From assembly GCA_021205095.1 (NCBI GenBank), contig JAJPYE010000065.1, positions 1-64,000 of the forward strand: a DNA stretch of 64,000 nt, read 5' to 3'. A program made the translations under genes and the position numbers. The notes under the pieces were generated by a model. That model was given only the letters and a program-made list of their open reading frames with translations. It was not told where the DNA came from and ran no database searches. This DNA is from Oscillospiraceae bacterium (GTDB lineage: Bacteria; Bacillota; Clostridia; Oscillospirales; Oscillospiraceae). Positions 1 to 64,000 of the stretch are shown one piece after another (the first letter of the stretch is position 1; each line of letters begins with the position of its first letter).

Positions 1-386
1 CCGTTGTCCTCGCACTCGTGGTCCTCTGAGGTGTTGGCGCCCGAGCTGTTGGCGTCCGAGGTGTTGTCCTCCGAGGCGTTGTCCTCGGAGTCGTTGTCCT
101 CGGAGTCGTTGTCCTCGGAGTTGTTGTCCCCGGAGTCGTTGTCCTCAGAGTCATTGTCCTCGGAGTCGTTGTCCTCGGAGTCGTCGTCGCCAGAGCCGGA
201 GCCGTTGGCGTTGTCGTCAGTGACGGCGCCGGCGGTGAGGGTGATTGCATTTTCAGAATCGTCAGACTCTAAATTGACTTCACCCTCGCCGGAGGTGTCT
301 TCCTCAGCAAATCCGGAGATGCTGATGCCGCAGAACAATGACATAATCATTGTCAGGATCAGCAGGATGCTGATTGCTTTTTTCAT
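1..386 (-). CDS. Secreted acidic Ser-Glu-Asp-Asn repeat protein (3' end missing)
   Basis: The reading frame starts at an ATG with a GAGG ribosome binding site and runs off the left edge, so only about 128 residues are visible. Residues 1-27 form a signal peptide (MKKAIS, then a hydrophobic stretch, cut near GFA-EE). Next come a Ser/Asp/Glu-rich linker and, from about residue 70, a run of roughly eleven four-residue units of the type SEDN, with variants SGDN, SDAN and SGAN. No enzyme domain is visible. Such tails are usually flexible, calcium-binding or wall-spanning linkers, but the function here is unknown. A long open frame on the opposite strand is an artefact of the repeat. Confidence 0.75.
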   Translation of the reverse strand, partial: MKKAISILLILTMIMSLFCGISISGFAEEDTSGEGEVNLESDDSENAITLTAGAVTDDNANGSGSGDDDSEDNDSEDNDSEDNDSGDNNSEDNDSEDNDSEDNASEDNTSDANSSGANTSEDHECEDN

Positions 387-472
387 GTTTTGTTCCTCGT
401 TTCTTTTTATGTACCTGTGAATGTTATTTATGTCCGACAGAGAATAAATAATTGTTTGACAGGATTAGGTAT

Positions 473-501
473 AATATAACATAATTTTCCGAAACTGTCA
501 A
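473..501 (-). promoter_or_regulatory. SigA-type promoter of the acidic repeat gene
   Basis: On the minus strand TTGACA (496-501) is followed after exactly 17 bases by TATATT (473-478). Transcription would begin near 466, leaving about 80 bases of leader before the ATG at 386. Confidence 0.6.
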
Positions 502-625
502 CCGTTTATGAAAAGAAATTGAAAAGAAAATGCAAAACAATAATAAAATTTAATAAATATAAATAATAAGTAATTAACATTTAAGAAACGATATAAACAA
601 AGCAGAGAATAATAAATCTGTCAGG

Positions 626-668
626 AACGCGCACAGCGGATGTTCTGTCCGCCGTGCGCGTTGTTTTT
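626..668. terminator. Terminator-like hairpin downstream of the M3 peptidase
   Basis: The arms AACGCGCACAGCGGA (626-640) and TCCGCCGTGCGCGTT (648-662) pair with one mismatch around a 7-base loop. A GTTTTT tail follows on the plus strand; on the minus strand, the sense of the peptidase, the tail is poorer in U. It is the only obvious stop signal for the peptidase transcript. Confidence 0.5.
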
Positions 669-769
669 GTGTATAGTTCACACTTTGTTCACACATTGCC
701 TGTCTTTTGATATATAATATAAGTTGTAAATAACTTAATAGCATATATCTATTATATCACACCTGTACT

Positions 770-2626
770 CTAATAAGTGGATCTGTCGAGCCGCTCCATA
801 TAATCCAGCACAGGTTGGAGGATGGCCGCCACCGCGCCCTCCTGGGTGAAGGGGGTCAGACCGCAGTCCTCCACCACGGTCAGGTATCCGTCGCCATACG
901 CGCCCTTCCGGAGGATAGCCATATACACATCCACTCCGGACTGAAAGTCCTCCTGGGCGAGCTGCCATATTTGCAGCGCGGCCATGGAGGAGGCGGCGTA
1001 GCTGATATAATACAGGGGACTTTCATAGTTGTGGGCCACGTACATCCAGTAGTAGTCCACATCCTGCAGCTCGTATACGCCGTATTCCTCGCAGATGGAG
1101 CAGAACAGCTTGTTGATCTCATCCAGGGTCATATCCGGGTTTGCATAGACCTGGCGCTGGAACTCGTCGTAAATGCATCCCTCGATGACGCACAGGAGCT
1201 GATTGCCCAGCTCGATGAACGTGGCGGCCTCCGCCCCGGAGGTGTAAATCTCGTCATAGAAGGCGGTGAACAGCACCTCCAGCCCGTTGGAGTGTATCTC
1301 GAACAGGTCATAGCTGCCGATGTCCGCCAGATAGTCGTAATCCTGGTTCAGCCAGGCGTCCGCGAAGTGACCGAATTCGTGGGTCATGGTTCCCAGGTCG
1401 TAGCAGTCTCCGGCCAGCGTGGCGAAGACGAAGGGACTGTTATACAGGCTGATGGTGGTGGTAAAGGCCCCGGAGACCCGGTTGGCCCCGGTTCCCGCGT
1501 CGTAAAGGCCATAGGTCGTCATATAGTCCAGCGCCTGCACCAGGGAATCGTCGATCCCGCCCATATATTGGGCCATCACGTCCAGCAGCGCCTCGGTGTC
1601 CATCACGGGGGTGACGCTGTCGTACTCATACCACAGGTCGGAGTAGTACAGTCCCCGGTATATGTCGTAAAACTCCTGGGCCACAGGCTTCACCGCATCG
1701 CACAGGGCCTGGGCCTCCTCCGTGGTGTAGTCCCGGCCATAGCCCAGCTCATAGATATAATCGGCATAGCTGTCATATCCGGCCAGCTCCGCCTGCTCCG
1801 CCCGGTTCTGCACCAGCTCCACATACAGGGGGCCGACCAGATCGTTCATGGCCTCCATCAGGCCGTAATAGACCTCCACATAGCCCTCGTAGTCCGTGTA
1901 GTAAAGGCTGTCGCCCCGGTACCCGTCCAGCTTGTCCCACGTCCAGGTCTCTCCCAGATAGGAATAGGTAATGTCCGATTCCTGGTTCATCAGCTCGTAA
2001 TACTGGTTGATCAGCTCCGCCTCCTGGGCGTAGAGCTCCGCCTCCCGGTCGGTCATGTCCTCATAGGAGGCGAACATAGCGGCGGCGCTGTCGCCCACAT
2101 AGGCGGCAAAGGCATCCCTGCAGGAGCTTTCCAGCACCTGCCGACCGGCAATGCACAGGGCGTCGGCCATCTCCGCCAGCAGACTGTCGCAATAGACGCT
2201 TTCCTCCGACCAGTATTCGTCCGTCACGTCTGCACAGTATTGGATATAGGCCAGGGTTCCCATGGTGTCCGCCGTGAGATAGGCGTCGTATATGCTGTCA
2301 TACAGGGCCTGCACACCGTCGCTGTCGCCCGCCTCCGCCAGGGCGGTCATCTGGTCGATGTCCTCATAAAAGGCCGTGGCGTCGTAGTGGACGTATTCCA
2401 TATCCGCATAGGCGGTGCCCGCCGCCAGCCCAGTATCCGGGGCTTCGGCCTCCACAGATTCGGCGCTTTGGGCATCATCGGCTTCCGCAGTATCATCGGC
2501 TTCCTCCGTCTCCTCGACAACGGAATCGGACATGACCGCCGTATCGCCATATTTCAGGAATGACCCGTAGCCGGTGAAATTTAAAGCCATCAGCAGCGCC
2601 AGAATCAGACTGATAATCACACGCAT
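770..2626 (-). CDS. Secreted or membrane-anchored M3 family oligoendopeptidase
   Basis: A zinc metallopeptidase of 618 residues related to PepF/thimet oligopeptidases, which cleave short peptides. I chose the ATG at 2626 because GAGGTG lies seven bases upstream; an in-frame ATG at 2674 has no such site. Residues 1-25 form a hydrophobic export signal, unusual because most M3 enzymes are cytoplasmic, followed by an acidic Glu/Ala/Asp linker (about 35-65). The zinc site is HEFGH (His416, Glu417, His420) with the third ligand probably Glu443 in FEIHSNGLE, matching the M3 layout. The whole protein is rich in Tyr, Asp and Glu. It is transcribed away from the molybdoenzyme genes. Confidence 0.8.
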   Translation of the reverse strand: MRVIISLILALLMALNFTGYGSFLKYGDTAVMSDSVVEETEEADDTAEADDAQSAESVEAEAPDTGLAAGTAYADMEYVHYDATAFYEDIDQMTALAEAGDSDGVQALYDSIYDAYLTADTMGTLAYIQYCADVTDEYWSEESVYCDSLLAEMADALCIAGRQVLESSCRDAFAAYVGDSAAAMFASYEDMTDREAELYAQEAELINQYYELMNQESDITYSYLGETWTWDKLDGYRGDSLYYTDYEGYVEVYYGLMEAMNDLVGPLYVELVQNRAEQAELAGYDSYADYIYELGYGRDYTTEEAQALCDAVKPVAQEFYDIYRGLYYSDLWYEYDSVTPVMDTEALLDVMAQYMGGIDDSLVQALDYMTTYGLYDAGTGANRVSGAFTTTISLYNSPFVFATLAGDCYDLGTMTHEFGHFADAWLNQDYDYLADIGSYDLFEIHSNGLEVLFTAFYDEIYTSGAEAATFIELGNQLLCVIEGCIYDEFQRQVYANPDMTLDEINKLFCSICEEYGVYELQDVDYYWMYVAHNYESPLYYISYAASSMAALQIWQLAQEDFQSGVDVYMAILRKGAYGDGYLTVVEDCGLTPFTQEGAVAAILQPVLDYMERLDRSTY

Positions 2627-2685
2627 AGAAACACCTCGCAGAAAAAATACCGGGGATTTTGACAAGACAATCATAGCATAACCAG

Positions 2686-2714
2686 TTGAAAAAGGAAATA
2701 CGTTTTGATATAAT
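2686..2714 (+). promoter_or_regulatory. Promoter of the transhydroxylase-like operon, placed for a leaderless mRNA
   Basis: TTGAAA (2686-2691), a 17-base spacer and a perfect TATAAT (2709-2714). The ATG of the large subunit is at 2722, only seven bases after the -10 element, so the predicted first base of the RNA is the A of the start codon or the base before it. There is no Shine-Dalgarno sequence, and a stop codon (2716-2718) excludes an earlier start. Confidence 0.7.
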
Positions 2715-2721
2715 TTGAACC

Positions 2722-5451
2722 ATGAACACGAAACCTGATAAACAGAATATTATCAGCTTCTCCCTGATGGGGCCGGAGAGCGGCGCGCCATGTCTGGTGG
2801 ATTCGAACGACGGGCGGATAACCCGGATACGTCCGTATTTTTACGACAAGGAATATACGGATAAATACTGCAATCCATGGAAAATCGAGGCCAAAGGCTC
2901 TACCTTCCAGGCCCCGGATCGGGTGACGATAACGCCCTTCGGCCTGGGCTATAAAAGCCGGGTCTATTCGCCGAACCGCATCCTCTACCCCATGAAGCGG
3001 GTGGACTGGGATCCCCAGGGAGAGCGTCACCCGGAGAACCGGGGAAAGTCCAAATACGTCCGTATTAGCTGGGACGAGGCCACTCAAATCGTGGCCGACG
3101 AGCTGAAGCGGATGAAGGAGACCTACGGCCCGGAGGCGGTGCTTTGCGAGGCGGATATGCACGGGGAGGGAAAAAACGTCTCCCCGGCCCACGGTTGCCC
3201 CAACCGGCTGCTGTCCCTGATGGGGGGCTATACCCTGCAAATGCGAAACCCGGACTCCTGGGAGGGCTGGTTCTGGGGTGCGAAATACGTCTGGGGCTGC
3301 GAGCCTGTGGGGGAGATGGCCCCCCAGTCCAACCTGTTCCCGGACATAGCAAAGCACTCCACCATGCTGCTGTTCTGGGGCTGCGACCCGGAGACGACGC
3401 CTCTTGGCGTGGTCAGTCATATGCCCAGCCGCCTGTGCTATTGGCTGAGCGACCTTGGCCTGAGCCAGATTTACATCTGCCCCGACCTGAACTATGGCGC
3501 GGCTGTCCACGGGGATAAATGGATTCCCATTCTCCCCAATACGGACGCTGCCCTTCAGCTTGCTATTGCCTACGTCTGGCTGACAGAGGACTTGTACGAC
3601 AAGGACTATATCGCCAGCCATTCCTACGGCTTCGATAAATTTGAGGATTACGTTCTGGGCCGGGAGGACGGGGAGCCGAAGACCCCTGCCTGGGCGTCGG
3701 AAAAATGCGGGGTGAAGGAGTGGACGATTAAGGCCCTGGCCCGGAAGTGGGCCAAGGAGACGGTGTCCATCCTCCACGGCAACGGCGGCCCCATGATACG
3801 CGGGCCATACGCCACGGAGCCTGCCCGCCTGGAGGTCATGCTTCTGGGGATGCAGGGCCTGGGCCGTCCCGGCGTTCACCAGGCGAAGGTGCTGGAGTGG
3901 AGCCTGTGGAACCGGGATTATCCCGTGCCGTTCCAGGGGCAGTTCGTCCCCAAGATAACCCAGATCGCCGACCCTCTCCGTCCTGTGGACGGGGACGTTG
4001 ACCCGAAAATCAACATGAATCGCTTCTGCCTGACGGAGGAGCAGAAAAAGCGGGCGCCGGAGCTTGTGAAGCTGTTCACCCAGCTCCCTGCCCCGAAGCA
4101 GTTTATACCCCGCGTGCTGATCCACGAGGCCATCCTGAACGGCCACGCGGAGTGGCGGGGCCTGCAATGCTTCTCCTCCAGCCAGCAGCCGGATAAAAAT
4201 AACTTCCGCCAGCCCACCCAGCAGTACCAGTTTGAGGAAATGCAGTATCCCCGGCCCGGCCTGAGCCAGATCCACATGATCTGGACGGACGCCCCCTGCC
4301 AGGTGACGTGCTGGAACGACGGGAATAAGTCGGCGGACGCCTTCCGTCACCCCTCTATCGAGACCATCGTGGCCCAGCATCCCTGGCTGGAAAACGACTG
4401 CTACTTCGCGGACATCATCTTCCCCGTGTGTACCAAGCACGAGCTGGAAGATATTGGGAACGACATGTCCTCCGGCAACTTCACCTCCATCTATCTGGAG
4501 CATAAGTGCATCGAGCCGAGAGGGGAGAGCGTGTCGGACTTCGACGTGTGCGCCCGCGTGGCGGAAAAGCTGGGGCCGGAGTATTACGACGCCTATACGG
4601 ACAATATGTCCGATGAGGACAGGGTGCGCTTTTTCTATAAGGCCACCGGCTGCGAGGACTATATGAGCTGGGAGGAGTTCCAGCAGCGGAAGATTTTCGT
4701 CGTCCCCTGCAAGACCCAGGAGGAGCTGGACGCCATCCCCGCCGGGCTTCTGAAATTTTATGAAGACCCGGACAACAACCCCCTGACCACCCCTACCGGC
4801 AAGCTGGAATACAGCGCCACCCTGCTGGAGGAGAAACTCCCGGACGACCAGGAGCGTCCCCCTGTGCCGCACTGGGTGGAATCCGGGGTGTTCCACGACG
4901 AGCGGGTCAGCTCGGCCAGAGCGCAGCGTTATCCCCTTTTGTGTATGTCGAACCATGGCCGCTGGCGTATGCACGCCCAGTGCGACGACATCGTCTGGAA
5001 CCGGGAGGTTCCCACCATGAAAATACGGGGCTTCGACGGCTATCAGTACGAGCCGATTTGGCTTCACCCATCGGAGGCGGAAAAGCGGGGGATCAAGCAG
5101 GGGGACGTGGTGAAGGTGTTCAATGAGCGGGGCATCGTCCTCTGCGGGGCCTATGTGACGGAGCGCCTCATCCCTGGAGCCTGCTCCGTAGACCACGGGG
5201 CGCGGCTCGACCCCATTATTCCCGGCTGGCTTGACCGGGGCGGGGCCATCAACACCATCACCCCGGAGAATACCACCAGCAAAAACGCCACCGGCATGGC
5301 TGTTTCCGGCTTCCTGGTGGAGGTTGAAAAGGTGTCGGACGAGGAATGGGCCGCCTGGCGGCGGGATTACCCCGAAGCCTTTGCCCGGAAAATAGACCCG
5401 GACGCGGGCGTGTGCCTGGCCGGATGGATGATAGACCCGGAGGAGGCGTAA
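2722..5451 (+). CDS. Molybdopterin oxidoreductase large subunit, pyrogallol transhydroxylase/catechol dehydroxylase type
   Basis: A DMSO-reductase-family catalytic subunit of 909 residues. The N-terminus lacks the usual four-cysteine 4Fe-4S motif, as in the Pelobacter pyrogallol:phloroglucinol transhydroxylase alpha subunit (about 875 residues). PDSWEGWFWG places Ser179, preceded by Asp178, where that enzyme has its molybdenum-ligating Ser175 and catalytic Asp174; His147 fits the catalytic His144. There is no Tat or Sec signal, so it should be cytoplasmic. The next gene encodes the matching iron-sulfur subunit. The family moves or removes hydroxyl groups on polyphenols; gut catechol dehydroxylases are close alternatives, so the substrate cannot be read from sequence. 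Translation probably starts on a leaderless mRNA. Confidence 0.85.
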   Translation: MNTKPDKQNIISFSLMGPESGAPCLVDSNDGRITRIRPYFYDKEYTDKYCNPWKIEAKGSTFQAPDRVTITPFGLGYKSRVYSPNRILYPMKRVDWDPQGERHPENRGKSKYVRISWDEATQIVADELKRMKETYGPEAVLCEADMHGEGKNVSPAHGCPNRLLSLMGGYTLQMRNPDSWEGWFWGAKYVWGCEPVGEMAPQSNLFPDIAKHSTMLLFWGCDPETTPLGVVSHMPSRLCYWLSDLGLSQIYICPDLNYGAAVHGDKWIPILPNTDAALQLAIAYVWLTEDLYDKDYIASHSYGFDKFEDYVLGREDGEPKTPAWASEKCGVKEWTIKALARKWAKETVSILHGNGGPMIRGPYATEPARLEVMLLGMQGLGRPGVHQAKVLEWSLWNRDYPVPFQGQFVPKITQIADPLRPVDGDVDPKINMNRFCLTEEQKKRAPELVKLFTQLPAPKQFIPRVLIHEAILNGHAEWRGLQCFSSSQQPDKNNFRQPTQQYQFEEMQYPRPGLSQIHMIWTDAPCQVTCWNDGNKSADAFRHPSIETIVAQHPWLENDCYFADIIFPVCTKHELEDIGNDMSSGNFTSIYLEHKCIEPRGESVSDFDVCARVAEKLGPEYYDAYTDNMSDEDRVRFFYKATGCEDYMSWEEFQQRKIFVVPCKTQEELDAIPAGLLKFYEDPDNNPLTTPTGKLEYSATLLEEKLPDDQERPPVPHWVESGVFHDERVSSARAQRYPLLCMSNHGRWRMHAQCDDIVWNREVPTMKIRGFDGYQYEPIWLHPSEAEKRGIKQGDVVKVFNERGIVLCGAYVTERLIPGACSVDHGARLDPIIPGWLDRGGAINTITPENTTSKNATGMAVSGFLVEVEKVSDEEWAAWRRDYPEAFARKIDPDAGVCLAGWMIDPEEA

Positions 5452-5473
5452 GCCCCAAAGGACGGAGAAAGTA

Positions 5474-6238
5474 ATGAGCAAGATATTTGTGGTGGACATT
5501 GCCCGGTGTTCCGGGTGCTATAACTGCCAGCTCGCCTGCAAGGACGAACACGCGGAAAACGACTGGCTTCCCTATGCGGCGGCCCAGCCCCTGACAGGGC
5601 AGTTTTGGTGCCGGGTGGAGGATCATGTCCACGGCACCATCCCCAAGGTGAAGATACATTACGAATCCCAGCTCTGCCGCCACTGCGAGAACGCGGCCTG
5701 CATGAACGCCTGCCCCGCCGGGGCCATATACCGGCGGGAGGCGGAGGGCTTTGTGCTGATCGACCCGGCGAAATGCACCGGCTGCCGGGCCTGCGTCACA
5801 GCCTGCCCCTATGGGATGGTGTATTTTAACGAGCAGAAGCATATCGCCCAGAAATGCACCGGCTGCGCCCATTTGCTGGACGCGGGCTATACCCAGCCCC
5901 GCTGCGTGGAGGCCTGCCCCACGGACGCCCTGCGTATTGTAGACGCAGAGCCGGTAAACGGGGAGCGGGTGGTGTATAAAAACCGGCCCGGACGGTTTAT
6001 CGGCGGTCTGGTCTATGACCCGGTGGAGAAGGAGGTTATCATCGGCGCGGAATGTACCCTGTCCGGTGGCCGCATTACCCTGACCGACGATTTTGGGGAC
6101 TTCTGGTTCCACAATCTCCCGGAGGGCCGCTACGACCTGACCATTCAGGCCGAAGGCTATGCCGCCAAAATCTTCCAGGCAATTTCCACTGAAGGTCAGG
6201 ACGTGAACCTGGGAGATATAGCGCTGGACAAGCTTTAA
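5474..6238 (+). CDS. Iron-sulfur subunit of the transhydroxylase-like enzyme with a C-terminal prealbumin-like domain
   Basis: A 254-residue partner of the large subunit, 22 bases downstream with a GGAG ribosome binding site. Cysteine clusters CSGCYNCQLAC, CRHCENAACMNAC, CTGCRACVTAC and CTGC with CVEAC are the pattern for 4Fe-4S clusters that pass electrons to molybdopterin. Residues from about 180 to the end (YDPVEKEVIIGAE, then GDFWFHNLPEGRYDL) form a beta-sandwich of the carboxypeptidase-regulatory/transthyretin type. Such a C-terminal domain is characteristic of the transhydroxylase beta subunit (about 274 residues in Pelobacter) and not of ordinary DMSO reductase beta subunits. This is the best support for the enzyme assignment. 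Confidence 0.85.
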   Translation: MSKIFVVDIARCSGCYNCQLACKDEHAENDWLPYAAAQPLTGQFWCRVEDHVHGTIPKVKIHYESQLCRHCENAACMNACPAGAIYRREAEGFVLIDPAKCTGCRACVTACPYGMVYFNEQKHIAQKCTGCAHLLDAGYTQPRCVEACPTDALRIVDAEPVNGERVVYKNRPGRFIGGLVYDPVEKEVIIGAECTLSGGRITLTDDFGDFWFHNLPEGRYDLTIQAEGYAAKIFQAISTEGQDVNLGDIALDKL

Positions 6239-6272
6239 AGCACGAATCAAGAGAAAGACTGCAAAATAAAAG

Positions 6273-6319
6273 ACCGTCTCCGGCAGAGCGTGCAGCTCCC
6301 GCCTGAGACGGTTTTATTA
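6273..6319. terminator. Bidirectional terminator between the molybdoenzyme and LysR genes
   Basis: ACCGTCTC (6273-6280) pairs with GAGACGGT (6305-6312). A T-rich run follows on the plus strand, and an A-rich run precedes it, giving Ts on the minus strand, so it can stop both convergent transcripts. Confidence 0.7.
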
Positions 6320-6329
6320 TAGAGCGGCC

Positions 6330-7226
6330 TCAGTTTTGGCTGGTCTGAAACTGCTCCTGCACCACGTCCAGAAACAGCTTGGCGGCGGGATTTAGCATGG
6401 CCTTGTGCCAGGCCACCACATAGGTTCGCACGGCGTCGTCGCCGGGGATAGGAATGAAGCGGACGTTCTCCGCATAAAATACCCGGCTGATGCCCTCCGG
6501 GATGATGGACACGCCCATACCGGCGCCCACGGAAAGAACCACGGCCTCTGCCCGGTCATAGGTACACACCACATTGGGCCGATAGCCCCTGGCGGCGCAG
6601 ACCTCCATGATTTGTCGATGCAGGCCGGGACTGTCCGTTTCGGAGACGGTGATGAACCGTTCGTTTTGCAGTCTGGAGAAATCCAGCTCCATATTGGCCA
6701 GGGGGTGTCCTGCGGGAATAGCCACGCACAGCCGGTCAGTGTGGGACTGAAGCGCATCGAAGCTGTCCCCGGCGGGAACCATCTCCCGCACGGCGAAGTG
6801 GAAGTCGTATTTTTTCTCCGTCATGGCGGCCATTTGCCCCCGACCAGAGGTAAAGGATATATCCGTGAGAATGTTTGGATACCGGGAGGAGAAAACGGTC
6901 AGACACTGGGACAGCACAGCGCTGCAGGTAGTCAGCGCAGAGATGGACAGACTGCCGGAATCTCCCATCTCCATCTGACGGATCCGCAGGGCGGTCTTTT
7001 CCGCAATGTCCACGATCTCGATAGCGCGCGGCAGAAGCTCCCGGCCAGCGTCCGTCATGGAAACCGCCTTTCGGGAGCGGAGAAACAGCGGCGCGCCGAG
7101 CTGCTTTTCCAGCTCCACCACGCTGTGGCTGATGGATGGCTGGGTGATGCCGCACCGCCGGGCCGCCTCGGAAAAGTTCAGCGTCTGAGCTACGGCAATG
7201 AAATATTTAAGCTGATTAATGTCCAT
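6330..7226 (-). CDS. LysR family transcriptional regulator
   Basis: 298 residues, the normal LysR length. Residues 1-60 are the winged helix-turn-helix (FSEAARRCGITQPSISHSV is the recognition region) followed by the linker helix and the periplasmic-binding-like effector domain (about 90-295). The start ATG at 7226 has GGAGGCG just upstream. It converges on the transhydroxylase-like operon and shares its terminator, so control of that operon is possible but not shown; the M14 peptidase promoter lies about 130 bases beyond its start and could equally be the target. Confidence 0.85.
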   Translation of the reverse strand: MDINQLKYFIAVAQTLNFSEAARRCGITQPSISHSVVELEKQLGAPLFLRSRKAVSMTDAGRELLPRAIEIVDIAEKTALRIRQMEMGDSGSLSISALTTCSAVLSQCLTVFSSRYPNILTDISFTSGRGQMAAMTEKKYDFHFAVREMVPAGDSFDALQSHTDRLCVAIPAGHPLANMELDFSRLQNERFITVSETDSPGLHRQIMEVCAARGYRPNVVCTYDRAEAVVLSVGAGMGVSIIPEGISRVFYAENVRFIPIPGDDAVRTYVVAWHKAMLNPAAKLFLDVVQEQFQTSQN

Positions 7227-7354
7227 AGGAAAACGCCTCCTCCTGCTTACCTCTTTATTTTATGGAAAAATGCTGAAATGTCAAGATAAGGCTGCATATA
7301 ATCGTTTCGCGGCCAATATTTTTGCAATAATTTGCAAAAGTTCTTGATTTTTTC

Positions 7355-7383
7355 TTGATTTTATCGAAGTAACACTTTATAAT
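7355..7383 (+). promoter_or_regulatory. Promoter of the M14 carboxypeptidase gene
   Basis: TTGATT (7355-7360), 17-base spacer, perfect TATAAT (7378-7383). Expected RNA start is near 7390, leaving about 118 bases of leader that contain a palindrome at 7404-7419. Confidence 0.6.
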
Positions 7384-7403
7384 GGTAATGCGCTAACGAA
7401 TAA

Positions 7404-7419
7404 GAGCCTGTACAGGCTC
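7404..7419. promoter_or_regulatory. Perfect 16-base palindrome in the M14 leader
   Basis: GAGCCTGTACAGGCTC is a perfect palindrome about 14 bases downstream of the predicted transcription start. It could be a repressor operator; the LysR gene is the nearest regulator. As RNA it could form only a short hairpin with almost no loop, so a DNA site is more likely. Confidence 0.4.
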
Positions 7420-7507
7420 AGAGATTGGCGTGGAGATTATGCGGGAGCTTGTTTACCCGGTGGTTCCGCCGTCTCCAAATTTATTTTTAACAGAAGGGAA
7501 AAGCAGT

Positions 7508-8992
7508 ATGAAAAAAAGAAGTTCTTTGTGCAAGCTCCTTTGCGCGGTGCTGGCGATTGCGCTGATGCTGTCCGGCACGGCGGCCTTTGCGGCCAGCGAC
7601 GAGGCCAGCGGTGAAGCCAGCAGCGAGACCGCGCTGGAGGTTCCCGGCACGCCGGAGGTTATCCCGGAGGGACTGGAAATCGACTGGACGGTTCGGTACA
7701 CCTATGCGGAGCTGGAGGATCAGGTCGAGGCTCTGGCGGAGGCTTACCCGGAAATTTCCACCCTGTACTCCATCGGCACCTCCTGGCAGGAGCGCGACCT
7801 GTGGTGCCTGGAAATCACCAACCAGGAGATTTCCGAGGAGGACAAGACCGGCATTGCCGTCATTGGGCCTATCCACGGCGGCGAGCGGGAAGCTGCGTCT
7901 TGCGCCATGTATTTCGCCTGGTGGATGCTGCTGAACTCCGACACGGAGTATGTGCAGAACCTGCTGGACAACTACATCATTTATGTCATCCCCAGCATTA
8001 ACCCGGACGGCTATGAGCAGTCCTTTGTCATCAACACCCGCCAGAACCTGCGGCCCCGCGACCTGAACGGCGACGGCGTGGTTTTCAGCGACCCCTATAA
8101 CGACATCGACGGGGACGGCTTTATCGCCACCCTGTACAGCGGCACTGCCGACATGGAGCCGGAAAGCCCCTATAATCTGCCGGAGGGCATGGTTGAGTTT
8201 GGCACTGAAAGCTCCGACTGGGACGGCAACGGCATCCTTGGCGACGACCCCCGCAACAGCGGCATCGACCTGAACCGTACCTTCGATTATCAGTGGGGCC
8301 GTTATGACATTGAGACCGATGTGCTGGACGATGTTTCTCTGGTCGGTTCTATTACCACCACCAATGGCACCGGCCCGGCTACCGAGCCGGAGGTTCAGGC
8401 AGTTCAGCAGTTCCTGCAGACCCATGAGCTGAACGCCCTGACTGTTCTGCACACCGGTGAGCAGTCCGTTCTCTATCCCTGGTGCTATCGCGCCTATGAC
8501 GAGACCGAGGAAGACGACGCGGAGATCCCCTTCATGGCGGAGACCGCTGCGGCGATGGCTGAGGCCGCTTCTGAAGGCACGGGCCGTGACTTCTACAGCT
8601 CCAGCTCCTATGACGATTATCCCACGACCGCGGAGCTGATTGACTATGCCTATGGCAAGTTCAACATCCATGCTTACACCATCGAGGTGTATTGCAGCGG
8701 CACCGGCGAGTATAGCTGGGGCGACACGCTGCCGGAGGCCACCTGGGTGTTCTATACGCAGGAGGAGCTGGCTGAGATGGGCGTGGACGTGGAGAATCTC
8801 CAGAACGCCGACGGCGTGACTCTGGCCGAGGACGAGGGCCTGTGGTTCTACACCAGCAGCAGAAACCAGATGGTCAACACAGCGGCTGAGGATCAGGACG
8901 TCATGGTGGAAGGTATCCGCGATGCGATTCTGGTGATGATAGAGAGCGAACCCAGCGGCGCCGGCTATCAGCTCCCGGCTTATATGCAGTAA
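7508..8992 (+). CDS. Secreted M14 family zinc carboxypeptidase
   Basis: 494 residues. The start at 7508 (MKKRSS) has an AGAAGGG site and begins a signal peptide of about 27 residues ending in AAFA. An upstream in-frame ATG at 7430 would bury the signal peptide. M14 motifs are intact: zinc ligands His123 and Glu126 in HGGE, His315 in LHTGEQ, the substrate-binding DLNRTF stretch, and catalytic Glu393 in YTIEVYC. It should remove C-terminal residues or cut D-amino-acid peptides outside the cell. Like the M3 enzyme and the downstream liv transporter, it suggests peptide or amino acid scavenging; the order of events is inference. Confidence 0.85.
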   Translation: MKKRSSLCKLLCAVLAIALMLSGTAAFAASDEASGEASSETALEVPGTPEVIPEGLEIDWTVRYTYAELEDQVEALAEAYPEISTLYSIGTSWQERDLWCLEITNQEISEEDKTGIAVIGPIHGGEREAASCAMYFAWWMLLNSDTEYVQNLLDNYIIYVIPSINPDGYEQSFVINTRQNLRPRDLNGDGVVFSDPYNDIDGDGFIATLYSGTADMEPESPYNLPEGMVEFGTESSDWDGNGILGDDPRNSGIDLNRTFDYQWGRYDIETDVLDDVSLVGSITTTNGTGPATEPEVQAVQQFLQTHELNALTVLHTGEQSVLYPWCYRAYDETEEDDAEIPFMAETAAAMAEAASEGTGRDFYSSSSYDDYPTTAELIDYAYGKFNIHAYTIEVYCSGTGEYSWGDTLPEATWVFYTQEELAEMGVDVENLQNADGVTLAEDEGLWFYTSSRNQMVNTAAEDQDVMVEGIRDAILVMIESEPSGAGYQLPAYMQ

Positions 8993-9059
8993 AATATATT
9001 CGTGCCCCTGTGATCAGGAGCCTGGCGCAAAGCATATAAAGCATATAATGTAATAGCAG

Positions 9060-9094
9060 CGCCCAATGTGACGGTTGGTCACATTGGGCGTTTT
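9060..9094 (+). terminator. Rho-independent terminator of the M14 gene
   Basis: The 13-base arms CGCCCAATGTGAC (9060-9072) and GTCACATTGGGCG (9078-9090) pair perfectly around GGTTG and are followed by TTTT. Confidence 0.85.
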
Positions 9095-9148
9095 GCTGTG
9101 TCCATATAACGATTGAGGCCGACCGTCTACGCGGTGAAAATGAAAAAA

Positions 9149-9176
9149 GCGGTCAGCAGCCGAAGCCGCTGACCGC
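9149..9176 (-). terminator. Terminator of the liv operon
   Basis: Read on the minus strand the arms GCGGTCAGC and GCTGACCGC extend into a 12-pair stem closed by a TTCG tetraloop and are followed by TTTTTT. Ts on the other side mean it may also back up the M14 terminator. Confidence 0.8.
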
Positions 9177-9213
9177 GTATACTTTTTTGTCCCTCTGACG
9201 GGGATCGTATGGC

Positions 9214-9912
9214 TCAACCGCCCAGGTAGGCCTTTTTTATCTCGTCGCTCTGGGCAAGCTCAGCGCCGGTGCCGGAGACCGCTATGGTGCCGGATTCCAG
9301 AACATAGGCCCGATCGGCGATCTGAAGGGCCATTTCTGCGTTTTGCTCCACCAGAAGGATGGTGACGCCGGACTTGTGGAACTCCTTGATGATGTCGAAT
9401 ATCTGCTCCACCAGAATGGGGGCGAGGCCCATGGAAGGCTCGTCCAGCATCAGCAGCTTGGGATGGCTCATCATGGCGCGGCCCATGGCCAGCATTTGCT
9501 GTTCGCCGCCAGACAGGGTACCGGCGATCTGGTCTTTCCGTTCCAGCAGGCGAGGAAAGTGCTGGAACACGTTGTCGAAGTCCTCCTGGGGAATCTTCTT
9601 GCTGATGTAAGCCCCCATCTCCAGATTTTCCATGACGGTCATCTGCAAGAAAATGCGGCGGCCCTCCGGCACATGGGCCAGACCCTTGGCGGTCAGCTTA
9701 TAGCAGTCGGTGTGGGTGATGTCCTCATCCAGGAAGGTGATTTTGCCGGACTTGGGGTGCATCATGCCGGAAACCGTCTTCAGCGTGGTGGATTTGCCCG
9801 CGCCGTTCGCGCCGATAAGGGCCACGATTTCCCCCTCGTTGACCTCAAAGGAAATGCCCTTCAGAGCGTTGATATTGCCGTAAAATACGTTGATATTCTC
9901 GACCTTCAGCAC
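9214..9912 (-). CDS. livF: Branched-chain amino acid ABC transporter ATPase LivF
   Basis: 232 residues. The GTG start at 9912 follows GAGGGGGG and begins one base after the livG stop. Walker A is GANGAGKST, the ABC signature SGGEQQMLAMGRA and Walker B LLMLDEPSMGLAP; the short length and C-terminus are typical of LivF. It is the second ATPase of the importer and the last gene of a five-gene operon. Hydrophobic amino acids are the usual substrates, but urea, amide and aromatic-acid importers share this architecture. Confidence 0.9.
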   Translation of the reverse strand: MLKVENINVFYGNINALKGISFEVNEGEIVALIGANGAGKSTTLKTVSGMMHPKSGKITFLDEDITHTDCYKLTAKGLAHVPEGRRIFLQMTVMENLEMGAYISKKIPQEDFDNVFQHFPRLLERKDQIAGTLSGGEQQMLAMGRAMMSHPKLLMLDEPSMGLAPILVEQIFDIIKEFHKSGVTILLVEQNAEMALQIADRAYVLESGTIAVSGTGAELAQSDEIKKAYLGG

Positions 9913-9913
9913 G

Positions 9914-10753
9914 TTACTTCGCCCCCCTCTTGCCAAGATAGGCCTCGATGACCACCGGGTCGTTTTTGATCTCCTCCGGCACGCCCTTGGCAATGATTTT
10001 GCCGTAGTTCAAAACGCATATACCCTCACAGATGCCCATGACCAGGTTCATGTCATGCTCGATGAGCAGCACGGCAATGTGGAACATATCCCGAATCTTG
10101 CGGATGTTCGCCATTAGATCCTCCGTTTCGGAGGGGTTCATACCGGCGGCAGGCTCATCCAGCAGAAGCAGGCTGGGATTTGTGGCCAGCGCGCGGAGAA
10201 TTTCCAGACGGCGCTGTGCGCCGTAGGGGAGAGCGCCGGCCTTTACATCGGCAACGTCCTCCATGCCGAAAATGCTTAAAAGCTCCATGGCCCGCTCACG
10301 GGCAACCCGTTCCGCTTTCCAGTAGCTTGGCAGACGCAGGATGCTGGCGGCCACGTTGTAGCTCATTTCGTTGCTCAGGCCCACCAGAACGTTGTTGATA
10401 ACGGTCATGTCGTTGAACAGGCGGATGTTCTGGAAGGTACGGGCGATGCCCCGTTTGCAGACCTGGTTGGTCTTGAGGCCGCGGGTCTCCTTGCCGTCCA
10501 GCAGAATGGTGCCGCGGGTGGGCGTGTAGACGTTTGTCAGCATGTTAAATACTGTGGTCTTGCCCGCGCCGTTGGGGCCGATAAGACCGGCGATCTCCGT
10601 GCGCCCAATGGTCAGGTTAAAGTCGTCCACCGCCACCAGGCCGCCGAAGTCGATGCCAAGATGGTGACATTCCAAAATAGGGGATTTATCGATGTCCCGC
10701 GGGGGAATGAAGGCGTTAGAGGGGACGGGGGTCAGCTTTGGTTGTTCATTCAT
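9914..10753 (-). CDS. livG: Branched-chain amino acid ABC transporter ATPase LivG
   Basis: 279 residues with a GGGAGG site before the ATG. Walker A GPNGAGKTT, a LivG-type signature region YGAQRRLEILRALA and Walker B LLLLDEPAAGMNP. The N-terminus carries about 25 extra residues before the ABC fold starts at LECHHLGIDFGG. It overlaps the end of livM by 8 bases, indicating translational coupling. Confidence 0.92.
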   Translation of the reverse strand: MNEQPKLTPVPSNAFIPPRDIDKSPILECHHLGIDFGGLVAVDDFNLTIGRTEIAGLIGPNGAGKTTVFNMLTNVYTPTRGTILLDGKETRGLKTNQVCKRGIARTFQNIRLFNDMTVINNVLVGLSNEMSYNVAASILRLPSYWKAERVARERAMELLSIFGMEDVADVKAGALPYGAQRRLEILRALATNPSLLLLDEPAAGMNPSETEDLMANIRKIRDMFHIAVLLIEHDMNLVMGICEGICVLNYGKIIAKGVPEEIKNDPVVIEAYLGKRGAK

Positions 10754-11765
10754 TTTTTGTACCTCCCGCTTTTTTCTTTCGTCTGAATAGTCTGCCGTTC
10801 ATGATGTTTTCAATGATGCCGGTGAAGGAAAAGTCATATTGCCCCATCAGGCCGGAGGGCTTGAAGATCATGACGATGATCAGCAGAAGAGAATAAATTA
10901 CCATGCGGTACTCGCTCAGGCTCTGCATGACCAGAGGCAGGGCGGTCAGCACGGTAGCCGCCACGGCGGAGCCGAGCATACTGCCCATGCCGCCCAGCAC
11001 CACCATGACCAGGATATTGATGGAGGCCATGAAGTCGAAGCTCTTGGGGAACAGGCTGCCCTGATACCCCGCGTAAAGCGCCCCGGCCACACCGGCAAAG
11101 AAGGCGGACACCGCGAAGGTGAAGACCTTATAGTAGGTCAGGTTGATGCCGCAGGCGTCGGCAGCAATCTCGTTGTCCCGGATGGAGAGGATGGCCCGCC
11201 CGTGTCGGGAGTGCATAATGGTGTGTATCACATAGCAGGTGACGGCCACGGAGGCGAACACCACAAAGAACCCAGAGTACTTGGGGATGTTCAGCAGACC
11301 GGGCGTGCCGCCGGTAATATTGGGCAGGTTTATGATGCAGATGCGAATGATCTCACTAAAGCCCAGCGTGATAATAGCCAGATAGTCGCCCTTTAAGCGC
11401 AGGGCTGGGATGCCGATGATAACGCCAAACAGTGCGGCGGCAAGACCTGCCACAATAAGGCCCAGCAGGATTGTCAGAAAGCTCGGCATAACGCCCTGGG
11501 TAGCCTTCCAGAACAGCGCTCCGGCGTAAGCGCCCACGGCCATGAATCCAGAGTGGCCCAGGGGAAGCTGTCCCAGATAGCCCACCACCATGTTCAGGCT
11601 GACGGCCAGAATAATGTAGATGCCAATCTGCTGAATAATAGCGGTAGTGGCCCGGTTGAAGGCCCCGGCATTCATCAGCATTGTACCGCCCGCCAGAAGA
11701 ATCACCGTTAGAACAGTATTGATAAGATATTTTGCCGGTGTCGGGATTGTGCGTTCGTGTTTCAT
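10746..11765 (-). CDS. livM: Branched-chain amino acid ABC transporter permease LivM
   Basis: 339 residues, mostly hydrophobic, with 8-10 predicted membrane helices. The internal signature (GDYLAIITLGFSEIIRI) is the conserved LivM cytoplasmic loop. I use the ATG at 11765 because GGGAGGCG lies just upstream; an ATG nine codons earlier lacks a site. It pairs with LivH to form the membrane channel. Confidence 0.9.
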   Translation of the reverse strand: MKHERTIPTPAKYLINTVLTVILLAGGTMLMNAGAFNRATTAIIQQIGIYIILAVSLNMVVGYLGQLPLGHSGFMAVGAYAGALFWKATQGVMPSFLTILLGLIVAGLAAALFGVIIGIPALRLKGDYLAIITLGFSEIIRICIINLPNITGGTPGLLNIPKYSGFFVVFASVAVTCYVIHTIMHSRHGRAILSIRDNEIAADACGINLTYYKVFTFAVSAFFAGVAGALYAGYQGSLFPKSFDFMASINILVMVVLGGMGSMLGSAVAATVLTALPLVMQSLSEYRMVIYSLLLIIVMIFKPSGLMGQYDFSFTGIIENIMNGRLFRRKKKAGGTKNE

Positions 11766-11778
11766 GATTGCGCCTCCC

Positions 11779-12657
11779 TTAAACCTTCTCATTCATGGAG
11801 CGTCCCATAAAGCCGGTGGGCTTTACAAGAAGAACCACAATAAGAACCAGATAAACCACCGCGTCCGTCCAGCTGGAAAGGCCCACGGCGTTCACGATGA
11901 CCTCCGCCATGCCGATGGCAAAGCCGCCCAGCATAGCGCCAGGGATGGAACCGATGCCGCCCAGAACGGCGGCGACGAAGGCTTTGATGCCAAGCAGATA
12001 GCCGGTGGTGGGCTTCACCTGGGGGACGGAGCAGCAATAGAGAATTGCGCCGATACCGGCCAGGGCTGCGCCAATGGCAAAGGTATAGTTAATGGTACGG
12101 TTAACGTTAATGCCCATAAGCTGCGCCGCGCCTGTATCTTCGGATACGGCGCGCATGGCCTTGCCCATTTTCGTTTTCTGCACCAGTAGATTCAGAATAA
12201 TCATGGAGATTACGGCCACCACGATGGTTACGATGGTGGTCAGGGAGATGGTCACACCGCCCAGGGAAAAGTTGACGTTTGCGATTATCTTGGAGCTGGG
12301 GAAGCTCCTGGGATCTGCGCCCCAGATGAGCTGGGCCAGATTCTCCAGCAGATAGGAGACGCCTATGGCTGTGATGAGCAGGCTCAGGCGAGGAGCAGAG
12401 CGCAGGGGCTTGTAGGCGACCTTCTCAATGACACAGGCGAGAATCATGCAGCCAAGGATGGAAAGAAGGATGGCAATGACAGGGGATACCTGCGCGCCTA
12501 TCAGGAGCAGCGCTATATAGCCGCCGACCATGATGATGTCGCCGTGGGCGAAGTTTAATAGCTTGATAATGCCGTAGACCATGCTGTAGCCCAGGGCAAT
12601 CAGCGCATAAATGCTTCCCAGACGCAGGCCGTTGAGCAGATGCTGAAAAATGATCAT
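11779..12657 (-). CDS. livH: Branched-chain amino acid ABC transporter permease LivH
   Basis: 292 residues with about eight membrane helices; the N-terminal segment LLNGLRLGSIYALIALGYSM and the LLNFAHGDI motif are typical of LivH. The start at 12657 has GAGGTG upstream. It is separated from the binding-protein gene by a hairpin that probably lowers expression of the membrane and ATPase subunits relative to the binding protein. Confidence 0.9.
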   Translation of the reverse strand: MIIFQHLLNGLRLGSIYALIALGYSMVYGIIKLLNFAHGDIIMVGGYIALLLIGAQVSPVIAILLSILGCMILACVIEKVAYKPLRSAPRLSLLITAIGVSYLLENLAQLIWGADPRSFPSSKIIANVNFSLGGVTISLTTIVTIVVAVISMIILNLLVQKTKMGKAMRAVSEDTGAAQLMGINVNRTINYTFAIGAALAGIGAILYCCSVPQVKPTTGYLLGIKAFVAAVLGGIGSIPGAMLGGFAIGMAEVIVNAVGLSSWTDAVVYLVLIVVLLVKPTGFMGRSMNEKV

Positions 12658-12689
12658 GGAGTTCACCTCTGTTTCTATAAATACCAATA

Positions 12690-12714
12690 CCGGCCGGGAG
12701 TAAAGCCCGGCCGG
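12690..12714 (-). terminator. Intercistronic hairpin between livJ and livH
   Basis: The arms CCGGCCGGG and CCCGGCCGG form a perfect 9-pair GC stem with a 7-base loop. The following sequence (TATTGGTATTT) is only moderately T-rich, so it probably acts as a partial terminator or RNA-stability element. Confidence 0.65.
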
Positions 12715-12733
12715 ACATGGATGCGGTTAAATA

Positions 12734-13996
12734 TCAGCCGCCATAGCTGCCCCAGAAGGACTCAGCGCCATCAGTAAAGGTGATGATAGCGGCGGTCTTC
12801 TGCGGGTTGTTGTACTCGTCATAGGTGACGTGGCCAGTGACATAGTCGCTGTCCGTGGCTGCCATGGCGTCGATAATGGCCTGAGAATACTCGGCAGTGC
12901 CGTACTCTACGCCGTCAGCCTCTGCTACGGCGATGGCGTCGCACAGAATCCAAGCGGCGTCATAGCCCTGAGCTGCGAACATACCCGGAATCTCGCCGTA
13001 CTCGGCCTCGTAGTCGGCCAGGAACTGCTGCACCAGCTCGGAGGTGTCCTCTGCGGAGTAGCCGGAGCAGTAATAAGCGCCGTTGAGGAGGGTGGAATCG
13101 TCGATGGTGTCCACAGTGGAGGACCAGCCGTCCACGCCCAGATAGGTGGCAGTGATGCCGGCGCTGGCGGCCTGGGTCACGATCAGCGCAACGTCGTTGT
13201 AATAGACGGGCAGGAAGATAACGTCAGGATCAGCAGCGGCGATGTTGGCGAGCTGGCTGGAGAAGTCCACAGAGCCGGAGGCATAGCTCTCGTCTGCGAC
13301 GATCTCAATGCCAAGGGCCTCGCACTCGGCTACAAAGTACTCGTAAACGCCGGTGGAGTAGGTGTCGCCGTTGTCATACAGAACGGCGGCAGTGGTGGCG
13401 CCCAGCTCCTCAGCGGCGAAGTCCGCCATCGTGGTGCCCTGGAAGGGGTCGATGAAGCAGGAGCGGAACATATTGCTGTAGACCGTGTCGGACTCCTCAT
13501 CATAGGTGATGGAGGTAGCAGTGGCGGATGCGGTGATCATCGGGGTGTTGTCCGCCTGGCTCTCCACCACAACGGCGGTGCAGGGGGCGGTGGTCACGTC
13601 GCCGATGATGGCGACAGCGCCCTGGTCAAGCAGATAGTTATAGCCGGTGATGGCCTTGGTGGTGTCGCCCTCCTCGTCGTAATACACGACGCGGACAGTC
13701 TTGCCATTGATGCCACCGGCAGCGTTGAGCTGCTCGACATACAGGTCAACGCCGTTCATAACGGCCAGGCCATACTGGGCAACGTTGCCGGTCTGGGGAC
13801 CAAGCCAGCCGATCACGATTTCGCCGCCGTCGGCGGTCTCTTCGGCCTCGGCAGCCTCTTCGGTCTCTTCAGTCTCGGTCTCGGTTTCGGAAGTGGTGTC
13901 GCTGGAGCTGTCAGAGCTGCTGGAGCAGCCGGCGAACACGCCCACCATGAAAACGAAAACCAGAAGAAGAGCCATGATCTTTTTCATGCTGTTCAT
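12734..13996 (-). CDS. livJ: Branched-chain amino acid ABC transporter substrate-binding lipoprotein
   Basis: 420 residues. The N-terminus MNSMKK plus a hydrophobic stretch ends in the lipobox VFAGC, so the mature protein is lipid-anchored at Cys23. A Ser/Thr/Glu linker (about 24-60) leads to a type I periplasmic-binding fold starting at IVIGWLGPQTGNVAQYG. The start at 13996 is set by GAGGT nine bases upstream. It is first in the operon, as usual for a binding protein needed in excess. Confidence 0.9.
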   Translation of the reverse strand: MNSMKKIMALLLVFVFMVGVFAGCSSSSDSSSDTTSETETETEETEEAAEAEETADGGEIVIGWLGPQTGNVAQYGLAVMNGVDLYVEQLNAAGGINGKTVRVVYYDEEGDTTKAITGYNYLLDQGAVAIIGDVTTAPCTAVVVESQADNTPMITASATATSITYDEESDTVYSNMFRSCFIDPFQGTTMADFAAEELGATTAAVLYDNGDTYSTGVYEYFVAECEALGIEIVADESYASGSVDFSSQLANIAAADPDVIFLPVYYNDVALIVTQAASAGITATYLGVDGWSSTVDTIDDSTLLNGAYYCSGYSAEDTSELVQQFLADYEAEYGEIPGMFAAQGYDAAWILCDAIAVAEADGVEYGTAEYSQAIIDAMAATDSDYVTGHVTYDEYNNPQKTAAIITFTDGAESFWGSYGG

Positions 13997-14304
13997 TGGG
14001 GTTTACCTCTTTCCATAAATTTTATTTCCTGCCGCATATTCAGATAAGACAGAATTTCTGTCCCAACCGTGAGCGGCTGAAATACAAAAATGAAACCCAT
14101 GGCCATCCCAAACCGAAGCAGGGTGGCGAGGGAAGTAATCGTCAATAAATTATTAAAATATTTAATATTCTAATTCAGCTTATTACTTTTTATTTAATAT
14201 AGTTTCTCACGAGGCGAATGTCAATACATGGGATAAATGTTTGTAACATTTGTGAAGGCCCGCCGTCGGCGGGCCTTCCTTTTTTGGTGAAGTGTCCAAC
14301 CGTA
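13997..14304. other. Intergenic region upstream of livJ
   Basis: 308 bases with no gene. It contains a very AT-rich core (about 14137-14215) where the livJ promoter must lie, although I could not pick a clear -35/-10 pair, and a hairpin at 14255-14277. Confidence 0.5.
14255..14285. terminator. Terminator-like hairpin downstream of the response regulator
   Basis: AAGGCCCGCC (14255-14264) and GGCGGGCCTT (14268-14277) pair perfectly with a three-base loop. The TTTTTT run is on the plus-strand side, while the neighbouring genes read on the minus strand, so it may act as a barrier to antisense RNA as much as a terminator of the regulator gene. Confidence 0.6.
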
Positions 14305-14982
14305 TTAAGGGACAAAACGATAACCCAGGCCGCGGACGGTTTGAATATAACGGGGGCGGCTGGGGTCGTCCTCGATCTTGTTGCGAAGGCGGTTGATATA
14401 TACGACAATGGCGCTGTCGTCTACCATGGTGCTGCCCCATATGAGATCGTACAGCGAGGATTTGGAAAAGATGCGGTTGGGATTGTCCAAAAACAGCTTC
14501 ATGATAGCGCTCTCCTTGGCGGAGAGGGGCAACTCCGTCCCGTTTTTAAAGAGCTTCAGGGTCTCGTTGTCAAAGCGGAAGGGGCCGACCTCGATGGGAA
14601 GATTTGCCCCGGAGGTGTGACTGCGGCGAATCAAGGCCTTTACCTTGGCGGCCAGTGTCACAGGGTTAAAGGGCTTTGTGATATAATCGTCCGCGCCGAT
14701 TTCCAGGCTGTATAACATATCCACGTCCTCGGTGCGACCGCTGACCACCATGACGGGGATGTGGTTTCCTTTCTCACGCAGGATGCGGATGACCTCAAAG
14801 CCGTCCATTCCGTCCAGATTAATGTCCAACAGAATAACGTCAAAGGCTTCTGCGGCCACCTGGTCGATGGCCTCCTGGCCGGAGGCAACGGCAACGGACT
14901 GAATCCCGCTGCTGGTAAGAACTTTATCCAGAGTGTTTCGGACGGCGGCGTCGTCCTCTACGATCAGGGCTTTTGGAGCCAT
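14305..14982 (-). CDS. OmpR/PhoB family response regulator
   Basis: 225 residues. The start at 14982 (MAPKAL) follows AGGAGGAGG. The receiver domain (1-120) has the acidic pair at 10-11, phospho-acceptor Asp53 in ILLDINLDG and Lys in ITKPFN; the winged-helix DNA-binding domain (about 130-225) ends with the conserved IQTVRGLGYRF. It is divergent from the histidine kinase at 15174, the likely partner. The liv operon lies directly downstream on the same strand, so it is an attractive but unproven target. Confidence 0.88.
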   Translation of the reverse strand: MAPKALIVEDDAAVRNTLDKVLTSSGIQSVAVASGQEAIDQVAAEAFDVILLDINLDGMDGFEVIRILREKGNHIPVMVVSGRTEDVDMLYSLEIGADDYITKPFNPVTLAAKVKALIRRSHTSGANLPIEVGPFRFDNETLKLFKNGTELPLSAKESAIMKLFLDNPNRIFSKSSLYDLIWGSTMVDDSAIVVYINRLRNKIEDDPSRPRYIQTVRGLGYRFVP

Positions 14983-15173
14983 ATTGGTTTTCCTCCTCCT
15001 TTTTTCATCTGCTCTTCTTTTTGTGCTACGGCGTGTTTTCGGGTTGACAAGTTGCGGCATTATATTTTAAAATTGTTATGCGCAAATTTTTGACGACTGT
15101 AAGTCATAGTTCGATTTATTATACATTATTTTTTCCAAAAGTTCAACAACAATATGACGAGGTTTTTTGCAAT

Positions 15174-16931
15174 ATGAACCGAAAAAGACTTATGACGTTC
15201 GGCGCTGTGGTTCTGGCCGCCGCGCTGTTGTTTGGGGGGCTTGTACAGCTCCGTTCTGTATACGAGAGGTATCGCTCGGATATGCTCAGCGACGAGAGCC
15301 GCCAGCTAAACAGCGTTGTCACCAGTAGCGGACGGGGCGTCCAATGGAAGATGGAGGGCTATGCGGCCCAGGCCGCCGCTGTGGTGAACCGGGATTCCTT
15401 CCGCATTGCGGAGGAGGAATATGAGAGCGGCAACGATGGCAGCATGGAGATTATCCTGTCGCAGCGGGAGCTGCGGGTGGCGGAGATTGAGTATAACGTC
15501 GCGGCGGTATATGACAGCGGCGGGGCGTTCATTGCCGCCTCCGGCAATGATTTCCCCAGAAACCAGGGTGAAGATGTGAGCCTGGGGGAGAATATGGCCA
15601 TTCGCTTCGATGAATGGGGAACGTGCTGGTTTATTTTTTCGGCGGAGTCAGACGGGGGCTATTATTATGAGATGGCGGTGCTGGCGGAGGAGCTGTTTGA
15701 AAACAGCGTCGAGTCAGTCAGCGCGGGCAATAACGGCTATCTGTTTCTGATAGACGACCGCATGACCTTTTTCGGCTGTATCCAGGACGGGGAAATGATC
15801 TTCAGCAGCGTGGAGGATTTTTTGGAGCAATATCCTGACGTCAGCACTGAGGCGATAGAGGCCATAGCCCAAACCGGGGAGACCAGGCCGGAGGATTACA
15901 GCGTCTATTCCTATCCATGGGACGGCTCTCAGCGCACGGATGAGACGCTGGTGGTGCTGTGCCGTGTGGACATGGGGGAAGGCGCGCTGGTGCTGGGCGC
16001 AGCGGTGAATTTCCAGGAATTTGACTTCCGGCTGAACCAGACCCTACAGCAGGTATCGGTGGCGACGCTGCTGGTGCTGGCCGGCGTGCTGGTGCTGCTG
16101 CTTTTGATTGCCGCGCTGTTCATCGTCAACCGCAAGAACGCCCTGGAAATGGCTGTTCTCAAGGAGAAAAATGACATGATGGAGGAACTGAACCGTCAGC
16201 AGCAGAGCCTTGCCCATACAGAGCGGCTCCAGCAGCTTGGCGTTATGACCTCCGGCATTGCCCATGAGTTCAACAACTTGCTTACGCCCATCATGGGACA
16301 GAGTATGCTCCTTCTGGAGGAGATGGCCGGGCAGGAGGATTCTCCCCAGTTTGAGAGCGCCCTGGACATCTACGAGGCGTCGGAAAAGGCCAAGGGCATT
16401 GTAAAGCGAATGTCCGATATGAGTAAAAAAGAGACAGACCGGCCCTTTTATCCCGTGGAAGTACGGGGACTGCTTGAAAAGACCTCCAATTTGGCGTCTA
16501 TGGCGAAGGATCCCCACATTCAGCTCGTTATAGACGCGGAGGAGGGGATGTACGTCAACGGGGACGAGCGGCTTCTTATGCAAGCCATTCTGAATCTCTG
16601 CATTAACGGTTGCCAGGCTATGGGCGAAAAGGAGGGGACTCTGACCCTGGCCGCTCATCAGGAAATGCGATCGGGGCTGGCCTATGTGTGCATAGAGGTC
16701 AGCGATACCGGGCCTGGCATCCCGGAGGAGCAGATAGGCTCTATCTATGACCCGTTTTTCACCACTAAGGGGGAACGGGGGACAGGCCTGGGCCTGGCCA
16801 TCTGCCAGAAGATTGTGGAGGCGCACAAGGGTACCATCGCCGCCGCCAATCGCCCGGAAGGGGGGGCGGTGTTTTCCATTCGACTGCCTCTGGGAGAAAG
16901 CCCTCTGGCGCTGGACAATGGAACCCTGTGA
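15174..16931 (+). CDS. Membrane sensor histidine kinase, NtrB-like catalytic core
   Basis: 585 residues. Helices at about 8-26 and 294-320 bracket an extracytoplasmic sensor domain. A coiled-coil linker follows, then the dimerisation domain with phospho-acceptor His364 in IAHEFNN and an HATPase domain with N box, DTGPGIP and GTGLGLAI. The HEFNN form is of the NtrB/ZraS type that often pairs with NtrC regulators, whereas the divergent neighbour is OmpR-type. The ATG at 15174 has GAGG 12 bases upstream, rather far; an earlier in-frame start at 15078 would add a non-hydrophobic N-terminus and seems less likely. Confidence 0.85.
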   Translation: MNRKRLMTFGAVVLAAALLFGGLVQLRSVYERYRSDMLSDESRQLNSVVTSSGRGVQWKMEGYAAQAAAVVNRDSFRIAEEEYESGNDGSMEIILSQRELRVAEIEYNVAAVYDSGGAFIAASGNDFPRNQGEDVSLGENMAIRFDEWGTCWFIFSAESDGGYYYEMAVLAEELFENSVESVSAGNNGYLFLIDDRMTFFGCIQDGEMIFSSVEDFLEQYPDVSTEAIEAIAQTGETRPEDYSVYSYPWDGSQRTDETLVVLCRVDMGEGALVLGAAVNFQEFDFRLNQTLQQVSVATLLVLAGVLVLLLLIAALFIVNRKNALEMAVLKEKNDMMEELNRQQQSLAHTERLQQLGVMTSGIAHEFNNLLTPIMGQSMLLLEEMAGQEDSPQFESALDIYEASEKAKGIVKRMSDMSKKETDRPFYPVEVRGLLEKTSNLASMAKDPHIQLVIDAEEGMYVNGDERLLMQAILNLCINGCQAMGEKEGTLTLAAHQEMRSGLAYVCIEVSDTGPGIPEEQIGSIYDPFFTTKGERGTGLGLAICQKIVEAHKGTIAAANRPEGGAVFSIRLPLGESPLALDNGTL

Positions 16932-17028
16932 GCATTATCCGGCCCAGCCGATGACGCACAACTATTTAAACATACTGTAATCATGATTCGTTTTTGTATA
17001 TATTTTCCAGCAAACCCCTTCCGGGGAC

Positions 17029-17057
17029 TTGACATCCGGCAATAGTTTGGAGATAAT
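17029..17057 (+). promoter_or_regulatory. Promoter of the carrier-protein module
   Basis: TTGACA (17029-17034), 17-base spacer, GATAAT (17052-17057). RNA would start near 17064, about 60 bases before the ligase ATG. The four downstream genes have no internal promoter I can recognise. Confidence 0.6.
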
Positions 17058-17124
17058 ATGACAAGGAGACAGATCAAAATGGTCTGACAGAAAGCGCGGA
17101 GCATTAGAAAAAGGAAGCATAAGC

Positions 17125-18600
17125 ATGGGGAGCATATTGGAATATCTGGAGGAATCCAGCCGACATTGGCCAGACGCGCTGGCCGTGGCAGATGGAAAAA
17201 CAGCGCTGACCTTTCGCCAGCTTCGGGAGACAGCCTATGGTTTGGGCCTGTATCTAAAAAACAACGGCCTTTCGGATAAGCCGGTGGGACTGTACGCCCA
17301 GCGGCGAGTTGCCGTTGTAGCGGCCATGCTGGGCTGCGCGGCGGCGGGGGTCTGCTATGTTCCCCTGAACCCGGACGCCCCGGCGGAGAAGAACCAGAAG
17401 ATACTCCGTCATGCGGGCGTGGGCCTTATCCTGGGCTTTGGAGAGGGCGAATACAACGGTGCGGCGGAGGGATGTCAGTATATCCCCTATGACAGCCTTA
17501 CCCTTCCGGCAGCGGACGCCCCGGCGGTCACGCCCTCGGCGGAGGATACGCTGTATATCATCTATACCTCCGGCTCCACCGGGGAGCCAAAGGGCATACG
17601 CAAGAGCCACGGCGCGGTGATGGATTTCATCGAGGCATACGTCCGGGAGCTGGATTTCTCCTCGGAGGAAATCATCGGAAACCAAACCCCCTTCTGCTTC
17701 GACGCCTCCGCCAAGGACATCTATCTCATGCTGAAAACCGGCGCACGGCTGGAAATTATTCCCTCGGAAAAGTTCATCTTCCCCGTGACGCTGATTGAAT
17801 ATTTAAATGAAAAGGCCATGACCTTCATTTCCTGGGTGCCGTCGGCCCTGGCCGTGGTGGCGAGGCTATGTACATTCCGGGACGTGCTGCCAACCACATT
17901 GCGTCGTGTGTGCTTTGTGGGAGAGGTGTTTCCCATTAAGGATCTGGAGGTGTGGCGGGCCGCCCTGCCGGACGTTGAGTTTATAAATCTCTACGGCTCC
18001 TCGGAGCTTGCGGGGATTTGTTGTCTGTATCACATCCCCCCGGAGGGGCCTCTGCCGGAGGCATTGCCCATTGGACGGCCCTTGTCCAACACCTGCATCT
18101 ATCTCTACCGGGACGGGGCGCTGGTTTCCGACCAGGGGGAAATGCTGGTGGAAAGCTACGCCCTGGCGGACGAATATGTGGGCGCCCCGGAAAAAACGGC
18201 CCAGACCTTTATAGAACTGGAAATTAATAGGAAAACCCGTCGCTTGCTGCGGACGGGAGACTGGGCCAGGTACGACGAGAACGGGAACCTGGTGTTCATG
18301 TCCCGCGGGGACAACCAGATAAAATACAAGGGCTACCGCATTGAGCTGGGCGAAATAGAGGCGGCGGCCAACGCACTGGATTTCATCGGCCTTGCCTGCT
18401 GCCTGTATAACCAGGAAAAGGAACGCATCACCCTTTTCTGCACGGCCAGCGACCCGACCCTGAAGCTCCGGGATTTGAACAAGGCCCTGGAAGGGCGGCT
18501 GCCGGATTATATGCTGCCCCGACGGCTGGTGGTGCTGGAGGAAATGCCCCTGAACGCCAACGGCAAAATAGACCGGCCCTATCTGAAAACGCTTTTGTGA
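17125..18600 (+). CDS. Amino-acid adenylating ligase (DltA-like / NRPS adenylation domain)
   Basis: 491 residues, a stand-alone ANL-family enzyme. Core motifs are present in order: YTSGSTGEPKG (A3), FCFDASAKD (A4), NLYGSSELAG (A5), LLRTGDWARYDENG (A7), GYRIELGEIE (A8) and NANGKIDR (A10, catalytic Lys). The Asp in FDAS occupies the position that binds the amino group of the substrate in DltA and NRPS domains, so an amino acid substrate is likely. It is the first gene of a four-gene run ending in an acyl carrier protein, which should accept the activated acid. The DltB and DltD partners of teichoic acid alanylation are not adjacent, so I do not call it dltA. Confidence 0.82.
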   Translation: MGSILEYLEESSRHWPDALAVADGKTALTFRQLRETAYGLGLYLKNNGLSDKPVGLYAQRRVAVVAAMLGCAAAGVCYVPLNPDAPAEKNQKILRHAGVGLILGFGEGEYNGAAEGCQYIPYDSLTLPAADAPAVTPSAEDTLYIIYTSGSTGEPKGIRKSHGAVMDFIEAYVRELDFSSEEIIGNQTPFCFDASAKDIYLMLKTGARLEIIPSEKFIFPVTLIEYLNEKAMTFISWVPSALAVVARLCTFRDVLPTTLRRVCFVGEVFPIKDLEVWRAALPDVEFINLYGSSELAGICCLYHIPPEGPLPEALPIGRPLSNTCIYLYRDGALVSDQGEMLVESYALADEYVGAPEKTAQTFIELEINRKTRRLLRTGDWARYDENGNLVFMSRGDNQIKYKGYRIELGEIEAAANALDFIGLACCLYNQEKERITLFCTASDPTLKLRDLNKALEGRLPDYMLPRRLVVLEEMPLNANGKIDRPYLKTLL

Positions 18601-18609
18601 GGTATGCTT

Positions 18610-19779
18610 ATGGATAACAAGCAGCTATTGTCCCTTGCACAGGAGTTTGAGACGCCCCTGTATGTATTCGATGCGGACGCGTTCGCCCGGCGGCTGGCGC
18701 TGGTGCGCTCGGCCTTCGGCCTGGAGGTGGGGCTGTGCTATTCCATCAAGGCAAACCCATTTTTGCTGAAATGTCTGCCCCCGACGCTTGACCATCTGGA
18801 GGTTTGCAGTCCTGGAGAGCTGACCGTTTGTGAAAATGCCGGGGCGGATTTGACCACCATCGTCTTTTCCGGGGTGAACAAGACCCAGGAAAGCGTGGAG
18901 CGGGCTATGGATGATAACGTATATATATTCACAATAGAAAGCATACTCCATGCTGAATATATTCAAAAGGCCGCCGCGAAGAGAAACAAGAAAGTACCAG
19001 TTCTTCTTCGTTTGACATCGGATAATCAATTCGGAATGGATGAGGAGGAACTTGTTCGTCTTGCATCGGAACGGGATAAATATCCAAACTTAATTTTTTC
19101 GGGCCTGCACTACTTTTCCGGCACGCTGAAAAAACGTACCACCCTGATTGGCCGGGAACTGGACAAGCTTGACGGGCTTATTCGCCGGATCTGGGAGGAG
19201 ACGGGTCTGTCCCTGACCAAGATAGAATATGGCCCCGGCCTCTGGATAGATTACTTTGGCGAGAATCCGGACGAGGCGGAGGAAGCGCTTCTGCGGGATA
19301 CCGCCCCGCTTATCCGGGCTATGGGGGAGAAATATGACCTGACCGTGGAGATGGGACGTTTTTTTGCCGCACCCTGCGGAAGCTACCTGACTACGGTGAT
19401 GGATACCAAGACCAACTGCGGCTTCCGCTATGCTATCGTGGACGGGGGCCTGCACCAGATGAACTACGACGGCCAGATGAAGGGTACCCAGGTGCCGGAT
19501 ATGCGCCGCCTGACCGGGGACGCGGGGGAGCCGGAGGACTGGTGTGTCTGCGGCAGCCTTTGCACACCGAACGACGTCCTTGTCCGCCGGGTGTCTACCC
19601 CGCCCATCGAGCGCGGGGACGTGCTGGCCTTCTGCCGCACGGGAGCCTATTCCATTAACGAGGGATTCGCTTTTCTCCTGAGCCGGGATCTTCCGGCGGT
19701 GGTCATCTGCCGGGACGGCCAGCCGCCCCATGTGGCCCGCGAACACATCGGGCTTGATCCGCTAAATACGCCAGTGTAA
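18610..19779 (+). CDS. Type III PLP-dependent decarboxylase (DAP/ornithine decarboxylase fold)
   Basis: 389 residues. I start at 18610 (MDNKQL) because GAGG lies seven bases upstream; an ATG six bases earlier is too close. The PLP lysine is in CYSIKANP, followed by HYFSGT and the dimer-interface motifs CGSLCTPNDVL and GAYSINEGF, matching the LysA/ornithine decarboxylase family. In butirosin synthesis the related BtrK decarboxylates glutamate while it is bound to a carrier protein, and exosortase-A-linked clusters also combine such a decarboxylase with a ligase and a carrier protein; the same logic may apply here. About 200 bases in the middle of the gene are much richer in AT than the rest. 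Confidence 0.82.
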   Translation: MDNKQLLSLAQEFETPLYVFDADAFARRLALVRSAFGLEVGLCYSIKANPFLLKCLPPTLDHLEVCSPGELTVCENAGADLTTIVFSGVNKTQESVERAMDDNVYIFTIESILHAEYIQKAAAKRNKKVPVLLRLTSDNQFGMDEEELVRLASERDKYPNLIFSGLHYFSGTLKKRTTLIGRELDKLDGLIRRIWEETGLSLTKIEYGPGLWIDYFGENPDEAEEALLRDTAPLIRAMGEKYDLTVEMGRFFAAPCGSYLTTVMDTKTNCGFRYAIVDGGLHQMNYDGQMKGTQVPDMRRLTGDAGEPEDWCVCGSLCTPNDVLVRRVSTPPIERGDVLAFCRTGAYSINEGFAFLLSRDLPAVVICRDGQPPHVAREHIGLDPLNTPV

Positions 19780-19825
19780 TATACAATAATATCCTAAAAT
19801 AATCATTTAAAGTGGAGGGAAATTC

Positions 19826-20410
19826 ATGGATATTGATTATTTTTCCAACCGAGAGCTTCGGGAGATGGGCTTTAAGAGCCTTGGCAAGCGGGTGCTGATA
19901 TGCCGCACCTGCAAGCTGTACCACACCGACCAGATTGAGATCGGGGACGACGTGGAGATTGACGACTTCACCGTCCTGAACGGCCACATCCGCATCGGCA
20001 ATCACATCCACATCAGCTCCAACTGCGAGCTGTACAGCGGCGCGTCCCGCATTGAGATTGACGATTTCAGCGGCATATCTTCTCACTGCTCGTTTTATGG
20101 CATCACAGACGACTATGTCGGCCCCTATATGAACAATCCCACCGTGCCGCCCCGCTTCCGCAAGCTGACGGAGGAGCCGGTGATTCTGGACAAGCACGTC
20201 CTTATCGCCACCCACTGTGTCATCCTGCCCGGCGTACACGTCGGGGAGGGCTGCTCCTTTGGAGCCATGAGCATGATTTCCAAGTCCACGGAGCCGTGGG
20301 GCGTCTATGTGGGCTGCCCCGCCAAGCGCATTAAGGAGCGTGACCGGGGCGTCCTGGAGAAGGCCAAGCAGCTCATCGCCAGCGAGGCGGGCCGGAAACG
20401 GGCGAAATAA
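19826..20410 (+). CDS. Left-handed beta-helix acyltransferase
   Basis: 194 residues. Imperfect hexapeptide repeats (IEIGDDVEIDDF, IRIGNHIHI, VILPGVHVGEG and GCPAKRI at the end) identify a LbH acyltransferase of the maltose/galactoside O-acetyltransferase or WbbJ type, with candidate catalytic His residues in THCVILPG. Such trimers acylate sugars or amines from acetyl-CoA or from carrier-protein thioesters. It has its own GGAGGG site and sits between the decarboxylase and the carrier protein, so it may use the carrier-bound product as donor; this is inference. Confidence 0.8.
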   Translation: MDIDYFSNRELREMGFKSLGKRVLICRTCKLYHTDQIEIGDDVEIDDFTVLNGHIRIGNHIHISSNCELYSGASRIEIDDFSGISSHCSFYGITDDYVGPYMNNPTVPPRFRKLTEEPVILDKHVLIATHCVILPGVHVGEGCSFGAMSMISKSTEPWGVYVGCPAKRIKERDRGVLEKAKQLIASEAGRKRAK

Positions 20411-20477
20411 TTATTCATTCACCAAAAACCATACTTATTCAATATTATTCTTGTATTTTTTGGAGGACTTATTCACT

Positions 20478-20702
20478 ATGAAAGAAAAGGTTTTGGAGAT
20501 TCTCTTAGACGTTGTCCCCGACGTGGACTTTGAAAACGAGACTGACCTGGTCGCCGGAAAGGTCATCGATTCCTTTGCCGTCGTTGCCATGGTAAACCAG
20601 CTAAACGACGACCTGGACATCGACATCCCTTCCCGTGAAATTCTGCCGGAGAATTTCTACAGCCTGGACACCATCGTGGCCCTGGTGGAGAAGTATAGCT
20701 GA
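20478..20702 (+). CDS. Acyl/peptidyl carrier protein
   Basis: 74 residues, acidic and helical, the size of DltC or a discrete carrier protein. The phosphopantetheine attachment serine is in VIDSFAVV (the DSL-type motif). Initiation at 20478 uses GGAGG eleven bases upstream. It is last of the four-gene module and too far from any fatty acid synthesis gene to be the housekeeping AcpP, so the upstream adenylating ligase is the natural loader. Confidence 0.85.
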   Translation: MKEKVLEILLDVVPDVDFENETDLVAGKVIDSFAVVAMVNQLNDDLDIDIPSREILPENFYSLDTIVALVEKYS

Positions 20703-20733
20703 GTCAGATAAATTAGGGGAGGATGAATAAACA

Positions 20734-20762
20734 GCCGCCGGAGGCTTCGCACCTCCGGCGGC
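20734..20762. terminator. Hairpin between the carrier protein and alcohol dehydrogenase genes
   Basis: GCCGCCGGAGG (20734-20744) and CCTCCGGCGGC (20752-20762) pair perfectly around a 7-base loop. It lies between two convergent genes. T-tracts are weak on both sides. Confidence 0.6.
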
Positions 20763-20777
20763 TGAGGTTATATTTGT

Positions 20778-21992
20778 TCAGTTCAGCAAAAGCTCCCCGG
20801 CGGCAAGGGTATAGAGCGTTTCCAGCTCCTTCGCGTTCATCAGCTTTGGGACGGGGTAGAGGGGGTTGCTCTCGGCGTCGGCAAAGCGGGCCATGGCGGG
20901 GATGTCGCTCCGGCGTATGCCGGTCAGATGCTCCGGGATGTTCATGGAACGGTTCATCTCCTTTATCCAGTTGATGAACGCACGGCTGGCCTCCTCGTCT
21001 GAGGCGTTTTCTGCGGCTATGCCACAGATACAGGCCAGACGGCCCAGCCGCTTATAGCAGCTTTCGCCGTAATGCTCTAAAACGATGGGCAGCAGCACTG
21101 CATTTGCCAGGCCGTGCGCCGTTCCGTATCGGCCCCCCAACGAGTGGGCTACGCCGTGGACGTAGCCCACATAGGACTGGGTGAAGGCGATGCCTGCGCA
21201 GTAGGCGGCCCGCTGCATATTCTGCCTGGCTTCCACGTCCTGCCCGTTGTCATAGGCCCGCTTCAGATAGGTGCGGATAAGGGTAACAGCTTCTACCGCC
21301 ATGGCGCGGGTGTGTCTGGTGGTGCTGCGGCCAATATACGCCTCCACCGCGTGCGTAAGCGCGTCCATGCCTGTGGTGGCGGTGACATGGGGCGGCAGGC
21401 CCAGGGTGACATGATAGTCCAAAATGGCGTAATGGGGAATAAGCGAGAAGTCATTGATGGGATATTTATGGTGCTTCTCCGGGTCGGTAATCACAGCGGC
21501 CAGTGTGGTCTCGCTGCCGGTTCCGGCGGTGGTGGGAACGGCGATCAGATCCGGCAGCCGGTGCATGACCTTCAGCAGGCCGCCCATTTTCGTGACCGGC
21601 TGCCGGGGCTTTACGACGCGGGCGCCTGCCGCCTTGGCGCAGTCGATGGAGGAGCCACCCCCAAAGGCGATGATGGCTTGGCACCCGTCCGCCAGATACA
21701 TGGCTCTGGCCTCCTCTACATTCTGCACTGTGGGGTTGGAAACCGTTTTGTCATACAGAGAATAGGCGACGCCCACGTCGGTCAGCGCCCCCATCAGCCC
21801 GTCCAGCAGGCCCAGCGCGGAAAGGCTGGCGTCCGTCACGATAAGCACCCGCGAACGCTTCTGCTGCCGAAGCTCCGCTGCCGCCTCCGTCATACTGTTC
21901 AATATTTTTGGTTCCCGATAGGGCAAAAACGGCAGCGCCGCCCGAAAACATATTTGAAAGGCTCTGCAATACACCTTTTTCAGGGGATTCAT
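20778..21992 (-). CDS. Iron-containing alcohol dehydrogenase
   Basis: 404 residues of the Fe-ADH family. GGGSSIDCAK is the nucleotide-binding motif, PTTAGTGSE the second conserved stretch, and the metal ligands lie in DALTHAVEAY and HGVAHSLGGRYGTAHG. The start ATG at 21992 follows GAGGT. Members reduce aldehydes such as butyraldehyde, lactaldehyde or succinate semialdehyde with NAD(P)H; the substrate cannot be set here. It is convergent with the carrier-protein module, so a shared pathway is only a possibility. Confidence 0.88.
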   Translation of the reverse strand: MNPLKKVYCRAFQICFRAALPFLPYREPKILNSMTEAAAELRQQKRSRVLIVTDASLSALGLLDGLMGALTDVGVAYSLYDKTVSNPTVQNVEEARAMYLADGCQAIIAFGGGSSIDCAKAAGARVVKPRQPVTKMGGLLKVMHRLPDLIAVPTTAGTGSETTLAAVITDPEKHHKYPINDFSLIPHYAILDYHVTLGLPPHVTATTGMDALTHAVEAYIGRSTTRHTRAMAVEAVTLIRTYLKRAYDNGQDVEARQNMQRAAYCAGIAFTQSYVGYVHGVAHSLGGRYGTAHGLANAVLLPIVLEHYGESCYKRLGRLACICGIAAENASDEEASRAFINWIKEMNRSMNIPEHLTGIRRSDIPAMARFADAESNPLYPVPKLMNAKELETLYTLAAGELLLN

Positions 21993-22132
21993 GACGATAC
22001 CTCATTCAAAAATTTATTTAAAATTATTTATAGTTTATCCCGCCCATGCTATCACATGAACGGGAATGTGTCAACAGAATTGTACCCTGAAAGTGGGCGA
22101 AGCTGTGGAGGTCGAACATGGGCATGGATACG

Positions 22133-22909
22133 TTATTTTTTCCTTTGATTCCGCTCCCAGATAATCCACAGACCCTCGTGTATCAGATCCTTGTCAAAAT
22201 GGATTCCCTGGCGGCGGCAGTGGGGGATAACGGCCTCGGCCCATACGCCGGTAGCCACCACCGTAACAGGCTGGCCCAGCTCTGCGTCTATGCCGGCGAG
22301 AAGCCCATCCAGCATAGCCGCCGCGCCGTAGATAATGCCGGAACGCATACTTTCGTCTGTGCTTTTGCATATAATATGCCCCGGCGCCTGAGGGATAACG
22401 TTGTGCAGCAGGGAAGCCCGGCTGGACAGGGCGGAGGTGGAGATCAGAATACCGGGAGCAATGACGCCGCCGATGTATGCGCCGCTGGCGTCCGTGACGC
22501 CGATGCCCATGGCGGTGTCCATGGCGACGGTGGCAACCGGCAGGGAATATCGGGCCTGGGCCGCCAGGGAGGCCGCCACAAAATCGCTTCCCAGCTCAGA
22601 AGGGTCGTCCAGCCGGATGTTCAGCCCGGTTTTGACCCCAGGCCCTACCACCATGGGGACAATGCCGGTCAGCATTTCCGCCGCTCGGCGGACGGTCAGG
22701 GTCAGCTCCGGCACCACAGAGGAGAGAATACACCCCTCCAGCTTCCGGCAGTCCACCTGATGCCGCTCCAACATCAGGCCCATCAGAACAGAATATTCAT
22801 CCGCTGTTCGGAATTTCACTGTGGTCAAATCGCAGGAAAACTTCACCCTTCCGTCCACAACGCCGCCCATCGTAATGTGGCTGTTGGACAAGTCTATGGT
22901 CAAAATCAT
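22133..22909 (-). CDS. coaX: Divergent type III pantothenate kinase (CoaX family)
   Basis: 258 residues, the usual CoaX length. The ATG at 22909 is set by GGGAG eight bases upstream. GPGVKTGLNIRLDDPSELG, the catalytic Asp position (SD in LGSDFVAASL) and GGVIAPG match CoaX. The phosphate-binding loop, normally DxGNTN, reads DLSNSH, and the second loop, normally D-GTATT, reads MDTAMGIG, so nucleotide binding may be altered. CoaX would phosphorylate pantothenate in the first step of CoA synthesis; reduced or changed activity is possible. Confidence 0.7.
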   Translation of the reverse strand: MILTIDLSNSHITMGGVVDGRVKFSCDLTTVKFRTADEYSVLMGLMLERHQVDCRKLEGCILSSVVPELTLTVRRAAEMLTGIVPMVVGPGVKTGLNIRLDDPSELGSDFVAASLAAQARYSLPVATVAMDTAMGIGVTDASGAYIGGVIAPGILISTSALSSRASLLHNVIPQAPGHIICKSTDESMRSGIIYGAAAMLDGLLAGIDAELGQPVTVVATGVWAEAVIPHCRRQGIHFDKDLIHEGLWIIWERNQRKK

Positions 22910-22982
22910 GGCTGTCACTCCCTAATAGTCGTATTGTATTATATATAGCTTACCAAATCCTGCGCCAACTGTCAAAGACTAC

Positions 22983-23039
22983 TTGATTTTATTGAGATGT
23001 CGTGCTAAAATAAAAACGATGGCTTCCGTGGGAAGCCAT
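22983..23039 (+). promoter_or_regulatory. Cupin gene promoter with a hairpin at the predicted RNA 5' end
   Basis: TTGATT (22983-22988), 17-base spacer, TAAAAT (23006-23011). The expected start near 23018 coincides with a perfect stem-loop: ATGGCTTCC (23019-23027), GTG, GGAAGCCAT (23031-23039). The hairpin could protect the RNA 5' end or be an operator. Confidence 0.55.
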
Positions 23040-23104
23040 TCAAGAAACCGTTTTCATTCACTTTGCTGAACGAATAGAAATCATTTGAAAGGAAGTTTTC
23101 AATC

Positions 23105-23470
23105 ATGGCACAGTACAAGATCCAGAGGAAAAAAGGCACCCCCGGCAGCACCACCTACGCTTACACCGCAGCCGGTCACAACGAGTGCGTCCCCACCCGT
23201 CTGCACGACGCGGCTGACGTGGACGGCGGCAAGCTCATCATGGGCATTACCTACTTCGTTCCTGGCGGCGGCACGGATTTCGGCGCCAATCCTCTGGAGT
23301 CCATCTACTACATCCTGGAGGGCGAGATGACCCTGAAGACCGACACCGAGGAGGCTGTTCTGAAGGCTGGCGACTCCTATCACTGCTGCGGCGGCGCTGC
23401 CAAGTCCGTCACCAACACCGGCGACACTGTCACTCAGATGCTGGTCTGCCTGCTGCCTCCTCAGGCCTAA
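23105..23470 (+). CDS. Small single-domain cupin protein
   Basis: 121 residues with a GAAAGGAAG site upstream. The beta-barrel pattern is ITYFVPGGGTDFGANPLESIYYILEGEM followed by KAGDSYHCC. The usual first-motif histidines (G-x5-H-x-H) are largely missing, while His and two Cys remain in the second motif, so metal binding is uncertain. Codon use is biased to a few favoured codons, suggesting good expression. The function is unknown; small cupins include isomerases, dioxygenases and binding proteins. Its last 41 bases overlap the end of the convergent flippase gene. Confidence 0.75.
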   Translation: MAQYKIQRKKGTPGSTTYAYTAAGHNECVPTRLHDAADVDGGKLIMGITYFVPGGGTDFGANPLESIYYILEGEMTLKTDTEEAVLKAGDSYHCCGGAAKSVTNTGDTVTQMLVCLLPPQA

Positions 23471-24971
23471 TTACCCCTGCTCCATAGAGGACAAGTCCTA
23501 TAACCATGGAAATAATAAGCGCCGGAACGCCGTTTCCGGCGCTTATTGCGCTGTGTAAGGCCCTGGCCGCCGCCCCGGACAGCACGGCCCAGAAAAGCAC
23601 CCGTCCCGCTTTCTTCCACGAGAGCCGGAAGCCGGACATCCTTTTCAGCCGCCCTATGCTGAGGACGAAATTGAATATTTCCGTAAAGCATATGACGAAC
23701 ACATAGGCGGCCACGCCCCACCTGGGCAGCAGCAGCCACACCAGCAGGGCGGAAAGGCCCGCGTCCGCAATGTTCACGTACATACAGAACATCATGTCTC
23801 CCAGACCCTTCAGGCACCCGTCTGTTGCCATGTCCATATACATCACCGGCACGATCAGGGCGAAAAGCTGTATGTATCGGCCTGCCTCGCTGGAATCGTA
23901 CAGCGCAAGGCCCAGGCTGTCCCCCAGGGCCAGCAGCAGGGCGGCGGTGATGGCAGAAAACAGCAGGCCCTTGTATAATATATCCTCCGTCACCAGGCGT
24001 ATGCTCTCCGTCCGGCCCTGCACCTGACGTTCCGTCAGCTTGGGGACGATAAGCTCCGCTACCGCCAGCATCAGGCAGGAGGGGAACAGCACCACCGTCA
24101 GGGCCATGCCCTGAATAACCCCGTAGACGGCCAGGGCGGCTTCGGCGGATAGGCCGGAGGCCCGCAGACCCCTGGGTACCAGCAGATGTTGTAGGGTGGA
24201 CAGGCCGCTTCGCGCGTAGGCTGCCGCCGCAAGAGGCAGAGCGATGTGCAGCATACGGCTGTTCATACCGGGAAGGGCGGGCTTCTCCCTGTTTTTCCGT
24301 ATGCCGTGTCCCTGACGGTCGGTGACGTAGGCAACCGCCAGGGCGCACACGCCGAAGGCTTCTCCGATGAGACTGCCGCCGGTGATGGCGAGACAGGCGT
24401 ATTCCAGATTGTCTGCCGCGCCAAGACCTATCAGTGCAGCTGTAGCGGCGATGGTAACAAGCTGCTGCAATACGGAGACGGTGACGCTTTTCCACACCCG
24501 GCCCACGGCGGTGAAATATCCGTGCATAACGGAGTCCATTCCCAGCAGAGGCATGGTGAAGGCCAGCAGCATGAGAGGCCGCACAGTGCGGGCGTCCCCC
24601 AGCCACAAAAAGCCCAACGGCTCTGCCAGAACCATAAGTGCAAGCCCTGCCGCACAGCCGAAAAACAGCCCATAGCCCATGCAGCGCCCAAGAGCCTGTG
24701 CCGCTCCGTGCGGACGGGCGCGGCCCGTTTCTTCGGACACCAGGCGTGTGGCGGTATACCGTATGCCGGAGATTGCCACTGTGGCGGCCAGACTGTTCAC
24801 GCTCATAATAAGCTGGAACAAGCCAATGCCTGCCTCCCCGATACGAGCGGCCAGCCAGACCTGCCATATCATGCCGACAAACCGCATGACCAGGCCGGAA
24901 ACCGTCAGCAGCGCCGTGTTGAAAGCCAGATTTTTGTCCTGAAGCAACCTCTTTCCCTCCCGCTGTAACAT
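23430..24971 (-). CDS. SpoVB/MurJ-like polysaccharide flippase (MOP superfamily)
   Basis: 513 residues with 12-14 predicted membrane helices. LAFNTALLTVSGLVMRFVGM followed by an ARIG motif is the typical N-terminus of the SpoVB/YtgP group, which moves lipid-linked cell-wall or cortex precursors across the membrane. The start is uncertain: ATG at 24971 has GGGAG only two bases away, whereas TTG at 24947 has GGGAGG at a normal distance. The gene body runs over a perfect hairpin near its 3' end and over the end of the cupin gene. Confidence 0.8.
   Translation of the reverse strand: MLQREGKRLLQDKNLAFNTALLTVSGLVMRFVGMIWQVWLAARIGEAGIGLFQLIMSVNSLAATVAISGIRYTATRLVSEETGRARPHGAAQALGRCMGYGLFFGCAAGLALMVLAEPLGFLWLGDARTVRPLMLLAFTMPLLGMDSVMHGYFTAVGRVWKSVTVSVLQQLVTIAATAALIGLGAADNLEYACLAITGGSLIGEAFGVCALAVAYVTDRQGHGIRKNREKPALPGMNSRMLHIALPLAAAAYARSGLSTLQHLLVPRGLRASGLSAEAALAVYGVIQGMALTVVLFPSCLMLAVAELIVPKLTERQVQGRTESIRLVTEDILYKGLLFSAITAALLLALGDSLGLALYDSSEAGRYIQLFALIVPVMYMDMATDGCLKGLGDMMFCMYVNIADAGLSALLVWLLLPRWGVAAYVFVICFTEIFNFVLSIGRLKRMSGFRLSWKKAGRVLFWAVLSGAAARALHSAISAGNGVPALIISMVIGLVLYGAGVIRPEEAAGRPASE
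23514..23547. terminator. Perfect hairpin inside the 3' end of the flippase gene
   Basis: AATAAGCGCCGGAA (23514-23527) pairs perfectly with TTCCGGCGCTTATT (23534-23547), 14 base pairs, and lies 44 bases after the cupin stop. It is the only hairpin able to end the cupin transcript, yet it is within the coding sequence of the convergent gene. Confidence 0.55.
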
Positions 24972-24978
24972 GGCTCCC

Positions 24979-25007
24979 TTGCGCAAAAGCCGGGGAACGG
25001 GTATAAT
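24979..25007 (+). promoter_or_regulatory. Promoter of ispD-ispF
   Basis: TTGCGC (24979-24984), 17-base spacer, perfect TATAAT (25002-25007). The -35 element lies over the 5' end of the divergent flippase gene, so the two genes share their control region. Confidence 0.6.
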
Positions 25008-25045
25008 ATATGAAAAACAACATCAGGATATGTTGAGGTTTTGCC

Positions 25046-25774
25046 ATGAGCGTATTATCAGCACAACTGAAGACAGCTCGCTGCGGATGGGGCGCGGCGG
25101 TAATCGTGGCGGGCGGCTCCGGGGTTCGCTTCGGCGGGGACAAGATGACAACCCCTCTGGGAGGCGTTCCCGTGTTGGCCCGCACGCTGCTTGCCTTTCA
25201 GGGGTCTGACATGATAGACGAGATCGTGGTGGTAGCACGGCGGGACAGGATCCAGACCGTGACCGACCTGTGCCGGGAATACGGCATCAGTAAAGCGGCC
25301 CAGGTGGTGGCCGGGGGCGATACCAGGGCGGCGTCCTGCTATGCCGGGGTGACGGCGGTATCCGATCGGACGGAGCTTATCGCCATACACGACGGAGCCA
25401 GACCCCTGGTAACGGAACGGGTCATCGAGGATGCCATGTGGCTTGCCCATAAACACACCGCCGCCGTTCCCGCCGTCCCGGTGCGGGACACCATCAAGAG
25501 GGCGGAGGATGGCGTCGTGGTGGACACGCCGCCACGCGCCCAGCTTTTTGCCGTGCAGACTCCACAGTGCTTCCAGGCGGATATTATCCGGGCGGCGCTG
25601 GCGAACGCTGTGCGAAATCAGCCGGATGTCACCGACGACAGCATGGCGGTGGAGGCCATCGGTGGGAAAATCTTTCTGTCCCAGGGCAGCGAGGAGAATA
25701 TCAAAATCACGACGCCGCTGGATCTGGCGCTGGCAGAGGCGATTATTGCCAGAAGGGAGACGAAATGCGAATAG
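25046..25774 (+). CDS. ispD: 2-C-methyl-D-erythritol 4-phosphate cytidylyltransferase
   Basis: 242 residues. The nucleotidyltransferase start [18 protein letters not shown], the AIHDGARPL motif and the C-terminal [11 protein letters not shown] and [10 protein letters not shown] stretches are those of IspD, which joins CTP to methylerythritol phosphate in the MEP isoprenoid pathway. GAGG precedes the ATG. The stop overlaps the ispF start by ten bases. About 14 extra residues precede the fold. Confidence 0.93.
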
Positions 25775-26232
25775 GACACGGATATGACGCCCACCGGCTG
25801 ATGGCGGGGCGGAAGCTGATACTGGGGGGCGTAGAGATTCCCTTTGAAAAGGGACTGGAGGGCCATTCGGACGCGGATGTGCTGCTCCACGCCCTGGCGG
25901 ACGCGATCCTGGGCGCGGCGGCCCTAGGGGACATCGGCCACCTATTCCCGGACAGCGACCCGGCCACGGAGGGGATAGACAGCCGCATCATTCTTCGCGC
26001 CGCTGCCGAAAAAGCCGCTGCCGCCGGGTATCAGGTGGAAAACTGCGACGTGACCATCATCGCCCAGCGGCCCAAGCTGGCTCCCTATCTGGACGCCATG
26101 CGGGGAAACATTGCCGACGACCTGGGCGTTGCCCTAAACGCCGTCAGCGTAAAGGCCACCACCGAGGAGCATATGGGCTTCACTGGCTCCGGCGAAGGCA
26201 TGAGCTGCCACGCGGTCGTGCTGCTAAGCTAG
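25765..26232 (+). CDS. ispF: 2-C-methyl-D-erythritol 2,4-cyclodiphosphate synthase
   Basis: 155 residues, normal length. [12 protein letters not shown] carries the metal ligands Asp8 and His10, [15 protein letters not shown] the third ligand and active-site loop, and [12 protein letters not shown] the nucleotide-binding end. It makes the cyclic diphosphate in the fifth step of the MEP pathway. The start overlaps ispD, so the two are translationally coupled; ispE is separate at 60.8 kb. Confidence 0.95.
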
Positions 26233-26247
26233 GGGAAACAAAATAAC

Positions 26248-26353
26248 TGCCTCCCGCATACAATGGGCTGTAATGCTAATCTTCCATTAACAGGTTCAAT
26301 TTTACAAATTAAACCTTTTTAACGAGAGCTAGTATAACCATTCGCGGGAGGCA
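26248..26353 (+). promoter_or_regulatory. Structured leader with ribosome binding site in the closing stem (DUF3343 gene)
   Basis: TGCCTCCCGC (26248-26257) is the exact complement of GCGGGAGGCA (26344-26353), which contains the ribosome binding site of the next gene. AATGG (26262-26266) can pair with either CCATT at 26284-26288 or CCATT at 26338-26342, two exclusive folds. Inside is a hairpin (26292-26316: AGGTT, AATTT, TAC, AAATT, AACCT) followed by TTTTT, which can terminate ispF RNA. TATAAC (26333-26338) could be a -10 element. I recognise no known riboswitch class. Confidence 0.5.
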
Positions 26354-26358
26354 ATTTT

Positions 26359-26607
26359 ATGCAATATCTGCTCACTTTCAGAAGCCTGACCTACGCACAG
26401 CGCGCCGCACGGGTATTGGAAAGGGCGGGCGTTACTGGCACTGTGTCCCGTCTGCCCAAGGCTGTCAGCACCAGAGGCTGCGCCTATTGCGTGATCGTCT
26501 CGGCCCGAAGACGGGAACAGTCGGTCAATTTATTAACAGCGGCGGGACTCGCCCCGGAGCGGGTCATTGCCAGAGATGAAAACGGCGTTTTGGAGGTGGG
26601 GGAATGA
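26359..26607 (+). CDS. DUF3343 family putative sulfur/selenium carrier-like protein
   Basis: 82 residues. Small basic alpha/beta proteins of this type (PF11823) are common in Clostridia next to NifS-like enzymes. The TRGCAYC stretch contains two cysteines three residues apart; a conserved Cys is the presumed carrier site in the family. The start codon of the downstream desulfurase overlaps its stop (ATGA), so the two are made together. Function is inferred from context. Confidence 0.7.
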   Translation: MQYLLTFRSLTYAQRAARVLERAGVTGTVSRLPKAVSTRGCAYCVIVSARRREQSVNLLTAAGLAPERVIARDENGVLEVGE

Positions 26608-27725
26608 TTTATCTTGACTGCGCGGCCACAAGCCTGCAAAAGCCCGCCGCCGTGCGCTATGCCATGTCGGAAGCTGTGGCGACCATGTCGAGTCCCGGTC
26701 GGGGCGGATACGAAAGCGCTATGGCCGCCGCCGGTACAGTGCTGGACTGCCGGACGGCCCTGGCGGATATGTTCTGCGTCTCCGCCCCGGAGCGGGTGAT
26801 ATTTACAGGAAGCGCCACCCATGGGCTGAACATTGCCATCAATAGCCTTGTAAATCCGGGAGACAGGGTGGTGATTTCAGGCTATGAGCATAACGCTGTC
26901 TGGCGGTCTCTATACGGCAGGGGAGCGGATGTTCAGGTGGCGACATCGCCCCTATTTCAGCCGGAGGCAGCGGTGGAAGCCTTTCGGCGGCTCCTGCCGG
27001 GGGCCAGGGCGGCGGTGTGCTGCCAGGTGTCCAATGTATTCGGCTATATCCTGCCGATAGGGGAAATTGCCCTGCTGTGCCGCCGGGCGGGAGTACCGCT
27101 GATTATTGACGCCGCCCAGGCCGCCGGGAGCGTGGGGCTGGATTTTGACGGTCTGGGCTGCGCCTATGCCGCCATGCCGGGCCATAAGGGACTGCTGGGG
27201 CCGCAGGGGACAGGTGTTCTTCTCTGCGGAGAAGAGCGGCCAGCGCCGCTGCTGTATGGCGGCACAGGCTCTGTCAGCGAGAGCGCCGAAATGCCGGATT
27301 TTTTGCCGGATCGCCTGGAGCCGGGTACCCACAACGTCCCCGGCATTGCAGGACTGCTTGCCGGTGTGGAATGGCTGAGCCGCAAAACAACGGCGGCGGT
27401 GCTGGCCCAGGAGCGGGAGCTTGCGGCAGCCTTTTGCGAGGCACTTGCCGGGGCCGACAGGATCCGGCTGTTCCGAGCCGCTGATTCCGCCTGTCAGGCG
27501 GGAGTGGTATCCCTGCAAGTCAGAGGCGCGGACTGTGAGGAGATTGCCGTCCGGCTGGCGGAACGGGGGATTGCCGTCCGGGCCGGGCTTCACTGTGCCC
27601 CGCTGGCCCATCAAACGGCGGGAACCCTTCGGGCCGGAACGGTGCGCTTTAGCTTCTCCCCCTTCAACACCCGCTCAGAAGTGCGGCAGGCGGCGGAGGC
27701 GATCCTGGTTCTGGCAAAATCGTGA
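26604..27725 (+). CDS. Cysteine desulfurase family aminotransferase class V
   Basis: 373 residues. The PLP lysine is in AMPGHKGLLGPQG and the catalytic cysteine in GLHCAPLAH near the C-terminus, which together define the NifS/SufS-like subgroup rather than other class V aminotransferases. It would take sulfur or selenium from cysteine or selenocysteine onto its own Cys and pass it to an acceptor, perhaps the DUF3343 protein translated just before it. No iron-sulfur scaffold gene is adjacent, which argues for a specialised delivery role. Confidence 0.85.
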   Translation: MIYLDCAATSLQKPAAVRYAMSEAVATMSSPGRGGYESAMAAAGTVLDCRTALADMFCVSAPERVIFTGSATHGLNIAINSLVNPGDRVVISGYEHNAVWRSLYGRGADVQVATSPLFQPEAAVEAFRRLLPGARAAVCCQVSNVFGYILPIGEIALLCRRAGVPLIIDAAQAAGSVGLDFDGLGCAYAAMPGHKGLLGPQGTGVLLCGEERPAPLLYGGTGSVSESAEMPDFLPDRLEPGTHNVPGIAGLLAGVEWLSRKTTAAVLAQERELAAAFCEALAGADRIRLFRAADSACQAGVVSLQVRGADCEEIAVRLAERGIAVRAGLHCAPLAHQTAGTLRAGTVRFSFSPFNTRSEVRQAAEAILVLAKS

Positions 27726-27735
27726 GTCGCGCTCA

Positions 27736-27764
27736 TTGACAAGGGCTGCGGGAGCTGATATAAT
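27736..27764 (+). promoter_or_regulatory. Promoter of the thiT transcript
   Basis: Perfect TTGACA (27736-27741), 17-base spacer, perfect TATAAT (27759-27764). RNA should start near 27771, just before the TPP aptamer. Confidence 0.8.
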
Positions 27765-27777
27765 AAAAATACAAGCA

Positions 27778-27872
27778 ATAGGGGTGCTGGGATAACGGCC
27801 CGGCTGAGATGGCGTTACCGATACGCTGAACCCTGGAACCTGATCCGGGTAATGCCGGCGTAGGAAAGCCAC
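27778..27872 (+). ncRNA. TPP riboswitch (THI element)
   Basis: The conserved core is readable: GGGGTGCT, GGCTGAGAT, ACCCTGGAACCTGATCCGG, GTAATGCCGGCG and TAGGAAAG, in the right order and spacing. It binds thiamine pyrophosphate. It is followed by a small GCAA-loop hairpin (27870-27885) and an intrinsic terminator, so TPP should switch thiT off by premature termination. Confidence 0.95.
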
Positions 27873-27889
27873 GGCGCAAGCCGTGTATG

Positions 27890-27938
27890 ACCGCCGGTCG
27901 GGTATGTGTTCACCTGGCCGGCGGTTGGTTTTCCTTTT
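27890..27938 (+). terminator. Riboswitch-controlled terminator before thiT
   Basis: ACCGCCGG (27890-27897) pairs with CCGGCGGT (27918-27925), with further GGT/ACC pairing inside, and is followed by the T-rich TTTTCCTTTT. Confidence 0.85.
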
Positions 27939-27958
27939 AATTTGAAAGGAGAAGTCCC

Positions 27959-28549
27959 ATGAAAAGAATCACTACCCGTAAGCTCGTGGAGAGCGCCATC
28001 TTTATTGCCCTGGCCACTGTTTTGAGCCTTGTGCAAATTCCAATGCCCTTTGGCGGCGGACTGACCGCGTGCAGTATGCTGCCGCTGGTTATCATCAGCT
28101 TCCGTTACGGTTGGAAGTGGGGAGCTGTTACCGCCTTTGTCTACAGCGTCGTCCAGATCATTCTGGGCGTCAGCAACGTGGCCTATGCCTCCAGCTTTAT
28201 CATGGCCGTTGGCATTATTTTCCTGGATTACATCATCGCCTATACGGTCATTGGCCTGGCCGGAATTTTTGATAAATGCGTCAAAAGTCATCGTGCAGCC
28301 GTGGCGGTGGGGATTGTTGTCACCTTCTGCCTTCGGTTTGTGTGCCACCTGATCAGCGGCGCGTGGATATGGGGCGAGTGGATGCCGGAGGAGTTTATGG
28401 GCATGACCATGACCGGCCCGTGGCTCTATTCCTTCCTGTACAACGGCTGGTATATGCTGGGCGAGATCATACTCACCCTGATTGTCGCCATGCTGATTTA
28501 CAAGCCCCTGGAGAAATATTTCCGGGGCGAGGATCTGCAAAAGGCATAA
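27959..28549 (+). CDS. thiT: Thiamine ECF transporter S component ThiT
   Basis: 196 residues with about six membrane helices. The N-terminal TRKLVESAIFIALATVLS and the GGGLTACSMLPLVIISFRYG loop are characteristic of ThiT, and the C-terminal region with SGAWIWGEW lines the thiamine site. It captures thiamine and works with the shared energy-coupling module encoded elsewhere. The upstream TPP riboswitch confirms the vitamin. It has a strong GAAAGGAGAAG ribosome binding site. Confidence 0.93.
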   Translation: MKRITTRKLVESAIFIALATVLSLVQIPMPFGGGLTACSMLPLVIISFRYGWKWGAVTAFVYSVVQIILGVSNVAYASSFIMAVGIIFLDYIIAYTVIGLAGIFDKCVKSHRAAVAVGIVVTFCLRFVCHLISGAWIWGEWMPEEFMGMTMTGPWLYSFLYNGWYMLGEIILTLIVAMLIYKPLEKYFRGEDLQKA

Positions 28550-28568
28550 AACAGAAGAATATATACAG

Positions 28569-28600
28569 GCAAAACGGACAGCGTACGCTGTCCGTTTTGC
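28569..28600. terminator. Hairpin terminator after thiT
   Basis: GCAAAACGGACAGC (28569-28582) and GCTGTCCGTTTTGC (28587-28600) form a perfect 14-pair stem with a GTAC loop. There is no separate T-tract; the Ts lie in the 3' arm. Confidence 0.65.
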
Positions 28601-28656
28601 TGCCCTTCTGGACAAGAAAACGGGAATTTTATGTTAACAGACACGCATTTTTATGG

Positions 28657-28685
28657 TTGACACGTCAGCATATTTTTTATATAAT
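28657..28685 (+). promoter_or_regulatory. Promoter of the rpmH-rnpA group
   Basis: Perfect TTGACA (28657-28662), 17-base spacer with a T-rich run, perfect TATAAT (28680-28685). A strong promoter is expected for rpmH. Confidence 0.8.
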
Positions 28686-28781
28686 ACCAAAGTTAATGGC
28701 TTTTATAGATGCCATGGATTTGTCAACTACTTCGGCCCAGCCGATGTTGAGTAAATACTTCAAACAGAAAGGAATCAACCA

Positions 28782-28916
28782 ATGAAACGCACTTATCAGC
28801 CCAAGAAGCGCCATGCACAGAAGGAGCATGGTTTCCGCAAACGTATGTCCACCCGCAATGGACGGAAGGTTCTGTCCGCCCGCCGCGCCAAGGGCCGCAA
28901 GAGACTGAGCTACTGA
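28782..28916 (+). CDS. rpmH: Ribosomal protein L34
   Basis: A 44-residue, highly basic protein starting [18 protein letters not shown] and ending [11 protein letters not shown], which is L34 almost to the letter. AGAAAGGAAT precedes the ATG. It is the first gene of the group ending in jag. L34 sits in the large ribosomal subunit near the exit region. Confidence 0.97.
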
Positions 28917-28940
28917 TTCGGCCCGGAGTGGGGCGTCCCT

Positions 28941-29276
28941 GTGAAATATACTTCCTCCTTAAGAACTAACAACGACTTTCGCCGGGTCTATAAGCGGGGG
29001 ACGAGCGCTGTGCGTCCGTGCCTGGTGTTATATGCCCGGAAAAACAAGAGACAGGAGAACCGCTTAGGTCTCACCGTGACCACAAAAATCGGCAAGGCCC
29101 ACACACGCAATCGTGTGCGCCGCCGTCTGCGGGAGATATACCGCCTGCATGAGACCGAGTTTCGGCCCGGCTATGACTGGGTCATTGTGGCAAGATCGCG
29201 GGCGGTGCAGGCCAGCTATCAACGGCTGGAAAAGGAGCTTCTGTCCGCAAGCCAAGAGCTGGGGGCATCGCTGTAA
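28941..29276 (+). CDS. rnpA: Ribonuclease P protein component
   Basis: 111 residues with a GTG start at 28941. The RNR signature region reads [19 protein letters not shown], the RNA-binding helix of the RNase P protein, and [11 protein letters not shown] is the typical N-terminus. It binds the catalytic RNA to mature tRNA 5' ends. It lies 24 bases after rpmH, and its stop shares one base with the yidD start. Confidence 0.95.
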
Positions 29277-29494
29277 TGAAGCGTGTGCTGCTGGCTATTG
29301 TGCGTTTTTACAGGAAGTATATATCCCCGGTAACAAAGCCGTGCTGCCGGTTCATCCCCACCTGCAGCGAGTATGCCCTGATCGCCATTGACCGCTACGG
29401 CGCCTGGAAGGGCGGCTGGCTGGCGCTCAAACGCATACTGCGGTGTCATCCATTCCATCGTGGGGAGCATGATTTTTACGATCCCGTTCCGTAA
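29276..29494 (+). CDS. yidD: Membrane protein insertion efficiency factor YidD
   Basis: 72 residues. [32 protein letters not shown] and [15 protein letters not shown] are family hallmarks (shown here only in part: the [12 protein letters not shown] cysteine motif and [10 protein letters not shown]). It is an amphipathic peripheral membrane protein that helps YidC. The position between rnpA and yidC is conserved across bacteria. Confidence 0.95.
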
Positions 29495-29514
29495 CAAATG
29501 ATTAGGAGATTTAT

Positions 29515-31077
29515 ATGTTAGACGCGATTGCAAAACCATTTGGCAAGCTGATGCTCTGGTTTTACAACTGGACGGGCAACTACGGCGTAGCTGTAATCCT
29601 GTTTGCTCTGGTTGTAAAACTCATCCTGCTGCCCTTCCAACTGAAAAGCAAGAAGAGCATGATGCGCACCAGCCGTATGACGCCCCGGCTCAAAGAGCTG
29701 GAAAAAAAATACGGCAATGACCAGCAGAAATACCAGCAGGAGGTCAGCAAGCTATATAAGGAAGAGGGCGTAAACCCCATGTCGGGCTGCCTTTGGTCCT
29801 TGTTGCCTTATCCTATTCTGCTCGCCCTGTGGCGCGCTATCCGCTATCCTCTGACCGTTATGATGGGCGTTTCCTCAGACCTTTTGGCTGAGGGAGGGGC
29901 TATCTACGAAAAGCTGGTCGAGCTTGGCTATAACTTGGCCGATTACTCCACCAGAAACACTGCGGAAACCTATCAGCAGATTTTCCAGTCCCAGTTTATC
30001 ACTGAGCATTTCTCGGATTTTTCTGCTCTGTCAGACAAGCTGCAAGCCATATCCTACAAATTCCTTGGCATGGATTTGGGCCAGACGCCCAGCTTCAGAG
30101 TCTGGACCTGGGATTGGAGCAGCCCGTCTGTGTGGGGGCCGGCCCTGGGGCTTTTCCTGATCCCGGTGCTGGCAGCCGTACTGAGCTGGCTTTCCATGAA
30201 GGTCTCTATGGCGTCCCAGCCCCAGACCAAGGATACACAGAGTACAAACGCCACCATGACGCTGATGATGCCTGTTATCTCCCTGTGGATTTGCTTCACC
30301 ATGCCCGGTGTTATGGGCATTTACTGGTGCGTTCAGTATGTTTTCTCCATGATTCAGGAGCTTATTCTGAACAAGATATTCAACCGCCAGTTGGATATTG
30401 AAGACGCAGATCGCATTGAGCGGGAGAAAGCCCGTGAGGCTGAACTAGAGGCAAAACGTCAGGCTACAGAGAAACTGAAGGCCGAAGGTACCACTACCGT
30501 CAATAAGAACACCTCCAAGAAAAAGCAGCAGGCTGCCGCCGCCCAAAAGGAGACGGAGCGTAAGGCTGCAGAGGCCCGCGCCGCCAAGCTGGCGAAGCGT
30601 GGTCAGACCGGCGAGGAGACGCCGCCCTCCCAGGTGGGGAATCGGCGTTATGCCCGTGGCCGGGCGTACGTGCCTGACCGCTATACCAACCCGGAGGAGG
30701 CGGCAGAAAAGACTGCCGCCGCTGCCGCAGAGAGCGCAGACTATGAAGTCGAATACGATGAAGCCGCGGCAGAGGCCACGACGGAGACTGTGACCGAGAC
30801 TGCCGCTTTGCCGGAGAGCGAAGCGATTGCGGAGGACAAGCCCGCTGAGGAGGTTGTGGAGTCCGCTTCAGCGGAAGAAACGCCAGAGGAATCCAACGCG
30901 GAGAATATAGAACTGCCTGCGGAGGAAGCGCCCGAAGCGAAAGACGACGAAGACATTGGCACTGAGCCGCCCGTTGCAGCCCCGGCGGCAGAGGCCGCCG
31001 CACCTGCGGAAGCAATGCAGGCAGCGGAGGACGACGCAGCCGATGCGGATACAGACGCACCGGCAGACGACAATTAA
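29515..31077 (+). CDS. yidC: Membrane insertase YidC/Oxa1 with a long charged C-terminal tail
   Basis: 520 residues. Residues 1-300 are the insertase: a first helix (GVAVILFALVVKLILLPFQL), the cytoplasmic hairpin, and helices through SLWICFTMPGVMGIYWCVQY. There is no lipobox or cleavable signal, as in some Clostridia. The remaining 220 residues are unusual: about 300-385 are Lys/Arg/Ala-rich helix, then about 385-520 are almost only Ala, Glu, Pro, Asp and Thr. The basic part may bind the ribosome, as basic tails do in other YidC proteins; the acidic part has no known role. Confidence 0.93.
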   Translation: MLDAIAKPFGKLMLWFYNWTGNYGVAVILFALVVKLILLPFQLKSKKSMMRTSRMTPRLKELEKKYGNDQQKYQQEVSKLYKEEGVNPMSGCLWSLLPYPILLALWRAIRYPLTVMMGVSSDLLAEGGAIYEKLVELGYNLADYSTRNTAETYQQIFQSQFITEHFSDFSALSDKLQAISYKFLGMDLGQTPSFRVWTWDWSSPSVWGPALGLFLIPVLAAVLSWLSMKVSMASQPQTKDTQSTNATMTLMMPVISLWICFTMPGVMGIYWCVQYVFSMIQELILNKIFNRQLDIEDADRIEREKAREAELEAKRQATEKLKAEGTTTVNKNTSKKKQQAAAAQKETERKAAEARAAKLAKRGQTGEETPPSQVGNRRYARGRAYVPDRYTNPEEAAEKTAAAAAESADYEVEYDEAAAEATTETVTETAALPESEAIAEDKPAEEVVESASAEETPEESNAENIELPAEEAPEAKDDEDIGTEPPVAAPAAEAAAPAEAMQAAEDDAADADTDAPADDN

Positions 31078-31095
31078 CGGAGGAATTTTGCAGCT

Positions 31096-31926
31096 ATGCT
31101 TAAATCCATCGAGGTAAAAGCCAAAACCCCGGAGGACGCCATTTCCAAGGCGTTGTCCCAACTGGGGCTTGAGCGAGATGATATTTCAGTTGAAATCATA
31201 GAGCGTGGCAAGAGCGGCTTTCTGGGCATAGGCGCAGTGGACGCCGTAGTCCGCGTGTCCTATGAAGCGCCGGACGAGCCGGAACCCATCTCTGTGGAAG
31301 AGCCTGTGGAGGAAAAGGCAGCGGTATCGGAGTCTGTCCCCGAAAAGGAGCCGGAGTCTGTTCCCGCTCCCCAGCAGGAGGAACCCGTTCAGGAGAAGCC
31401 CCTCGCCGCGAAAGACAAAAAACAGCCCGACGGCACACAGGCTGAGCGGACGGAGGAATTTTTGCACGGCCTGCTGGAGCGCATGGGCGTGAACGCAGAG
31501 ATTTCCATTACTCCCCGTGAGGGCGGCGGACTGAATGTGAACCTTACCGGCCAGGGCATTGGAGCCGTGATTGGCCGCAGGGGAGAGACCCTGGACGCAA
31601 TCCAGCACCTGACAAATTACGCCGTGAACCGGGGCAGCGAGCGCCGGGGCCACATCAATGTGGACGCGGAAAACTACCGGGCCAAGCGGGAGGAATCCCT
31701 TGTGCGCCTGGCGGAGAAAATGGCCGCCAAGGCGGTGAAATACCGCCGCAACATGGCGCTGGAGCCGATGAACTCCTACGAACGCCATGTGATACACACC
31801 GCGCTTCAGGATTTTGAGGGCGTAACCACCAGCTCCGTCGGCGTAGAGCCGAACCGCCGCGTGGTTGTGACCTATGTCCGCCCGGAGGAGAAGGAAGAAA
31901 AAACAGAGTACCAGGAATGGTGCTGA
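31096..31926 (+). CDS. khpB: RNA-binding protein Jag/KhpB
   Basis: 276 residues. The Jag_N domain (1-52) has the conserved KSGFLGIG motif. A Glu/Pro-rich linker (about 58-112) is followed by a KH domain with GAVIGRRGETLDAIQHL and an R3H domain (AMEPMNSYERHVIHTAL type sequence). It partners KhpA in binding many mRNAs and controlling cell elongation, and in Bacillus is the SpoIIIJ-associated protein. It follows yidC by 18 bases. Confidence 0.94.
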   Translation: MLKSIEVKAKTPEDAISKALSQLGLERDDISVEIIERGKSGFLGIGAVDAVVRVSYEAPDEPEPISVEEPVEEKAAVSESVPEKEPESVPAPQQEEPVQEKPLAAKDKKQPDGTQAERTEEFLHGLLERMGVNAEISITPREGGGLNVNLTGQGIGAVIGRRGETLDAIQHLTNYAVNRGSERRGHINVDAENYRAKREESLVRLAEKMAAKAVKYRRNMALEPMNSYERHVIHTALQDFEGVTTSSVGVEPNRRVVVTYVRPEEKEEKTEYQEWC

Positions 31927-31974
31927 ACCTGTAGCCGTACTTACGGCGAAGCGCTGCAAGGCTTTTTATGATGA

Positions 31975-32003
31975 GGGGCCGGCCATTGGCCGACCCCTTT
32001 TTT
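31975..32003 (+). terminator. Rho-independent terminator after jag
   Basis: GGGGCCGGCC (31975-31984) pairs with GGCCGACCCC (31988-31997) apart from one mismatch, followed by TTTTTT. Confidence 0.88.
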
Positions 32004-32029
32004 GAGGCTGAGAGAAGGAGGAATGGCCT

Positions 32030-33496
32030 GTGGTTTTTTCCAGCGCATTGTTTTTGTTTGCCTTTCTGCCGGTTCTGTACGCCATCCACCGGCTGACGCC
32101 GGGCATTAGGGGCAAAAATATTGTTCTTTTGATCTTCAGCCTCATATCCTATGCTTTTGGGGATATTGCCTATTTGCCTCTGCTACTGGCCTCCATTGTG
32201 ATAAACTGGGGAGCGGGGCGGCTGCTGGGCGTGATGACGCCAAAAACCAGGCGTCGGTATGCCGTGCTGTTCCTGACGGTGGTGCTGGATCTGGGGCTGA
32301 TGGCGGTGTTCAAATATCTGGACTTCTTTATCGAAAATATAAATGCCCTGTTCGGCCTGTCCATCCCGCTGCCGGAGATTGCCCTGCCTTTGGGCATCAG
32401 CTTCTTCACTTTCACCGCCCTCAGCTATGTGATAGAGGTGTACCGCAAGCCTAAAAACATGGAACGGAATATTCTGAAAACAGGGCTTTATATCTGCCTG
32501 TTTCCCACCATCCTTTCCGGCCCTATTGTTGGCTATAAAAATTTTTCCCCGCAGATAGAAAGCCGTACTTGCACGCCGGAAAAGACGGCGGCGGGGCTGC
32601 GCCGCTTTATGTACGGCATGGCCAAAAAGCTGTTGATTGCGGATACAGTGGGCACTATGGTGGATGCCATTTATGCCGGTTCCGTGCTGGACGCCCGCAT
32701 TGCCTGGCTGGGGGCCGTGGGCTATGCGGTGCAGATACTGTTTGATTTCTCCGGCTATACGGATATGGCCCTGGGCCTGGGGAAGATGTTCGGCTTCGAC
32801 TTCCCAGAAAACTTTGACCGGCCCTATACAGCCCTTGGCATGACCGATTTCTGGAAGCGCTGGCACATCAGCCTGACCGCATGGTTCCGCAATTATCTCT
32901 ATATGCCCCTGGTTATGAGCAAACCCCTGCAAAGGCTCTACAAAAAATGGGCCGCCAAATATGGCCGCCCAAAGGCCAACAAGCTGTCCGTTCTGATTCC
33001 CACAACGGTGGTGTGGCTCCTGACCGGGCTGTGGCATGGGGCGGATTGGAGCTATGTGCTGTGGGGCCTGTGGCATGGAATTTTCTGCCTCTTGGAGGGC
33101 GTGGGGATTCTCCGCACCAAAAGGCTGGAGGAAAGCGCTCCTGGCCGCGTGGTGCTACACGTCTATACATGGCTTGTGGTGCTGCTGGGAACGGTGCTAT
33201 TCCGCTCCGAATCTATGGCCCAGGCAGGGCAGATGCTGGCCGCCATGTTCACGGGCTGGCGCTTCACCGCCCTGGGAACGCTGGCGCTGCAGCAGATGCT
33301 CACCGGCCTGTGCGTGTTTTGCCTGATATTCGGCATTGCGGTCTCCATTGTGAAAGCCCCTAAGCTGAAGGACAGACTGCTGGCAGCTAAATGGACGGAA
33401 CCGATCTCCTATGTAGTCTGCGGGGGACTGTTCGTTCTGTGCGTAATGAGCATGGCGCAAAGCGGCTTTCAGCCCTTCATCTACCAGCAGTTTTAA
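32030..33496 (+). CDS. MBOAT family O-acyltransferase (AlgI/DltB-like)
   Basis: 488 residues with about eleven membrane helices. The GTG start at 32030 has AGGAGG eight bases upstream. Family signatures are FFTFTALSYVIEVYR, the FSGYTDMALGLG segment, DFWKRWHISLTAWFR and LTGLWHGADWSYVLWG, whose His is the presumed catalytic residue. Such enzymes pass acyl groups across the membrane to cell-surface polymers: alginate O-acetylation (AlgI) or alanylation of teichoic acids (DltB). The partner gene downstream is of the AlgJ/AlgX kind, which favours O-acetylation of an exopolysaccharide or peptidoglycan. Confidence 0.9.
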   Translation: MVFSSALFLFAFLPVLYAIHRLTPGIRGKNIVLLIFSLISYAFGDIAYLPLLLASIVINWGAGRLLGVMTPKTRRRYAVLFLTVVLDLGLMAVFKYLDFFIENINALFGLSIPLPEIALPLGISFFTFTALSYVIEVYRKPKNMERNILKTGLYICLFPTILSGPIVGYKNFSPQIESRTCTPEKTAAGLRRFMYGMAKKLLIADTVGTMVDAIYAGSVLDARIAWLGAVGYAVQILFDFSGYTDMALGLGKMFGFDFPENFDRPYTALGMTDFWKRWHISLTAWFRNYLYMPLVMSKPLQRLYKKWAAKYGRPKANKLSVLIPTTVVWLLTGLWHGADWSYVLWGLWHGIFCLLEGVGILRTKRLEESAPGRVVLHVYTWLVVLLGTVLFRSESMAQAGQMLAAMFTGWRFTALGTLALQQMLTGLCVFCLIFGIAVSIVKAPKLKDRLLAAKWTEPISYVVCGGLFVLCVMSMAQSGFQPFIYQQF

Positions 33497-33514
33497 GGAG
33501 GCGGGGTGATACAT

Positions 33515-34834
33515 ATGAAAAAAGCGCTGTGTATTGTTTTTATCGTCCTGTTTTTTGCCCTTTGCCTTGTTCCCATTGTGGGACTTGCCGTTAACGGCCC
33601 GTCAGAGGCGGCGGCCAATGAGGCCCCGGTCGCCAAGCTCCGGCTGATTAAGCTGGACGGAACGCTGAATCGGAACTTTTTATCCGACTTACAGACCTAC
33701 GTTTCCAACGGGTTCTATCTGCGCCTGAACCTAATAACCGCCTGGGATAAGCTGTGTGCCAGCGCGTTCCACACATCCGCCAATGAGGACGTTCTCATCG
33801 GGCCGGACGGCTGGCTGTTTTACGGCACGGCGGTGGACGGCATTTCCGGGGCGAATCAGCTTACAGACCGGGAGATTTGGTGCTGCGCCCGCAGCCTGTA
33901 TCTGATGCAGGAGTATGTGGAAAGTCAGGGAGCCGTCTTTGTGTTTGCCGTTCCCTGTGGAAAGTATACCCTGTATCCTGAACACGCTCCATCCTATGTT
34001 ACCGTGGCGGAGGGAAGCAGTCTGACCCGGCTGACGGCGGCCCTGGAGGAGCAGGGGGTGAGCTGCGCCGACCTTTACGCCGCCTTCACTGCCGTGGACG
34101 AGGAGCTTTACTGGAAGTGGGACAGCCATTGGAACAGCAAGGGCGCGGCCCTGGCTGCCGATGTCATTCTGGCTGCCGCAGGAATGGAGAGTGATTATTT
34201 CTCCGGCCCCTTTACAGCGGAGGAGAACCACCTGGGTGATTTGTATGAGATGCTCTATCCCACCGGCACGGAGCTGGAGGTGGATTATACCTGGAGCCAG
34301 GGCTTTACATTCACCTATACCAGCAGCTTCGGCAATTACGATGATGTCACCATCCAAACCGCTAACGATAGCGGAACCGGCTCTCTGCTTATGTTCCGGG
34401 ATTCCTCTGGCCGCAATCTTTACCCCTATATGGCCCAGAGCTTTGCCTCGGCCTGGTTTTCCCGGCTGAATAACTACCGCCTGGACTATATCGCGGAGCA
34501 GCAGGCAGACGTAGTGGTCATTGAGCTTGCGGAGCGGACGCTGGATTATCTCCTGCAATACCCTGCCGTATATCCTGCGCCGGAACGGGATGAAAGCGTT
34601 TTGACCGGCGCGGTAGAAATAGAGACCATACTGACTGCCGCCGAACCCGATGAAACCATGGAAAACTATTATCAGTTGACTGGTACCCTTTCCGAAACCG
34701 CCTTGGACTCTCCCGTTTATATACAAACCTCCGATGGAACGATCTATGAGGCCATTCCAAACGAAGGCTCCTTCACCGCCTGGCTGCCCGCAGATACGGA
34801 TTGGGAGACGGTGAGCGTGTATGTGTTTCAGTAA
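33515..34834 (+). CDS. Secreted DHHW/AlgX-like O-acyltransfer protein
   Basis: 439 residues. An N-terminal helix (about 5-25) anchors or exports it. The middle shows the SGNH-hydrolase-like AlgX/AlgJ pattern: FVFAVPCGKYTLYPEHAP, then WDSHWNSKG with the Asp and His of the catalytic site, and LMFRDSSG with the likely nucleophile serine. It should receive the acyl group from the MBOAT protein and place it on the extracellular polymer. AGGAGG is 13 bases from ATG 33515 and four bases from an in-frame GTG at 33506, so the start is uncertain by three residues. Confidence 0.82.
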   Translation: MKKALCIVFIVLFFALCLVPIVGLAVNGPSEAAANEAPVAKLRLIKLDGTLNRNFLSDLQTYVSNGFYLRLNLITAWDKLCASAFHTSANEDVLIGPDGWLFYGTAVDGISGANQLTDREIWCCARSLYLMQEYVESQGAVFVFAVPCGKYTLYPEHAPSYVTVAEGSSLTRLTAALEEQGVSCADLYAAFTAVDEELYWKWDSHWNSKGAALAADVILAAAGMESDYFSGPFTAEENHLGDLYEMLYPTGTELEVDYTWSQGFTFTYTSSFGNYDDVTIQTANDSGTGSLLMFRDSSGRNLYPYMAQSFASAWFSRLNNYRLDYIAEQQADVVVIELAERTLDYLLQYPAVYPAPERDESVLTGAVEIETILTAAEPDETMENYYQLTGTLSETALDSPVYIQTSDGTIYEAIPNEGSFTAWLPADTDWETVSVYVFQ

Positions 34835-34855
34835 TAGGACATAGTATTATAAGAT

Positions 34856-34888
34856 AAATCACCCAAGCATCTGCCTGGGTGATTTTTT
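34856..34888. terminator. Bidirectional terminator
   Basis: ATCACCCA (34858-34865) pairs with TGGGTGAT (34876-34883), with GC/GC pairing inside, followed by TTTTTT on the plus strand; As upstream give a moderate T-tract on the minus strand. It separates the AlgX-like gene from the convergent hydrolase. Confidence 0.8.
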
Positions 34889-34903
34889 ATATGCCTGATT
34901 TGC

Positions 34904-35839
34904 TCACCTGGCCAGTCTATCCTCCAGCCAGGAAAGGACGTCGTCCCAAACCTCCTGCTTGTTCAGTTCGTTGAGTACCTCATGTCGTGCACCGGGATAG
35001 AGCTTCACGGATACATCCGACATACCGGCTTTGCGGAAACAGGCGGCTGTTTTATCCACGCCCTTGCCATAGCTTCCTACCGGGTCAGCGTCTCCCGCGA
35101 TGAACAGCACCGGCATGGTTTTGTCCATTTTTGCCAGGTGCGAGCCTTTGCAGATAATACCTAGTCCGCTCATCATATCCCGCATCAGTCCCGCCGTGGC
35201 CACGAAGCCGCATTTGGGGTCAGCATCGTACTTGCGCACTACGTTCTCATCCCGGCATATCCAGTCGTTTTCCCCAATGGGATTTTCAATACCCTTCATA
35301 TAGCCGCCAAACGCCACGTTTTGTAAGACTTTGCTGCGATATTTGGTGCCGTGGGTTCTGATCTCCCGCCGGGCCAGCATTTCACCGACTTTACACACGA
35401 TGACTGCGTGATACCCTGTGCCAGACAAAATACATAGATCGTGGTCGCCGGGATACCAGCCAAGATAGGTTCGGGAGATAAAACTGCCCATGCTGTGGCC
35501 GAACAGAATTAACGGAACCTCTGGGTACTGTTCCTTCAACCTGTCTCGCAGTATCTTTTCGTCCTGCACCAGATAAGACCAGCCGTTTTCTTCCCCGAAC
35601 CAGCCAAGCTCCGATTCGTTCGCAATGCTCTGGCCGTGGCCCAGATGATCGTCTCCCACCACCAGAAAGCCATGCTCCGCCATGAAGACGGCAAAGTCGT
35701 TATATCGCTCGATGTATTCCGCTACGCCATGGACGATCTGGATAACGGCGCGGACGCTGCTCTCCGGCGTCCACTGACAACAGTGTATGTCATTGACCCC
35801 ATTGGAGGATCGAAATGTGAAGTTCGTGGATTTAACCAT
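34904..35839 (-). CDS. Alpha/beta hydrolase, lysophospholipase/monoacylglycerol lipase type
   Basis: 311 residues. The nucleophile elbow GHSMGS, an acidic residue in AGDADPVG and the histidine in GARHEVLNE form the catalytic triad; the HGVAEYIERY oxyanion region and DHLGHGQS are typical of the PldB/monoglyceride lipase group. No signal peptide. CGAGG precedes the ATG. It is divergent from glpK with overlapping promoters, which fits a route from acylglycerol to glycerol to glycerol 3-phosphate; this pairing is inference from layout. Confidence 0.87.
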   Translation of the reverse strand: MVKSTNFTFRSSNGVNDIHCCQWTPESSVRAVIQIVHGVAEYIERYNDFAVFMAEHGFLVVGDDHLGHGQSIANESELGWFGEENGWSYLVQDEKILRDRLKEQYPEVPLILFGHSMGSFISRTYLGWYPGDHDLCILSGTGYHAVIVCKVGEMLARREIRTHGTKYRSKVLQNVAFGGYMKGIENPIGENDWICRDENVVRKYDADPKCGFVATAGLMRDMMSGLGIICKGSHLAKMDKTMPVLFIAGDADPVGSYGKGVDKTAACFRKAGMSDVSVKLYPGARHEVLNELNKQEVWDDVLSWLEDRLAR

Positions 35840-35895
35840 GGAAATATACCTCGGAATATGCTATAATTTTACAAAAAAATTGTTTTATTGTTGAC

Positions 35896-35924
35896 ATTAT
35901 ATAAAATTTTCCATCATCTGTCAA
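35896..35924 (-). promoter_or_regulatory. Perfect-consensus promoter of the hydrolase, overlapping the glpK promoter
   Basis: On the minus strand TTGACA (35919-35924), 17 bases, TATAAT (35896-35901). The plus-strand glpK promoter (TTGTTT near 35880 with TAAAAT near 35902) uses the same AT-rich DNA. GTTGACA (35890-35896) and TGTCAAC (35919-35925) form a 7+7 inverted repeat around it. Confidence 0.75.
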
Positions 35925-35940
35925 CCAAAGGAGCGGGATT

Positions 35941-37437
35941 ATGAACGGTTATGTCATTGCCCTGGATCAGGGAACCACCACCTCGCGGGCCATCATTTTC
36001 GATGCAAAGGGGAGCATTGTCGCCTTAGAGCAATACCCCTTCCCGCAGCTTTATCCGCATCCCGGATGGGTGGAGCATGACCCGCGGGATATTCTCAGCA
36101 CACAGCTTCACGCCCTGGGCGCGGCCTTTGAACGTTCCGGTCTGTCCAGGGCAGACATTGCCGCCATCGGCATCACCAACCAGCGGGAGACTACCATCGT
36201 CTGGGACAGAAAGACCGGCGAGCCGGTATACAATGCCATTGTCTGGCAATGCCGCCGAACGGCCCCTATCTGCCAAAAGCTGGAAGAGGACGGCATGGCG
36301 GAGCATATTCGCCGGGTAACGGGCCTTGTACCCGATCCCTATTTTTCCGGCACTAAGCTCAAATGGATATTGGATAACGTCCCAGGTGTACGGAAAAGGG
36401 CGGAAGCGGGTGAGCTTCTGTTCGGCACCGTGGATACCTGGCTCATTTGGAACCTGACCGGGCAGCACATGACGGATTACTCCAACGCCTCGCGCACTAT
36501 GCTGTTTGACATCCACCGTCTGTGCTGGGATGAGGAGCTGTGCCGCGCGCTGGACATCCCCATGGGGATGCTGCCTCAGCCGGTACCCAATTCCTTCTGC
36601 TTCGGTTCGGTAAGAGAGAATATTCCCGGACTGGAAAAGCTGGCGGGCATACCCATATGCGGCGCTGCCGGCGATCAGCAGGCCGCCCTGCTTGGACAGG
36701 GATGCCTGGATCCGGGACAGGCCAAAAATACTTATGGCACCGGCTGCTTCACACTGATGAACGCAGGTTCCGTCGTGCCAGAGAACAAGGGCGGACTTCT
36801 CACCTGCGTTGGCTGGCAGATCGGCGGGCAGACCGTCTACGCCGTGGAGGGCAGCGTTTTTAACGCAGGCTCTTCTATCCAATGGCTCCGGGATGAGCTG
36901 GGCCTTATCTCCACTGCGCACGAGTGCGACGTGCTGGCAGAGTCCGTCCCGGATGCAGGCGGTGTGTATGTAGTCAGCTCCTTCACAGGTCTGGGCGCGC
37001 CCTGGTGGGACGCTTACGCAAGAGGAACTATTGTAGGCATTACCAGAGGCACAAACCGGGCGCATATCTGCCGGGCCGTGTTGGAAGGCATTGCCTATCA
37101 GGTGGCCGACCTGCTCCACGCCATGGAATCAGATGCCGGTGAGCAACTGGATGTACTGCGGGTAGACGGCGGCGCGGCGGTGTCCGATATATTGATGCAG
37201 TTCCAGGCGGATATTTTGCAGCGGCCCATCGACCGGCCTCAAACGGTAGAGACAACGGCTCTGGGCGCTGCGTTTCTGGCCGGGCTGAACGCCGGTGTGT
37301 GGACAAGCTTGGAGGATGTGCGGGCCATGCGCCACACCCAGCGGCGGTTTGAGCCTTCTATGAATCCAGACACGGCTGCCTCCCTGATGAAGGGCTGGCA
37401 CAAGGCTGTTTCCCGTGCCAGAGACTGGGCGGAGTAA
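35941..37437 (+). CDS. glpK: Glycerol kinase
   Basis: 498 residues, standard length. The FGGY N-terminus IALDQGTTTSRAIIFD, the substrate stretch NQRETTIVWD, WLIWNLTG and the C-terminal DGGAAVSDILMQFQADI signature are intact. It phosphorylates glycerol with ATP. AAAGGAG precedes the ATG. No glpF or glpD is adjacent; sigK follows after 60 bases without a terminator. Confidence 0.96.
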   Translation: MNGYVIALDQGTTTSRAIIFDAKGSIVALEQYPFPQLYPHPGWVEHDPRDILSTQLHALGAAFERSGLSRADIAAIGITNQRETTIVWDRKTGEPVYNAIVWQCRRTAPICQKLEEDGMAEHIRRVTGLVPDPYFSGTKLKWILDNVPGVRKRAEAGELLFGTVDTWLIWNLTGQHMTDYSNASRTMLFDIHRLCWDEELCRALDIPMGMLPQPVPNSFCFGSVRENIPGLEKLAGIPICGAAGDQQAALLGQGCLDPGQAKNTYGTGCFTLMNAGSVVPENKGGLLTCVGWQIGGQTVYAVEGSVFNAGSSIQWLRDELGLISTAHECDVLAESVPDAGGVYVVSSFTGLGAPWWDAYARGTIVGITRGTNRAHICRAVLEGIAYQVADLLHAMESDAGEQLDVLRVDGGAAVSDILMQFQADILQRPIDRPQTVETTALGAAFLAGLNAGVWTSLEDVRAMRHTQRRFEPSMNPDTAASLMKGWHKAVSRARDWAE

Positions 37438-37446
37438 AATAAAATC

Positions 37447-37476
37447 GAATCAGGACAAACAGAGATAGCATAGTCT
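37447..37476 (+). promoter_or_regulatory. Possible SigE-type promoter of sigK
   Basis: GAATCAG (37447-37453), 15 bases, CATAGTCT (37469-37476) is a loose match to the SigE consensus (GAATATT / CATACAAT). The -10 lies inside the 5' arm of the start-codon hairpin. Confidence 0.35.
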
Positions 37477-37504
37477 GCTGGGGAGGTTGATGCAGCTATG
37501 CTAT
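37465..37504 (+). promoter_or_regulatory. Stem-loop enclosing the sigK start codon
   Basis: ATAGCATAG (37465-37473) and CTATGCTAT (37496-37504) pair perfectly, and after one bulged T, CTGC (37475-37478) pairs with GCAG (37492-37495). The 13-base loop carries the GGGAGG ribosome binding site; the ATG (37498-37500) is buried in the stem. Confidence 0.65.
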
Positions 37505-38187
37505 CCACAACATTTATGCTTCTCGTCTCCAGTGCGCTGATGATGCTGCGCATGGGAGACAACGCCTCGTCCTTTCCCCGTCCGCTGAAGCCGGAGGAGG
37601 AGAGGGTGTGTATAGAGCGCTCCCTGGCAGGGGATATGGAGGCACGCAACACACTGATAGAGCATAATCTGCGTCTTGTGATGCACATTATCAAAAAATA
37701 CTATACCACCAGTGCTGACGCAGAGGATCTGGTGTCCATCGGCACCATTGGCCTGGTTAAGGGGGTGTCCACCTACCGGCCAGACAAGGGCGTTCGTCTG
37801 GCTACCTATGCCTCCAAATGCATAGAAAACGAAATACTAATGCACTTTCGGGGGCAGAAGAAAAGCGCCGGGGATGTATCCTTGTCTGACGCGTTGGATT
37901 CAGATGAGGAAGGGGACGGCCTGGCGCTGCTGGATACCATTGCGGATGGGGAGGATATGCTGGAGGATCTGTCCCGTCGGGAAGCTGCGCTTCAGGTGCA
38001 GGAAGCGGTGGACGCCGTTCTCTCCGGGAGGGAGTCCCAAATTATCCGCCTGCGCTATGGCCTGGACGGAAAACCGCCTATGCCACAGCGGGAGGTGGCT
38101 CAAATTATCGGCATATCCAGATCCTATGTCTCCCGCATTGAAAAGAAGGCTCTGGAACGACTGCGGGAAAGCCTTGATAATAGTTGA
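37498..38187 (+). CDS. sigK: Sporulation sigma factor SigK
   Basis: 229 residues. The N-terminus MLSTTFMLLVSSALMMLRMG is the hydrophobic pro-sequence, then FPRPLKPEEE begins the mature part. Region 2 reads DLVSIGTIGLVKGVSTYRPDKG with YASKCIENEILMHFR; region 4 ends QREVAQIIGISRSYVSRIEKKAL. SigK directs late mother-cell genes after cleavage of the pro-sequence. The gene is continuous, with no skin-like excision element. Its start codon lies in a strong stem-loop, and glpK is directly upstream. Confidence 0.92.
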   Translation: MLSTTFMLLVSSALMMLRMGDNASSFPRPLKPEEERVCIERSLAGDMEARNTLIEHNLRLVMHIIKKYYTTSADAEDLVSIGTIGLVKGVSTYRPDKGVRLATYASKCIENEILMHFRGQKKSAGDVSLSDALDSDEEGDGLALLDTIADGEDMLEDLSRREAALQVQEAVDAVLSGRESQIIRLRYGLDGKPPMPQREVAQIIGISRSYVSRIEKKALERLRESLDNS

Positions 38188-38278
38188 GTAAAAAAACAGC
38201 AAAACACCATTTTTCGTCGCTCCGGGATAATGGATGCCGCGCCTTGCAGCATCTTATCTTTAATTTATAAAAAAGGTC

Positions 38279-38307
38279 TTGATTTGTAGGCTGAAATATG
38301 GTATAGT
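38279..38307 (+). promoter_or_regulatory. Promoter of the rimP-nusA-infB operon
   Basis: TTGATT (38279-38284), 17-base spacer, TATAGT (38302-38307). RNA would start near 38314, giving about 86 bases of leader. Confidence 0.7.
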
Positions 38308-38332
38308 CAAGCGTAGTAAAGGTCTTTTCCTG

Positions 38333-38357
38333 GAGTGGGTCGTGTCCCACTCTTTTT
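38333..38357 (+). terminator. Attenuator in the rimP leader
   Basis: GAGTGGG (38333-38339) pairs with CCCACTC (38346-38352), followed by TTTTT. It lies about 20 bases after the predicted RNA start and 42 bases before rimP, so it can stop the operon before it begins; NusA, made by the operon, is the obvious candidate for feedback. Confidence 0.75.
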
Positions 38358-38399
38358 CTTGATGTAAAAGAATTTGTCAAAAACTGGAAATTATAAATT

Positions 38400-38861
38400 A
38401 TGAATCGAATTGAAAAAAACGTTTGGGATTTGGCTCTTCCCATAGTGGAGCAGGCCGGTCTGGAGCTTTGGGACGTGGAATATGTGACGGAGGCCGGACA
38501 AAAATATCTGCGTATTTATCTGGACGGGCCGGAGGGCGTGACGCTGGATGACTGCGAGACCGTCTCCCGCGCTATGGATCCGATTTTGGACGAGAAGGAT
38601 CCTGTGCCGGATAGTTATATTTTTGAGGTCAGCTCCGCAGGGTGCGAGCGCGCTCTGAAGCGGCCCTCTGATTTCCAGCGTTTTCTTGGCTCAAAGGTGG
38701 AAGTCAGGTTGTACAGCGCTGTGGATGGCTCAAAGCTGTGGGTCGGTACGCTGTCCGCCTATGAGAACGGAGACGTAGTCGTTGCCGCCGGAGGACAGGA
38801 GCATCGCTTCGGGGAAAAGCAGATCGCCAATGTGCGCCTGCGCATGGATATGGACTTTTAA
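38400..38861 (+). CDS. rimP: Ribosome maturation factor RimP
   Basis: 153 residues. LELWDVEYVTEAGQKYLRIYLD and the EVSSAGCERALKRPSDF stretch are typical of RimP (the latter normally reads EVSSPGLDRPL). It assists 30S subunit assembly. It is first in the nusA operon, after a leader with an attenuator. The ribosome binding site is weak (CTGGAAAT). Confidence 0.93.
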   Translation: MNRIEKNVWDLALPIVEQAGLELWDVEYVTEAGQKYLRIYLDGPEGVTLDDCETVSRAMDPILDEKDPVPDSYIFEVSSAGCERALKRPSDFQRFLGSKVEVRLYSAVDGSKLWVGTLSAYENGDVVVAAGGQEHRFGEKQIANVRLRMDMDF

Positions 38862-38898
38862 TCACCATAATGACAGTACAATGTGAAGGAGAAACGCT

Positions 38899-39951
38899 AT
38901 GAACGCCGAGTTTTTTGCCGCAGTTGAGGACATCGAGCGGGAAAAGGGAATACCCCGTGAATATATGTACGAAAAAATCAATCAAGCCATGCTGGCTGCG
39001 TTTCGCAAGGATAACCCGGACGCTGCGGATAACGTGGTGGTGGAGTTGGACGAGGCAAAAAAGAAAATAGATATGTATATTCTGACCGATGTGGTAGAGG
39101 AGGTCGAGAATCCCGCTACAGAAATGACTCTGGAGCAGGCTCGAAAAATCTCTAAAAAGGCACAGATCGGCGACCAGATACACATTCCCGTAAACACGAA
39201 GGAATTTGGCCGTATTGCGGCCCAGGCTGCAAAGCAGGTCATTATCCAGGGTATTCGGGAGGCGGAGCGCGGCCTGATTTATGACGAGTTCACCTCCAAG
39301 GAGCATGAAATCTTCACTGGCGAGGTGTCTCGCATAGACCCCCGAACCGGCGGCATATCTATGAAAATAAGCTCCAACGCCGAATATACGGACGCATTGC
39401 TTTCTGCCAACGAGCAGCTTCCCAACGAGGAGCTGGTGGAAGGCTCCCGCGTGAAGGTTTATGTCATAGAGGTTCGCAAGTCCACCCGCGGACCGCAGGT
39501 GCTGATCAGCCGTACTCATCCCGGTCTTGTAAAGGGGCTGTTTGAGCTGGAGGTACCCGAAATTGCGGACGGCACAGTGGAGATTATGAGCATCGCCCGC
39601 GAGGCCGGTTCCCGCACCAAGGTCGCTGTTTGGAGTACCGCCCCGGACGTGGACTGCATCGGCGCTTGCGTTGGGCCAAGGGGAAGTCGCGTGGCCACTA
39701 TTGTGGATGAGCTGGGCGGAGAGAAAATCGATATTGTGAAGTATAGTCAGACCCCGGAGGAATACGTGGCTGCGGCTCTGTCACCGGCGGAAGTGGTCAA
39801 CGTCATTATGGACGATGACGAGAAGTCCTGCCGGGTCATTGTGCCGGACGGACAGCTCTCTCTGGCTATCGGCAAGGAGGGGCAGAACGCCCGTCTTGCG
39901 GCAAAGCTGACCGGCATTAAAATCGACATCAAACCCACCAGCGAGGGCTGA
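38899..39951 (+). CDS. nusA: Transcription factor NusA
   Basis: 350 residues: N-terminal RNA-polymerase-binding domain (1-125), S1 domain (about 135-200) and two KH domains (about 230-345) with GACVGPRGSRVATIVDELGG and AIGKEGQNARLAAKLTG. The acidic repeats of proteobacterial NusA are absent, as usual in Firmicutes. It controls pausing, termination and antitermination. Confidence 0.95.
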   Translation: MNAEFFAAVEDIEREKGIPREYMYEKINQAMLAAFRKDNPDAADNVVVELDEAKKKIDMYILTDVVEEVENPATEMTLEQARKISKKAQIGDQIHIPVNTKEFGRIAAQAAKQVIIQGIREAERGLIYDEFTSKEHEIFTGEVSRIDPRTGGISMKISSNAEYTDALLSANEQLPNEELVEGSRVKVYVIEVRKSTRGPQVLISRTHPGLVKGLFELEVPEIADGTVEIMSIAREAGSRTKVAVWSTAPDVDCIGACVGPRGSRVATIVDELGGEKIDIVKYSQTPEEYVAAALSPAEVVNVIMDDDEKSCRVIVPDGQLSLAIGKEGQNARLAAKLTGIKIDIKPTSEG

Positions 39952-39954
39952 ATC

Positions 39955-40221
39955 ATGGCCGAGCCCTTGCGTATGTGCGTCGCCTGCCGCACCAGAGCCA
40001 CAAAAAAAGAGCTGATCCGCATCGTCCGCACGCCGGACGGACAGATTGTTGCAGACGCAAAAGCCAAAGCGCCCGGTCGCGGTGCATATTTGTGCCGCAA
40101 AACAGCGTGTCTGGAAAAGGCCAGAAAAAATCATGCCCTGGAGCGTATGCTGGCTGTGGAAATAACGCCGGAGACCTATGAGGCTCTGGCCGCGGCTATT
40201 GCGGAGTGTGCCGGTGGATAA
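39955..40221 (+). CDS. rnpM: YlxR family RNase P modulator
   Basis: 88 residues. RMCVACRTRATKKELIRIVR and GRGAYLCRKTACLEKA are the YlxR (DUF448) signatures. In Bacillus the protein binds RNase P RNA and is called RnpM. It starts three bases after nusA and overlaps ylxQ. Confidence 0.92.
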   Translation: MAEPLRMCVACRTRATKKELIRIVRTPDGQIVADAKAKAPGRGAYLCRKTACLEKARKNHALERMLAVEITPETYEALAAAIAECAGG

Positions 40222-40525
40222 GGCGTTGGGTTATCTTGCCCTGGCCGCAAAAGCCGGGAAACTGCGAGTTGGCGAGCTGGACATAAGCAAGAGCGTTCAG
40301 CGGAAGAAAGGGAGTCTTCTGGTGTTGGCCCAGGATGCAGGGGCATCTACGACGCTGCGGGCTCAGAAGCTGACGGAAATTCTCCCCGTGCCGCTGTTGA
40401 GAACAGTTTATACAAAATCAGAGATTGCTGCCGCCATTGGCCGGAGCAATCCCGTGGCCCTCGTTCTTGTGCGGGACGATGGGCTTGCAAGGGCCTTTTC
40501 GGAGGCTTCCAGAAAGGAATCGTAG
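40214..40525 (+). CDS. ylxQ: L7Ae family RNA-binding protein YlxQ
   Basis: 103 residues. The GTG at 40214 has GGAG at a normal distance and overlaps the ylxR stop. LGYLALAAKAGKLRVGE and the AQDAGASTTLRAQKL stretch are typical of the L7Ae/L30e-like kink-turn binding fold. The position between ylxR and infB is conserved. Confidence 0.9.
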   Translation: MDKALGYLALAAKAGKLRVGELDISKSVQRKKGSLLVLAQDAGASTTLRAQKLTEILPVPLLRTVYTKSEIAAAIGRSNPVALVLVRDDGLARAFSEASRKES

Positions 40526-40552
40526 GAAATCCAAGGAACAGGAGGAGCGAAT

Positions 40553-42922
40553 ATGAGCTTGATCAAATACCGTGTGCATGAGGTGGCCAAGGATTTTGGC
40601 GTCACCTCCAAGGTCATTACAGAGATCCTGACGCAGTATGCAACTACGCCCAAAAACCATATGCAGGTTTTGGAGGACGAGGAGCTGAGCATCATCTTTG
40701 AATATATGACACAGCACAACCAGGTCGAGAGCATCGCGGAGGTCTATGCGGATACGGCCCCCAAGCAGGAGGAGAAGAAGCCCGCCCAGAAGGGAGGACA
40801 GTCTCAGTCTGCTCAGAAAACAGGCGGCAGAACGGCATCCGCCCCTCAAAAACAGGGTCAGGGCCAGAACCAGGGTCAGAATCAGAGCCAAAATCAAAGC
40901 AAGCAGGCCAAGGCCGAAAAGCCTCATGTTCCAAAGCAAATGCCGCAGAAGAAGGTGGTGGATACCAGGGGTTCCGTCGCCACAAATCTGTCCAAATACG
41001 ATGAACGCTTTGACCGCATGGCAGGGGACAAAGCGGATAAAATGAAGCGCGGCAAGGAAAAAATCGGGAGCCGCAACAAGCGCAACAGCTCCGCTCCCTC
41101 CAGCAGCGCCAAGCGCCGTCAGGAGGAGCGGGAAAAAATGCAGCGCCTCCAGCTTGAGATTGCAAAAAAAGCCCCTACTCGTGTGCAAATACCTGATGAA
41201 ATTTCCGTGCAGGAGCTGGCCGTTCGCATGAAGAAAAGCGGTGCGGAGGTCGTCCGCAAGCTGGTTCATATGGGAGTAATGGCAAGTCTGCCGGATATAA
41301 TAGATTATGACACCGCCGCGTTGGTAGCCATGGAGTTTAACTGCAAGGTGGAGCACGAGGTGGTCGTCACCGTAGAGGAGCGTCTGATAGACGATCACGT
41401 GGATACAGAAGAGGAACTGAAGCCTCGCGCCCCGGTGGTTGTTGTCATGGGCCACGTTGACCATGGTAAGACCTCTCTCTTGGACTATATTCGTCACACC
41501 CGTGTAGCGGAAGGGGAGGCCGGCGGAATTACCCAGGCCATCGGCGCTTATGTCGTGGACATCAACGGCGCGCCCATCACCTTCCTGGACACTCCCGGCC
41601 ATGAGGCGTTTACCTCCATGCGCGCCCGTGGAGCCATGGTGACGGACGTGGCCATCCTGGTGGTGGCCGCCACAGAGGGCATTAAGCCCCAGACCATTGA
41701 ATCCATTAACCATGCCAAGGCTGCCAACATTCCCATTGTGGTAGCGATTAACAAAATGGATATGCCTGGCGCAAACCCTGAACGCGTTAAGCAGCAGCTT
41801 ACCGAATACGAGCTTGTCCCGGAGGAGTGGGGCGGCGACACCATCATCTGCCCGATTTCCGCCAAGACCGGCGAGGGCGTTGAAAATCTGCTGGAAATGC
41901 TGGCCCTTCAAACGGAAATGCTTGGCCTGCGGGCCAATCCCGACAGGGCTGCCAGCGGCGCTGTAATCGAGGCGCGCCTCGACAAAGGCCGCGGCCCGAT
42001 TATGACCGTTCTTGTGCAAAACGGCACGCTGAAGCAGGGCGACGTTATCATCGCCGGTACCGCCGTGGGCCGTGTCCGCGCCATGATAAATGATAAGGGC
42101 CAGCGCGTCACGGAGGCAGGGCCTTCCGTGCCTGTAGAAATTGCCGGCATGAGCGAGGTTCCAAACGCCGGAGACGTGTTCAACGCCGTGGCGGATGAAC
42201 GCATGGCTCGTGAGCTTGTAGAAGAACGCAAGGAAAAAGCGAAGCAAGCCGCCGGTTCCGCCCCCAAAAAGGTTTCTCTGGACGATCTCTTTGCCCGCAT
42301 CCAGCAGGGCGAGATGAAGGACTTCAATATCATCGTCAAGGCCGACGTAAAGGGCAGCGCCGAGGCGGTGAAGGCTTCTCTGGAAAAGCTCTCCAACGAG
42401 GAGGTTCGGGTCAAGGTCATCCACTGCGCCGTGGGCGCAATCAATGAATCGGACGTTATGCTGGCCTCCACCTCCAACGCGGTGATTGTGGGCTTTAACG
42501 TCCGGCCCGACAACGCCGCCAGGGACAACGCCGCCCGCTCCGATGTGGACATTCGGCTCTATCGGGTAATTTACGACTGCATCAACGAGATTGAGTCCGC
42601 CATGAAGGGTATGCTGGCCCCGAAATTCCAGGAGAAAATTATCGGTCACGCCGAGGTTCGCCAGACCTACAAGGTCTCCAAAGTGGGAACCGTCTGCGGC
42701 TGCTATGTGCTGGACGGCAAGATTCAGCGCAACTGCCAGGTTCGCGTCCTGCGGGACAATATTGTTATCTTTGAGGGGAATCTGGCCTCCCTGCGCCGCT
42801 TCAAGGACGACGTCCGCGAGGTAGCCTCTGGCTATGAGTGTGGTATGCAGGTGGAAAAATATAACGACATCAAGGAGCTTGACGTGATAGAGTGCTTTAT
42901 CATGGAGCAGATTAATGCCTAA
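40553..42922 (+). CDS. infB: Translation initiation factor IF-2
   Basis: 789 residues. An IF2_N domain (1-55) is followed by a Gln/Ser/Lys-rich low-complexity linker (about 65-200), a second IF2_N module, and the G domain with [20 protein letters not shown] and NKMD. The C-terminal domains bind formyl-methionyl-tRNA. It overlaps rbfA by eight bases. Confidence 0.97.
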
Positions 42923-43283
42923 TTATCATATTGACAGAATCAACGACGATATTCGCCGCGTCCTTGTGGAAAAGCTTCGGGAGGTAAAAGACCCCCGCAT
43001 CCAGCAGGGAGCCATGGTGACGATCACTCACACGGAGACTACGAGAGATCTTCGTTATTGCAAGGTATATGTGAGTGTTCTGGGAGAATTTAACGAAAAG
43101 GAAATGCTGCGGGGGCTGCGCTCTGTCGCGGGGTACCTGCGGCGGGAGCTGGGCCGAAGCCTGGATTTGCGCTACACCCCAGAGCTGACCTTTCAGCTTG
43201 ACGATTCCATTGCCCATGGGGCATATATCAACCGCATTATCAACGATTTGGACATTCAACATGACGACGATGACACTGAATGA
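42915..43283 (+). CDS. rbfA: 30S ribosome-binding factor A
   Basis: 122 residues with the RbfA KH-like fold; [25 protein letters not shown] region and the [20 protein letters not shown] stretch are typical. It ends in an acidic tail HDDDDTE. It helps 16S rRNA 5' maturation. Both ends overlap neighbouring genes, so translation is coupled. Confidence 0.93.
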
Positions 43284-44208
43284 CTGTATAACCTATTTGA
43301 ACGAACACAACGGATATTTGCTGGTGACGCATATCCACCCGGACGGCGACACGCTTGGCAGTGCCGCCGCCCTTTGTCATATGCTCCGGCGTATGGGCAA
43401 AACCGCTTTTGTGTACGATAACCCGGAGACCACAGAGCGCTATAGCCGCTGGACTGCGCCCTATATCGCCCCTGCCGGATTTGAACCCGCCTGTATCGTC
43501 ACCATAGATCTGGCGGCGGAGAACCTCTTTCCCAGAGGCTTCTGCGGTGGGACTGTCGGCCTTTGTATCGATCACCACCCCACCAATACCAGCTATGCGG
43601 AAAATCTCCTGTGCCAGCCAAATAAGGCCTCCTGCGGGGAAATTATTCTGCAGCTTGCCAATGAGATGCTCGGCGGCCCGGACAAGGACGAAGCCGATCT
43701 TCTGTATATGGCTGTCAGCACGGACTGCGGCTGCTTTGTCTATGCAAATACCACAGCGGAGACCCATCGGGCTGCCGCCCAGCTTATTGAGGCGGGGGCC
43801 GATCATAAGCAGCTCAATATCCAGCTTTTCCGGGCCACCTCCTTTGCAAGACTGACGCTGGAAGGGATGATATTTGTGGGGCTGAAACGCTTTGGCCCCG
43901 ATAAGTCTGTGACTGTGGCCACCGTCACGCTGGATATGATGGAACGTTCCGGCGCCACGGAAGACGACTGCGATGATTTGGCTTCTCTGGCCGGGCGTGT
44001 GGCAGGAAGCAGGGTTTCCGTCACAATTCGGGAAATGAAGCCAGGCCACTGCAAGATAAGTATGCGCAGCGGGCCGATGTTTGACTCCTCCGCCATTTGT
44101 GCGCTGCACGGGGGCGGCGGCCACCGCATGGCTTCCGGCTGTACCATAGACGCCGGGCCGGAGGAGGCTTGCGAGATATTGGTGCGGGAGATATTGGAGG
44201 AGCTTTAA
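43261..44208 (+). CDS. nrnA: Bifunctional oligoribonuclease / pAp phosphatase NrnA (DHH family)
   Basis: 315 residues. [15 protein letters not shown], the DHHPTN motif and the C-terminal DHHA1 signature [10 protein letters not shown] are intact metal and substrate sites. NrnA degrades short RNA and pAp. The start is taken at 43261, inside the end of rbfA; an ATG at 43270 is equally possible, as there is no clear ribosome binding site. Confidence 0.92.
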
Positions 44209-44906
44209 TGGACGGTATTCTTCTGGTAGACAAACCCGCCGAGTGGACAAGCATGGACGTGTGCGCCCATCTGCGGGGCGTGCTGCATGAAAAACATATT
44301 GGACATACCGGCACCTTAGACCCCAATGCCACGGGCCTTTTGGTTGTTCTGACCGGGAAAGGAACAAAAGCCGCGAAATACGCTGAAAACGATAAAAAGG
44401 AATACCATGCCCGCCTCCGTTTGGGTGTCAGAACAGACACCCAGGACATATGGGGAAATGTTATAGCACAGACGGAGCAGACTTTGACAGCATCGGAGAT
44501 AGAGACAGCACTGGAAGGGCTGCGGGGCAATATTATGCAGACGCCGCCTATGTATTCCGCCATAAAGATACGGGGCAAGAAGCTCTATGAAATCGCCCGC
44601 CGGGGCGGGGAAGTACATCGTGACCCACGGCCTGTCACTATTTATCGCCTGGAGCTAACGGAGAAGGATGAAAATGGGGACTGGGGCCTTATTATCGAGT
44701 GTTCCAAGGGTACTTATATCCGCACCCTCTGCGACAGCATTGGGGACGCTTTGGGCTGCGGCGGCTGCATGAGCGCTCTGCGCCGTACGCGAGCCGGGGC
44801 CTTTCATATTTCTCAAGCACACACGCTGGAGGAAATACGAGAAGCCCCGGAGGAATACATTCTTCCGCTGACGCTCTTAACAGGGGAGGCGGCAAGCCGT
44901 GAATGA
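44208..44906 (+). CDS. truB: tRNA pseudouridine-55 synthase
   Basis: 232 residues. The catalytic aspartate is in [31 protein letters not shown] and the [10 protein letters not shown] motif are further TruB marks. The C-terminus is short, lacking a full PUA domain, as in several Firmicutes. TTGGAGGAG lies before the ATG, which shares a base with the nrnA stop. Confidence 0.95.
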
Positions 44907-45819
44907 GACAGGCGACATGAAGCGCGTGGTGGCGCTGGGCTTTTTCGACGGCGTACACCTGGGGCATCAGGCGCTGATGAAGAAAACTGTGAAGAGGGCC
45001 GCTGAAATCGGGGCCAAACCGTCGGTTATATCCTTTGACGCCCACCCGGATACCTTTGTCCATGGAAAGGAAGTGCCGCTGCTGGGCAGCGTGGCCGACC
45101 GCAAGGGACTTATCTCCCGCATGGGTGGGATAGACGATATTATCATGCTCCACTTCGACCGCCGATTTATGCAAATGCCCTGGGAAGCTTTTCTCCGCTC
45201 TGTGAAGGACGATCTGGGAGCTGTCCATCTCGTCATGGGACGGGACTTCTCCTGCGGATGGAAGGGAGAAGGAACTTCAGATAAAATTGCCGTCTGGTGC
45301 AAACAGAATGATATAGGCTGCGATATTGTGGAGGAAGTCGTCGTTGATGGCGTGATTGTCAGCTCCACCTATATCCGCAAGCTGGTTGCGGAAGGAGACA
45401 TGGAACTAGCCGCCCGGTATCTGGGGCATCCCCATACCCTGACGGACACTGTCGGATATGGCTATAAAATTGGCCGAAGCATTGGAGCGCCGACTATTAA
45501 TACCCGCATCCCGGAAGGCGTGCTGGAGCCAAAGCACGGAGTCTATGCAACCCGTGTCTGGCTGGCGGAGGGGCCGAAACCGGCGGTGACAAACGTAGGC
45601 GTACGGCCCACCTTTGATGGCAACGGCCATGTGACTGTGGAATCCAACATCCTGGATTTTGAGGGCCGCCTATATGGCTCTCAGGTGCGGCTGGAATTTC
45701 TGAAATTTCTGAGGGAAGAAACTCGCTTTCCTTCGCCGGAGGCGCTTGGAAAACAGATACAAAGGGATATTCTGGAAACGCAGGCATACTTTGCCCAATC
45801 GGAGACTGGGACAACATGA
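44899..45819 (+). CDS. ribF: Riboflavin kinase / FAD synthetase
   Basis: 306 residues. FAD synthetase part (1-180) with ALGFFDGVHLGHQALM; riboflavin kinase part (about 185-300) with GYGYKIGRSIGAPTINT and KHGVYATRVWL. It makes FMN and FAD. The GTG start at 44899 has GGGGAGG nine bases upstream and overlaps truB by eight bases. Confidence 0.95.
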   Translation: MNETGDMKRVVALGFFDGVHLGHQALMKKTVKRAAEIGAKPSVISFDAHPDTFVHGKEVPLLGSVADRKGLISRMGGIDDIIMLHFDRRFMQMPWEAFLRSVKDDLGAVHLVMGRDFSCGWKGEGTSDKIAVWCKQNDIGCDIVEEVVVDGVIVSSTYIRKLVAEGDMELAARYLGHPHTLTDTVGYGYKIGRSIGAPTINTRIPEGVLEPKHGVYATRVWLAEGPKPAVTNVGVRPTFDGNGHVTVESNILDFEGRLYGSQVRLEFLKFLREETRFPSPEALGKQIQRDILETQAYFAQSETGTT

Positions 45820-46331
45820 GAATACTTGGCATCGATCCGGGCATCGGAACGGTTGGGTTCGGCGTCATTGATACCGAACGGGGGAAAAACACCTATGTCG
45901 CCTGCGGGGTCATCACTACGCCGCCAAACACGGCCCTATCGCCCAGACTGGATATGATATACAACGACCTTAACGAGATCATTGTCACCTTCGCCCCGGC
46001 GGAGATCGCGGTGGAGGAGCTGTTCTTCTCCAAGAATATCACTACCGGCATTGCCGTAGCCCACGGGCGGGGGGTTATCCTGCTCAGCGCCTATCGCAGC
46101 GGTGTGCCTGTCTTTGAATATACCCCCATGCAGGTCAAGCAGGCGGTGGTGGGCTATGGCGGGGCGCAGAAGCGGCAGGTCATCTATATGGTTCAGAAGC
46201 TGCTGCAAATGTCCAAGCCTCCCAGGCCGGACGACGCAGCGGACGCTCTGGCGCTGGCCATATGCCATGCCAGGAGCCGAACAAGCTCCCTTACAGAGGA
46301 AGGAGGGTATGATCCGTGTTCTACCATTTGA
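45816..46331 (+). CDS. ruvC: Holliday junction resolvase RuvC
   Basis: 171 residues. RILGIDPGIGTVGFGV carries the first catalytic Asp, AVEELFFSKN the Glu, and RPDDAADALALAICHA the last acidic residues. It cuts Holliday junctions. It overlaps both ribF and ruvA, so ruvCAB is joined to the nusA operon with no visible terminator. Confidence 0.95.
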   Translation: MRILGIDPGIGTVGFGVIDTERGKNTYVACGVITTPPNTALSPRLDMIYNDLNEIIVTFAPAEIAVEELFFSKNITTGIAVAHGRGVILLSAYRSGVPVFEYTPMQVKQAVVGYGGAQKRQVIYMVQKLLQMSKPPRPDDAADALALAICHARSRTSSLTEEGGYDPCSTI

Positions 46332-46921
46332 CGGGAACTGTATCCGATCTGGAGCCGAATCTGGCGGTGATCGACTGCGGCGGTATTGGTTTTGCGGTAA
46401 ATGTGTCTACCAACACCATGAGCCGCCTGAATCGTGGCTCACAGGCGAGGCTGTATATTCGTGAGCTGATACGGGAGGATGCTTTCGACCTATACGGTTT
46501 TGGCACAATGGCGGAAAAGCATTGCTTTGAGATGCTGCTGGCTGTGTCGGGTGTAGGGCCAAAGGCGGCGCTGGCCATTTTGTCCGTCAACACGCCGGAG
46601 GGCGTCAGTATGGCGGTGCTGACAGATGATGAAAAGGCGCTGACTGCCGCTGCTGGCGTAGGAAAACGCCTGGCCCAGCGGATCATCCTGGAGCTGAAGG
46701 ACAAGCTGAAGAAGCAAGCTGAAGAGTTGTCTCTGCCTGCGAGCGATCCGTATATTCCGACAGGAGAGGAAGGACACTCCAAGCTGGCAGATGTGACCTC
46801 CGCGCTGACGGTTCTTGGTTATAACCGATCTGAATGTGCGGCAGCCCTGCGGGGTCTGGATCTGGAAAACCTGTCCTTGGAGGAGGCAATTCGAGCCGCC
46901 CTGCGGAATATGATGAAGTAA
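46316..46921 (+). CDS. ruvA: Holliday junction branch migration protein RuvA
   Basis: 201 residues with a GTG start after GGAGGG. N-terminal OB fold (MFYHLTGTVSDLEPNLAVID), tandem helix-hairpin-helix motifs (SGVGPKAALAIL; GVGKRLAQRIILELKDKL) and a C-terminal RuvB-contact domain. It loads RuvB on junction DNA. Confidence 0.95.
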   Translation: MFYHLTGTVSDLEPNLAVIDCGGIGFAVNVSTNTMSRLNRGSQARLYIRELIREDAFDLYGFGTMAEKHCFEMLLAVSGVGPKAALAILSVNTPEGVSMAVLTDDEKALTAAAGVGKRLAQRIILELKDKLKKQAEELSLPASDPYIPTGEEGHSKLADVTSALTVLGYNRSECAAALRGLDLENLSLEEAIRAALRNMMK

Positions 46922-46939
46922 AAAGGGGGGAGGAACGCT

Positions 46940-47977
46940 TTGAGTATTAGCTTTTCTGGTGACGCGCCGGAGCTTGTTACTACCGCCGCCTCTTTGCCGG
47001 AGGATGCAGCGGAAGCATCCCTGCGGCCAAAATACCTGGCAGACTATACAGGTCAGGAAAAAGCAAAGGAAAACCTTGCCGTTTTTATCCAGGCTGCAAA
47101 AATGCGAAACGAACCGCTGGATCATGTTCTTCTCCACGGCCCGCCTGGGTTGGGCAAAACCACGCTGGCCGGCGTCATTGCGAACGAAATGGGCGTTAAT
47201 ATGCGCATTACCTCCGGCCCAGCTATTGAAAAGCCGGGGGATTTGGTCGCCCTTTTGACCAATTTGCAGGAAAATGATATTTTGTTTTTAGATGAAATAC
47301 ATCGGCTGAATCGCTCTGTGGAGGAGATTTTATACCCCGCCATGGAGGATTACGCCATTGACATCATTCTGGGGAAAGGCCCCTCCGCCAATTCCATACG
47401 CCTTGACCTGCCCCATTTTACCCTGATTGGTGCTACCACCCGCTCCGGGCAGCTTTCCGCCCCGCTGAGGGATCGTTTTGGCGTCAATCTCCGGCTGGAG
47501 CTTTACAGCACGGAGGAGCTGCGCCGCATCATTGAGCGCAGCGCCGCTATATTAGAAATCGACATCGAGCCGGATGGGGCGGTCGAGATTGCCTCCCGCA
47601 GCCGGGGAACGCCTCGTATTGCCAATCGGATGCTCCGCCGGGTACGCGATTTTGCTCAGGTGAAGGGGACGGGTGTTATTACCAAAGAAATTGCGGAGGA
47701 GGCGCTTTTGCGACTGGAGGTGGACAAGGCGGGGTTAGACAACATTGACCGGCGTATGCTGCGCAGCATTATAGAGCTGTATAACGGCGGCCCGGTGGGT
47801 TTGGAGGCGCTGGCCGCAACCATCAATGAAGAGGCCGTTACCCTGGAGGACGTTTACGAACCATTTTTGCTTCAGCAGGGATTTCTAACCCGTACCATGC
47901 GGGGACGCTGCGTCACAAAAAAAGCCTATGACCATCTGGGAATCGCGTATTTGGGGCAGCAGGAAATGGATATGTAA
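46940..47977 (+). CDS. ruvB: Holliday junction helicase RuvB
   Basis: 345 residues with a TTG start after [21 protein letters not shown], Walker [11 protein letters not shown], Walker [10 protein letters not shown], sensor [18 protein letters not shown] and the C-terminal winged helix with [10 protein letters not shown] are typical. It is the branch-migration motor. Confidence 0.96.
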
Positions 47978-48051
47978 GACCATATGTCTCCTTTCTTGAA
48001 ATTCTAAGGATATTTTTTTGGCAATTTTGTGTGTTTTTTGAGAAAAAAGAC

Positions 48052-48079
48052 TTGACTTCCTCGCGCGTTGTTATATAAT
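48052..48079 (+). promoter_or_regulatory. Promoter of the SigH-like gene
   Basis: TTGACT (48052-48057), 16-base spacer, TATAAT (48074-48079). RNA would begin near 48086, leaving a leader of only about 18 bases with no Shine-Dalgarno sequence. Confidence 0.6.
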
Positions 48080-48103
48080 TATAGGCATAATGACATAATA
48101 GTG

Positions 48104-48709
48104 ATGAATTATTCAAAAACTTCTGACGAAGAACTACAAGCGCTGGCCCGTGTTCAGCAGAGCGGGGCAGAGGAGGCTTTGGCGAAGCGTTATGTGCGTT
48201 TAGTACGCGCTTGTGCCAGACCGTATTTCCTTGTCGGCGGCGATGGCGAGGATCTCATCCAGGAAGGGATGCTTGGCCTGTTGTCTGCCATTCGCGGGTT
48301 TGACCCACAAAAAGGTCAGTCCTTTCGGGCCTATGCCCAAAGCTGTATTCAAAATCGCATAAAATCGGCTATCCGCAGCGCGGGTCGACGAAAACATTCC
48401 CCGTTGAACGATGGCCTTTCCTTAGACGAAGTCCTCTCAAATGAATCCCAGTCCCTAGGTGTCCATTTTTTCCAGCAGAGTCCTGAGGAGCAGGTTCTAG
48501 CAAGAGAGACCGAAAAAGAATTTATCACTGCCTATTCGCAGCGCCTGTCAGGATTTGAGGCGCAGATTCTTGATCTGTATCTGGACGGCCTATCATATGA
48601 AGAAATGGCTGAACGATCTGGTCGGGATACAAAGGCGGTTGACAACGCCATCCAGCGTATAAGACGCAAGTTGGCAAAGCTCTCCTCAGGCGAAAACAGC
48701 GAAAGCTGA
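48104..48709 (+). CDS. SigH-like sigma-70 family factor
   Basis: 201 residues. Region 2 (DLIQEGMLGLLSAIRGFDPQKG, then FRAYAQSCIQNRIKSAIRSAGR) and region 4 (LDLYLDGLSYEEMAERSGR) give a two-domain factor of the SigH/RpoD type, without region 3. SigH starts sporulation in Bacillus; here the gene lies after ruvB rather than beside the nusG region, so the name is provisional. The ATG at 48104 has no ribosome binding site; a GTG just before it is an alternative. Confidence 0.8.
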   Translation: MNYSKTSDEELQALARVQQSGAEEALAKRYVRLVRACARPYFLVGGDGEDLIQEGMLGLLSAIRGFDPQKGQSFRAYAQSCIQNRIKSAIRSAGRRKHSPLNDGLSLDEVLSNESQSLGVHFFQQSPEEQVLARETEKEFITAYSQRLSGFEAQILDLYLDGLSYEEMAERSGRDTKAVDNAIQRIRRKLAKLSSGENSES

Positions 48710-48762
48710 TCGCATATAATACTTGCCCAATTTGGGAAAATTTTCTAAAGAGAGGACCAAAA

Positions 48763-49044
48763 ATGTACCAAGACAAGACCCTTGTATGCAAGGAATGTGG
48801 CCAGGAATTTGTGTTCACCGCCGGTGAGCAGGAGTTTTATGCAGAGCGCGGCTTCCAGAACGAGCCTCAGCGTTGCAAGGCCTGCCGTGATGCCCGTAAG
48901 GCGGCCTCCCGCGGCCCCCGCGAGTACTTCACCGCCACCTGCGCCGCTTGCGGCGGAGAAGCCCGTGTTCCCTTTGAACCCAAGAGTGATCGCCCTGTAT
49001 ATTGCAGCGAGTGCTTCGCTCGTATGCGTTCCGGCGAGATGTAA
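48763..49044 (+). CDS. Small zinc-ribbon protein
   Basis: 93 residues with two zinc modules: CKECGQEF with CKACRDARK, and CAACGGEARV with CSECFARM. It matches the small probable zinc-ribbon (zf-trcl) family found widely in Firmicutes and has no assigned function. The codon use and AGAGAGGA site suggest strong expression. It follows the SigH-like gene by 53 bases and ends in a clear terminator. Confidence 0.8.
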   Translation: MYQDKTLVCKECGQEFVFTAGEQEFYAERGFQNEPQRCKACRDARKAASRGPREYFTATCAACGGEARVPFEPKSDRPVYCSECFARMRSGEM

Positions 49045-49058
49045 GTTTGTCCTGAAAA

Positions 49059-49087
49059 GGGGCTGCGTGAAGCGCAGTCCCTTTTTT
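49059..49087 (+). terminator. Rho-independent terminator after the zinc-ribbon gene
   Basis: GGGGCTGCG (49059-49067) pairs with CGCAGTCCC (49073-49081), including one GU pair, and is followed by TTTTTT. Confidence 0.88.
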
Positions 49088-49240
49088 AGTGTCTGTTTAC
49101 CTTTCCAAACATGCGGCAAAACGCCCTCGCTGGGTTTGATGCAGCGTTGAAAATAAATTTTGAAGCCTGGATAAAATATCGGCCTGGCCGGCAGCGGGCT
49201 GGATTTTTTTCAGTTAAACCGTATTTGGATGAATTTTGTG

Positions 49241-49269
49241 TTGAAATCTTGAATAGGAATGGGTATAAT
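49241..49269 (+). promoter_or_regulatory. Promoter of the DUF1858 gene
   Basis: TTGAAA (49241-49246), 17-base spacer, perfect TATAAT (49264-49269). Confidence 0.7.
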
Positions 49270-49304
49270 AGACTCAATCACTATGAAATTGGAGGGTCTC
49301 TATT

Positions 49305-49511
49305 ATGTATGAGGTCACAAAAGATACTATTGTCTACGATGTAATGCTTAACGCCCCCGCAACGCAGCCTTTGTTTGAGCGCATTGGGATGCACTGCCTG
49401 GGCTGTGCTTATGCCACAGGTGAGAGCATTGAACAGGCTTGCCTTGTCCATGGCGTAGATGTAGACGGATTTGTCAACGAGGTCAACGACTTTATCGCCG
49501 CCCATGCCTGA
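49305..49511 (+). CDS. DUF1858 domain protein (hybrid-cluster-associated redox disulfide type)
   Basis: 68 residues. ITKDTIVYDVM-type start (here VTKDTIVYDVMLNAP) and MHCLGCAYATGESIEQAC match the small DUF1858 family, related to the N-terminal domain of the di-iron repair protein ScdA. The CxxC in HCLGC is probably redox active. TTGGAGGG precedes the ATG. It is a single-gene unit between a strong promoter and a terminator. Confidence 0.85.
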   Translation: MYEVTKDTIVYDVMLNAPATQPLFERIGMHCLGCAYATGESIEQACLVHGVDVDGFVNEVNDFIAAHA

Positions 49512-49517
49512 TGGATG

Positions 49518-49541
49518 CGGCGGACGTATCCCGCCGTTTTT
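49518..49541 (+). terminator. Terminator of the DUF1858 gene, abutting the next start codon
   Basis: CGGCGG (49518-49523), 7-base loop, CCGCCG (49531-49536), then TTTTT ending directly at the ATG at 49542. Confidence 0.65.
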
Positions 49542-50975
49542 ATGAACATGACAATACATTTATCCCCCCGGCTGGAGGCGGTCGCGCAGGCCGTGCCGCC
49601 GGGGGCCTGCGTTATTGATGTGGGAACCGATCATGCCCGCCTGCCTGTTTGGTTGGTGCAATCAGGTCGCGTTCGTCGTGCGATTGCCACAGATCTGCGT
49701 TCCGGCCCCCTGGAGGGGGCGGCGGCACTGATTGCCAAAACTGGTCTGGAGAGCTGCATTTCTCTGCGTCTGACAGACGGCCTTTCCGGCCTGGGGCCGG
49801 AGGACGGAGACACAGTAGTCATTGCCGGGATGGGCGGGGAGACCATGATCTCCATCCTGTCCGCCGCCCCCTGGACAAAACAGGGAACTCTGTTAATTTT
49901 GGAGCCGCAAACCAAGCAGGCTGAGCTGCGAAGGTACCTGCTGGAAAACGGCTACGCCGTTATTTCTGAACGGCTGGTAAGAGACGCCGGGCGGATTTAT
50001 CCTGTTCTGACCGTTCTGGGCGGCGATTCCCCGGCCTATTCTCAGGCGGAGCTATATACCGGCCTGTATGAACAGATTGGTGGCGACCCGCTTTTTGACG
50101 AATACCTGGCCCGCCTGACGTCTCGGATGACCCAGGCCGCTCCCTATGACGACAGAGCGGCGGAAATATTGAACGAATTGCAAGCCATGAAAAGGAGGCG
50201 TATGCCTATGACAACGGTACAGGAAATTTTTTCTTTTTTGGCGCAGAAGGCCCCGGTAGAGCAAAAGCTGGATTTTGACAACGTAGGGCTTTTGGTGGGC
50301 CGAGGGAACCGGGAGGTACATCGGGTGCTGACGGCGTTGGACATCGTGGATGAGGTAATAGACGAGGCGGCTGCCATGGGCGCGGAGCTGATTGTCAGCC
50401 ACCACCCCCTGTTTTTCGATTTGAAATCCGTGACAGACGGCACCTGGACAGGCCGCCGAACCCTGACCCTGGCGGAAAATCGCATAGCGGCGATTTGTAT
50501 GCACACAAATCTGGACGCGGCGGAGGGCGGCGTGAACGACGCGCTGATGGCGGCGTTGGGCGGACGCGTCACCGGCCAGCTTGACCCGGCGTCCGGCATT
50601 GGACGGGTGGGCAAGCTGGCAGGGGAGATGCCGTTTTCTCAATTCCTGCCGCTGGTAAAATCCGCCCTGGCCTCCAATGGCCTGCGGTATCACGATGCTG
50701 GGCGGCCTGTGAAGCGGCTGGCCGTGTGCGGCGGCTCCGGCGGCGGAGAGATTGATTTGGCATACCAGGCTGGATGCGACACCTATGTTACCGCCGATGT
50801 GAAATACGACCAGTTTTTAGAGGCAAAGCACCTTGGCATAAACCTGATTGACGCCGACCATTTCTGCACGGAAAATGTGGTTGTTCCCGTCCTTGCAGAT
50901 TGGCTACGGGAGGCGTTTCCTGGGCTGGAGGTTCATATTGCCAAATCCCACGGGCAGACGGCCCAATTTTATTGA
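49542..50975 (+). CDS. TrmK - Nif3-like fusion protein
   Basis: 477 residues combining two proteins that are separate neighbours in Bacillus (yqfN and yqfO). Residues 1-222 are TrmK, the tRNA adenine-22 N1 methyltransferase: LSPRLEAVAQAVPPGACVID and DVGTDHARLP, with NPPY-type region replaced by IAGMGGETM. Residues 223-477 are a Nif3-like dinuclear metal protein (DFDNVGLLVG, VSHHPLFF, MHTNLDAAEGGVNDAL, DADHFCTE). AAAGGAGG at 50191-50198 and an ATG at 50208 are still present at the junction, so Nif3 alone could also be made. No ribosome binding site is visible for the first start; an ATG at 49548 is an alternative. Confidence 0.85.
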   Translation: MNMTIHLSPRLEAVAQAVPPGACVIDVGTDHARLPVWLVQSGRVRRAIATDLRSGPLEGAAALIAKTGLESCISLRLTDGLSGLGPEDGDTVVIAGMGGETMISILSAAPWTKQGTLLILEPQTKQAELRRYLLENGYAVISERLVRDAGRIYPVLTVLGGDSPAYSQAELYTGLYEQIGGDPLFDEYLARLTSRMTQAAPYDDRAAEILNELQAMKRRRMPMTTVQEIFSFLAQKAPVEQKLDFDNVGLLVGRGNREVHRVLTALDIVDEVIDEAAAMGAELIVSHHPLFFDLKSVTDGTWTGRRTLTLAENRIAAICMHTNLDAAEGGVNDALMAALGGRVTGQLDPASGIGRVGKLAGEMPFSQFLPLVKSALASNGLRYHDAGRPVKRLAVCGGSGGGEIDLAYQAGCDTYVTADVKYDQFLEAKHLGINLIDADHFCTENVVVPVLADWLREAFPGLEVHIAKSHGQTAQFY

Positions 50976-51019
50976 GAACCTGTGAATACAGGTTCTAAAC
51001 GTTTGCGGGCGAAACCCTG

Positions 51020-51070
51020 TCATAAAAGCTCCCTCCACGGCGTATGATGAACCAAACACGCCATGGAGGG
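51020..51070 (+). promoter_or_regulatory. Candidate SigE promoter and start-site hairpin of spoIVA
   Basis: TCATAAA (51020-51026), 14 bases, CGTATGAT (51041-51048) is a moderate SigE match. CCCTCCACGGCGT (51031-51043) and ACGCCATGGAGGG (51058-51070) pair in 12 of 13 positions. The 3' arm holds the GGAGGG ribosome binding site; the 5' arm lies upstream of the expected RNA start near 51056. Confidence 0.5.
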
Positions 51071-51077
51071 ATTATTT

Positions 51078-52550
51078 GTGGACAGAATCTATGAGGATAT
51101 TGCCCGCAGGACGGACGGCGACATATATCTCGGTGTTGTTGGGCCTGTGCGGACGGGGAAATCGACCTTTATCAAGCGCTTTATGGAAACACAGGTCATC
51201 CCCAATATTGAAAACGTATACCGCAAGGAGAGAGCGCGGGATGAGCTGCCACAATCCGGCTCTGGCCGCACCATTATGACGGCGGAACCGAAATTTGTGC
51301 CGGAGGAGGCCGTTGACATCTCTCTTGGATCGGAAACCTCCGCCTCCGTGCGGCTTATTGACTGTGTAGGCTACATGGTACCTGGGGCAGAGGGGTTGTA
51401 TGAGGACGGCGCCGAGCGAATGGTGACGACCCCGTGGTACGACCACGAGATACCCATGACCCAAGCGGCGGAGGAGGGAACTCACAAGGTCATCGCAGAA
51501 CACTCAACCATTGGCCTTGTTATCACCACCGACGGCAGCTTTGGGGATATTCCCAGAGAAAATTATGCCGCGGCAGAGGAACGAGTCATTCAGGAGCTGC
51601 AAAGCATTGGCAAGCCCTTTGCCGTGATTTTAAACTCTGCCGTTCCATCGGCTGAGAATGTGACCGTCCTGGCGGCGGAGCTAAGCCAAAAATACGGCGT
51701 CCCCTGTATGGCTCTGAACTGCCAGGAGCTGACGGATGCTGAAATACACACGATTATGAAAACAGTGCTGTTTCAATTTCCTTTAAACGAACTTTCCGTC
51801 TGGCTGCCCGCTTGGGCAGAGGCTCTGCCGGAGGACAGCGAGCTGAAACAGTCCCTTTACGAATTATTTTTGGATGCGGGGACAAAAATCAGCGTCCTAC
51901 AGGACGCCTACACCTGTATGGATAGCATAGGCCAAAGCGATCTTGTCAGCAAGGCGCGCATATCTGAGGTGCAAGCTGATGTAGGAATGGCCAGCGCCGT
52001 AGTGGAATTGAAAAGCGCTCTCTATTACCAAACTGTAAGCGAGCAGTCTGGTTATGAAATACGGGACGATGGGGATTTAATGGAGCTTTTGCGGTCGCTG
52101 AAAAGCCTGAAGCAGGAATACGATCATGTACACGATGCTCTGACGCAGGCGCGGGAGACCGGCTATGGCGTCATTATGCCAGGCCCGGAGGACATGATAC
52201 TGGAGGAACCGAAAATTATCAGCCGAGGTGGAAAATACAGCGTTCGCCTTAAGGCCAGCGCCCCTGCCATCCATCTTTTTCAAACGCAGGTGGAAACGGA
52301 GGTGTCCCCGGCTGTCGGCGGAGAAAAGGCCAGCGAGCAGATCGTCAGCTTCCTGCTCCAGGGCTTTGACGGAGATATGAACCGCATCTGGGAATCTAAT
52401 ATCTTCGGCAAGTCCCTATACGACATTGCGGAGGATGGTTTGACCACCAAGCTCCATCGTATGCCCAACAACATCCAAAATCGTCTGCGCACCACTATAC
52501 AGCGGCTGGTAAACGATGGAGGCTACAGCCTCATCTGCATTATCATATAG
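51078..52550 (+). CDS. spoIVA: Stage IV sporulation protein A
   Basis: 490 residues, close to the Bacillus protein (492). The GTG start has GGAGGG seven bases upstream and gives the expected N-terminus ahead of GGDIYLGVV-type sequence. Walker A is VGPVRTGKST. The N-terminal ATPase domain, middle domain and conserved C-terminus (RLRTTIQRLVNDGG) are complete. SpoIVA polymerises with ATP into the base layer of the spore coat around the forespore. An upstream ATG (51063) lies inside the ribosome binding site region and is unlikely. Confidence 0.95.
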   Translation: MDRIYEDIARRTDGDIYLGVVGPVRTGKSTFIKRFMETQVIPNIENVYRKERARDELPQSGSGRTIMTAEPKFVPEEAVDISLGSETSASVRLIDCVGYMVPGAEGLYEDGAERMVTTPWYDHEIPMTQAAEEGTHKVIAEHSTIGLVITTDGSFGDIPRENYAAAEERVIQELQSIGKPFAVILNSAVPSAENVTVLAAELSQKYGVPCMALNCQELTDAEIHTIMKTVLFQFPLNELSVWLPAWAEALPEDSELKQSLYELFLDAGTKISVLQDAYTCMDSIGQSDLVSKARISEVQADVGMASAVVELKSALYYQTVSEQSGYEIRDDGDLMELLRSLKSLKQEYDHVHDALTQARETGYGVIMPGPEDMILEEPKIISRGGKYSVRLKASAPAIHLFQTQVETEVSPAVGGEKASEQIVSFLLQGFDGDMNRIWESNIFGKSLYDIAEDGLTTKLHRMPNNIQNRLRTTIQRLVNDGGYSLICIII

Positions 52551-52568
52551 AGTGGACAGTGTCGATTC

Positions 52569-52604
52569 CGGCTGTGTCAGAACCATTCAGGTTCGGCACA
52601 GCCG
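52569..52604 (+). terminator. Hairpin after spoIVA
   Basis: CGGCTGTG (52569-52576) pairs with CACAGCCG (52597-52604), and GAACC with GGTTC inside. No T-tract follows, so termination may be partial. Confidence 0.55.
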
Positions 52605-52633
52605 CTGGCCGTTTAGTTATCTCATAAAAATAG

Positions 52634-52663
52634 TTGCGTCACAGAGGGATCAGGAGGTATAAT
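52634..52663 (+). promoter_or_regulatory. Promoter of the aminotransferase gene
   Basis: TTGCGT (52634-52639), 18-base spacer, perfect TATAAT (52658-52663). Confidence 0.5.
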
Positions 52664-52728
52664 GAATACAGGAAAAACTAGGTGAGCTTCTAACTGCCCG
52701 ACGATGCACTACAAAGGAGATACAAGAA

Positions 52729-53916
52729 ATGAGACCTTTATCCAAAATTGCCACATCCCTTAAGCCCTCGGCCACGATGGCTGTCAATGCCACCGTAAAG
52801 AAAATGCGCGCCGCCGGGGAGGAGGTATTCAGCTTCGGCGGCGGGGAGCCTGACTGGCCCACGCCGGAAAACATATGCCATGCTGGTATACAGGCAATTC
52901 AGGAAGGATTCACAAAATATACGCCCGCCTCAGGAACAGCCGAGCTGCGCTCCGCCATTGCCGAAAGGCTGAGAGAGGATTACGGTCTCGACTATGAAAG
53001 CGGGCAAATCGTTGTAACCAGCGGTGGAAAGCACGCCATTTATGTTGCGCTTTGCTGTCTTCTTGACCAAGGGGACGAGGTCATACTGCCTGCACCCTAC
53101 TGGGTTTCCTATCACGAGGCCATTCGCATGGCAGGGGGGACGCCAGTGGTTGTTTATGCATCGGAGGAGCAGGGCTTTAAGCTGACGGCCAGCCAGCTTG
53201 AGGCTGCTGTTACCCCCAGGACAAAGCTGTTTCTTTTGAATAACCCAGGAAATCCAACCGGCGCTGTCTATACAAGAGAGGAGCTGGCGGCGCTGGCAGC
53301 GGTATGCAAAAAATTCGATTTGTATGTGCTGTCTGATGAAATGTACGGAAAGCTGGTGTACGATGATGCGGAGCTTGTCAGCTTCCCGTCCTTGAGCCAG
53401 GATGCCTGTCAGCGTACCGTGCTGATAAACGGCGTGTCTAAGGCTTATGCCATGACCGGCTGGCGCATAGGCTACGCGGCGGCTCCAAAGCCCATTGCGG
53501 CGGCTATGGACGGGTATTTGTCCCAATCCACCGGCGCGCCTCCTTCCATCAGCCAGGCAGCGGCGCTGGAGGCCTTTTCCGGGCCGCAGGACGCTGTTGA
53601 ACGTATGCGCCAGGGCTATGATCAGCGGCGAAAATATCTTGTGGAGCGGCTAAACGGCATGGAGGGCGTATCCTGCGCGATTCCCAAGGGAGCGTTTTAT
53701 CTGCTGATTGACGTGTGGCCCCAGTTTGGCCGAACACTAGCGGGACGAAAAATTGAGAACGATACTGACTTCACGCAGGCACTGCTGGACGCAGAACACG
53801 TTGCCGTCACACCGGGCATCGCCTTCGACGCGCCGGGCTATGTGCGCTGGTGCTACGCCTCGTCCATGGAGGAGATTGTCGAGGGTCTGAATCGACTGGA
53901 ACGGTTCATCAGATAA
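52729..53916 (+). CDS. Class I/II aminotransferase, aspartate aminotransferase type
   Basis: 395 residues. The N-terminus SKIATSLKPSATMAVNATVK, GEPDWPTP, LNNPGNPTGAVY and the PLP lysine motif VSKAYAMTGWRIGY are those of the subgroup Ib aspartate/prephenate aminotransferases. AAAGGAG precedes the ATG. It interconverts aspartate and oxaloacetate, or related acids, using 2-oxoglutarate. No pathway neighbours are present. Confidence 0.9.
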   Translation: MRPLSKIATSLKPSATMAVNATVKKMRAAGEEVFSFGGGEPDWPTPENICHAGIQAIQEGFTKYTPASGTAELRSAIAERLREDYGLDYESGQIVVTSGGKHAIYVALCCLLDQGDEVILPAPYWVSYHEAIRMAGGTPVVVYASEEQGFKLTASQLEAAVTPRTKLFLLNNPGNPTGAVYTREELAALAAVCKKFDLYVLSDEMYGKLVYDDAELVSFPSLSQDACQRTVLINGVSKAYAMTGWRIGYAAAPKPIAAAMDGYLSQSTGAPPSISQAAALEAFSGPQDAVERMRQGYDQRRKYLVERLNGMEGVSCAIPKGAFYLLIDVWPQFGRTLAGRKIENDTDFTQALLDAEHVAVTPGIAFDAPGYVRWCYASSMEEIVEGLNRLERFIR

Positions 53917-53919
53917 CCT

Positions 53920-53948
53920 GAATACATTCGGATTTCATCTCATATAAG
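53920..53948 (+). promoter_or_regulatory. SigE-type promoter of cwlD
   Basis: GAATACA (53920-53926), 14-base spacer, CATATAAG (53941-53948), a fair match to SigE (GAATATT / CATACAAT). cwlD is SigE-controlled in Bacillus. Confidence 0.5.
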
Positions 53949-53978
53949 TTATTAAGCAAGCAATGAGGTGGAGTGCGG

Positions 53979-54680
53979 ATGTTTGATAAAATGAACTGGT
54001 GGTTTCCCTTGGCTTTGATCGTTTTGCTGGCCGTCGCCGTCCTGGTTAAGCCTTCCGAGATTGCAGCAGCGGCAGCGACGGCCCCAACTCCTGTTCTGGT
54101 AATCGACGCGGGACATGGGGGCGCAGACGGAGGAGCTGTGGCGACAGATGGAACGCTGGAAAGCGACCTTAATCTGGACATTGCTTTACGCCTGGAGGCG
54201 TTGGCTGCCTTTTGGGGTGTGGATACGGTGATGACCCGCGACAGCGCGGAAATAGATTATCCGGCGGAAGCCGACACCCTGGCCGCCATGAAGCGGGCCG
54301 ACCAATACGCCCGTGCCGCACTGGTCAATTCCACCGCCGGAGCTGTGCTTATAAGTATACACCAAAACAATTATCCAGCCGCCGCCCCTTGGGGCATCCA
54401 GGTCTTCTATGGCGGCGTCGCCGGAAGCGACACCCTGGCCGCTGTCTTGCAGGAAAACCTGACCGGGCAGCTATGCAGCAATACCCGGCGACTTGCCGAA
54501 CCTATCGACAGCAGCATCTATCTGATGAAAAAAGCAAGCTGCACAGCAGTTCTTGTGGAGTGCGGCTTTCTCTCAAACCCGGAGGATTTGAGCAAGCTCA
54601 GGACAGAGGAATACCGCTTAGAGCTTGCAACAGTTATCCTGGCATCCTATCTGCAATACATACAAGGAATAACGACATGA
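53979..54680 (+). CDS. cwlD: Germination-specific N-acetylmuramoyl-L-alanine amidase CwlD
   Basis: 233 residues. A short N-terminal membrane anchor or signal (about 8-25), then an amidase_3 domain with zinc ligands in DAGHGGADGG, SIHQN and catalytic Glu in LVECGF. CwlD removes peptide side chains to make cortex muramic lactam. The ATG at 53979 is at a normal distance from GAGGTGG; a GTG six bases earlier is too close. It overlaps radA by four bases. Confidence 0.9.
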   Translation: MFDKMNWWFPLALIVLLAVAVLVKPSEIAAAAATAPTPVLVIDAGHGGADGGAVATDGTLESDLNLDIALRLEALAAFWGVDTVMTRDSAEIDYPAEADTLAAMKRADQYARAALVNSTAGAVLISIHQNNYPAAAPWGIQVFYGGVAGSDTLAAVLQENLTGQLCSNTRRLAEPIDSSIYLMKKASCTAVLVECGFLSNPEDLSKLRTEEYRLELATVILASYLQYIQGITT

Positions 54681-56026
54681 AAGAGAAAACAGTTTTTTTC
54701 TGCTCCGCCTGCGGCCATGAGACCCCCCGCTGGCTGGGCCAGTGTCCCGCCTGCGGGGCATGGAACACCATGACAGAAGCCCCCGCCGCGCCCAAGGCGG
54801 CGGCAAAGACCCGTCCCGTCCGCCGATCAATGCCAAAGCGCCTTTCTGAGCTGGACATCCGGGACGATCCCCGCTTTTCCACCGGCATACGGGAACTTGA
54901 CCGAGTGCTGGGCGGTGGCGCTGTACGGGGTTCAATCGTCCTGTTTGGCGGCGCGCCGGGTATCGGAAAATCCACGCTGCTGCTCCAGGCCTGCGGCACC
55001 ATCGCCCAGCAGGAGAAGATTTTATATGTCACCGGCGAAGAAAGCGAGCGGCAGATTAAAATGCGGGCTGAGCGCCTGGGCGTAGGCCATGACAGCATTT
55101 ATATCCTGGCGGGAACAGATATTAACGACATCATCGCAGCTATCGAAGAAATTTCCCCGGAGCTTGTGATTGTGGACTCCATCCAGACCATATACGATCC
55201 GGCGCTGAACACCGCCCCCGGCAGCGTGGGCCAGGTAAAGCAGTGCGCCATGGAGATCATGCAGCTTGCCAAAGCCTCCGGCTTTACCGCTTTTGTGGTG
55301 GGCCATGTGAATAAAGAGGGGGCCATCGCGGGGCCGAAGGTGCTGGAGCATATGGTGGACTGTGTACTGTATTTTGAGGGGGACGGCAGCCTGAGCTATC
55401 GCATCCTGCGGGCAGATAAAAACCGCTTTGGCTCTACCAATGAGATCGGCGTTTTCGAAATGCGCCGGGAAGGTCTGCGGGAGGTGCCGGACCCCTCGGA
55501 GGTCATGCTGGCCGGACGGCCCACAGGCGTACCCGGCACCTGCGTTGCCTGCGTTATGGAGGGCAGCCGCCCGATTTTGGCGGAGGTGCAGGCCCTGGTC
55601 ACTCCCACCAGCTTTTCCGTTGCCAGGCGAACCTCCAATGGATTTGATTATAACCGGCTCTATCTTCTTCTGGCCGTGCTGGAAAAGCGGGGCGGTATGC
55701 GGGTCAACGCCTGCGACGCCTACATGAATGTGGTCGGCGGCCTGACACTGGACGAGCCAGCCGCCGACCTGGCCGCCTGTCTTGCCATTGCCTCTAGCTT
55801 TCGGGATATGCCCGTGCCGGACAAGCTGGCCGCCGTAGGGGAGGTGGGCCTGACGGGGGAGATCCGCAGCGTGCAGGCTCTGGATCAGCGCCTGTCTGAA
55901 ATCGCACGGCTGGGCTTTACCCAATGCGTCATTCCGTCCCGTATTCGGGGGGAGCTAAAAAAGCCGGAGGGCATGGAGCTTATTCGGGTCAAGACCCTGC
56001 GGGAAGCGGTGGAGAAGGTTCTGTGA
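54677..56026 (+). CDS. radA: DNA repair protein RadA
   Basis: 449 residues. N-terminal zinc finger CSACGHETPRWLGQCPACG, Walker A GGAPGIGKSTLL, the RadA-specific KNRFGS motif and a C-terminal Lon-like domain with MNVVGGLTLDEPAADLA. It promotes branch migration in recombination. It is translationally coupled to cwlD and to the next gene. Confidence 0.96.
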   Translation: MKEKTVFFCSACGHETPRWLGQCPACGAWNTMTEAPAAPKAAAKTRPVRRSMPKRLSELDIRDDPRFSTGIRELDRVLGGGAVRGSIVLFGGAPGIGKSTLLLQACGTIAQQEKILYVTGEESERQIKMRAERLGVGHDSIYILAGTDINDIIAAIEEISPELVIVDSIQTIYDPALNTAPGSVGQVKQCAMEIMQLAKASGFTAFVVGHVNKEGAIAGPKVLEHMVDCVLYFEGDGSLSYRILRADKNRFGSTNEIGVFEMRREGLREVPDPSEVMLAGRPTGVPGTCVACVMEGSRPILAEVQALVTPTSFSVARRTSNGFDYNRLYLLLAVLEKRGGMRVNACDAYMNVVGGLTLDEPAADLAACLAIASSFRDMPVPDKLAAVGEVGLTGEIRSVQALDQRLSEIARLGFTQCVIPSRIRGELKKPEGMELIRVKTLREAVEKVL

Positions 56027-56718
56027 CGCTTCTGATAGGCACACGATACCGGGACAGACTGGCTAAACCCCTGGAATATCTGGGGATTCAGGTCTGTTGG
56101 ATTCCTGACGATTCGATGCTGGATAGCCGTTTAGCCGGACACACCGATTTACGAATTTTTGCCGCAAAGAAACAGGCGGTTGTCGGGTTGGGAGCATACC
56201 CCTATATTGTCAATATATTAACTAATATGGGGTATTCCGTCAGAGCTGTCATTCCGCAGGGGGCGACTTATCCGGCGGACGCCGGGCTGTGTATTTGCGA
56301 CACTGGCAGCGTTGTGTTCTATAATCCCAAAACGGCAGCGCCGCAAGCGTTGGCGCTGACTGATAGTCACAAGGCAGCCGTAGCCCAGGGCTATACAAGA
56401 TGCGCTGTATGCGTTGTGACAGAACGATCTGTTATCACCGCTGATCATGGCATTGTCCAAGCCGTTTCTGATCTTCATTTAGATATGGATGCGCTGGAAA
56501 TCACACCGGGTTATATAAAACTGGATGGCTTCAATTATGGATTTATCGGTGGTGCATCGTTTAAATCGGACACAAATACCATCGTATTCACTGGCACACT
56601 GAACGGACACCCGGACAAAACAAAAATCCTTTCATTTCTGGCAAAACACAGCGTCAAGCCGGTCTTTTTAACCGAAGAGCCTATTTTTGACATTGGCGGC
56701 GCCGTAACGCTGAATTAG
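56023..56718 (+). CDS. Conserved protein of unknown function, DUF6873/GME-fold type
   Basis: 231 residues with a GTG start inside the radA stop and GGAGAAGG upstream. I tentatively place it in the DUF6873 family, predicted to have the fold of guanidine-modifying enzymes. Conserved-looking spots are CICDTGSVVFYN, ITADHGIVQ, PGYIKLDGFNYGFIGGAS and TGTLNGHPD. No signal peptide or helix. Its base composition is lower in GC than radA's. It recurs near radA in Clostridia as I recall, but no function is known. Confidence 0.65.
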   Translation: MTLLIGTRYRDRLAKPLEYLGIQVCWIPDDSMLDSRLAGHTDLRIFAAKKQAVVGLGAYPYIVNILTNMGYSVRAVIPQGATYPADAGLCICDTGSVVFYNPKTAAPQALALTDSHKAAVAQGYTRCAVCVVTERSVITADHGIVQAVSDLHLDMDALEITPGYIKLDGFNYGFIGGASFKSDTNTIVFTGTLNGHPDKTKILSFLAKHSVKPVFLTEEPIFDIGGAVTLN

Positions 56719-56783
56719 GTATTTTCTCCTCCCCTAAATTCGGCATAATATTAATTATGCCGAATTTTTAGTGAATTTGCCTA

Positions 56784-56835
56784 TGGACAATCCAAGCCTC
56801 CCTCTGCTATCATTTAAGCATCGGGAGGCTTTTTT
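56784..56835 (+). promoter_or_regulatory. Promoter nested in a terminator-like hairpin before the recombinase gene
   Basis: TGGACA (56784-56789), 18 bases, TATCAT (56808-56813). AAGCCTCCC (56794-56802) pairs with GGGAGGCTT (56823-56831), followed by Ts ending at the ATG (56836). The 3' arm is the ribosome binding site, and the -10 is in the 20-base loop, so RNA beginning near 56820 lacks the 5' arm. Confidence 0.55.
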
Positions 56836-57813
56836 ATGACGAACTACAAAGACGACTCATCCCAGCCTATGCGAGAGTTTCTGGTGTACCACGACACTAT
56901 CAAGGGCCAATCTGGCGCAACGGTGGATTCCTATTATTTAGATTTGAGAACCTTCACGCGATGGCTGTATATCAGCCGGGGCCTGGTTCCCAGGGACACG
57001 CCCATGGAGGAAATCGACATTACCGATGCTGGATTGGAGCTTTACGGATCCGTCACGCTGGCCGAAGTCTACGATTTTCTGGCATACCTATCCCGCGACC
57101 GGGAACTGAACGCCGCCTCGCGGGCCAGAATGATTACCACACTCAAGGGTTTCTATAAATATTTTACTGTTAAAACTAAGGCGCTTTCTACAAATCCCGT
57201 TGAAACGCTGGATGCTCCAAAGCTGCAAAAAACGCTCCCCCGTTATTTGACATTAGAGGAAAGCCAGCGGCTTCTTTCCGCCGTAGATGGGAAAAACAAG
57301 GAACGGGATTACTGTATTCTGTGTCTGTTTTTGAATTGCGGTTTGCGTATATCCGAAATGCGGGCATTGGATCTGGCCGACATCCGAGAAGACTGCCTGC
57401 TGATACACGGCAAAGGCAGCAAGGAACGCGTGGTATATTTGAATGACGCCACAACTCAGGCTATAGATAGCTGGTTGGCCGTGCGGAAAAATATCGCCGC
57501 ATTGGATGACGCCGTGTTCCTATCCAACCGCCGCAGGCGTATGAGCGTGGACGCCATTCAAATCATGGTTCACAATACACTTCTGAAGGCCGGCTTGGAC
57601 GCAACGCAATACTCCCCTCATAAGCTCCGTCACACCGCCGCCACCCTGATGCTGCAAAACGGCGTGGATGTCCGTACCCTCCAGGAGGTTCTGGGCCACG
57701 AAAATCTCAATACTACCCAGATATATACCCACATTGCAAACAAAGAGCTTCAAAATGCTGCCGCCGCAAATCCTCTTGCGGAGTTCAAGCCAAGAGAAAA
57801 AACGGACGATTAA
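56836..57813 (+). CDS. XerC/XerD-type tyrosine recombinase
   Basis: 325 residues. SAM-like N-terminal domain (about 10-110), catalytic domain with Arg in CGLRISEMRALD, HKLRHTAATLM (His-x-x-Arg), LGHENLNTTQIYTH (His and the nucleophile Tyr). It resembles housekeeping XerC/D, which resolve chromosome dimers, rather than phage integrases. No att repeats or mobile genes are nearby. Whether it is the chromosomal XerC or XerD cannot be told alone. Confidence 0.85.
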   Translation: MTNYKDDSSQPMREFLVYHDTIKGQSGATVDSYYLDLRTFTRWLYISRGLVPRDTPMEEIDITDAGLELYGSVTLAEVYDFLAYLSRDRELNAASRARMITTLKGFYKYFTVKTKALSTNPVETLDAPKLQKTLPRYLTLEESQRLLSAVDGKNKERDYCILCLFLNCGLRISEMRALDLADIREDCLLIHGKGSKERVVYLNDATTQAIDSWLAVRKNIAALDDAVFLSNRRRRMSVDAIQIMVHNTLLKAGLDATQYSPHKLRHTAATLMLQNGVDVRTLQEVLGHENLNTTQIYTHIANKELQNAAAANPLAEFKPREKTDD

Positions 57814-57832
57814 CGGATAAAAACACATAATA

Positions 57833-57861
57833 TTTTGCCGTACCGACTTGGTACGGCAAAA
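57833..57861. terminator. Bidirectional terminator between recombinase and symporter genes
   Basis: TTTTGCCGTACC (57833-57844) and GGTACGGCAAAA (57850-57861) form a perfect 12-pair stem with a five-base loop and T-rich flanks on both strands. Confidence 0.8.
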
Positions 57862-57878
57862 TTGTTAAATAATCATCA

Positions 57879-59351
57879 TCACCGTATCAAGCGTTGCTCC
57901 GGCTTTATCAGCCGTACACAGACAGGCATAGACATGGCGGCAGTCAAGACGGCGGCGTAGGTCTCGGAAAACCAGGGCGCAATGGGATAGCTGCCGGTGG
58001 CAAGCTCCGCGGCGGTCCACAGGACGGCCACGGCGGCGGTCAGGAGCATACTGACCACAGCGGCCCGCTGATGGGCCTTTTTCCAGTATATCCCATAGAG
58101 GATAACGATGAATATGGCCCCCCGGAGGGCATAGGCGCCATATACCATATCCAGTATCTGCCCCGCGTCCACCAGCAAAATGGCGCCCACAGCGCAGATA
58201 AGTCCGGCGACGGCCACAGTGGTTCGATTTATCCGCAGCAGGGTCTCTTCCGATTTCACTCGGAGGGAGCATATGTCTTGGCTGAACATGGTTCCCACCG
58301 CCAGGAAAATAGGCGACGCAGTGGAAAAAATCGCCGCCAGGATAGCCGCAAGCACCAGGCCCCCAGCTATCGGCGGCAGGTTCATCATCAGGGCGGATAG
58401 CGCCAGCTTGCCGTCTGTTACAACATTCCCTGTGGTGTCCAGAAGACTGCCGTTCATGCTCATAATCCGTGCAATCATGCCCAGCACTGCCGTAATAATG
58501 CCAAAGGGCGCTACCACCAGCGCCGTCCACATACAGGCTTTTTTGGCCGTGGCCTCATCCTTCGCCGCCAGCACCGGCTGTATGCCCGCCTGGGCAGTAC
58601 AGGCCCCCAGCATGGAAGCAATGATCCAGGACAGTACCTTGGGCCAGCCAATGGAAAAGGCTCCGGCGTAATTGTTCCCCGTCTCCTCGTACAGGGCGCT
58701 TAACCCTTCCTGGAAGGCGCTGCCGCCGCCAAGACTGGATATGCCCAGAATGGCTGCAAGAATTACTCCAAAATACATGACGGACAGGTGCAGCATATTT
58801 GTTGCTGACACCACCTGCATACCGCCCAGCATGGTATAGCATATGATAACGGCGGCAAATATAACCACCGACCAGACGAATGGCAGCCCCAGCAGGGACT
58901 GCCCCAGCTTGCCGACTGCCACCATTTGGGACAGACCCACTCCCAGCATTACCAGGCACAGCAGAATACTGGATACAACGCGGGCCTTTACCCCGTAAAA
59001 CCGCTCCACAATGCCGGGAACCGTTACCTTCTCCAAGCTGCGGTAAAGACGCGCGAAACACAGCGCCAGGAAAAGCACCCCCAATGCGTTCGCCAGGGTA
59101 TACCACATCCCCGAAAGGCCATATTTAAAGCCGTATTCCGCCACGCCGCTGGTGGCTATGCCGCCCAGCCATTCCCCGGCGGAAGCACACACGATGGCTG
59201 GAATCCCAAGCTCCGCCCCTCGAAAAGCGGCATTGGTTCCGGCTTTGCGCTGGGCGCGGCATATAACCAAGCCTATCTCTTCCGTTGCGGCTATATAGGC
59301 AGCCACGATCCAAACTTGCAGGCTCAAAGCCCGTTCATCTCGCTTTCTCAT
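57879..59351 (-). CDS. Sodium:solute symporter (SSS family)
   Basis: 490 residues with about 13 membrane helices. GEWLGGIATSGVAEYGFKYG and SVMYFGVILAAILG-type segments fit the SSS family (PutP/PanF/SglT fold). The first helix is unusual: it carries an acidic pair (ATEEIGL) where most relatives are hydrophobic. Substrate unknown; the adjacent gene set gives no clue. Start at ATG 59351 is preferred over GTG 59360, but neither has a good ribosome binding site. Its promoter carries a perfect inverted repeat over the -10 element. Confidence 0.85.
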   Translation of the reverse strand: MRKRDERALSLQVWIVAAYIAATEEIGLVICRAQRKAGTNAAFRGAELGIPAIVCASAGEWLGGIATSGVAEYGFKYGLSGMWYTLANALGVLFLALCFARLYRSLEKVTVPGIVERFYGVKARVVSSILLCLVMLGVGLSQMVAVGKLGQSLLGLPFVWSVVIFAAVIICYTMLGGMQVVSATNMLHLSVMYFGVILAAILGISSLGGGSAFQEGLSALYEETGNNYAGAFSIGWPKVLSWIIASMLGACTAQAGIQPVLAAKDEATAKKACMWTALVVAPFGIITAVLGMIARIMSMNGSLLDTTGNVVTDGKLALSALMMNLPPIAGGLVLAAILAAIFSTASPIFLAVGTMFSQDICSLRVKSEETLLRINRTTVAVAGLICAVGAILLVDAGQILDMVYGAYALRGAIFIVILYGIYWKKAHQRAAVVSMLLTAAVAVLWTAAELATGSYPIAPWFSETYAAVLTAAMSMPVCVRLIKPEQRLIR

Positions 59352-59374
59352 AATCTTCACTTAACTAATTAACA

Positions 59375-59408
59375 TTGGTATTATACCAAGGTTTTTCGTA
59401 TGCGTCAA
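59375..59408 (-). promoter_or_regulatory. Symporter promoter with an operator-like palindrome over the -10
   Basis: On the minus strand TTGACG (59403-59408), 17 bases, TATAAT (59380-59385). The -10 is inside the perfect 7-1-7 inverted repeat TTGGTATTATACCAA (59375-59389), the shape of a GntR-type repressor site. Confidence 0.65.
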
Positions 59409-59437
59409 CACATGGCCTACTCTGCAAGCAGAAAAGG

Positions 59438-59466
59438 TTGCCCCTGGCCCAAAATGGTAGTATACT
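59438..59466 (+). promoter_or_regulatory. Promoter of the ApgM-ispE operon
   Basis: TTGCCC (59438-59443), 17-base spacer, TATACT (59461-59466). RNA would start about 55 bases before the ATG. Confidence 0.5.
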
Positions 59467-59526
59467 ATAGCTGTACGTTTGTATGAAATGAAGCGGAAAA
59501 ATGAAATTTGACGGGAGTTCAACAGT

Positions 59527-60759
59527 ATGAAGTACTTATTGGTTATCGGCGACGGCATGGCGGATAATCCCGTGCCGGAGTTGGGAAATAAAACGCCGCT
59601 GGAAGTGGCGAACAAGCCTGTGATAGACGATTTGTCCCGCCGGGGCGTTTTGGGCAGCGTTGTCAACTGTCCCAAGCAGTTTGAGCCGGGCAGCGCTACG
59701 GCTATCATGTCCATTTTTGGGGCCTCTCCCCTGCGGTATTACCATGGCCGGGGGCCGTTGGAGGCGGCTGCCCAGGATGTGAAGCTGGCCGATGGGGATA
59801 TGGCTTGCCGCTGCAATATGATTACCTTGGAGGATGCAGACGTTCCCTACGAGCAGCGGCGTATTCTGTCCCACAGCGCCGGATCAATCGAGGGCGATGT
59901 TTCCGATCAGTTGATCACAGAGCTTTGGGCCAGTCCTGAATTCTCTGCCCTGGCGGAAAAATACCGCGTCAGCATCAATCCCGGCTCCTCCTTCCGACAC
60001 TTCGCCGTTATGAGCGGCGCGGATATTACAGGTATGAAGCTGATCCCGCCTCATGACCATCTGGGCGAGGTAATTGGGCCGCTGGCCCCTTCCGGCTGCG
60101 AAGCGGCAAAGGCGCTGGAGGAACTTCAGGAGGCGGCCTTCCGCTTCCTTGGCCATCACCCGCTGAACGAAGCGCGCCGCGCCGCGGGAAAAATGCCCGC
60201 CAACGCCATATGGTTCTGGGCAGAGGGTACCGCCGCCGTGCTGCCCGACTTTCAGAAGAAGTATGGCCACACGGGGGAGGTTGTGTCCGCCGTTCCGCTG
60301 GTGCAGGGCATTGCAAAGCTTTCCGGCCTGTCAGCCCCTGTCGTCCCTGGCGTCACCGGAGAGATTGATACCAACTGGGAGGGAAAATGCGAAAAGACCA
60401 TCGAGATCCTCTCCCGCTGTGATTTTGCCGCCCTGCATATTGAGGCCCCGGACGAGTGTACCCACAACGGGGACACGCCGGGCAAGCTGCAAAGCATTGA
60501 GTGGCTGGACAGCCGGGAGGTCTCCCCTATTCTGAATTGGCTGCAAAATTGCGGCGAGGATTATCGCATCCTTATACTTTCGGATCACAAGACGCTCACA
60601 TCTAACCGGGCGCATGACGGCGACCCCGTCCCCTTTTTGATATACGACAGCCGGGAGCCGAAATGCTCCGGTCTGTCCTATACGGAGGTGAATGGACTGA
60701 AAACCGGCATTAACCTGCCGGATGGCACGGTACTGCTGAATATGCTGTTTGAGAAATGA
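59527..60759 (+). CDS. Cofactor-independent phosphoglycerate mutase, ApgM type (or proposed homoserine kinase)
   Basis: 410 residues of the alkaline-phosphatase superfamily. LLVIGDGMADNPVPELG, the PGSATAIMSIFG nucleophile region and the ending SDHKTLTSNRAHDGDPVPF with metal ligands match archaeal-type ApgM. A subset of these proteins has been proposed to be a homoserine kinase in bacteria lacking ThrB, so glycolytic activity is not certain. GGGAG precedes the ATG. The stop overlaps the ispE start. Confidence 0.8.
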   Translation: MKYLLVIGDGMADNPVPELGNKTPLEVANKPVIDDLSRRGVLGSVVNCPKQFEPGSATAIMSIFGASPLRYYHGRGPLEAAAQDVKLADGDMACRCNMITLEDADVPYEQRRILSHSAGSIEGDVSDQLITELWASPEFSALAEKYRVSINPGSSFRHFAVMSGADITGMKLIPPHDHLGEVIGPLAPSGCEAAKALEELQEAAFRFLGHHPLNEARRAAGKMPANAIWFWAEGTAAVLPDFQKKYGHTGEVVSAVPLVQGIAKLSGLSAPVVPGVTGEIDTNWEGKCEKTIEILSRCDFAALHIEAPDECTHNGDTPGKLQSIEWLDSREVSPILNWLQNCGEDYRILILSDHKTLTSNRAHDGDPVPFLIYDSREPKCSGLSYTEVNGLKTGINLPDGTVLLNMLFEK

Positions 60760-61616
60760 TTGTTCACGCCAATGGAAAATTGAATCTGTCCCTGGACGTT
60801 TTGGGACGCACAGACGGCGGCTATCACGATATGCGCATGGTGATGCAGTCTGTTTCCTTCGGGGACGATTTAGACATAAGGCTGACAAAGGACGGAACAT
60901 TTTTTATCGATCCCGGTCAGCGATACTTACCCCGCAATGAAAAAAATCTGGCGCTTCGGGCTGCCCGACTGTTCCTCGATGGAAGCGGCCTGGGGGCAAG
61001 CATACGGATAACCAAACGCCTGCCTGTATGCGCCGGATTGGGCGGCGGCTCTGCAGACGCCGCCGCCGTGTTGGTAGCTCTGAACGAGATGACCGGCGCA
61101 GGAAAAACCGAACAGGAGCTATGTGTGCTGGGGCTGCAGCTTGGCAGCGATGTCCCCTTCTGTATTCAGGGGGGAACCGCCCTAGCCGAGGGACGGGGCG
61201 AACGGCTGACCGCTCTGTCTTCCATGCCGGACTGTCCTATCGTTATATGTAAGCCGGCCTTTGCAATTTCCACTCCTGAGCTATTTGGACGCATTGATGC
61301 AAGACGCAGCCGCCTTCGTCCAGATACCAAGGGCATTTTGACCGCCCTGGAGGAACAGGACTTATACGGGGTAGCCCGCCGAATGTACAATGTTTTCGAG
61401 GATGTGCTGGATCGCCGTCAGAGCGCCGTTCCGGCCATAAAACGCCAGCTAATCGACCAGGGAGCGATTAATGCCGCCATGACCGGCACCGGCAGCGCTG
61501 TATTTGGTTTGTTCGAGGACGAAAAGGTCGCAAAAGCCGCTGTCGAAGCCCTTTCCCCCGCCAATCAATGCTGTGTTCTCACCCGCCCTGCGGATACAGG
61601 GTGCGTCCTTATATGA
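60756..61616 (+). CDS. ispE: 4-diphosphocytidyl-2-C-methyl-D-erythritol kinase
   Basis: 286 residues of the GHMP kinase family. ANGKLNLSLDVLGRTDGGYH, the ATP loop PVCAGLGGGSADAAAVL and LGSDVPFCIQGG are IspE marks. It phosphorylates the MEP-pathway intermediate between IspD and IspF, both encoded near 25 kb. The ATGA overlap with the upstream gene indicates coupling. Confidence 0.95.
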   Translation: MIVHANGKLNLSLDVLGRTDGGYHDMRMVMQSVSFGDDLDIRLTKDGTFFIDPGQRYLPRNEKNLALRAARLFLDGSGLGASIRITKRLPVCAGLGGGSADAAAVLVALNEMTGAGKTEQELCVLGLQLGSDVPFCIQGGTALAEGRGERLTALSSMPDCPIVICKPAFAISTPELFGRIDARRSRLRPDTKGILTALEEQDLYGVARRMYNVFEDVLDRRQSAVPAIKRQLIDQGAINAAMTGTGSAVFGLFEDEKVAKAAVEALSPANQCCVLTRPADTGCVLI

Positions 61617-61633
61617 AAATTTTTCCATTTTCT

Positions 61634-61682
61634 GTATAAAAAAAGCAACTCACCGCCGATAATAAAGGCGGTGAGTTTTTTT
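61634..61682 (+). promoter_or_regulatory. Candidate SigF promoter nested in a terminator hairpin before spoIIR
   Basis: GTATA (61634-61638), 16 bases, GCCGATAATA (61655-61664) matches the SigF consensus (GYATA / GGNRANAMTR) at 9 of 10 positions in the -10. ACTCACCGCC (61648-61657) pairs with GGCGGTGAGT (61667-61676), followed by Ts up to the ATG at 61683. GGTGAG in the 3' arm is the ribosome binding site. Confidence 0.6.
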
Positions 61683-62285
61683 ATGAAAAAGAATAAATTA
61701 AACTTTCATCTGCGCCCCTGGGAGATTGCACTGCTTTTGGCATTGGTTGTGACCTTCTGTGCAGGAATATGGGCGCAACGAACCCAGGACAGGCTCTCCG
61801 GGCAGCTCATTCGCCTGCATGTGATTGCAAACTCTGACAGCAGCGAGGATCAGGCAGAAAAGCTGCAATTACGGGACAAAGTTTTAGCCCTGCTCTCCCC
61901 CCTACTGGCCGACTGCGAAACGCAGGAGGAGGCCGCTGCCGTCATTTCTGAAAATATGGATGCCATAGAGGCCCTCGGAGACGTATCTGTCAGCCTGGAA
62001 ACGGAATATTACCCCACGCGAGAATATAACACCTTCTCCCTCCCCGCCGGAGAATACCTTTCCCTGCGAGTGGAAATTGGCCAGGGCCAGGGGCATAACT
62101 GGTGGTGTGTGGTGTTTCCGCCCCTTTGTACAGAGGCGCTGGCAGAGGACGTCGGGGATGCGGCGGACGCGTTCAGTCTTCTGTCAGTCGAGGACGAGAG
62201 TCTTATCACGCAGGACGGCGAGGGCTATATACTCCGCTTTCGTCTGGTGGAGCTATGGGGCGAGCTAAAGGAGGCACTGAACTAA
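61683..62285 (+). CDS. spoIIR: Stage II sporulation protein R
   Basis: 200 residues. A signal or anchor helix (about 11-32) is followed by the SpoIIR signature LIRLHVIANSDSSEDQAEKL and the NWWCVVFPPLC motif. SpoIIR is secreted from the forespore and triggers SpoIIGA to process pro-SigE in the mother cell. The GTG at 61671 lies inside the hairpin and has no ribosome binding site, so the ATG is preferred. The stop overlaps by four bases with the convergent next gene. Confidence 0.92.
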   Translation: MKKNKLNFHLRPWEIALLLALVVTFCAGIWAQRTQDRLSGQLIRLHVIANSDSSEDQAEKLQLRDKVLALLSPLLADCETQEEAAAVISENMDAIEALGDVSVSLETEYYPTREYNTFSLPAGEYLSLRVEIGQGQGHNWWCVVFPPLCTEALAEDVGDAADAFSLLSVEDESLITQDGEGYILRFRLVELWGELKEALN

Positions 62286-62938
62286 ATTCTGGCCGGGGTC
62301 GGCAGCTCCAAATCCTCTCCGGGGTCATCCTTGGAGGCGATGGACACCGGGCCGTTTTGGACTGTTACCACCGTTTTTCCCGGCTGGGTCATCACCATCA
62401 GACTGCCGAATTTATCCACGGCAAAGGCGAAGCCGTACAGGGGTACTCCCCGGTACATCACGTCCACATGGTTCATCAGCGTCAGGCACAGGCGGCAGTA
62501 ATCCTCCATCCGCGCCTGGTGGTTGGCCGGGTACTCCCCTGTCAGCGCTGCCAGGTCGGAGGCCACCTGGGCCATAAGCTCTTCCATAGGCGGCGCGTTA
62601 TCTGGGTGGAGGGTAAAGAGAAAGGCGATGCCGTCCTGGGTCATTCTGGCCCGCAGGCTGCCCACAGGCTTTTCATCCAACACCACGTCGCATGGCCAGT
62701 ATATCCTGGCCTGGCTCCCTACGGCGCGGCACAGAGACGCTGCCGCCATATGCGGCAGACACCGGGCCTCCTGCATTGTGCAGTGAAGCGCGGTGGACAC
62801 GGCGAAGGCTGACTGGCCCTCCCCTGCCGCTGCCAGAATATGACCGGGGCCGAGACGGGCCGCCTCCTCCAGCAGGGAATCCACCTCCGGCAGGCAGTGG
62901 AAGGCAAAGCCCTCCGGGGGCTGAAATTCATTCAGCAT
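62282..62938 (-). CDS. Degenerate biotin-protein-ligase-like protein
   Basis: 218 residues. The core IYWPCDVVLDEKPVGSLRARM aligns with the BirA motif KWPNDVLVDGKKVAGIL, and the C-terminus (YRGVPLYGFAFAVDKFG, then VQNGPVSI) matches the SH3-like C-terminal domain. The biotin/AMP loop GRGRRGR is missing: the region reads GEGQSAFAVS. AGGAG precedes the ATG. It lies downstream of the gene for a biotin-carrying protein, probably in one operon, so it may bind or load that protein, or be an inactive derivative. Confidence 0.6.
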   Translation of the reverse strand: MLNEFQPPEGFAFHCLPEVDSLLEEAARLGPGHILAAAGEGQSAFAVSTALHCTMQEARCLPHMAAASLCRAVGSQARIYWPCDVVLDEKPVGSLRARMTQDGIAFLFTLHPDNAPPMEELMAQVASDLAALTGEYPANHQARMEDYCRLCLTLMNHVDVMYRGVPLYGFAFAVDKFGSLMVMTQPGKTVVTVQNGPVSIASKDDPGEDLELPTPARI

Positions 62939-62975
62939 AGTTATATCTCCTTGTTTTTGCTAGTGATATAAAGGA

Positions 62976-63028
62976 AAGGGGATCGTAACAGGAGCGGAAG
63001 GTCTTCCCCCTCTGGCAGCGATCCCCTT
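62976..63028. other. Long-stem hairpin between carboxylase and ligase-like genes
   Basis: AAGGGGATCG (62976-62985) and CGATCCCCTT (63019-63028) pair perfectly and enclose a smaller GGAAG/CTTCC hairpin. On the minus strand a T-rich but interrupted stretch follows, so it may be a partial terminator or processing site. Confidence 0.55.
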
Positions 63029-63057
63029 GCTGGTTTATGCTTGTACTTATGCGGTGA

Positions 63058-64000
63058 TTACTTCAGCGTAATAAGAAGCTCTCCAGCCTTGACGCTGTCG
63101 CCCTTCTTCACAAGAACCTGGTCAATAACGCCGGCCTTCCGGGCTACGATGCTGGTTTCCATTTTCATGGCTTCCACAACAGCCAGAACCTGGTTCTCGT
63201 CCACTTCATCGCCAACCTGAACCTCCACCTTGGAGATCATGCCGGGAATAGAGGCGCCGATCTGCCGGTCATCGTCCGGGTCGGCCATGACCACGGACAC
63301 ACCCGCGTCCTTGGCTGTGGGATCGACCACCGCTACTTCGCGGCGCATTCCGTTCAGCTCGAACTGGACGTTTCTGGTGCCGTCCTCGTTCATGTCGCCC
63401 AGACCAATGTATTTGATGACCAGGGTCTTGCCGTCCTCAATGTTGATCTGGTTGACCTCGCCGACTGCCATGCCGTTGAAGAACACATGGCTGCCCATAC
63501 GCATGATGTAGCCATACTCCTTGCGGTGGCGGATGTATTCTTCGTATACCTTGGGATACATGGCATAGGAGATGAATATCTTGTCATCCTCCGCTTCGGG
63601 ATAGAACTCATGCACCTGGCGCTTGATCTCGTCCCAGTCCACGGGAGGCAGCAGTGCGCCGGGCCGCCCCTCGATGGGCTTTTCGCCCTTGAGGACGATG
63701 TCCTGGAGCCACTGAGGGATGCCGCCCACAGGCTGGCCCATCAAGCCCTTGCAGAAGCTGACCACGCTGTCCGGGAAAGCCAGGTTCGCGCCCTTCTCCC
63801 GGATATTCTCCGGGGTCAGGTTATTCTGCACCATAAAGATAGCCAGATCGCCCACCATCTTGGAGGAGGGCGTGACCTTTATCAGGTCGCCCAGCATATC
63901 GTTCACGGACTTATACATCTCCTTGACCTCGTTGAAGCGGTCGCCGAGGCCCAGCGCCTCCACCTGAGGCTGGAGGTTTGTATACTGACCGCCGGGAATC
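63058..64000 (-). CDS. Oxaloacetate decarboxylase / pyruvate carboxylase subunit with biotin domain (5' end missing)
   Basis: About 314 C-terminal residues are visible; the frame continues past the right edge. PGGQYTNLQPQVEALGLGDRF is the conserved carboxyltransferase stretch (first 20 residues seen at the edge region), then the PYC_OADA domain, and a biotinyl domain with the target lysine in VVEAMKMETSIV. It decarboxylates oxaloacetate with sodium pumping, or carboxylates pyruvate, depending on missing partners. The next gene downstream is ligase-like. Confidence 0.9.
   Translation of the reverse strand, partial: IPGGQYTNLQPQVEALGLGDRFNEVKEMYKSVNDMLGDLIKVTPSSKMVGDLAIFMVQNNLTPENIREKGANLAFPDSVVSFCKGLMGQPVGGIPQWLQDIVLKGEKPIEGRPGALLPPVDWDEIKRQVHEFYPEAEDDKIFISYAMYPKVYEEYIRHRKEYGYIMRMGSHVFFNGMAVGEVNQINIEDGKTLVIKYIGLGDMNEDGTRNVQFELNGMRREVAVVDPTAKDAGVSVVMADPDDDRQIGASIPGMISKVEVQVGDEVDENQVLAVVEAMKMETSIVARKAGVIDQVLVKKGDSVKAGELLITLK

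Follow-up and report, generated by a model that had tools for sequence, protein, structure and literature searches.

Shine-Dalgarno sequences that are hidden in read-through RNA and free in RNA from the gene's own promoter are known from single cases, namely T4 lysozyme, I-TevI and sigG of B. subtilis. According to the accessible parts of two reports, the Shine-Dalgarno sequence is hidden in upstream-initiated RNA of the T4 genes e (lysozyme), soc, 49, I-TevI, I-TevII, I-TevIII and segB and of mobE of phage Aeh1, and gene e and I-TevI are translated from late-promoter RNA in which the 5' strand of this structure is missing (PMC3014915, PMC2988022). For B. subtilis sigG (spoIIIG), the accessible part of a further paper gives the proposal that read-through RNA from PspoIIG folds into a 20+ bp hairpin blocking translation, which RNA from PsigG cannot form (PMC5942855). 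This sigG paper aside, the open literature searched (mostly titles and abstract openings, with subscription papers mostly missing) yielded no case of repeated and conserved use of the principle in sporulation genes, and the accessible parts of PMC7438776 and PMC9931155 do not address such hairpins.

The window analysed here is a stretch of 64,000 nt from an Oscillospiraceae bacterium (GCA_021205095.1, contig JAJPYE010000065.1, positions 1 to 64,000). A sequence-only reading had described inverted repeats at the starts of sigK, spoIVA, a tyrosine recombinase gene (xer), spoIIR and DUF3343. All five are present where it had placed them (Table 1) and fold better than shuffled sequence. None of 200 shuffles was as good for spoIIR (z = -7.93), spoIVA (-6.05), the recombinase (-5.07) or DUF3343 (-4.43), and one of 200 was for sigK (-3.50). 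The 3' arm covers the ribosome site or ATG in every case, at sigK the ATG alone, with the Shine-Dalgarno sequence in the loop. At spoIIR, spoIVA, DUF3343 and xer the Shine-Dalgarno sequence itself forms the 3' arm, and the predicted promoter of the same gene contains the 5' arm. Also as described, the three sporulation genes stand behind housekeeping-type genes: a GHMP kinase gene upstream of spoIIR, TrmK/NIF3 upstream of spoIVA and an FGGY kinase gene upstream of sigK. DUF3343 is followed by a cysteine-desulfurase-like gene (PF00266, 6e-66). By consensus, we take GTATA of spoIIR to be a -35 element of sigma-F/G type (after sigma-F), GTCATAA of spoIVA a sigma-E-type -35 element and CATACAAT of DUF3343 a sigma-E/K-type -10 element. 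The spoIVA start is most likely GTG 51078, as in homologues, rather than an ATG within the stem.

Table 1. Hairpin arms, predicted promoter elements and genes in the window
Feature	Position	Strand	Basis
DUF3343 hairpin 5' arm CTGCCTCCCGC	26247..26257	+	fold, genus alignment
DUF3343 -10 element CATACAAT, presumed sigma-E/K type	26257..26264	+	sequence; nearly invariant in alignment A2
DUF3343 hairpin 3' arm GCGGGAGGCA including Shine-Dalgarno	26344..26353	+	fold, genus alignment
DUF3343 (Se_S_carrier) gene	26359..26607	+	PF11823 1.6e-14
sigK hairpin 5' arm GATAGCATAG on candidate -10 CATAGTCT (37469-37476)	37464..37473	+	fold
sigK hairpin 3' arm CTATGCTATC over ATG 37498; Shine-Dalgarno in loop	37496..37505	+	fold
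spoIVA -35 element GTCATAA, presumed sigma-E type	51019..51025	+	sequence; kept in alignment A3, 24 leaders
spoIVA hairpin 5' arm TCCCTCCACGGCG, promoter spacer	51030..51042	+	fold; 24/24 leaders >=8 kcal
spoIVA -10 element CGTATGAT	51041..51048	+	sequence; GGCGTATG invariant in A3
spoIVA hairpin 3' arm CGCCATGGAGGGA including Shine-Dalgarno	51059..51071	+	fold, genus leaders
spoIVA gene, GTG start	51078..52550	+	TIGR02836 3.8e-187
xer -35 element TGGACA	56784..56789	+	promoter scan, 10/12 matches with TATCAT
xer hairpin 5' arm AAGCCTCCC, in 18-nt spacer	56794..56802	+	fold, genus leaders
xer -10 element TATCAT, in loop	56808..56813	+	promoter scan
xer hairpin 3' arm GGGAGGCTT including Shine-Dalgarno	56823..56831	+	fold, genus leaders
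Xer-type tyrosine recombinase	56836..57813	+	PF00589 4.9e-44; best NCBIfam XerC, below cut-off
spoIIR -35 element GTATA, presumed sigma-F/G type	61634..61638	+	sequence; mostly GTWTA in genus alignment A1
spoIIR hairpin 5' arm ACTCACCGCC, promoter spacer and first -10 bases	61648..61657	+	fold, covariation
spoIIR -10 element GCCGATAAT, 5' arm end and loop	61655..61663	+	sequence; motif finder 26/26 scored genus leaders
spoIIR hairpin 3' arm GGCGGTGAGT = Shine-Dalgarno	61667..61676	+	fold, covariation
spoIIR U-run, terminator-like, from Shine-Dalgarno to ATG	61676..61682	+	T counts in leaders
spoIIR gene	61683..62285	+	PF09551 2.8e-38; TIGR02837 2.3e-37, below its cut-off

Leaders were scored by the cost of opening the Shine-Dalgarno sequence in the predicted fold (kcal/mol) and compared with shuffled sequences. 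A leader was called strong at >=8 kcal/mol; the stricter criterion was to be better than all 30 shuffles. Promoter finders were custom-written for these motifs, starts in leaders are predicted, and where a predicted start fell inside the Shine-Dalgarno sequence the RNA was cut just before it. Four of 30 spoIIR leaders and one of 30 xer leaders were excluded because no usable start or upstream sequence was available. Within the genus, 23 of 26 spoIIR leaders were strong and 23 of 26 beat all shuffles; for spoIVA both counts were 24/24, and for DUF3343 they were 26/30 and 22/30. At xer 24 of 29 leaders were strong, but 12 of 29 beat all shuffles. On trimming read-through RNA to the predicted start, the median opening cost fell from 13.6 to 0.6 kcal/mol for spoIIR, from 16.6 to 2.4 for spoIVA, from 13.6 to 2.6 for DUF3343 and from 10.4 to 3.1 for xer. 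A ClpP-like gene outside the window, found through the genome scan described below, behaved likewise (all 22 leaders strong, 19 better than all shuffles; 22 of the 33 genomes with a match were sampled). Only 7 of 30 sigK leaders beat all shuffles. The expected conservation of pairing in relatives therefore holds for spoIIR, spoIVA, DUF3343 and xer and is weak for sigK, which is not well supported as a lock.

Further support for RNA pairing is provided by compensatory change in homologous leaders, which had been suggested as a check and is clear in two genes. spoIIR showed 28 double-change cells against 9.6 (4 of 30 rows omitted: L141, L142, L163, L164) and the ClpP-like gene 24 against 6.4 (2 of 22 omitted: L466, L491); in both, none of 500 shuffles had as many. 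The DUF3343 count was matched or exceeded in 57 of 500 shuffles (3 of 30 rows omitted: L225, L235, L248), the pairing itself being conserved, and the 24 spoIVA leaders counted (1 of 25 omitted: L014, truncated by the contig end) keep their pairing without any double change. Pair counting was left out for xer (alignment A4) because its arms shift register. When arms were swapped between leaders, same-species arms fitted better (p <= 5e-5 for spoIIR, DUF3343, xer and family spoIIR, the latter limited to those 44 of its 60 leaders that had scored >=6 kcal beforehand); kinship among leaders stays in these and the shuffle statistics. The repeats are palindromic and overlap promoters, as would DNA operators of a repressor with incidental RNA pairing. 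This explanation is very improbable: stem letters are gene-specific, the sole common trait is complementarity to the gene's own Shine-Dalgarno sequence, and the stems have diverged through compensatory and G-U changes, with loops of varying length. Inspection gave no half-site that the genes share at a constant spacing, of the kind expected for an operator; both the letters of the stems and the lengths of the loops differ between genes and species. A covariance model of the spoIIR hairpin found spoIIR alone in 78 sources comprising 1.55 Mb (the window, 37 of 53 stretches of the same genome and 40 stretches from two relatives), and the hairpins of different genes therefore have no common sequence family. 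At gathering score Rfam matched none of them; it gave only a TPP riboswitch (27770-27881) in the window and nothing in L085 or L132.

The position of the predicted starts bears on a second alternative, in which the promoter lies further upstream and the hairpin, as a thermometer, riboswitch or damping element, regulates the mRNA whose leader contains it. The small hairpin at the ribosome-binding site of B. subtilis sigG lies in its own leader, according to the accessible part of that paper (PMC5942855). By eye, spoIVA leaders L031, L044, L058 and L076 fit such an arrangement; outside the genus a strong hairpin occurs in 6 of 55 spoIVA leaders and in four of these looks to be within the own leader. 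We regard this alternative as improbable. With the custom finders, the start predicted from sporulation-type motifs falls within the hairpin in 23 of the 26 genus spoIIR leaders scored and in all 24 spoIVA leaders, and few columns of the two alignments (A1, A3) are kept as well as those of the -35 and -10 letters. A point against the lock is that the predicted spoIIR leader is very short (median 12 nt; 11-14 nt in those 23, 26-28 nt in L141, L142 and L164), with the start at or beside the Shine-Dalgarno sequence.

In many genus leaders the stem is followed by a U-run (>=5 T in the last 8 nt): 23 of 30 for spoIIR, 23 of 30 for DUF3343, 12 of 24 for spoIVA, 10 of 29 for xer and 0 of 30 for sigK; xer of the window and the ClpP-like gene of this genome also have one. 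Since a U-run is usual after the stem at spoIIR and DUF3343, the hairpin may also terminate transcription there. Across the family, a strong hairpin was found in 39 of 60 scored spoIIR leaders, and 38 of the 60 beat all 30 shuffles; 39 is probably a lower bound because at least two unlocked leaders (L285, L320) look like wrong starts. This sample held 70 of the 101 genomes with a match, 10 leaders being dropped; the other 31 genomes comprise this genome, one genus member and 29 unread ones. U-runs were present in 34 of the 39 locked leaders, 4 of the 21 unlocked and 28 of 581 background genes. Elsewhere in the class, 5 of 27 spoIIR leaders were strong with different letters, all five beating 30 shuffles, and 22 of 27 showed no strong hairpin (3 of 30 dropped). 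The U-runs would also be expected if the hairpins were intrinsic terminators of the upstream gene, selected for termination alone and overlapping the next promoter and Shine-Dalgarno sequence incidentally. Moreover, by eye some unlocked family genomes (L287, L291, L313, L319) have a conventional hairpin and T-run ahead of a ribosome site that is not part of them, which suggests that insulation from upstream is needed in its own right. Yet termination does not need Shine-Dalgarno pairing, which is kept in spoIVA and xer without a consistent U-run, and the 5' arm stays inside the predicted promoter; we consider termination alone unlikely. A terminator scan (loops 3-8) of 45000-64000 listed none of the hairpins.

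The sequence-only reading had also proposed a repeated design at genome level. In the window and 53 further stretches of the same genome (861 kb, about 37% of the genome; 644 of 780 called genes scored), no overall excess was found: mean opening cost was 3.13 against 3.29 in shuffles, 64 genes reached >=6 kcal, fewer than the 71.5 in shuffles, and 24 reached >=8 kcal (18.75 in shuffles, maximum 28). An excess appeared in the extreme tail, with 10 genes at >=10 kcal (4.75, maximum 7 in 20 shuffles), 5 at >=12 (0.9, maximum 3) and 4 at >=14 (0.05, maximum 1). Of the five genes at >=12 kcal, two lie in the window (spoIVA, xer), and spoIIR is sixth at a rounded 12.0. The tail excess recurred in samples of two other genus genomes (4 of 579 genes at >=12 kcal against 0.75, maximum 3), again with no excess when all genes are considered. 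As the excess is confined to the extreme tail, the design is one of a handful of genes; its strict genome-wide form is rejected. Two other strong hits were not conserved, an ATP-grasp gene (2 of 12 leaders strong, itself and one 95% identical; 12 of 30 loci) and a Phd/YefM antitoxin gene (1 of 12, itself; 12 of 30 loci). A further strong hit outside the window lies at L124 15184-15525. sigG itself has no strong lock as a rule in the genus (1 of 16 scored leaders at >=8 kcal; 18 loci). Taken as a whole, the original interpretation is partly supported.

In the reading that we consider best, at a probability of roughly three in four, read-through RNA is silenced by a composite element of promoter, terminator and ribosome site. 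What follows on promoters, start sites, read-through, termination, translation block and benefit is predicted from sequence. Each element would span about 45 bp, a single hairpin being common to the promoter, the ribosome-binding site and, in a subset of genes, a terminator. Its 5' arm would lie in the own promoter (spacer or first -10 bases), the -10 element at the arm end or in the loop, and the transcription start in the loop or in the 3' arm, which is the Shine-Dalgarno sequence. Read-through RNA from the upstream gene would carry both arms, fold and hide the ribosome site; with a U-run after the stem, as in most leaders of spoIIR and DUF3343, in xer of the window and in the ClpP-like gene of this genome, it could be terminated just before the start codon. 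RNA from the own promoter would lack the 5' arm and be free for translation, and sporulation proteins would thus be locked off by default until their sigma factor appears. That relatives keep the pairing suggests a compact built-in lock against ill-timed spore proteins.

The chances are even, in our view, that this composite start site is an undescribed class, a recurrent insulator of sporulation genes across sigma regulons in the family (sigma-F/G with spoIIR, the ClpP-like gene and perhaps sleB; sigma-E/K with spoIVA, DUF3343 and perhaps an ssb-like gene) with repeated origins at spoIIR within the class. The tentative member sleB lies at L436:1524-2192 on the minus strand, and ssb-like genes lie at L132:18185-18790 on the minus strand and at L472:2063-2665. 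The sporulation genes have growth genes immediately upstream, and leaky expression of SpoIIR or SpoIVA could switch on a programme that does not belong to the cell in question. If the conserved lock is real, a compact genome silences developmental genes without a repressor, and the sigma factor that makes the RNA also picks the start that drops the lock. Its searchable signature would be an anti-Shine-Dalgarno sequence inside a promoter spacer, possibly a reason why some spacer letters are invariant although the promoter as such would not constrain them, and it might serve as a simple part for leak-proof gene circuits.

As in the types represented by T4 gene e and sigG, the Shine-Dalgarno sequence or start is paired in predicted folds of spoIIR, spoIVA, DUF3343, xer and the ClpP-like gene, weakly for sigK. 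Pairing is conserved or covarying in relatives, and RNA from the own promoters, as predicted, would lack the 5' arm. Intrinsic (Rho-independent) terminators share the GC-rich stem and U-run of most spoIIR and DUF3343 leaders, whereas in the present elements the 3' arm doubles as the ribosome site of the following gene, whose predicted promoter sits in the loop or 5' arm. B. subtilis sigG, for which the proposal is reportedly credited to Masuda 1988 and Sun 1991, is likewise a sporulation gene with a proposed translation-blocking hairpin in its read-through RNA, but it is another gene. The T4 and Aeh1 cases, in the accessible parts of their reports, share the hiding of the Shine-Dalgarno sequence in upstream-initiated RNA, which here rests on predicted folds. 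They concern phage genes and late promoters, whereas the elements described here combine bacterial sporulation-type promoters, several genes per genome and often a terminator-like U-run.

The window belongs to a 2.34 Mb draft genome of 66 contigs; among named records, metagenome bins of Oscillospiraceae come closest (SpoIVA 75-94% identical in 25). A sequence-only reading had proposed that hairpins lock four start sites, with DUF3343 as a looser fifth case, the 5' arm overlapping the gene's own promoter and the 3' arm covering the ribosome site or ATG. All five inverted repeats were present, and each folds better than shuffled sequence. The gene names were likewise confirmed: SpoIVA, SpoIIR, a SigK-type sigma factor, an Xer-type recombinase (xer) and DUF3343, which is Pfam Se_S_carrier and has a cysteine-desulfurase-like gene next to it. 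The same-strand upstream neighbours are a GHMP kinase (spoIIR), TrmK/NIF3 (spoIVA), IspF, i.e. YgbB (DUF3343), an FGGY kinase (sigK) and a DUF6873 gene of unknown role (xer). A TPP riboswitch (RF00059, 60.7 bits) was found at 27770-27881, upstream of the gene at 27959.

Start-site elements of spoIIR and spoIVA in the window
Gene	Feature	Sequence	Position
spoIIR	-35	GTATA	61634-61638
spoIIR	5' arm	ACTCACCGCC	61648-61657
spoIIR	-10	GCCGATAAT	61655-61663
spoIIR	3' arm	GGCGGTGAGT	61667-61676
spoIIR	run of seven T		61676-61682
spoIIR	start codon	ATG	61683
spoIVA	motif	GTCATAA	51019-51025
spoIVA	5' arm		51030-51042
spoIVA	-10	CGTATGAT	51041-51048
spoIVA	3' arm	includes GGAGGGA	51059-51071
spoIVA	start codon	GTG	51078

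In xer the 5' arm falls within the 18-nt spacer of the candidate promoter TGGACA...TATCAT, which appears in a promoter scan as well, and in DUF3343 the -10 CATACAAT adjoins the 5' arm. The 3' arm of sigK lies over the ATG with the Shine-Dalgarno in the loop, and its pairing is mostly that of the candidate -10 GCATAG with CTATGC at the start. We take the promoters of the lock genes to be of sigma-F/G and sigma-E/K type, judged by consensus sequences. Just 5' of the sigK -10 (37445-37460; sigK leaders L165-L194) a block like GTCGAATCAGGACAAAC can be made out by eye in the majority of the 30 leaders; it resembles the consensus SpoIIID site.

Conservation was analyzed as the predicted cost of opening the Shine-Dalgarno in read-through RNA. 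Among 35 genomes of the genus, protein searches found spoIIR in 32, sigK in 31, xer in 33 and DUF3343 in 34; up to 30 leaders were read per gene, with 24 of the 25 closest named records supplying the spoIVA set. A cost of 8 kcal/mol or more was reached by 24/24 spoIVA, 23/26 spoIIR, 26/30 DUF3343, 24/29 xer and 23/30 sigK leaders, and 24, 23, 22, 12 and 7 of these sets, respectively, lay above all 30 shuffles. The sigK shuffles were high themselves (mean 8.4, the test region extending through the start codon), and the proposed sigK lock is therefore unsupported; for the other four genes the pairing is kept among relatives. Truncating the RNA at the predicted start brought the median down to 2.4 (spoIVA), 0.6 (spoIIR), 2.6 (DUF3343), 3.1 (xer) and 4.8 (sigK). 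The predicted spoIIR leader is very short, with a median length of 12 nt, and starts at or beside the Shine-Dalgarno; where the start fell inside it, the RNA was cut immediately before it. DUF3343 of the window scored just 3.9 in the 80-nt test because ~65 nt are inserted in the loop, and the stem still closes in a longer fold. This insert (26273-26339) is absent from the 29 relatives read; since 42 nt of it recur at two other places in the sampled part of the genome (L098 and L094, 81-83%), the insert could represent a small repeat.

The spoIIR stem showed 91.7% paired cells compared to 80.1% for shuffles, two-sided changes in 28 cells compared to 9.6, and a covariation score of 0.329 compared to 0.124 (each 0/500); one pair is CG, UA, AU or GC in different species. 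In spoIVA 93.3% of cells were paired with zero double changes, the Shine-Dalgarno side being fixed. DUF3343 pairing is conserved, its double-change count being reached in 57/500 shuffles. When arms were swapped in silico, own arms fitted better for spoIIR, DUF3343, xer and family-wide spoIIR (p <= 5e-5; for the family, the 44/60 leaders costing at least 6 kcal), sigK (1e-4) and spoIVA (0.023); neither these nor the covariation statistics remove shared ancestry.

The proposal holds for a handful of genes, not genome-wide. The window and 53 further stretches were scanned (861 kb, 780 genes called, 644 scored), and cost over -90 to +15 was compared with controls made by dinucleotide-shuffling the upstream part 20 times. 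A general excess was absent among the 644 genes (mean 3.13 vs 3.29; 64 vs 71.5 genes at 6 kcal or more), and at 8 or more 24 genes stood against 18.75 (shuffle maximum 28). The excess over shuffled sequence is confined to the extreme tail: 10 vs 4.75 genes at 10 or more (maximum 7), 5 vs 0.9 at 12 (maximum 3) and 4 vs 0.05 at 14 (maximum 1). The window contributes spoIVA and xer to the five at 12 or more, and spoIIR is sixth (12.0 rounded). Sampling of two further genus members by contig number (40 stretches, 20 kb each, 579 genes scored; contig C10 of G018, which carries xer, sigK and DUF3343, lay outside the sample) gave 46 vs 62.6 genes at 6, 18 vs 15.4 at 8, 7 vs 3.9 at 10 (maximum 7) and 4 vs 0.75 at 12 (maximum 3).

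The own-genome tail also held a ClpP-like protease gene (L085:7345-7971), present in 33/35 genomes, whose leader follows the same plan: GCATA comes first, then 15 nt with the arm CACCCAAAGCC; the loop contains the -10 GGGGAAACT, the ribosome site is the arm GGCTTTGGGTG, and a T-run and ATG follow. All 22 leaders read reached 8 kcal and 19 exceeded all 30 shuffles; a spoIIR-type promoter was predicted around the arm in 17/22, and cutting there left a median cost of 0.5. Double changes occur at six pairs and total 24 cells vs 6.4 (0/500). Its promoter suggests that this may be a sporulation gene. Possible further locks, with sporulation-type promoters around the arm by eye, are sleB in one relative (L436:1524-2192, minus, 12.8 kcal) and an ssb-like gene (own L132:18185-18790, minus, 9.4 kcal; a relative's L472:2063-2665, 12.5 kcal). 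Hairpins at ATP-grasp and antitoxin genes of the same tail were not conserved.

Beyond the genus, a spoIIR family model matched in 101/120 genomes of the taxonomic family. Leaders from 30 loci and 40 fetched pieces (70 in all) yielded a start in 60 cases, 39 of which reached 8 kcal with widely different stem letters; in the loci L290, L303 and L322 the ribosome site is, e.g., GGAGG or GAGGT in place of CGGTG. Four unlocked leaders (L287, L291, L313, L319) have, by eye, an ordinary hairpin and T-run 5' of a separate ribosome site, which looks like insulation by other means. Class-wide, 5/27 scored spoIIR leaders outside the family reached 8 kcal, all above 30 shuffles, and the other 22 lay below; three of the five are from one other family (L332, L346, L350), and in the locus L343 a GTATA...GGTAATAAT promoter surrounds the arm. 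For spoIVA, a cost of 8 kcal was reached by 6/55 leaders outside the genus. Judged by eye, lock geometry in other letters is present in L073 and L062, and in L031, L044, L058 and L076 (some Dysosmobacter/Oscillibacter-type and other genomes) the ribosome site pairs with sequence apparently 3' of the -10, so that this hairpin looks to lie within the gene's own leader. By eye, a second hairpin GGCAGGAG...CTCCTGCC, which may compete with the ribosome-site hairpin, is present upstream of spoIVA in several of L074-L080.

At least five T among the final 8 nt upstream of the start were counted in 23/30 spoIIR, 23/30 DUF3343, 12/24 spoIVA, 10/29 xer and 0/30 sigK leaders, in 34/39 locked vs 4/21 unlocked family spoIIR leaders, and in 28/581 background genes. 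By these counts, the spoIIR and DUF3343 elements resemble terminators in which the 3' arm doubles as ribosome site; many leaders of spoIVA and xer, by contrast, could do no more than block translation. A simple terminator scan with loops limited to 3-8 listed none of the locks in 45000-64000. On the most economical reading, the lock would silence read-through RNA, and a start at the gene's own promoter would remove it; starts, read-through, termination and translation block are here predictions from sequence.

Beside xer, 70 bp 5' of the gene, lies a 28-bp inverted repeat (56738-56765; 11+6+11, ATTCGGCATAA TATTAA TTATGCCGAAT), which is dif-like by comparison with E. coli dif; xer is the sole Xer-type gene found in the genome at E <= 1e-40. 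With up to 2 mismatches the repeat occurs once in 31/35 genus genomes, twice in one and not at all in three, and over the contig's first 104 kb the cumulative GC skew has its peak at 56-58 kb. Because it is mostly single-copy and coincides with this peak, the repeat makes a good candidate site for resolving chromosome dimers at the replication terminus. In XerS/difSL the site is likewise reported to adjoin its recombinase.

The lock element was unmatched in Rfam at gathering scores (window, L085 and L132), and in the open-access literature searched such a lock was not found for spoIIR, spoIVA or a sporulation gene set. T4 gene e and I-TevI provide documented examples of such locks, with soc, 49 and relatives also named (PMC3014915, PMC2988022), and one is proposed for B. 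subtilis sigG (PMC5942855). Locks are known at single genes, and those proposed here would be a variant of that kind.
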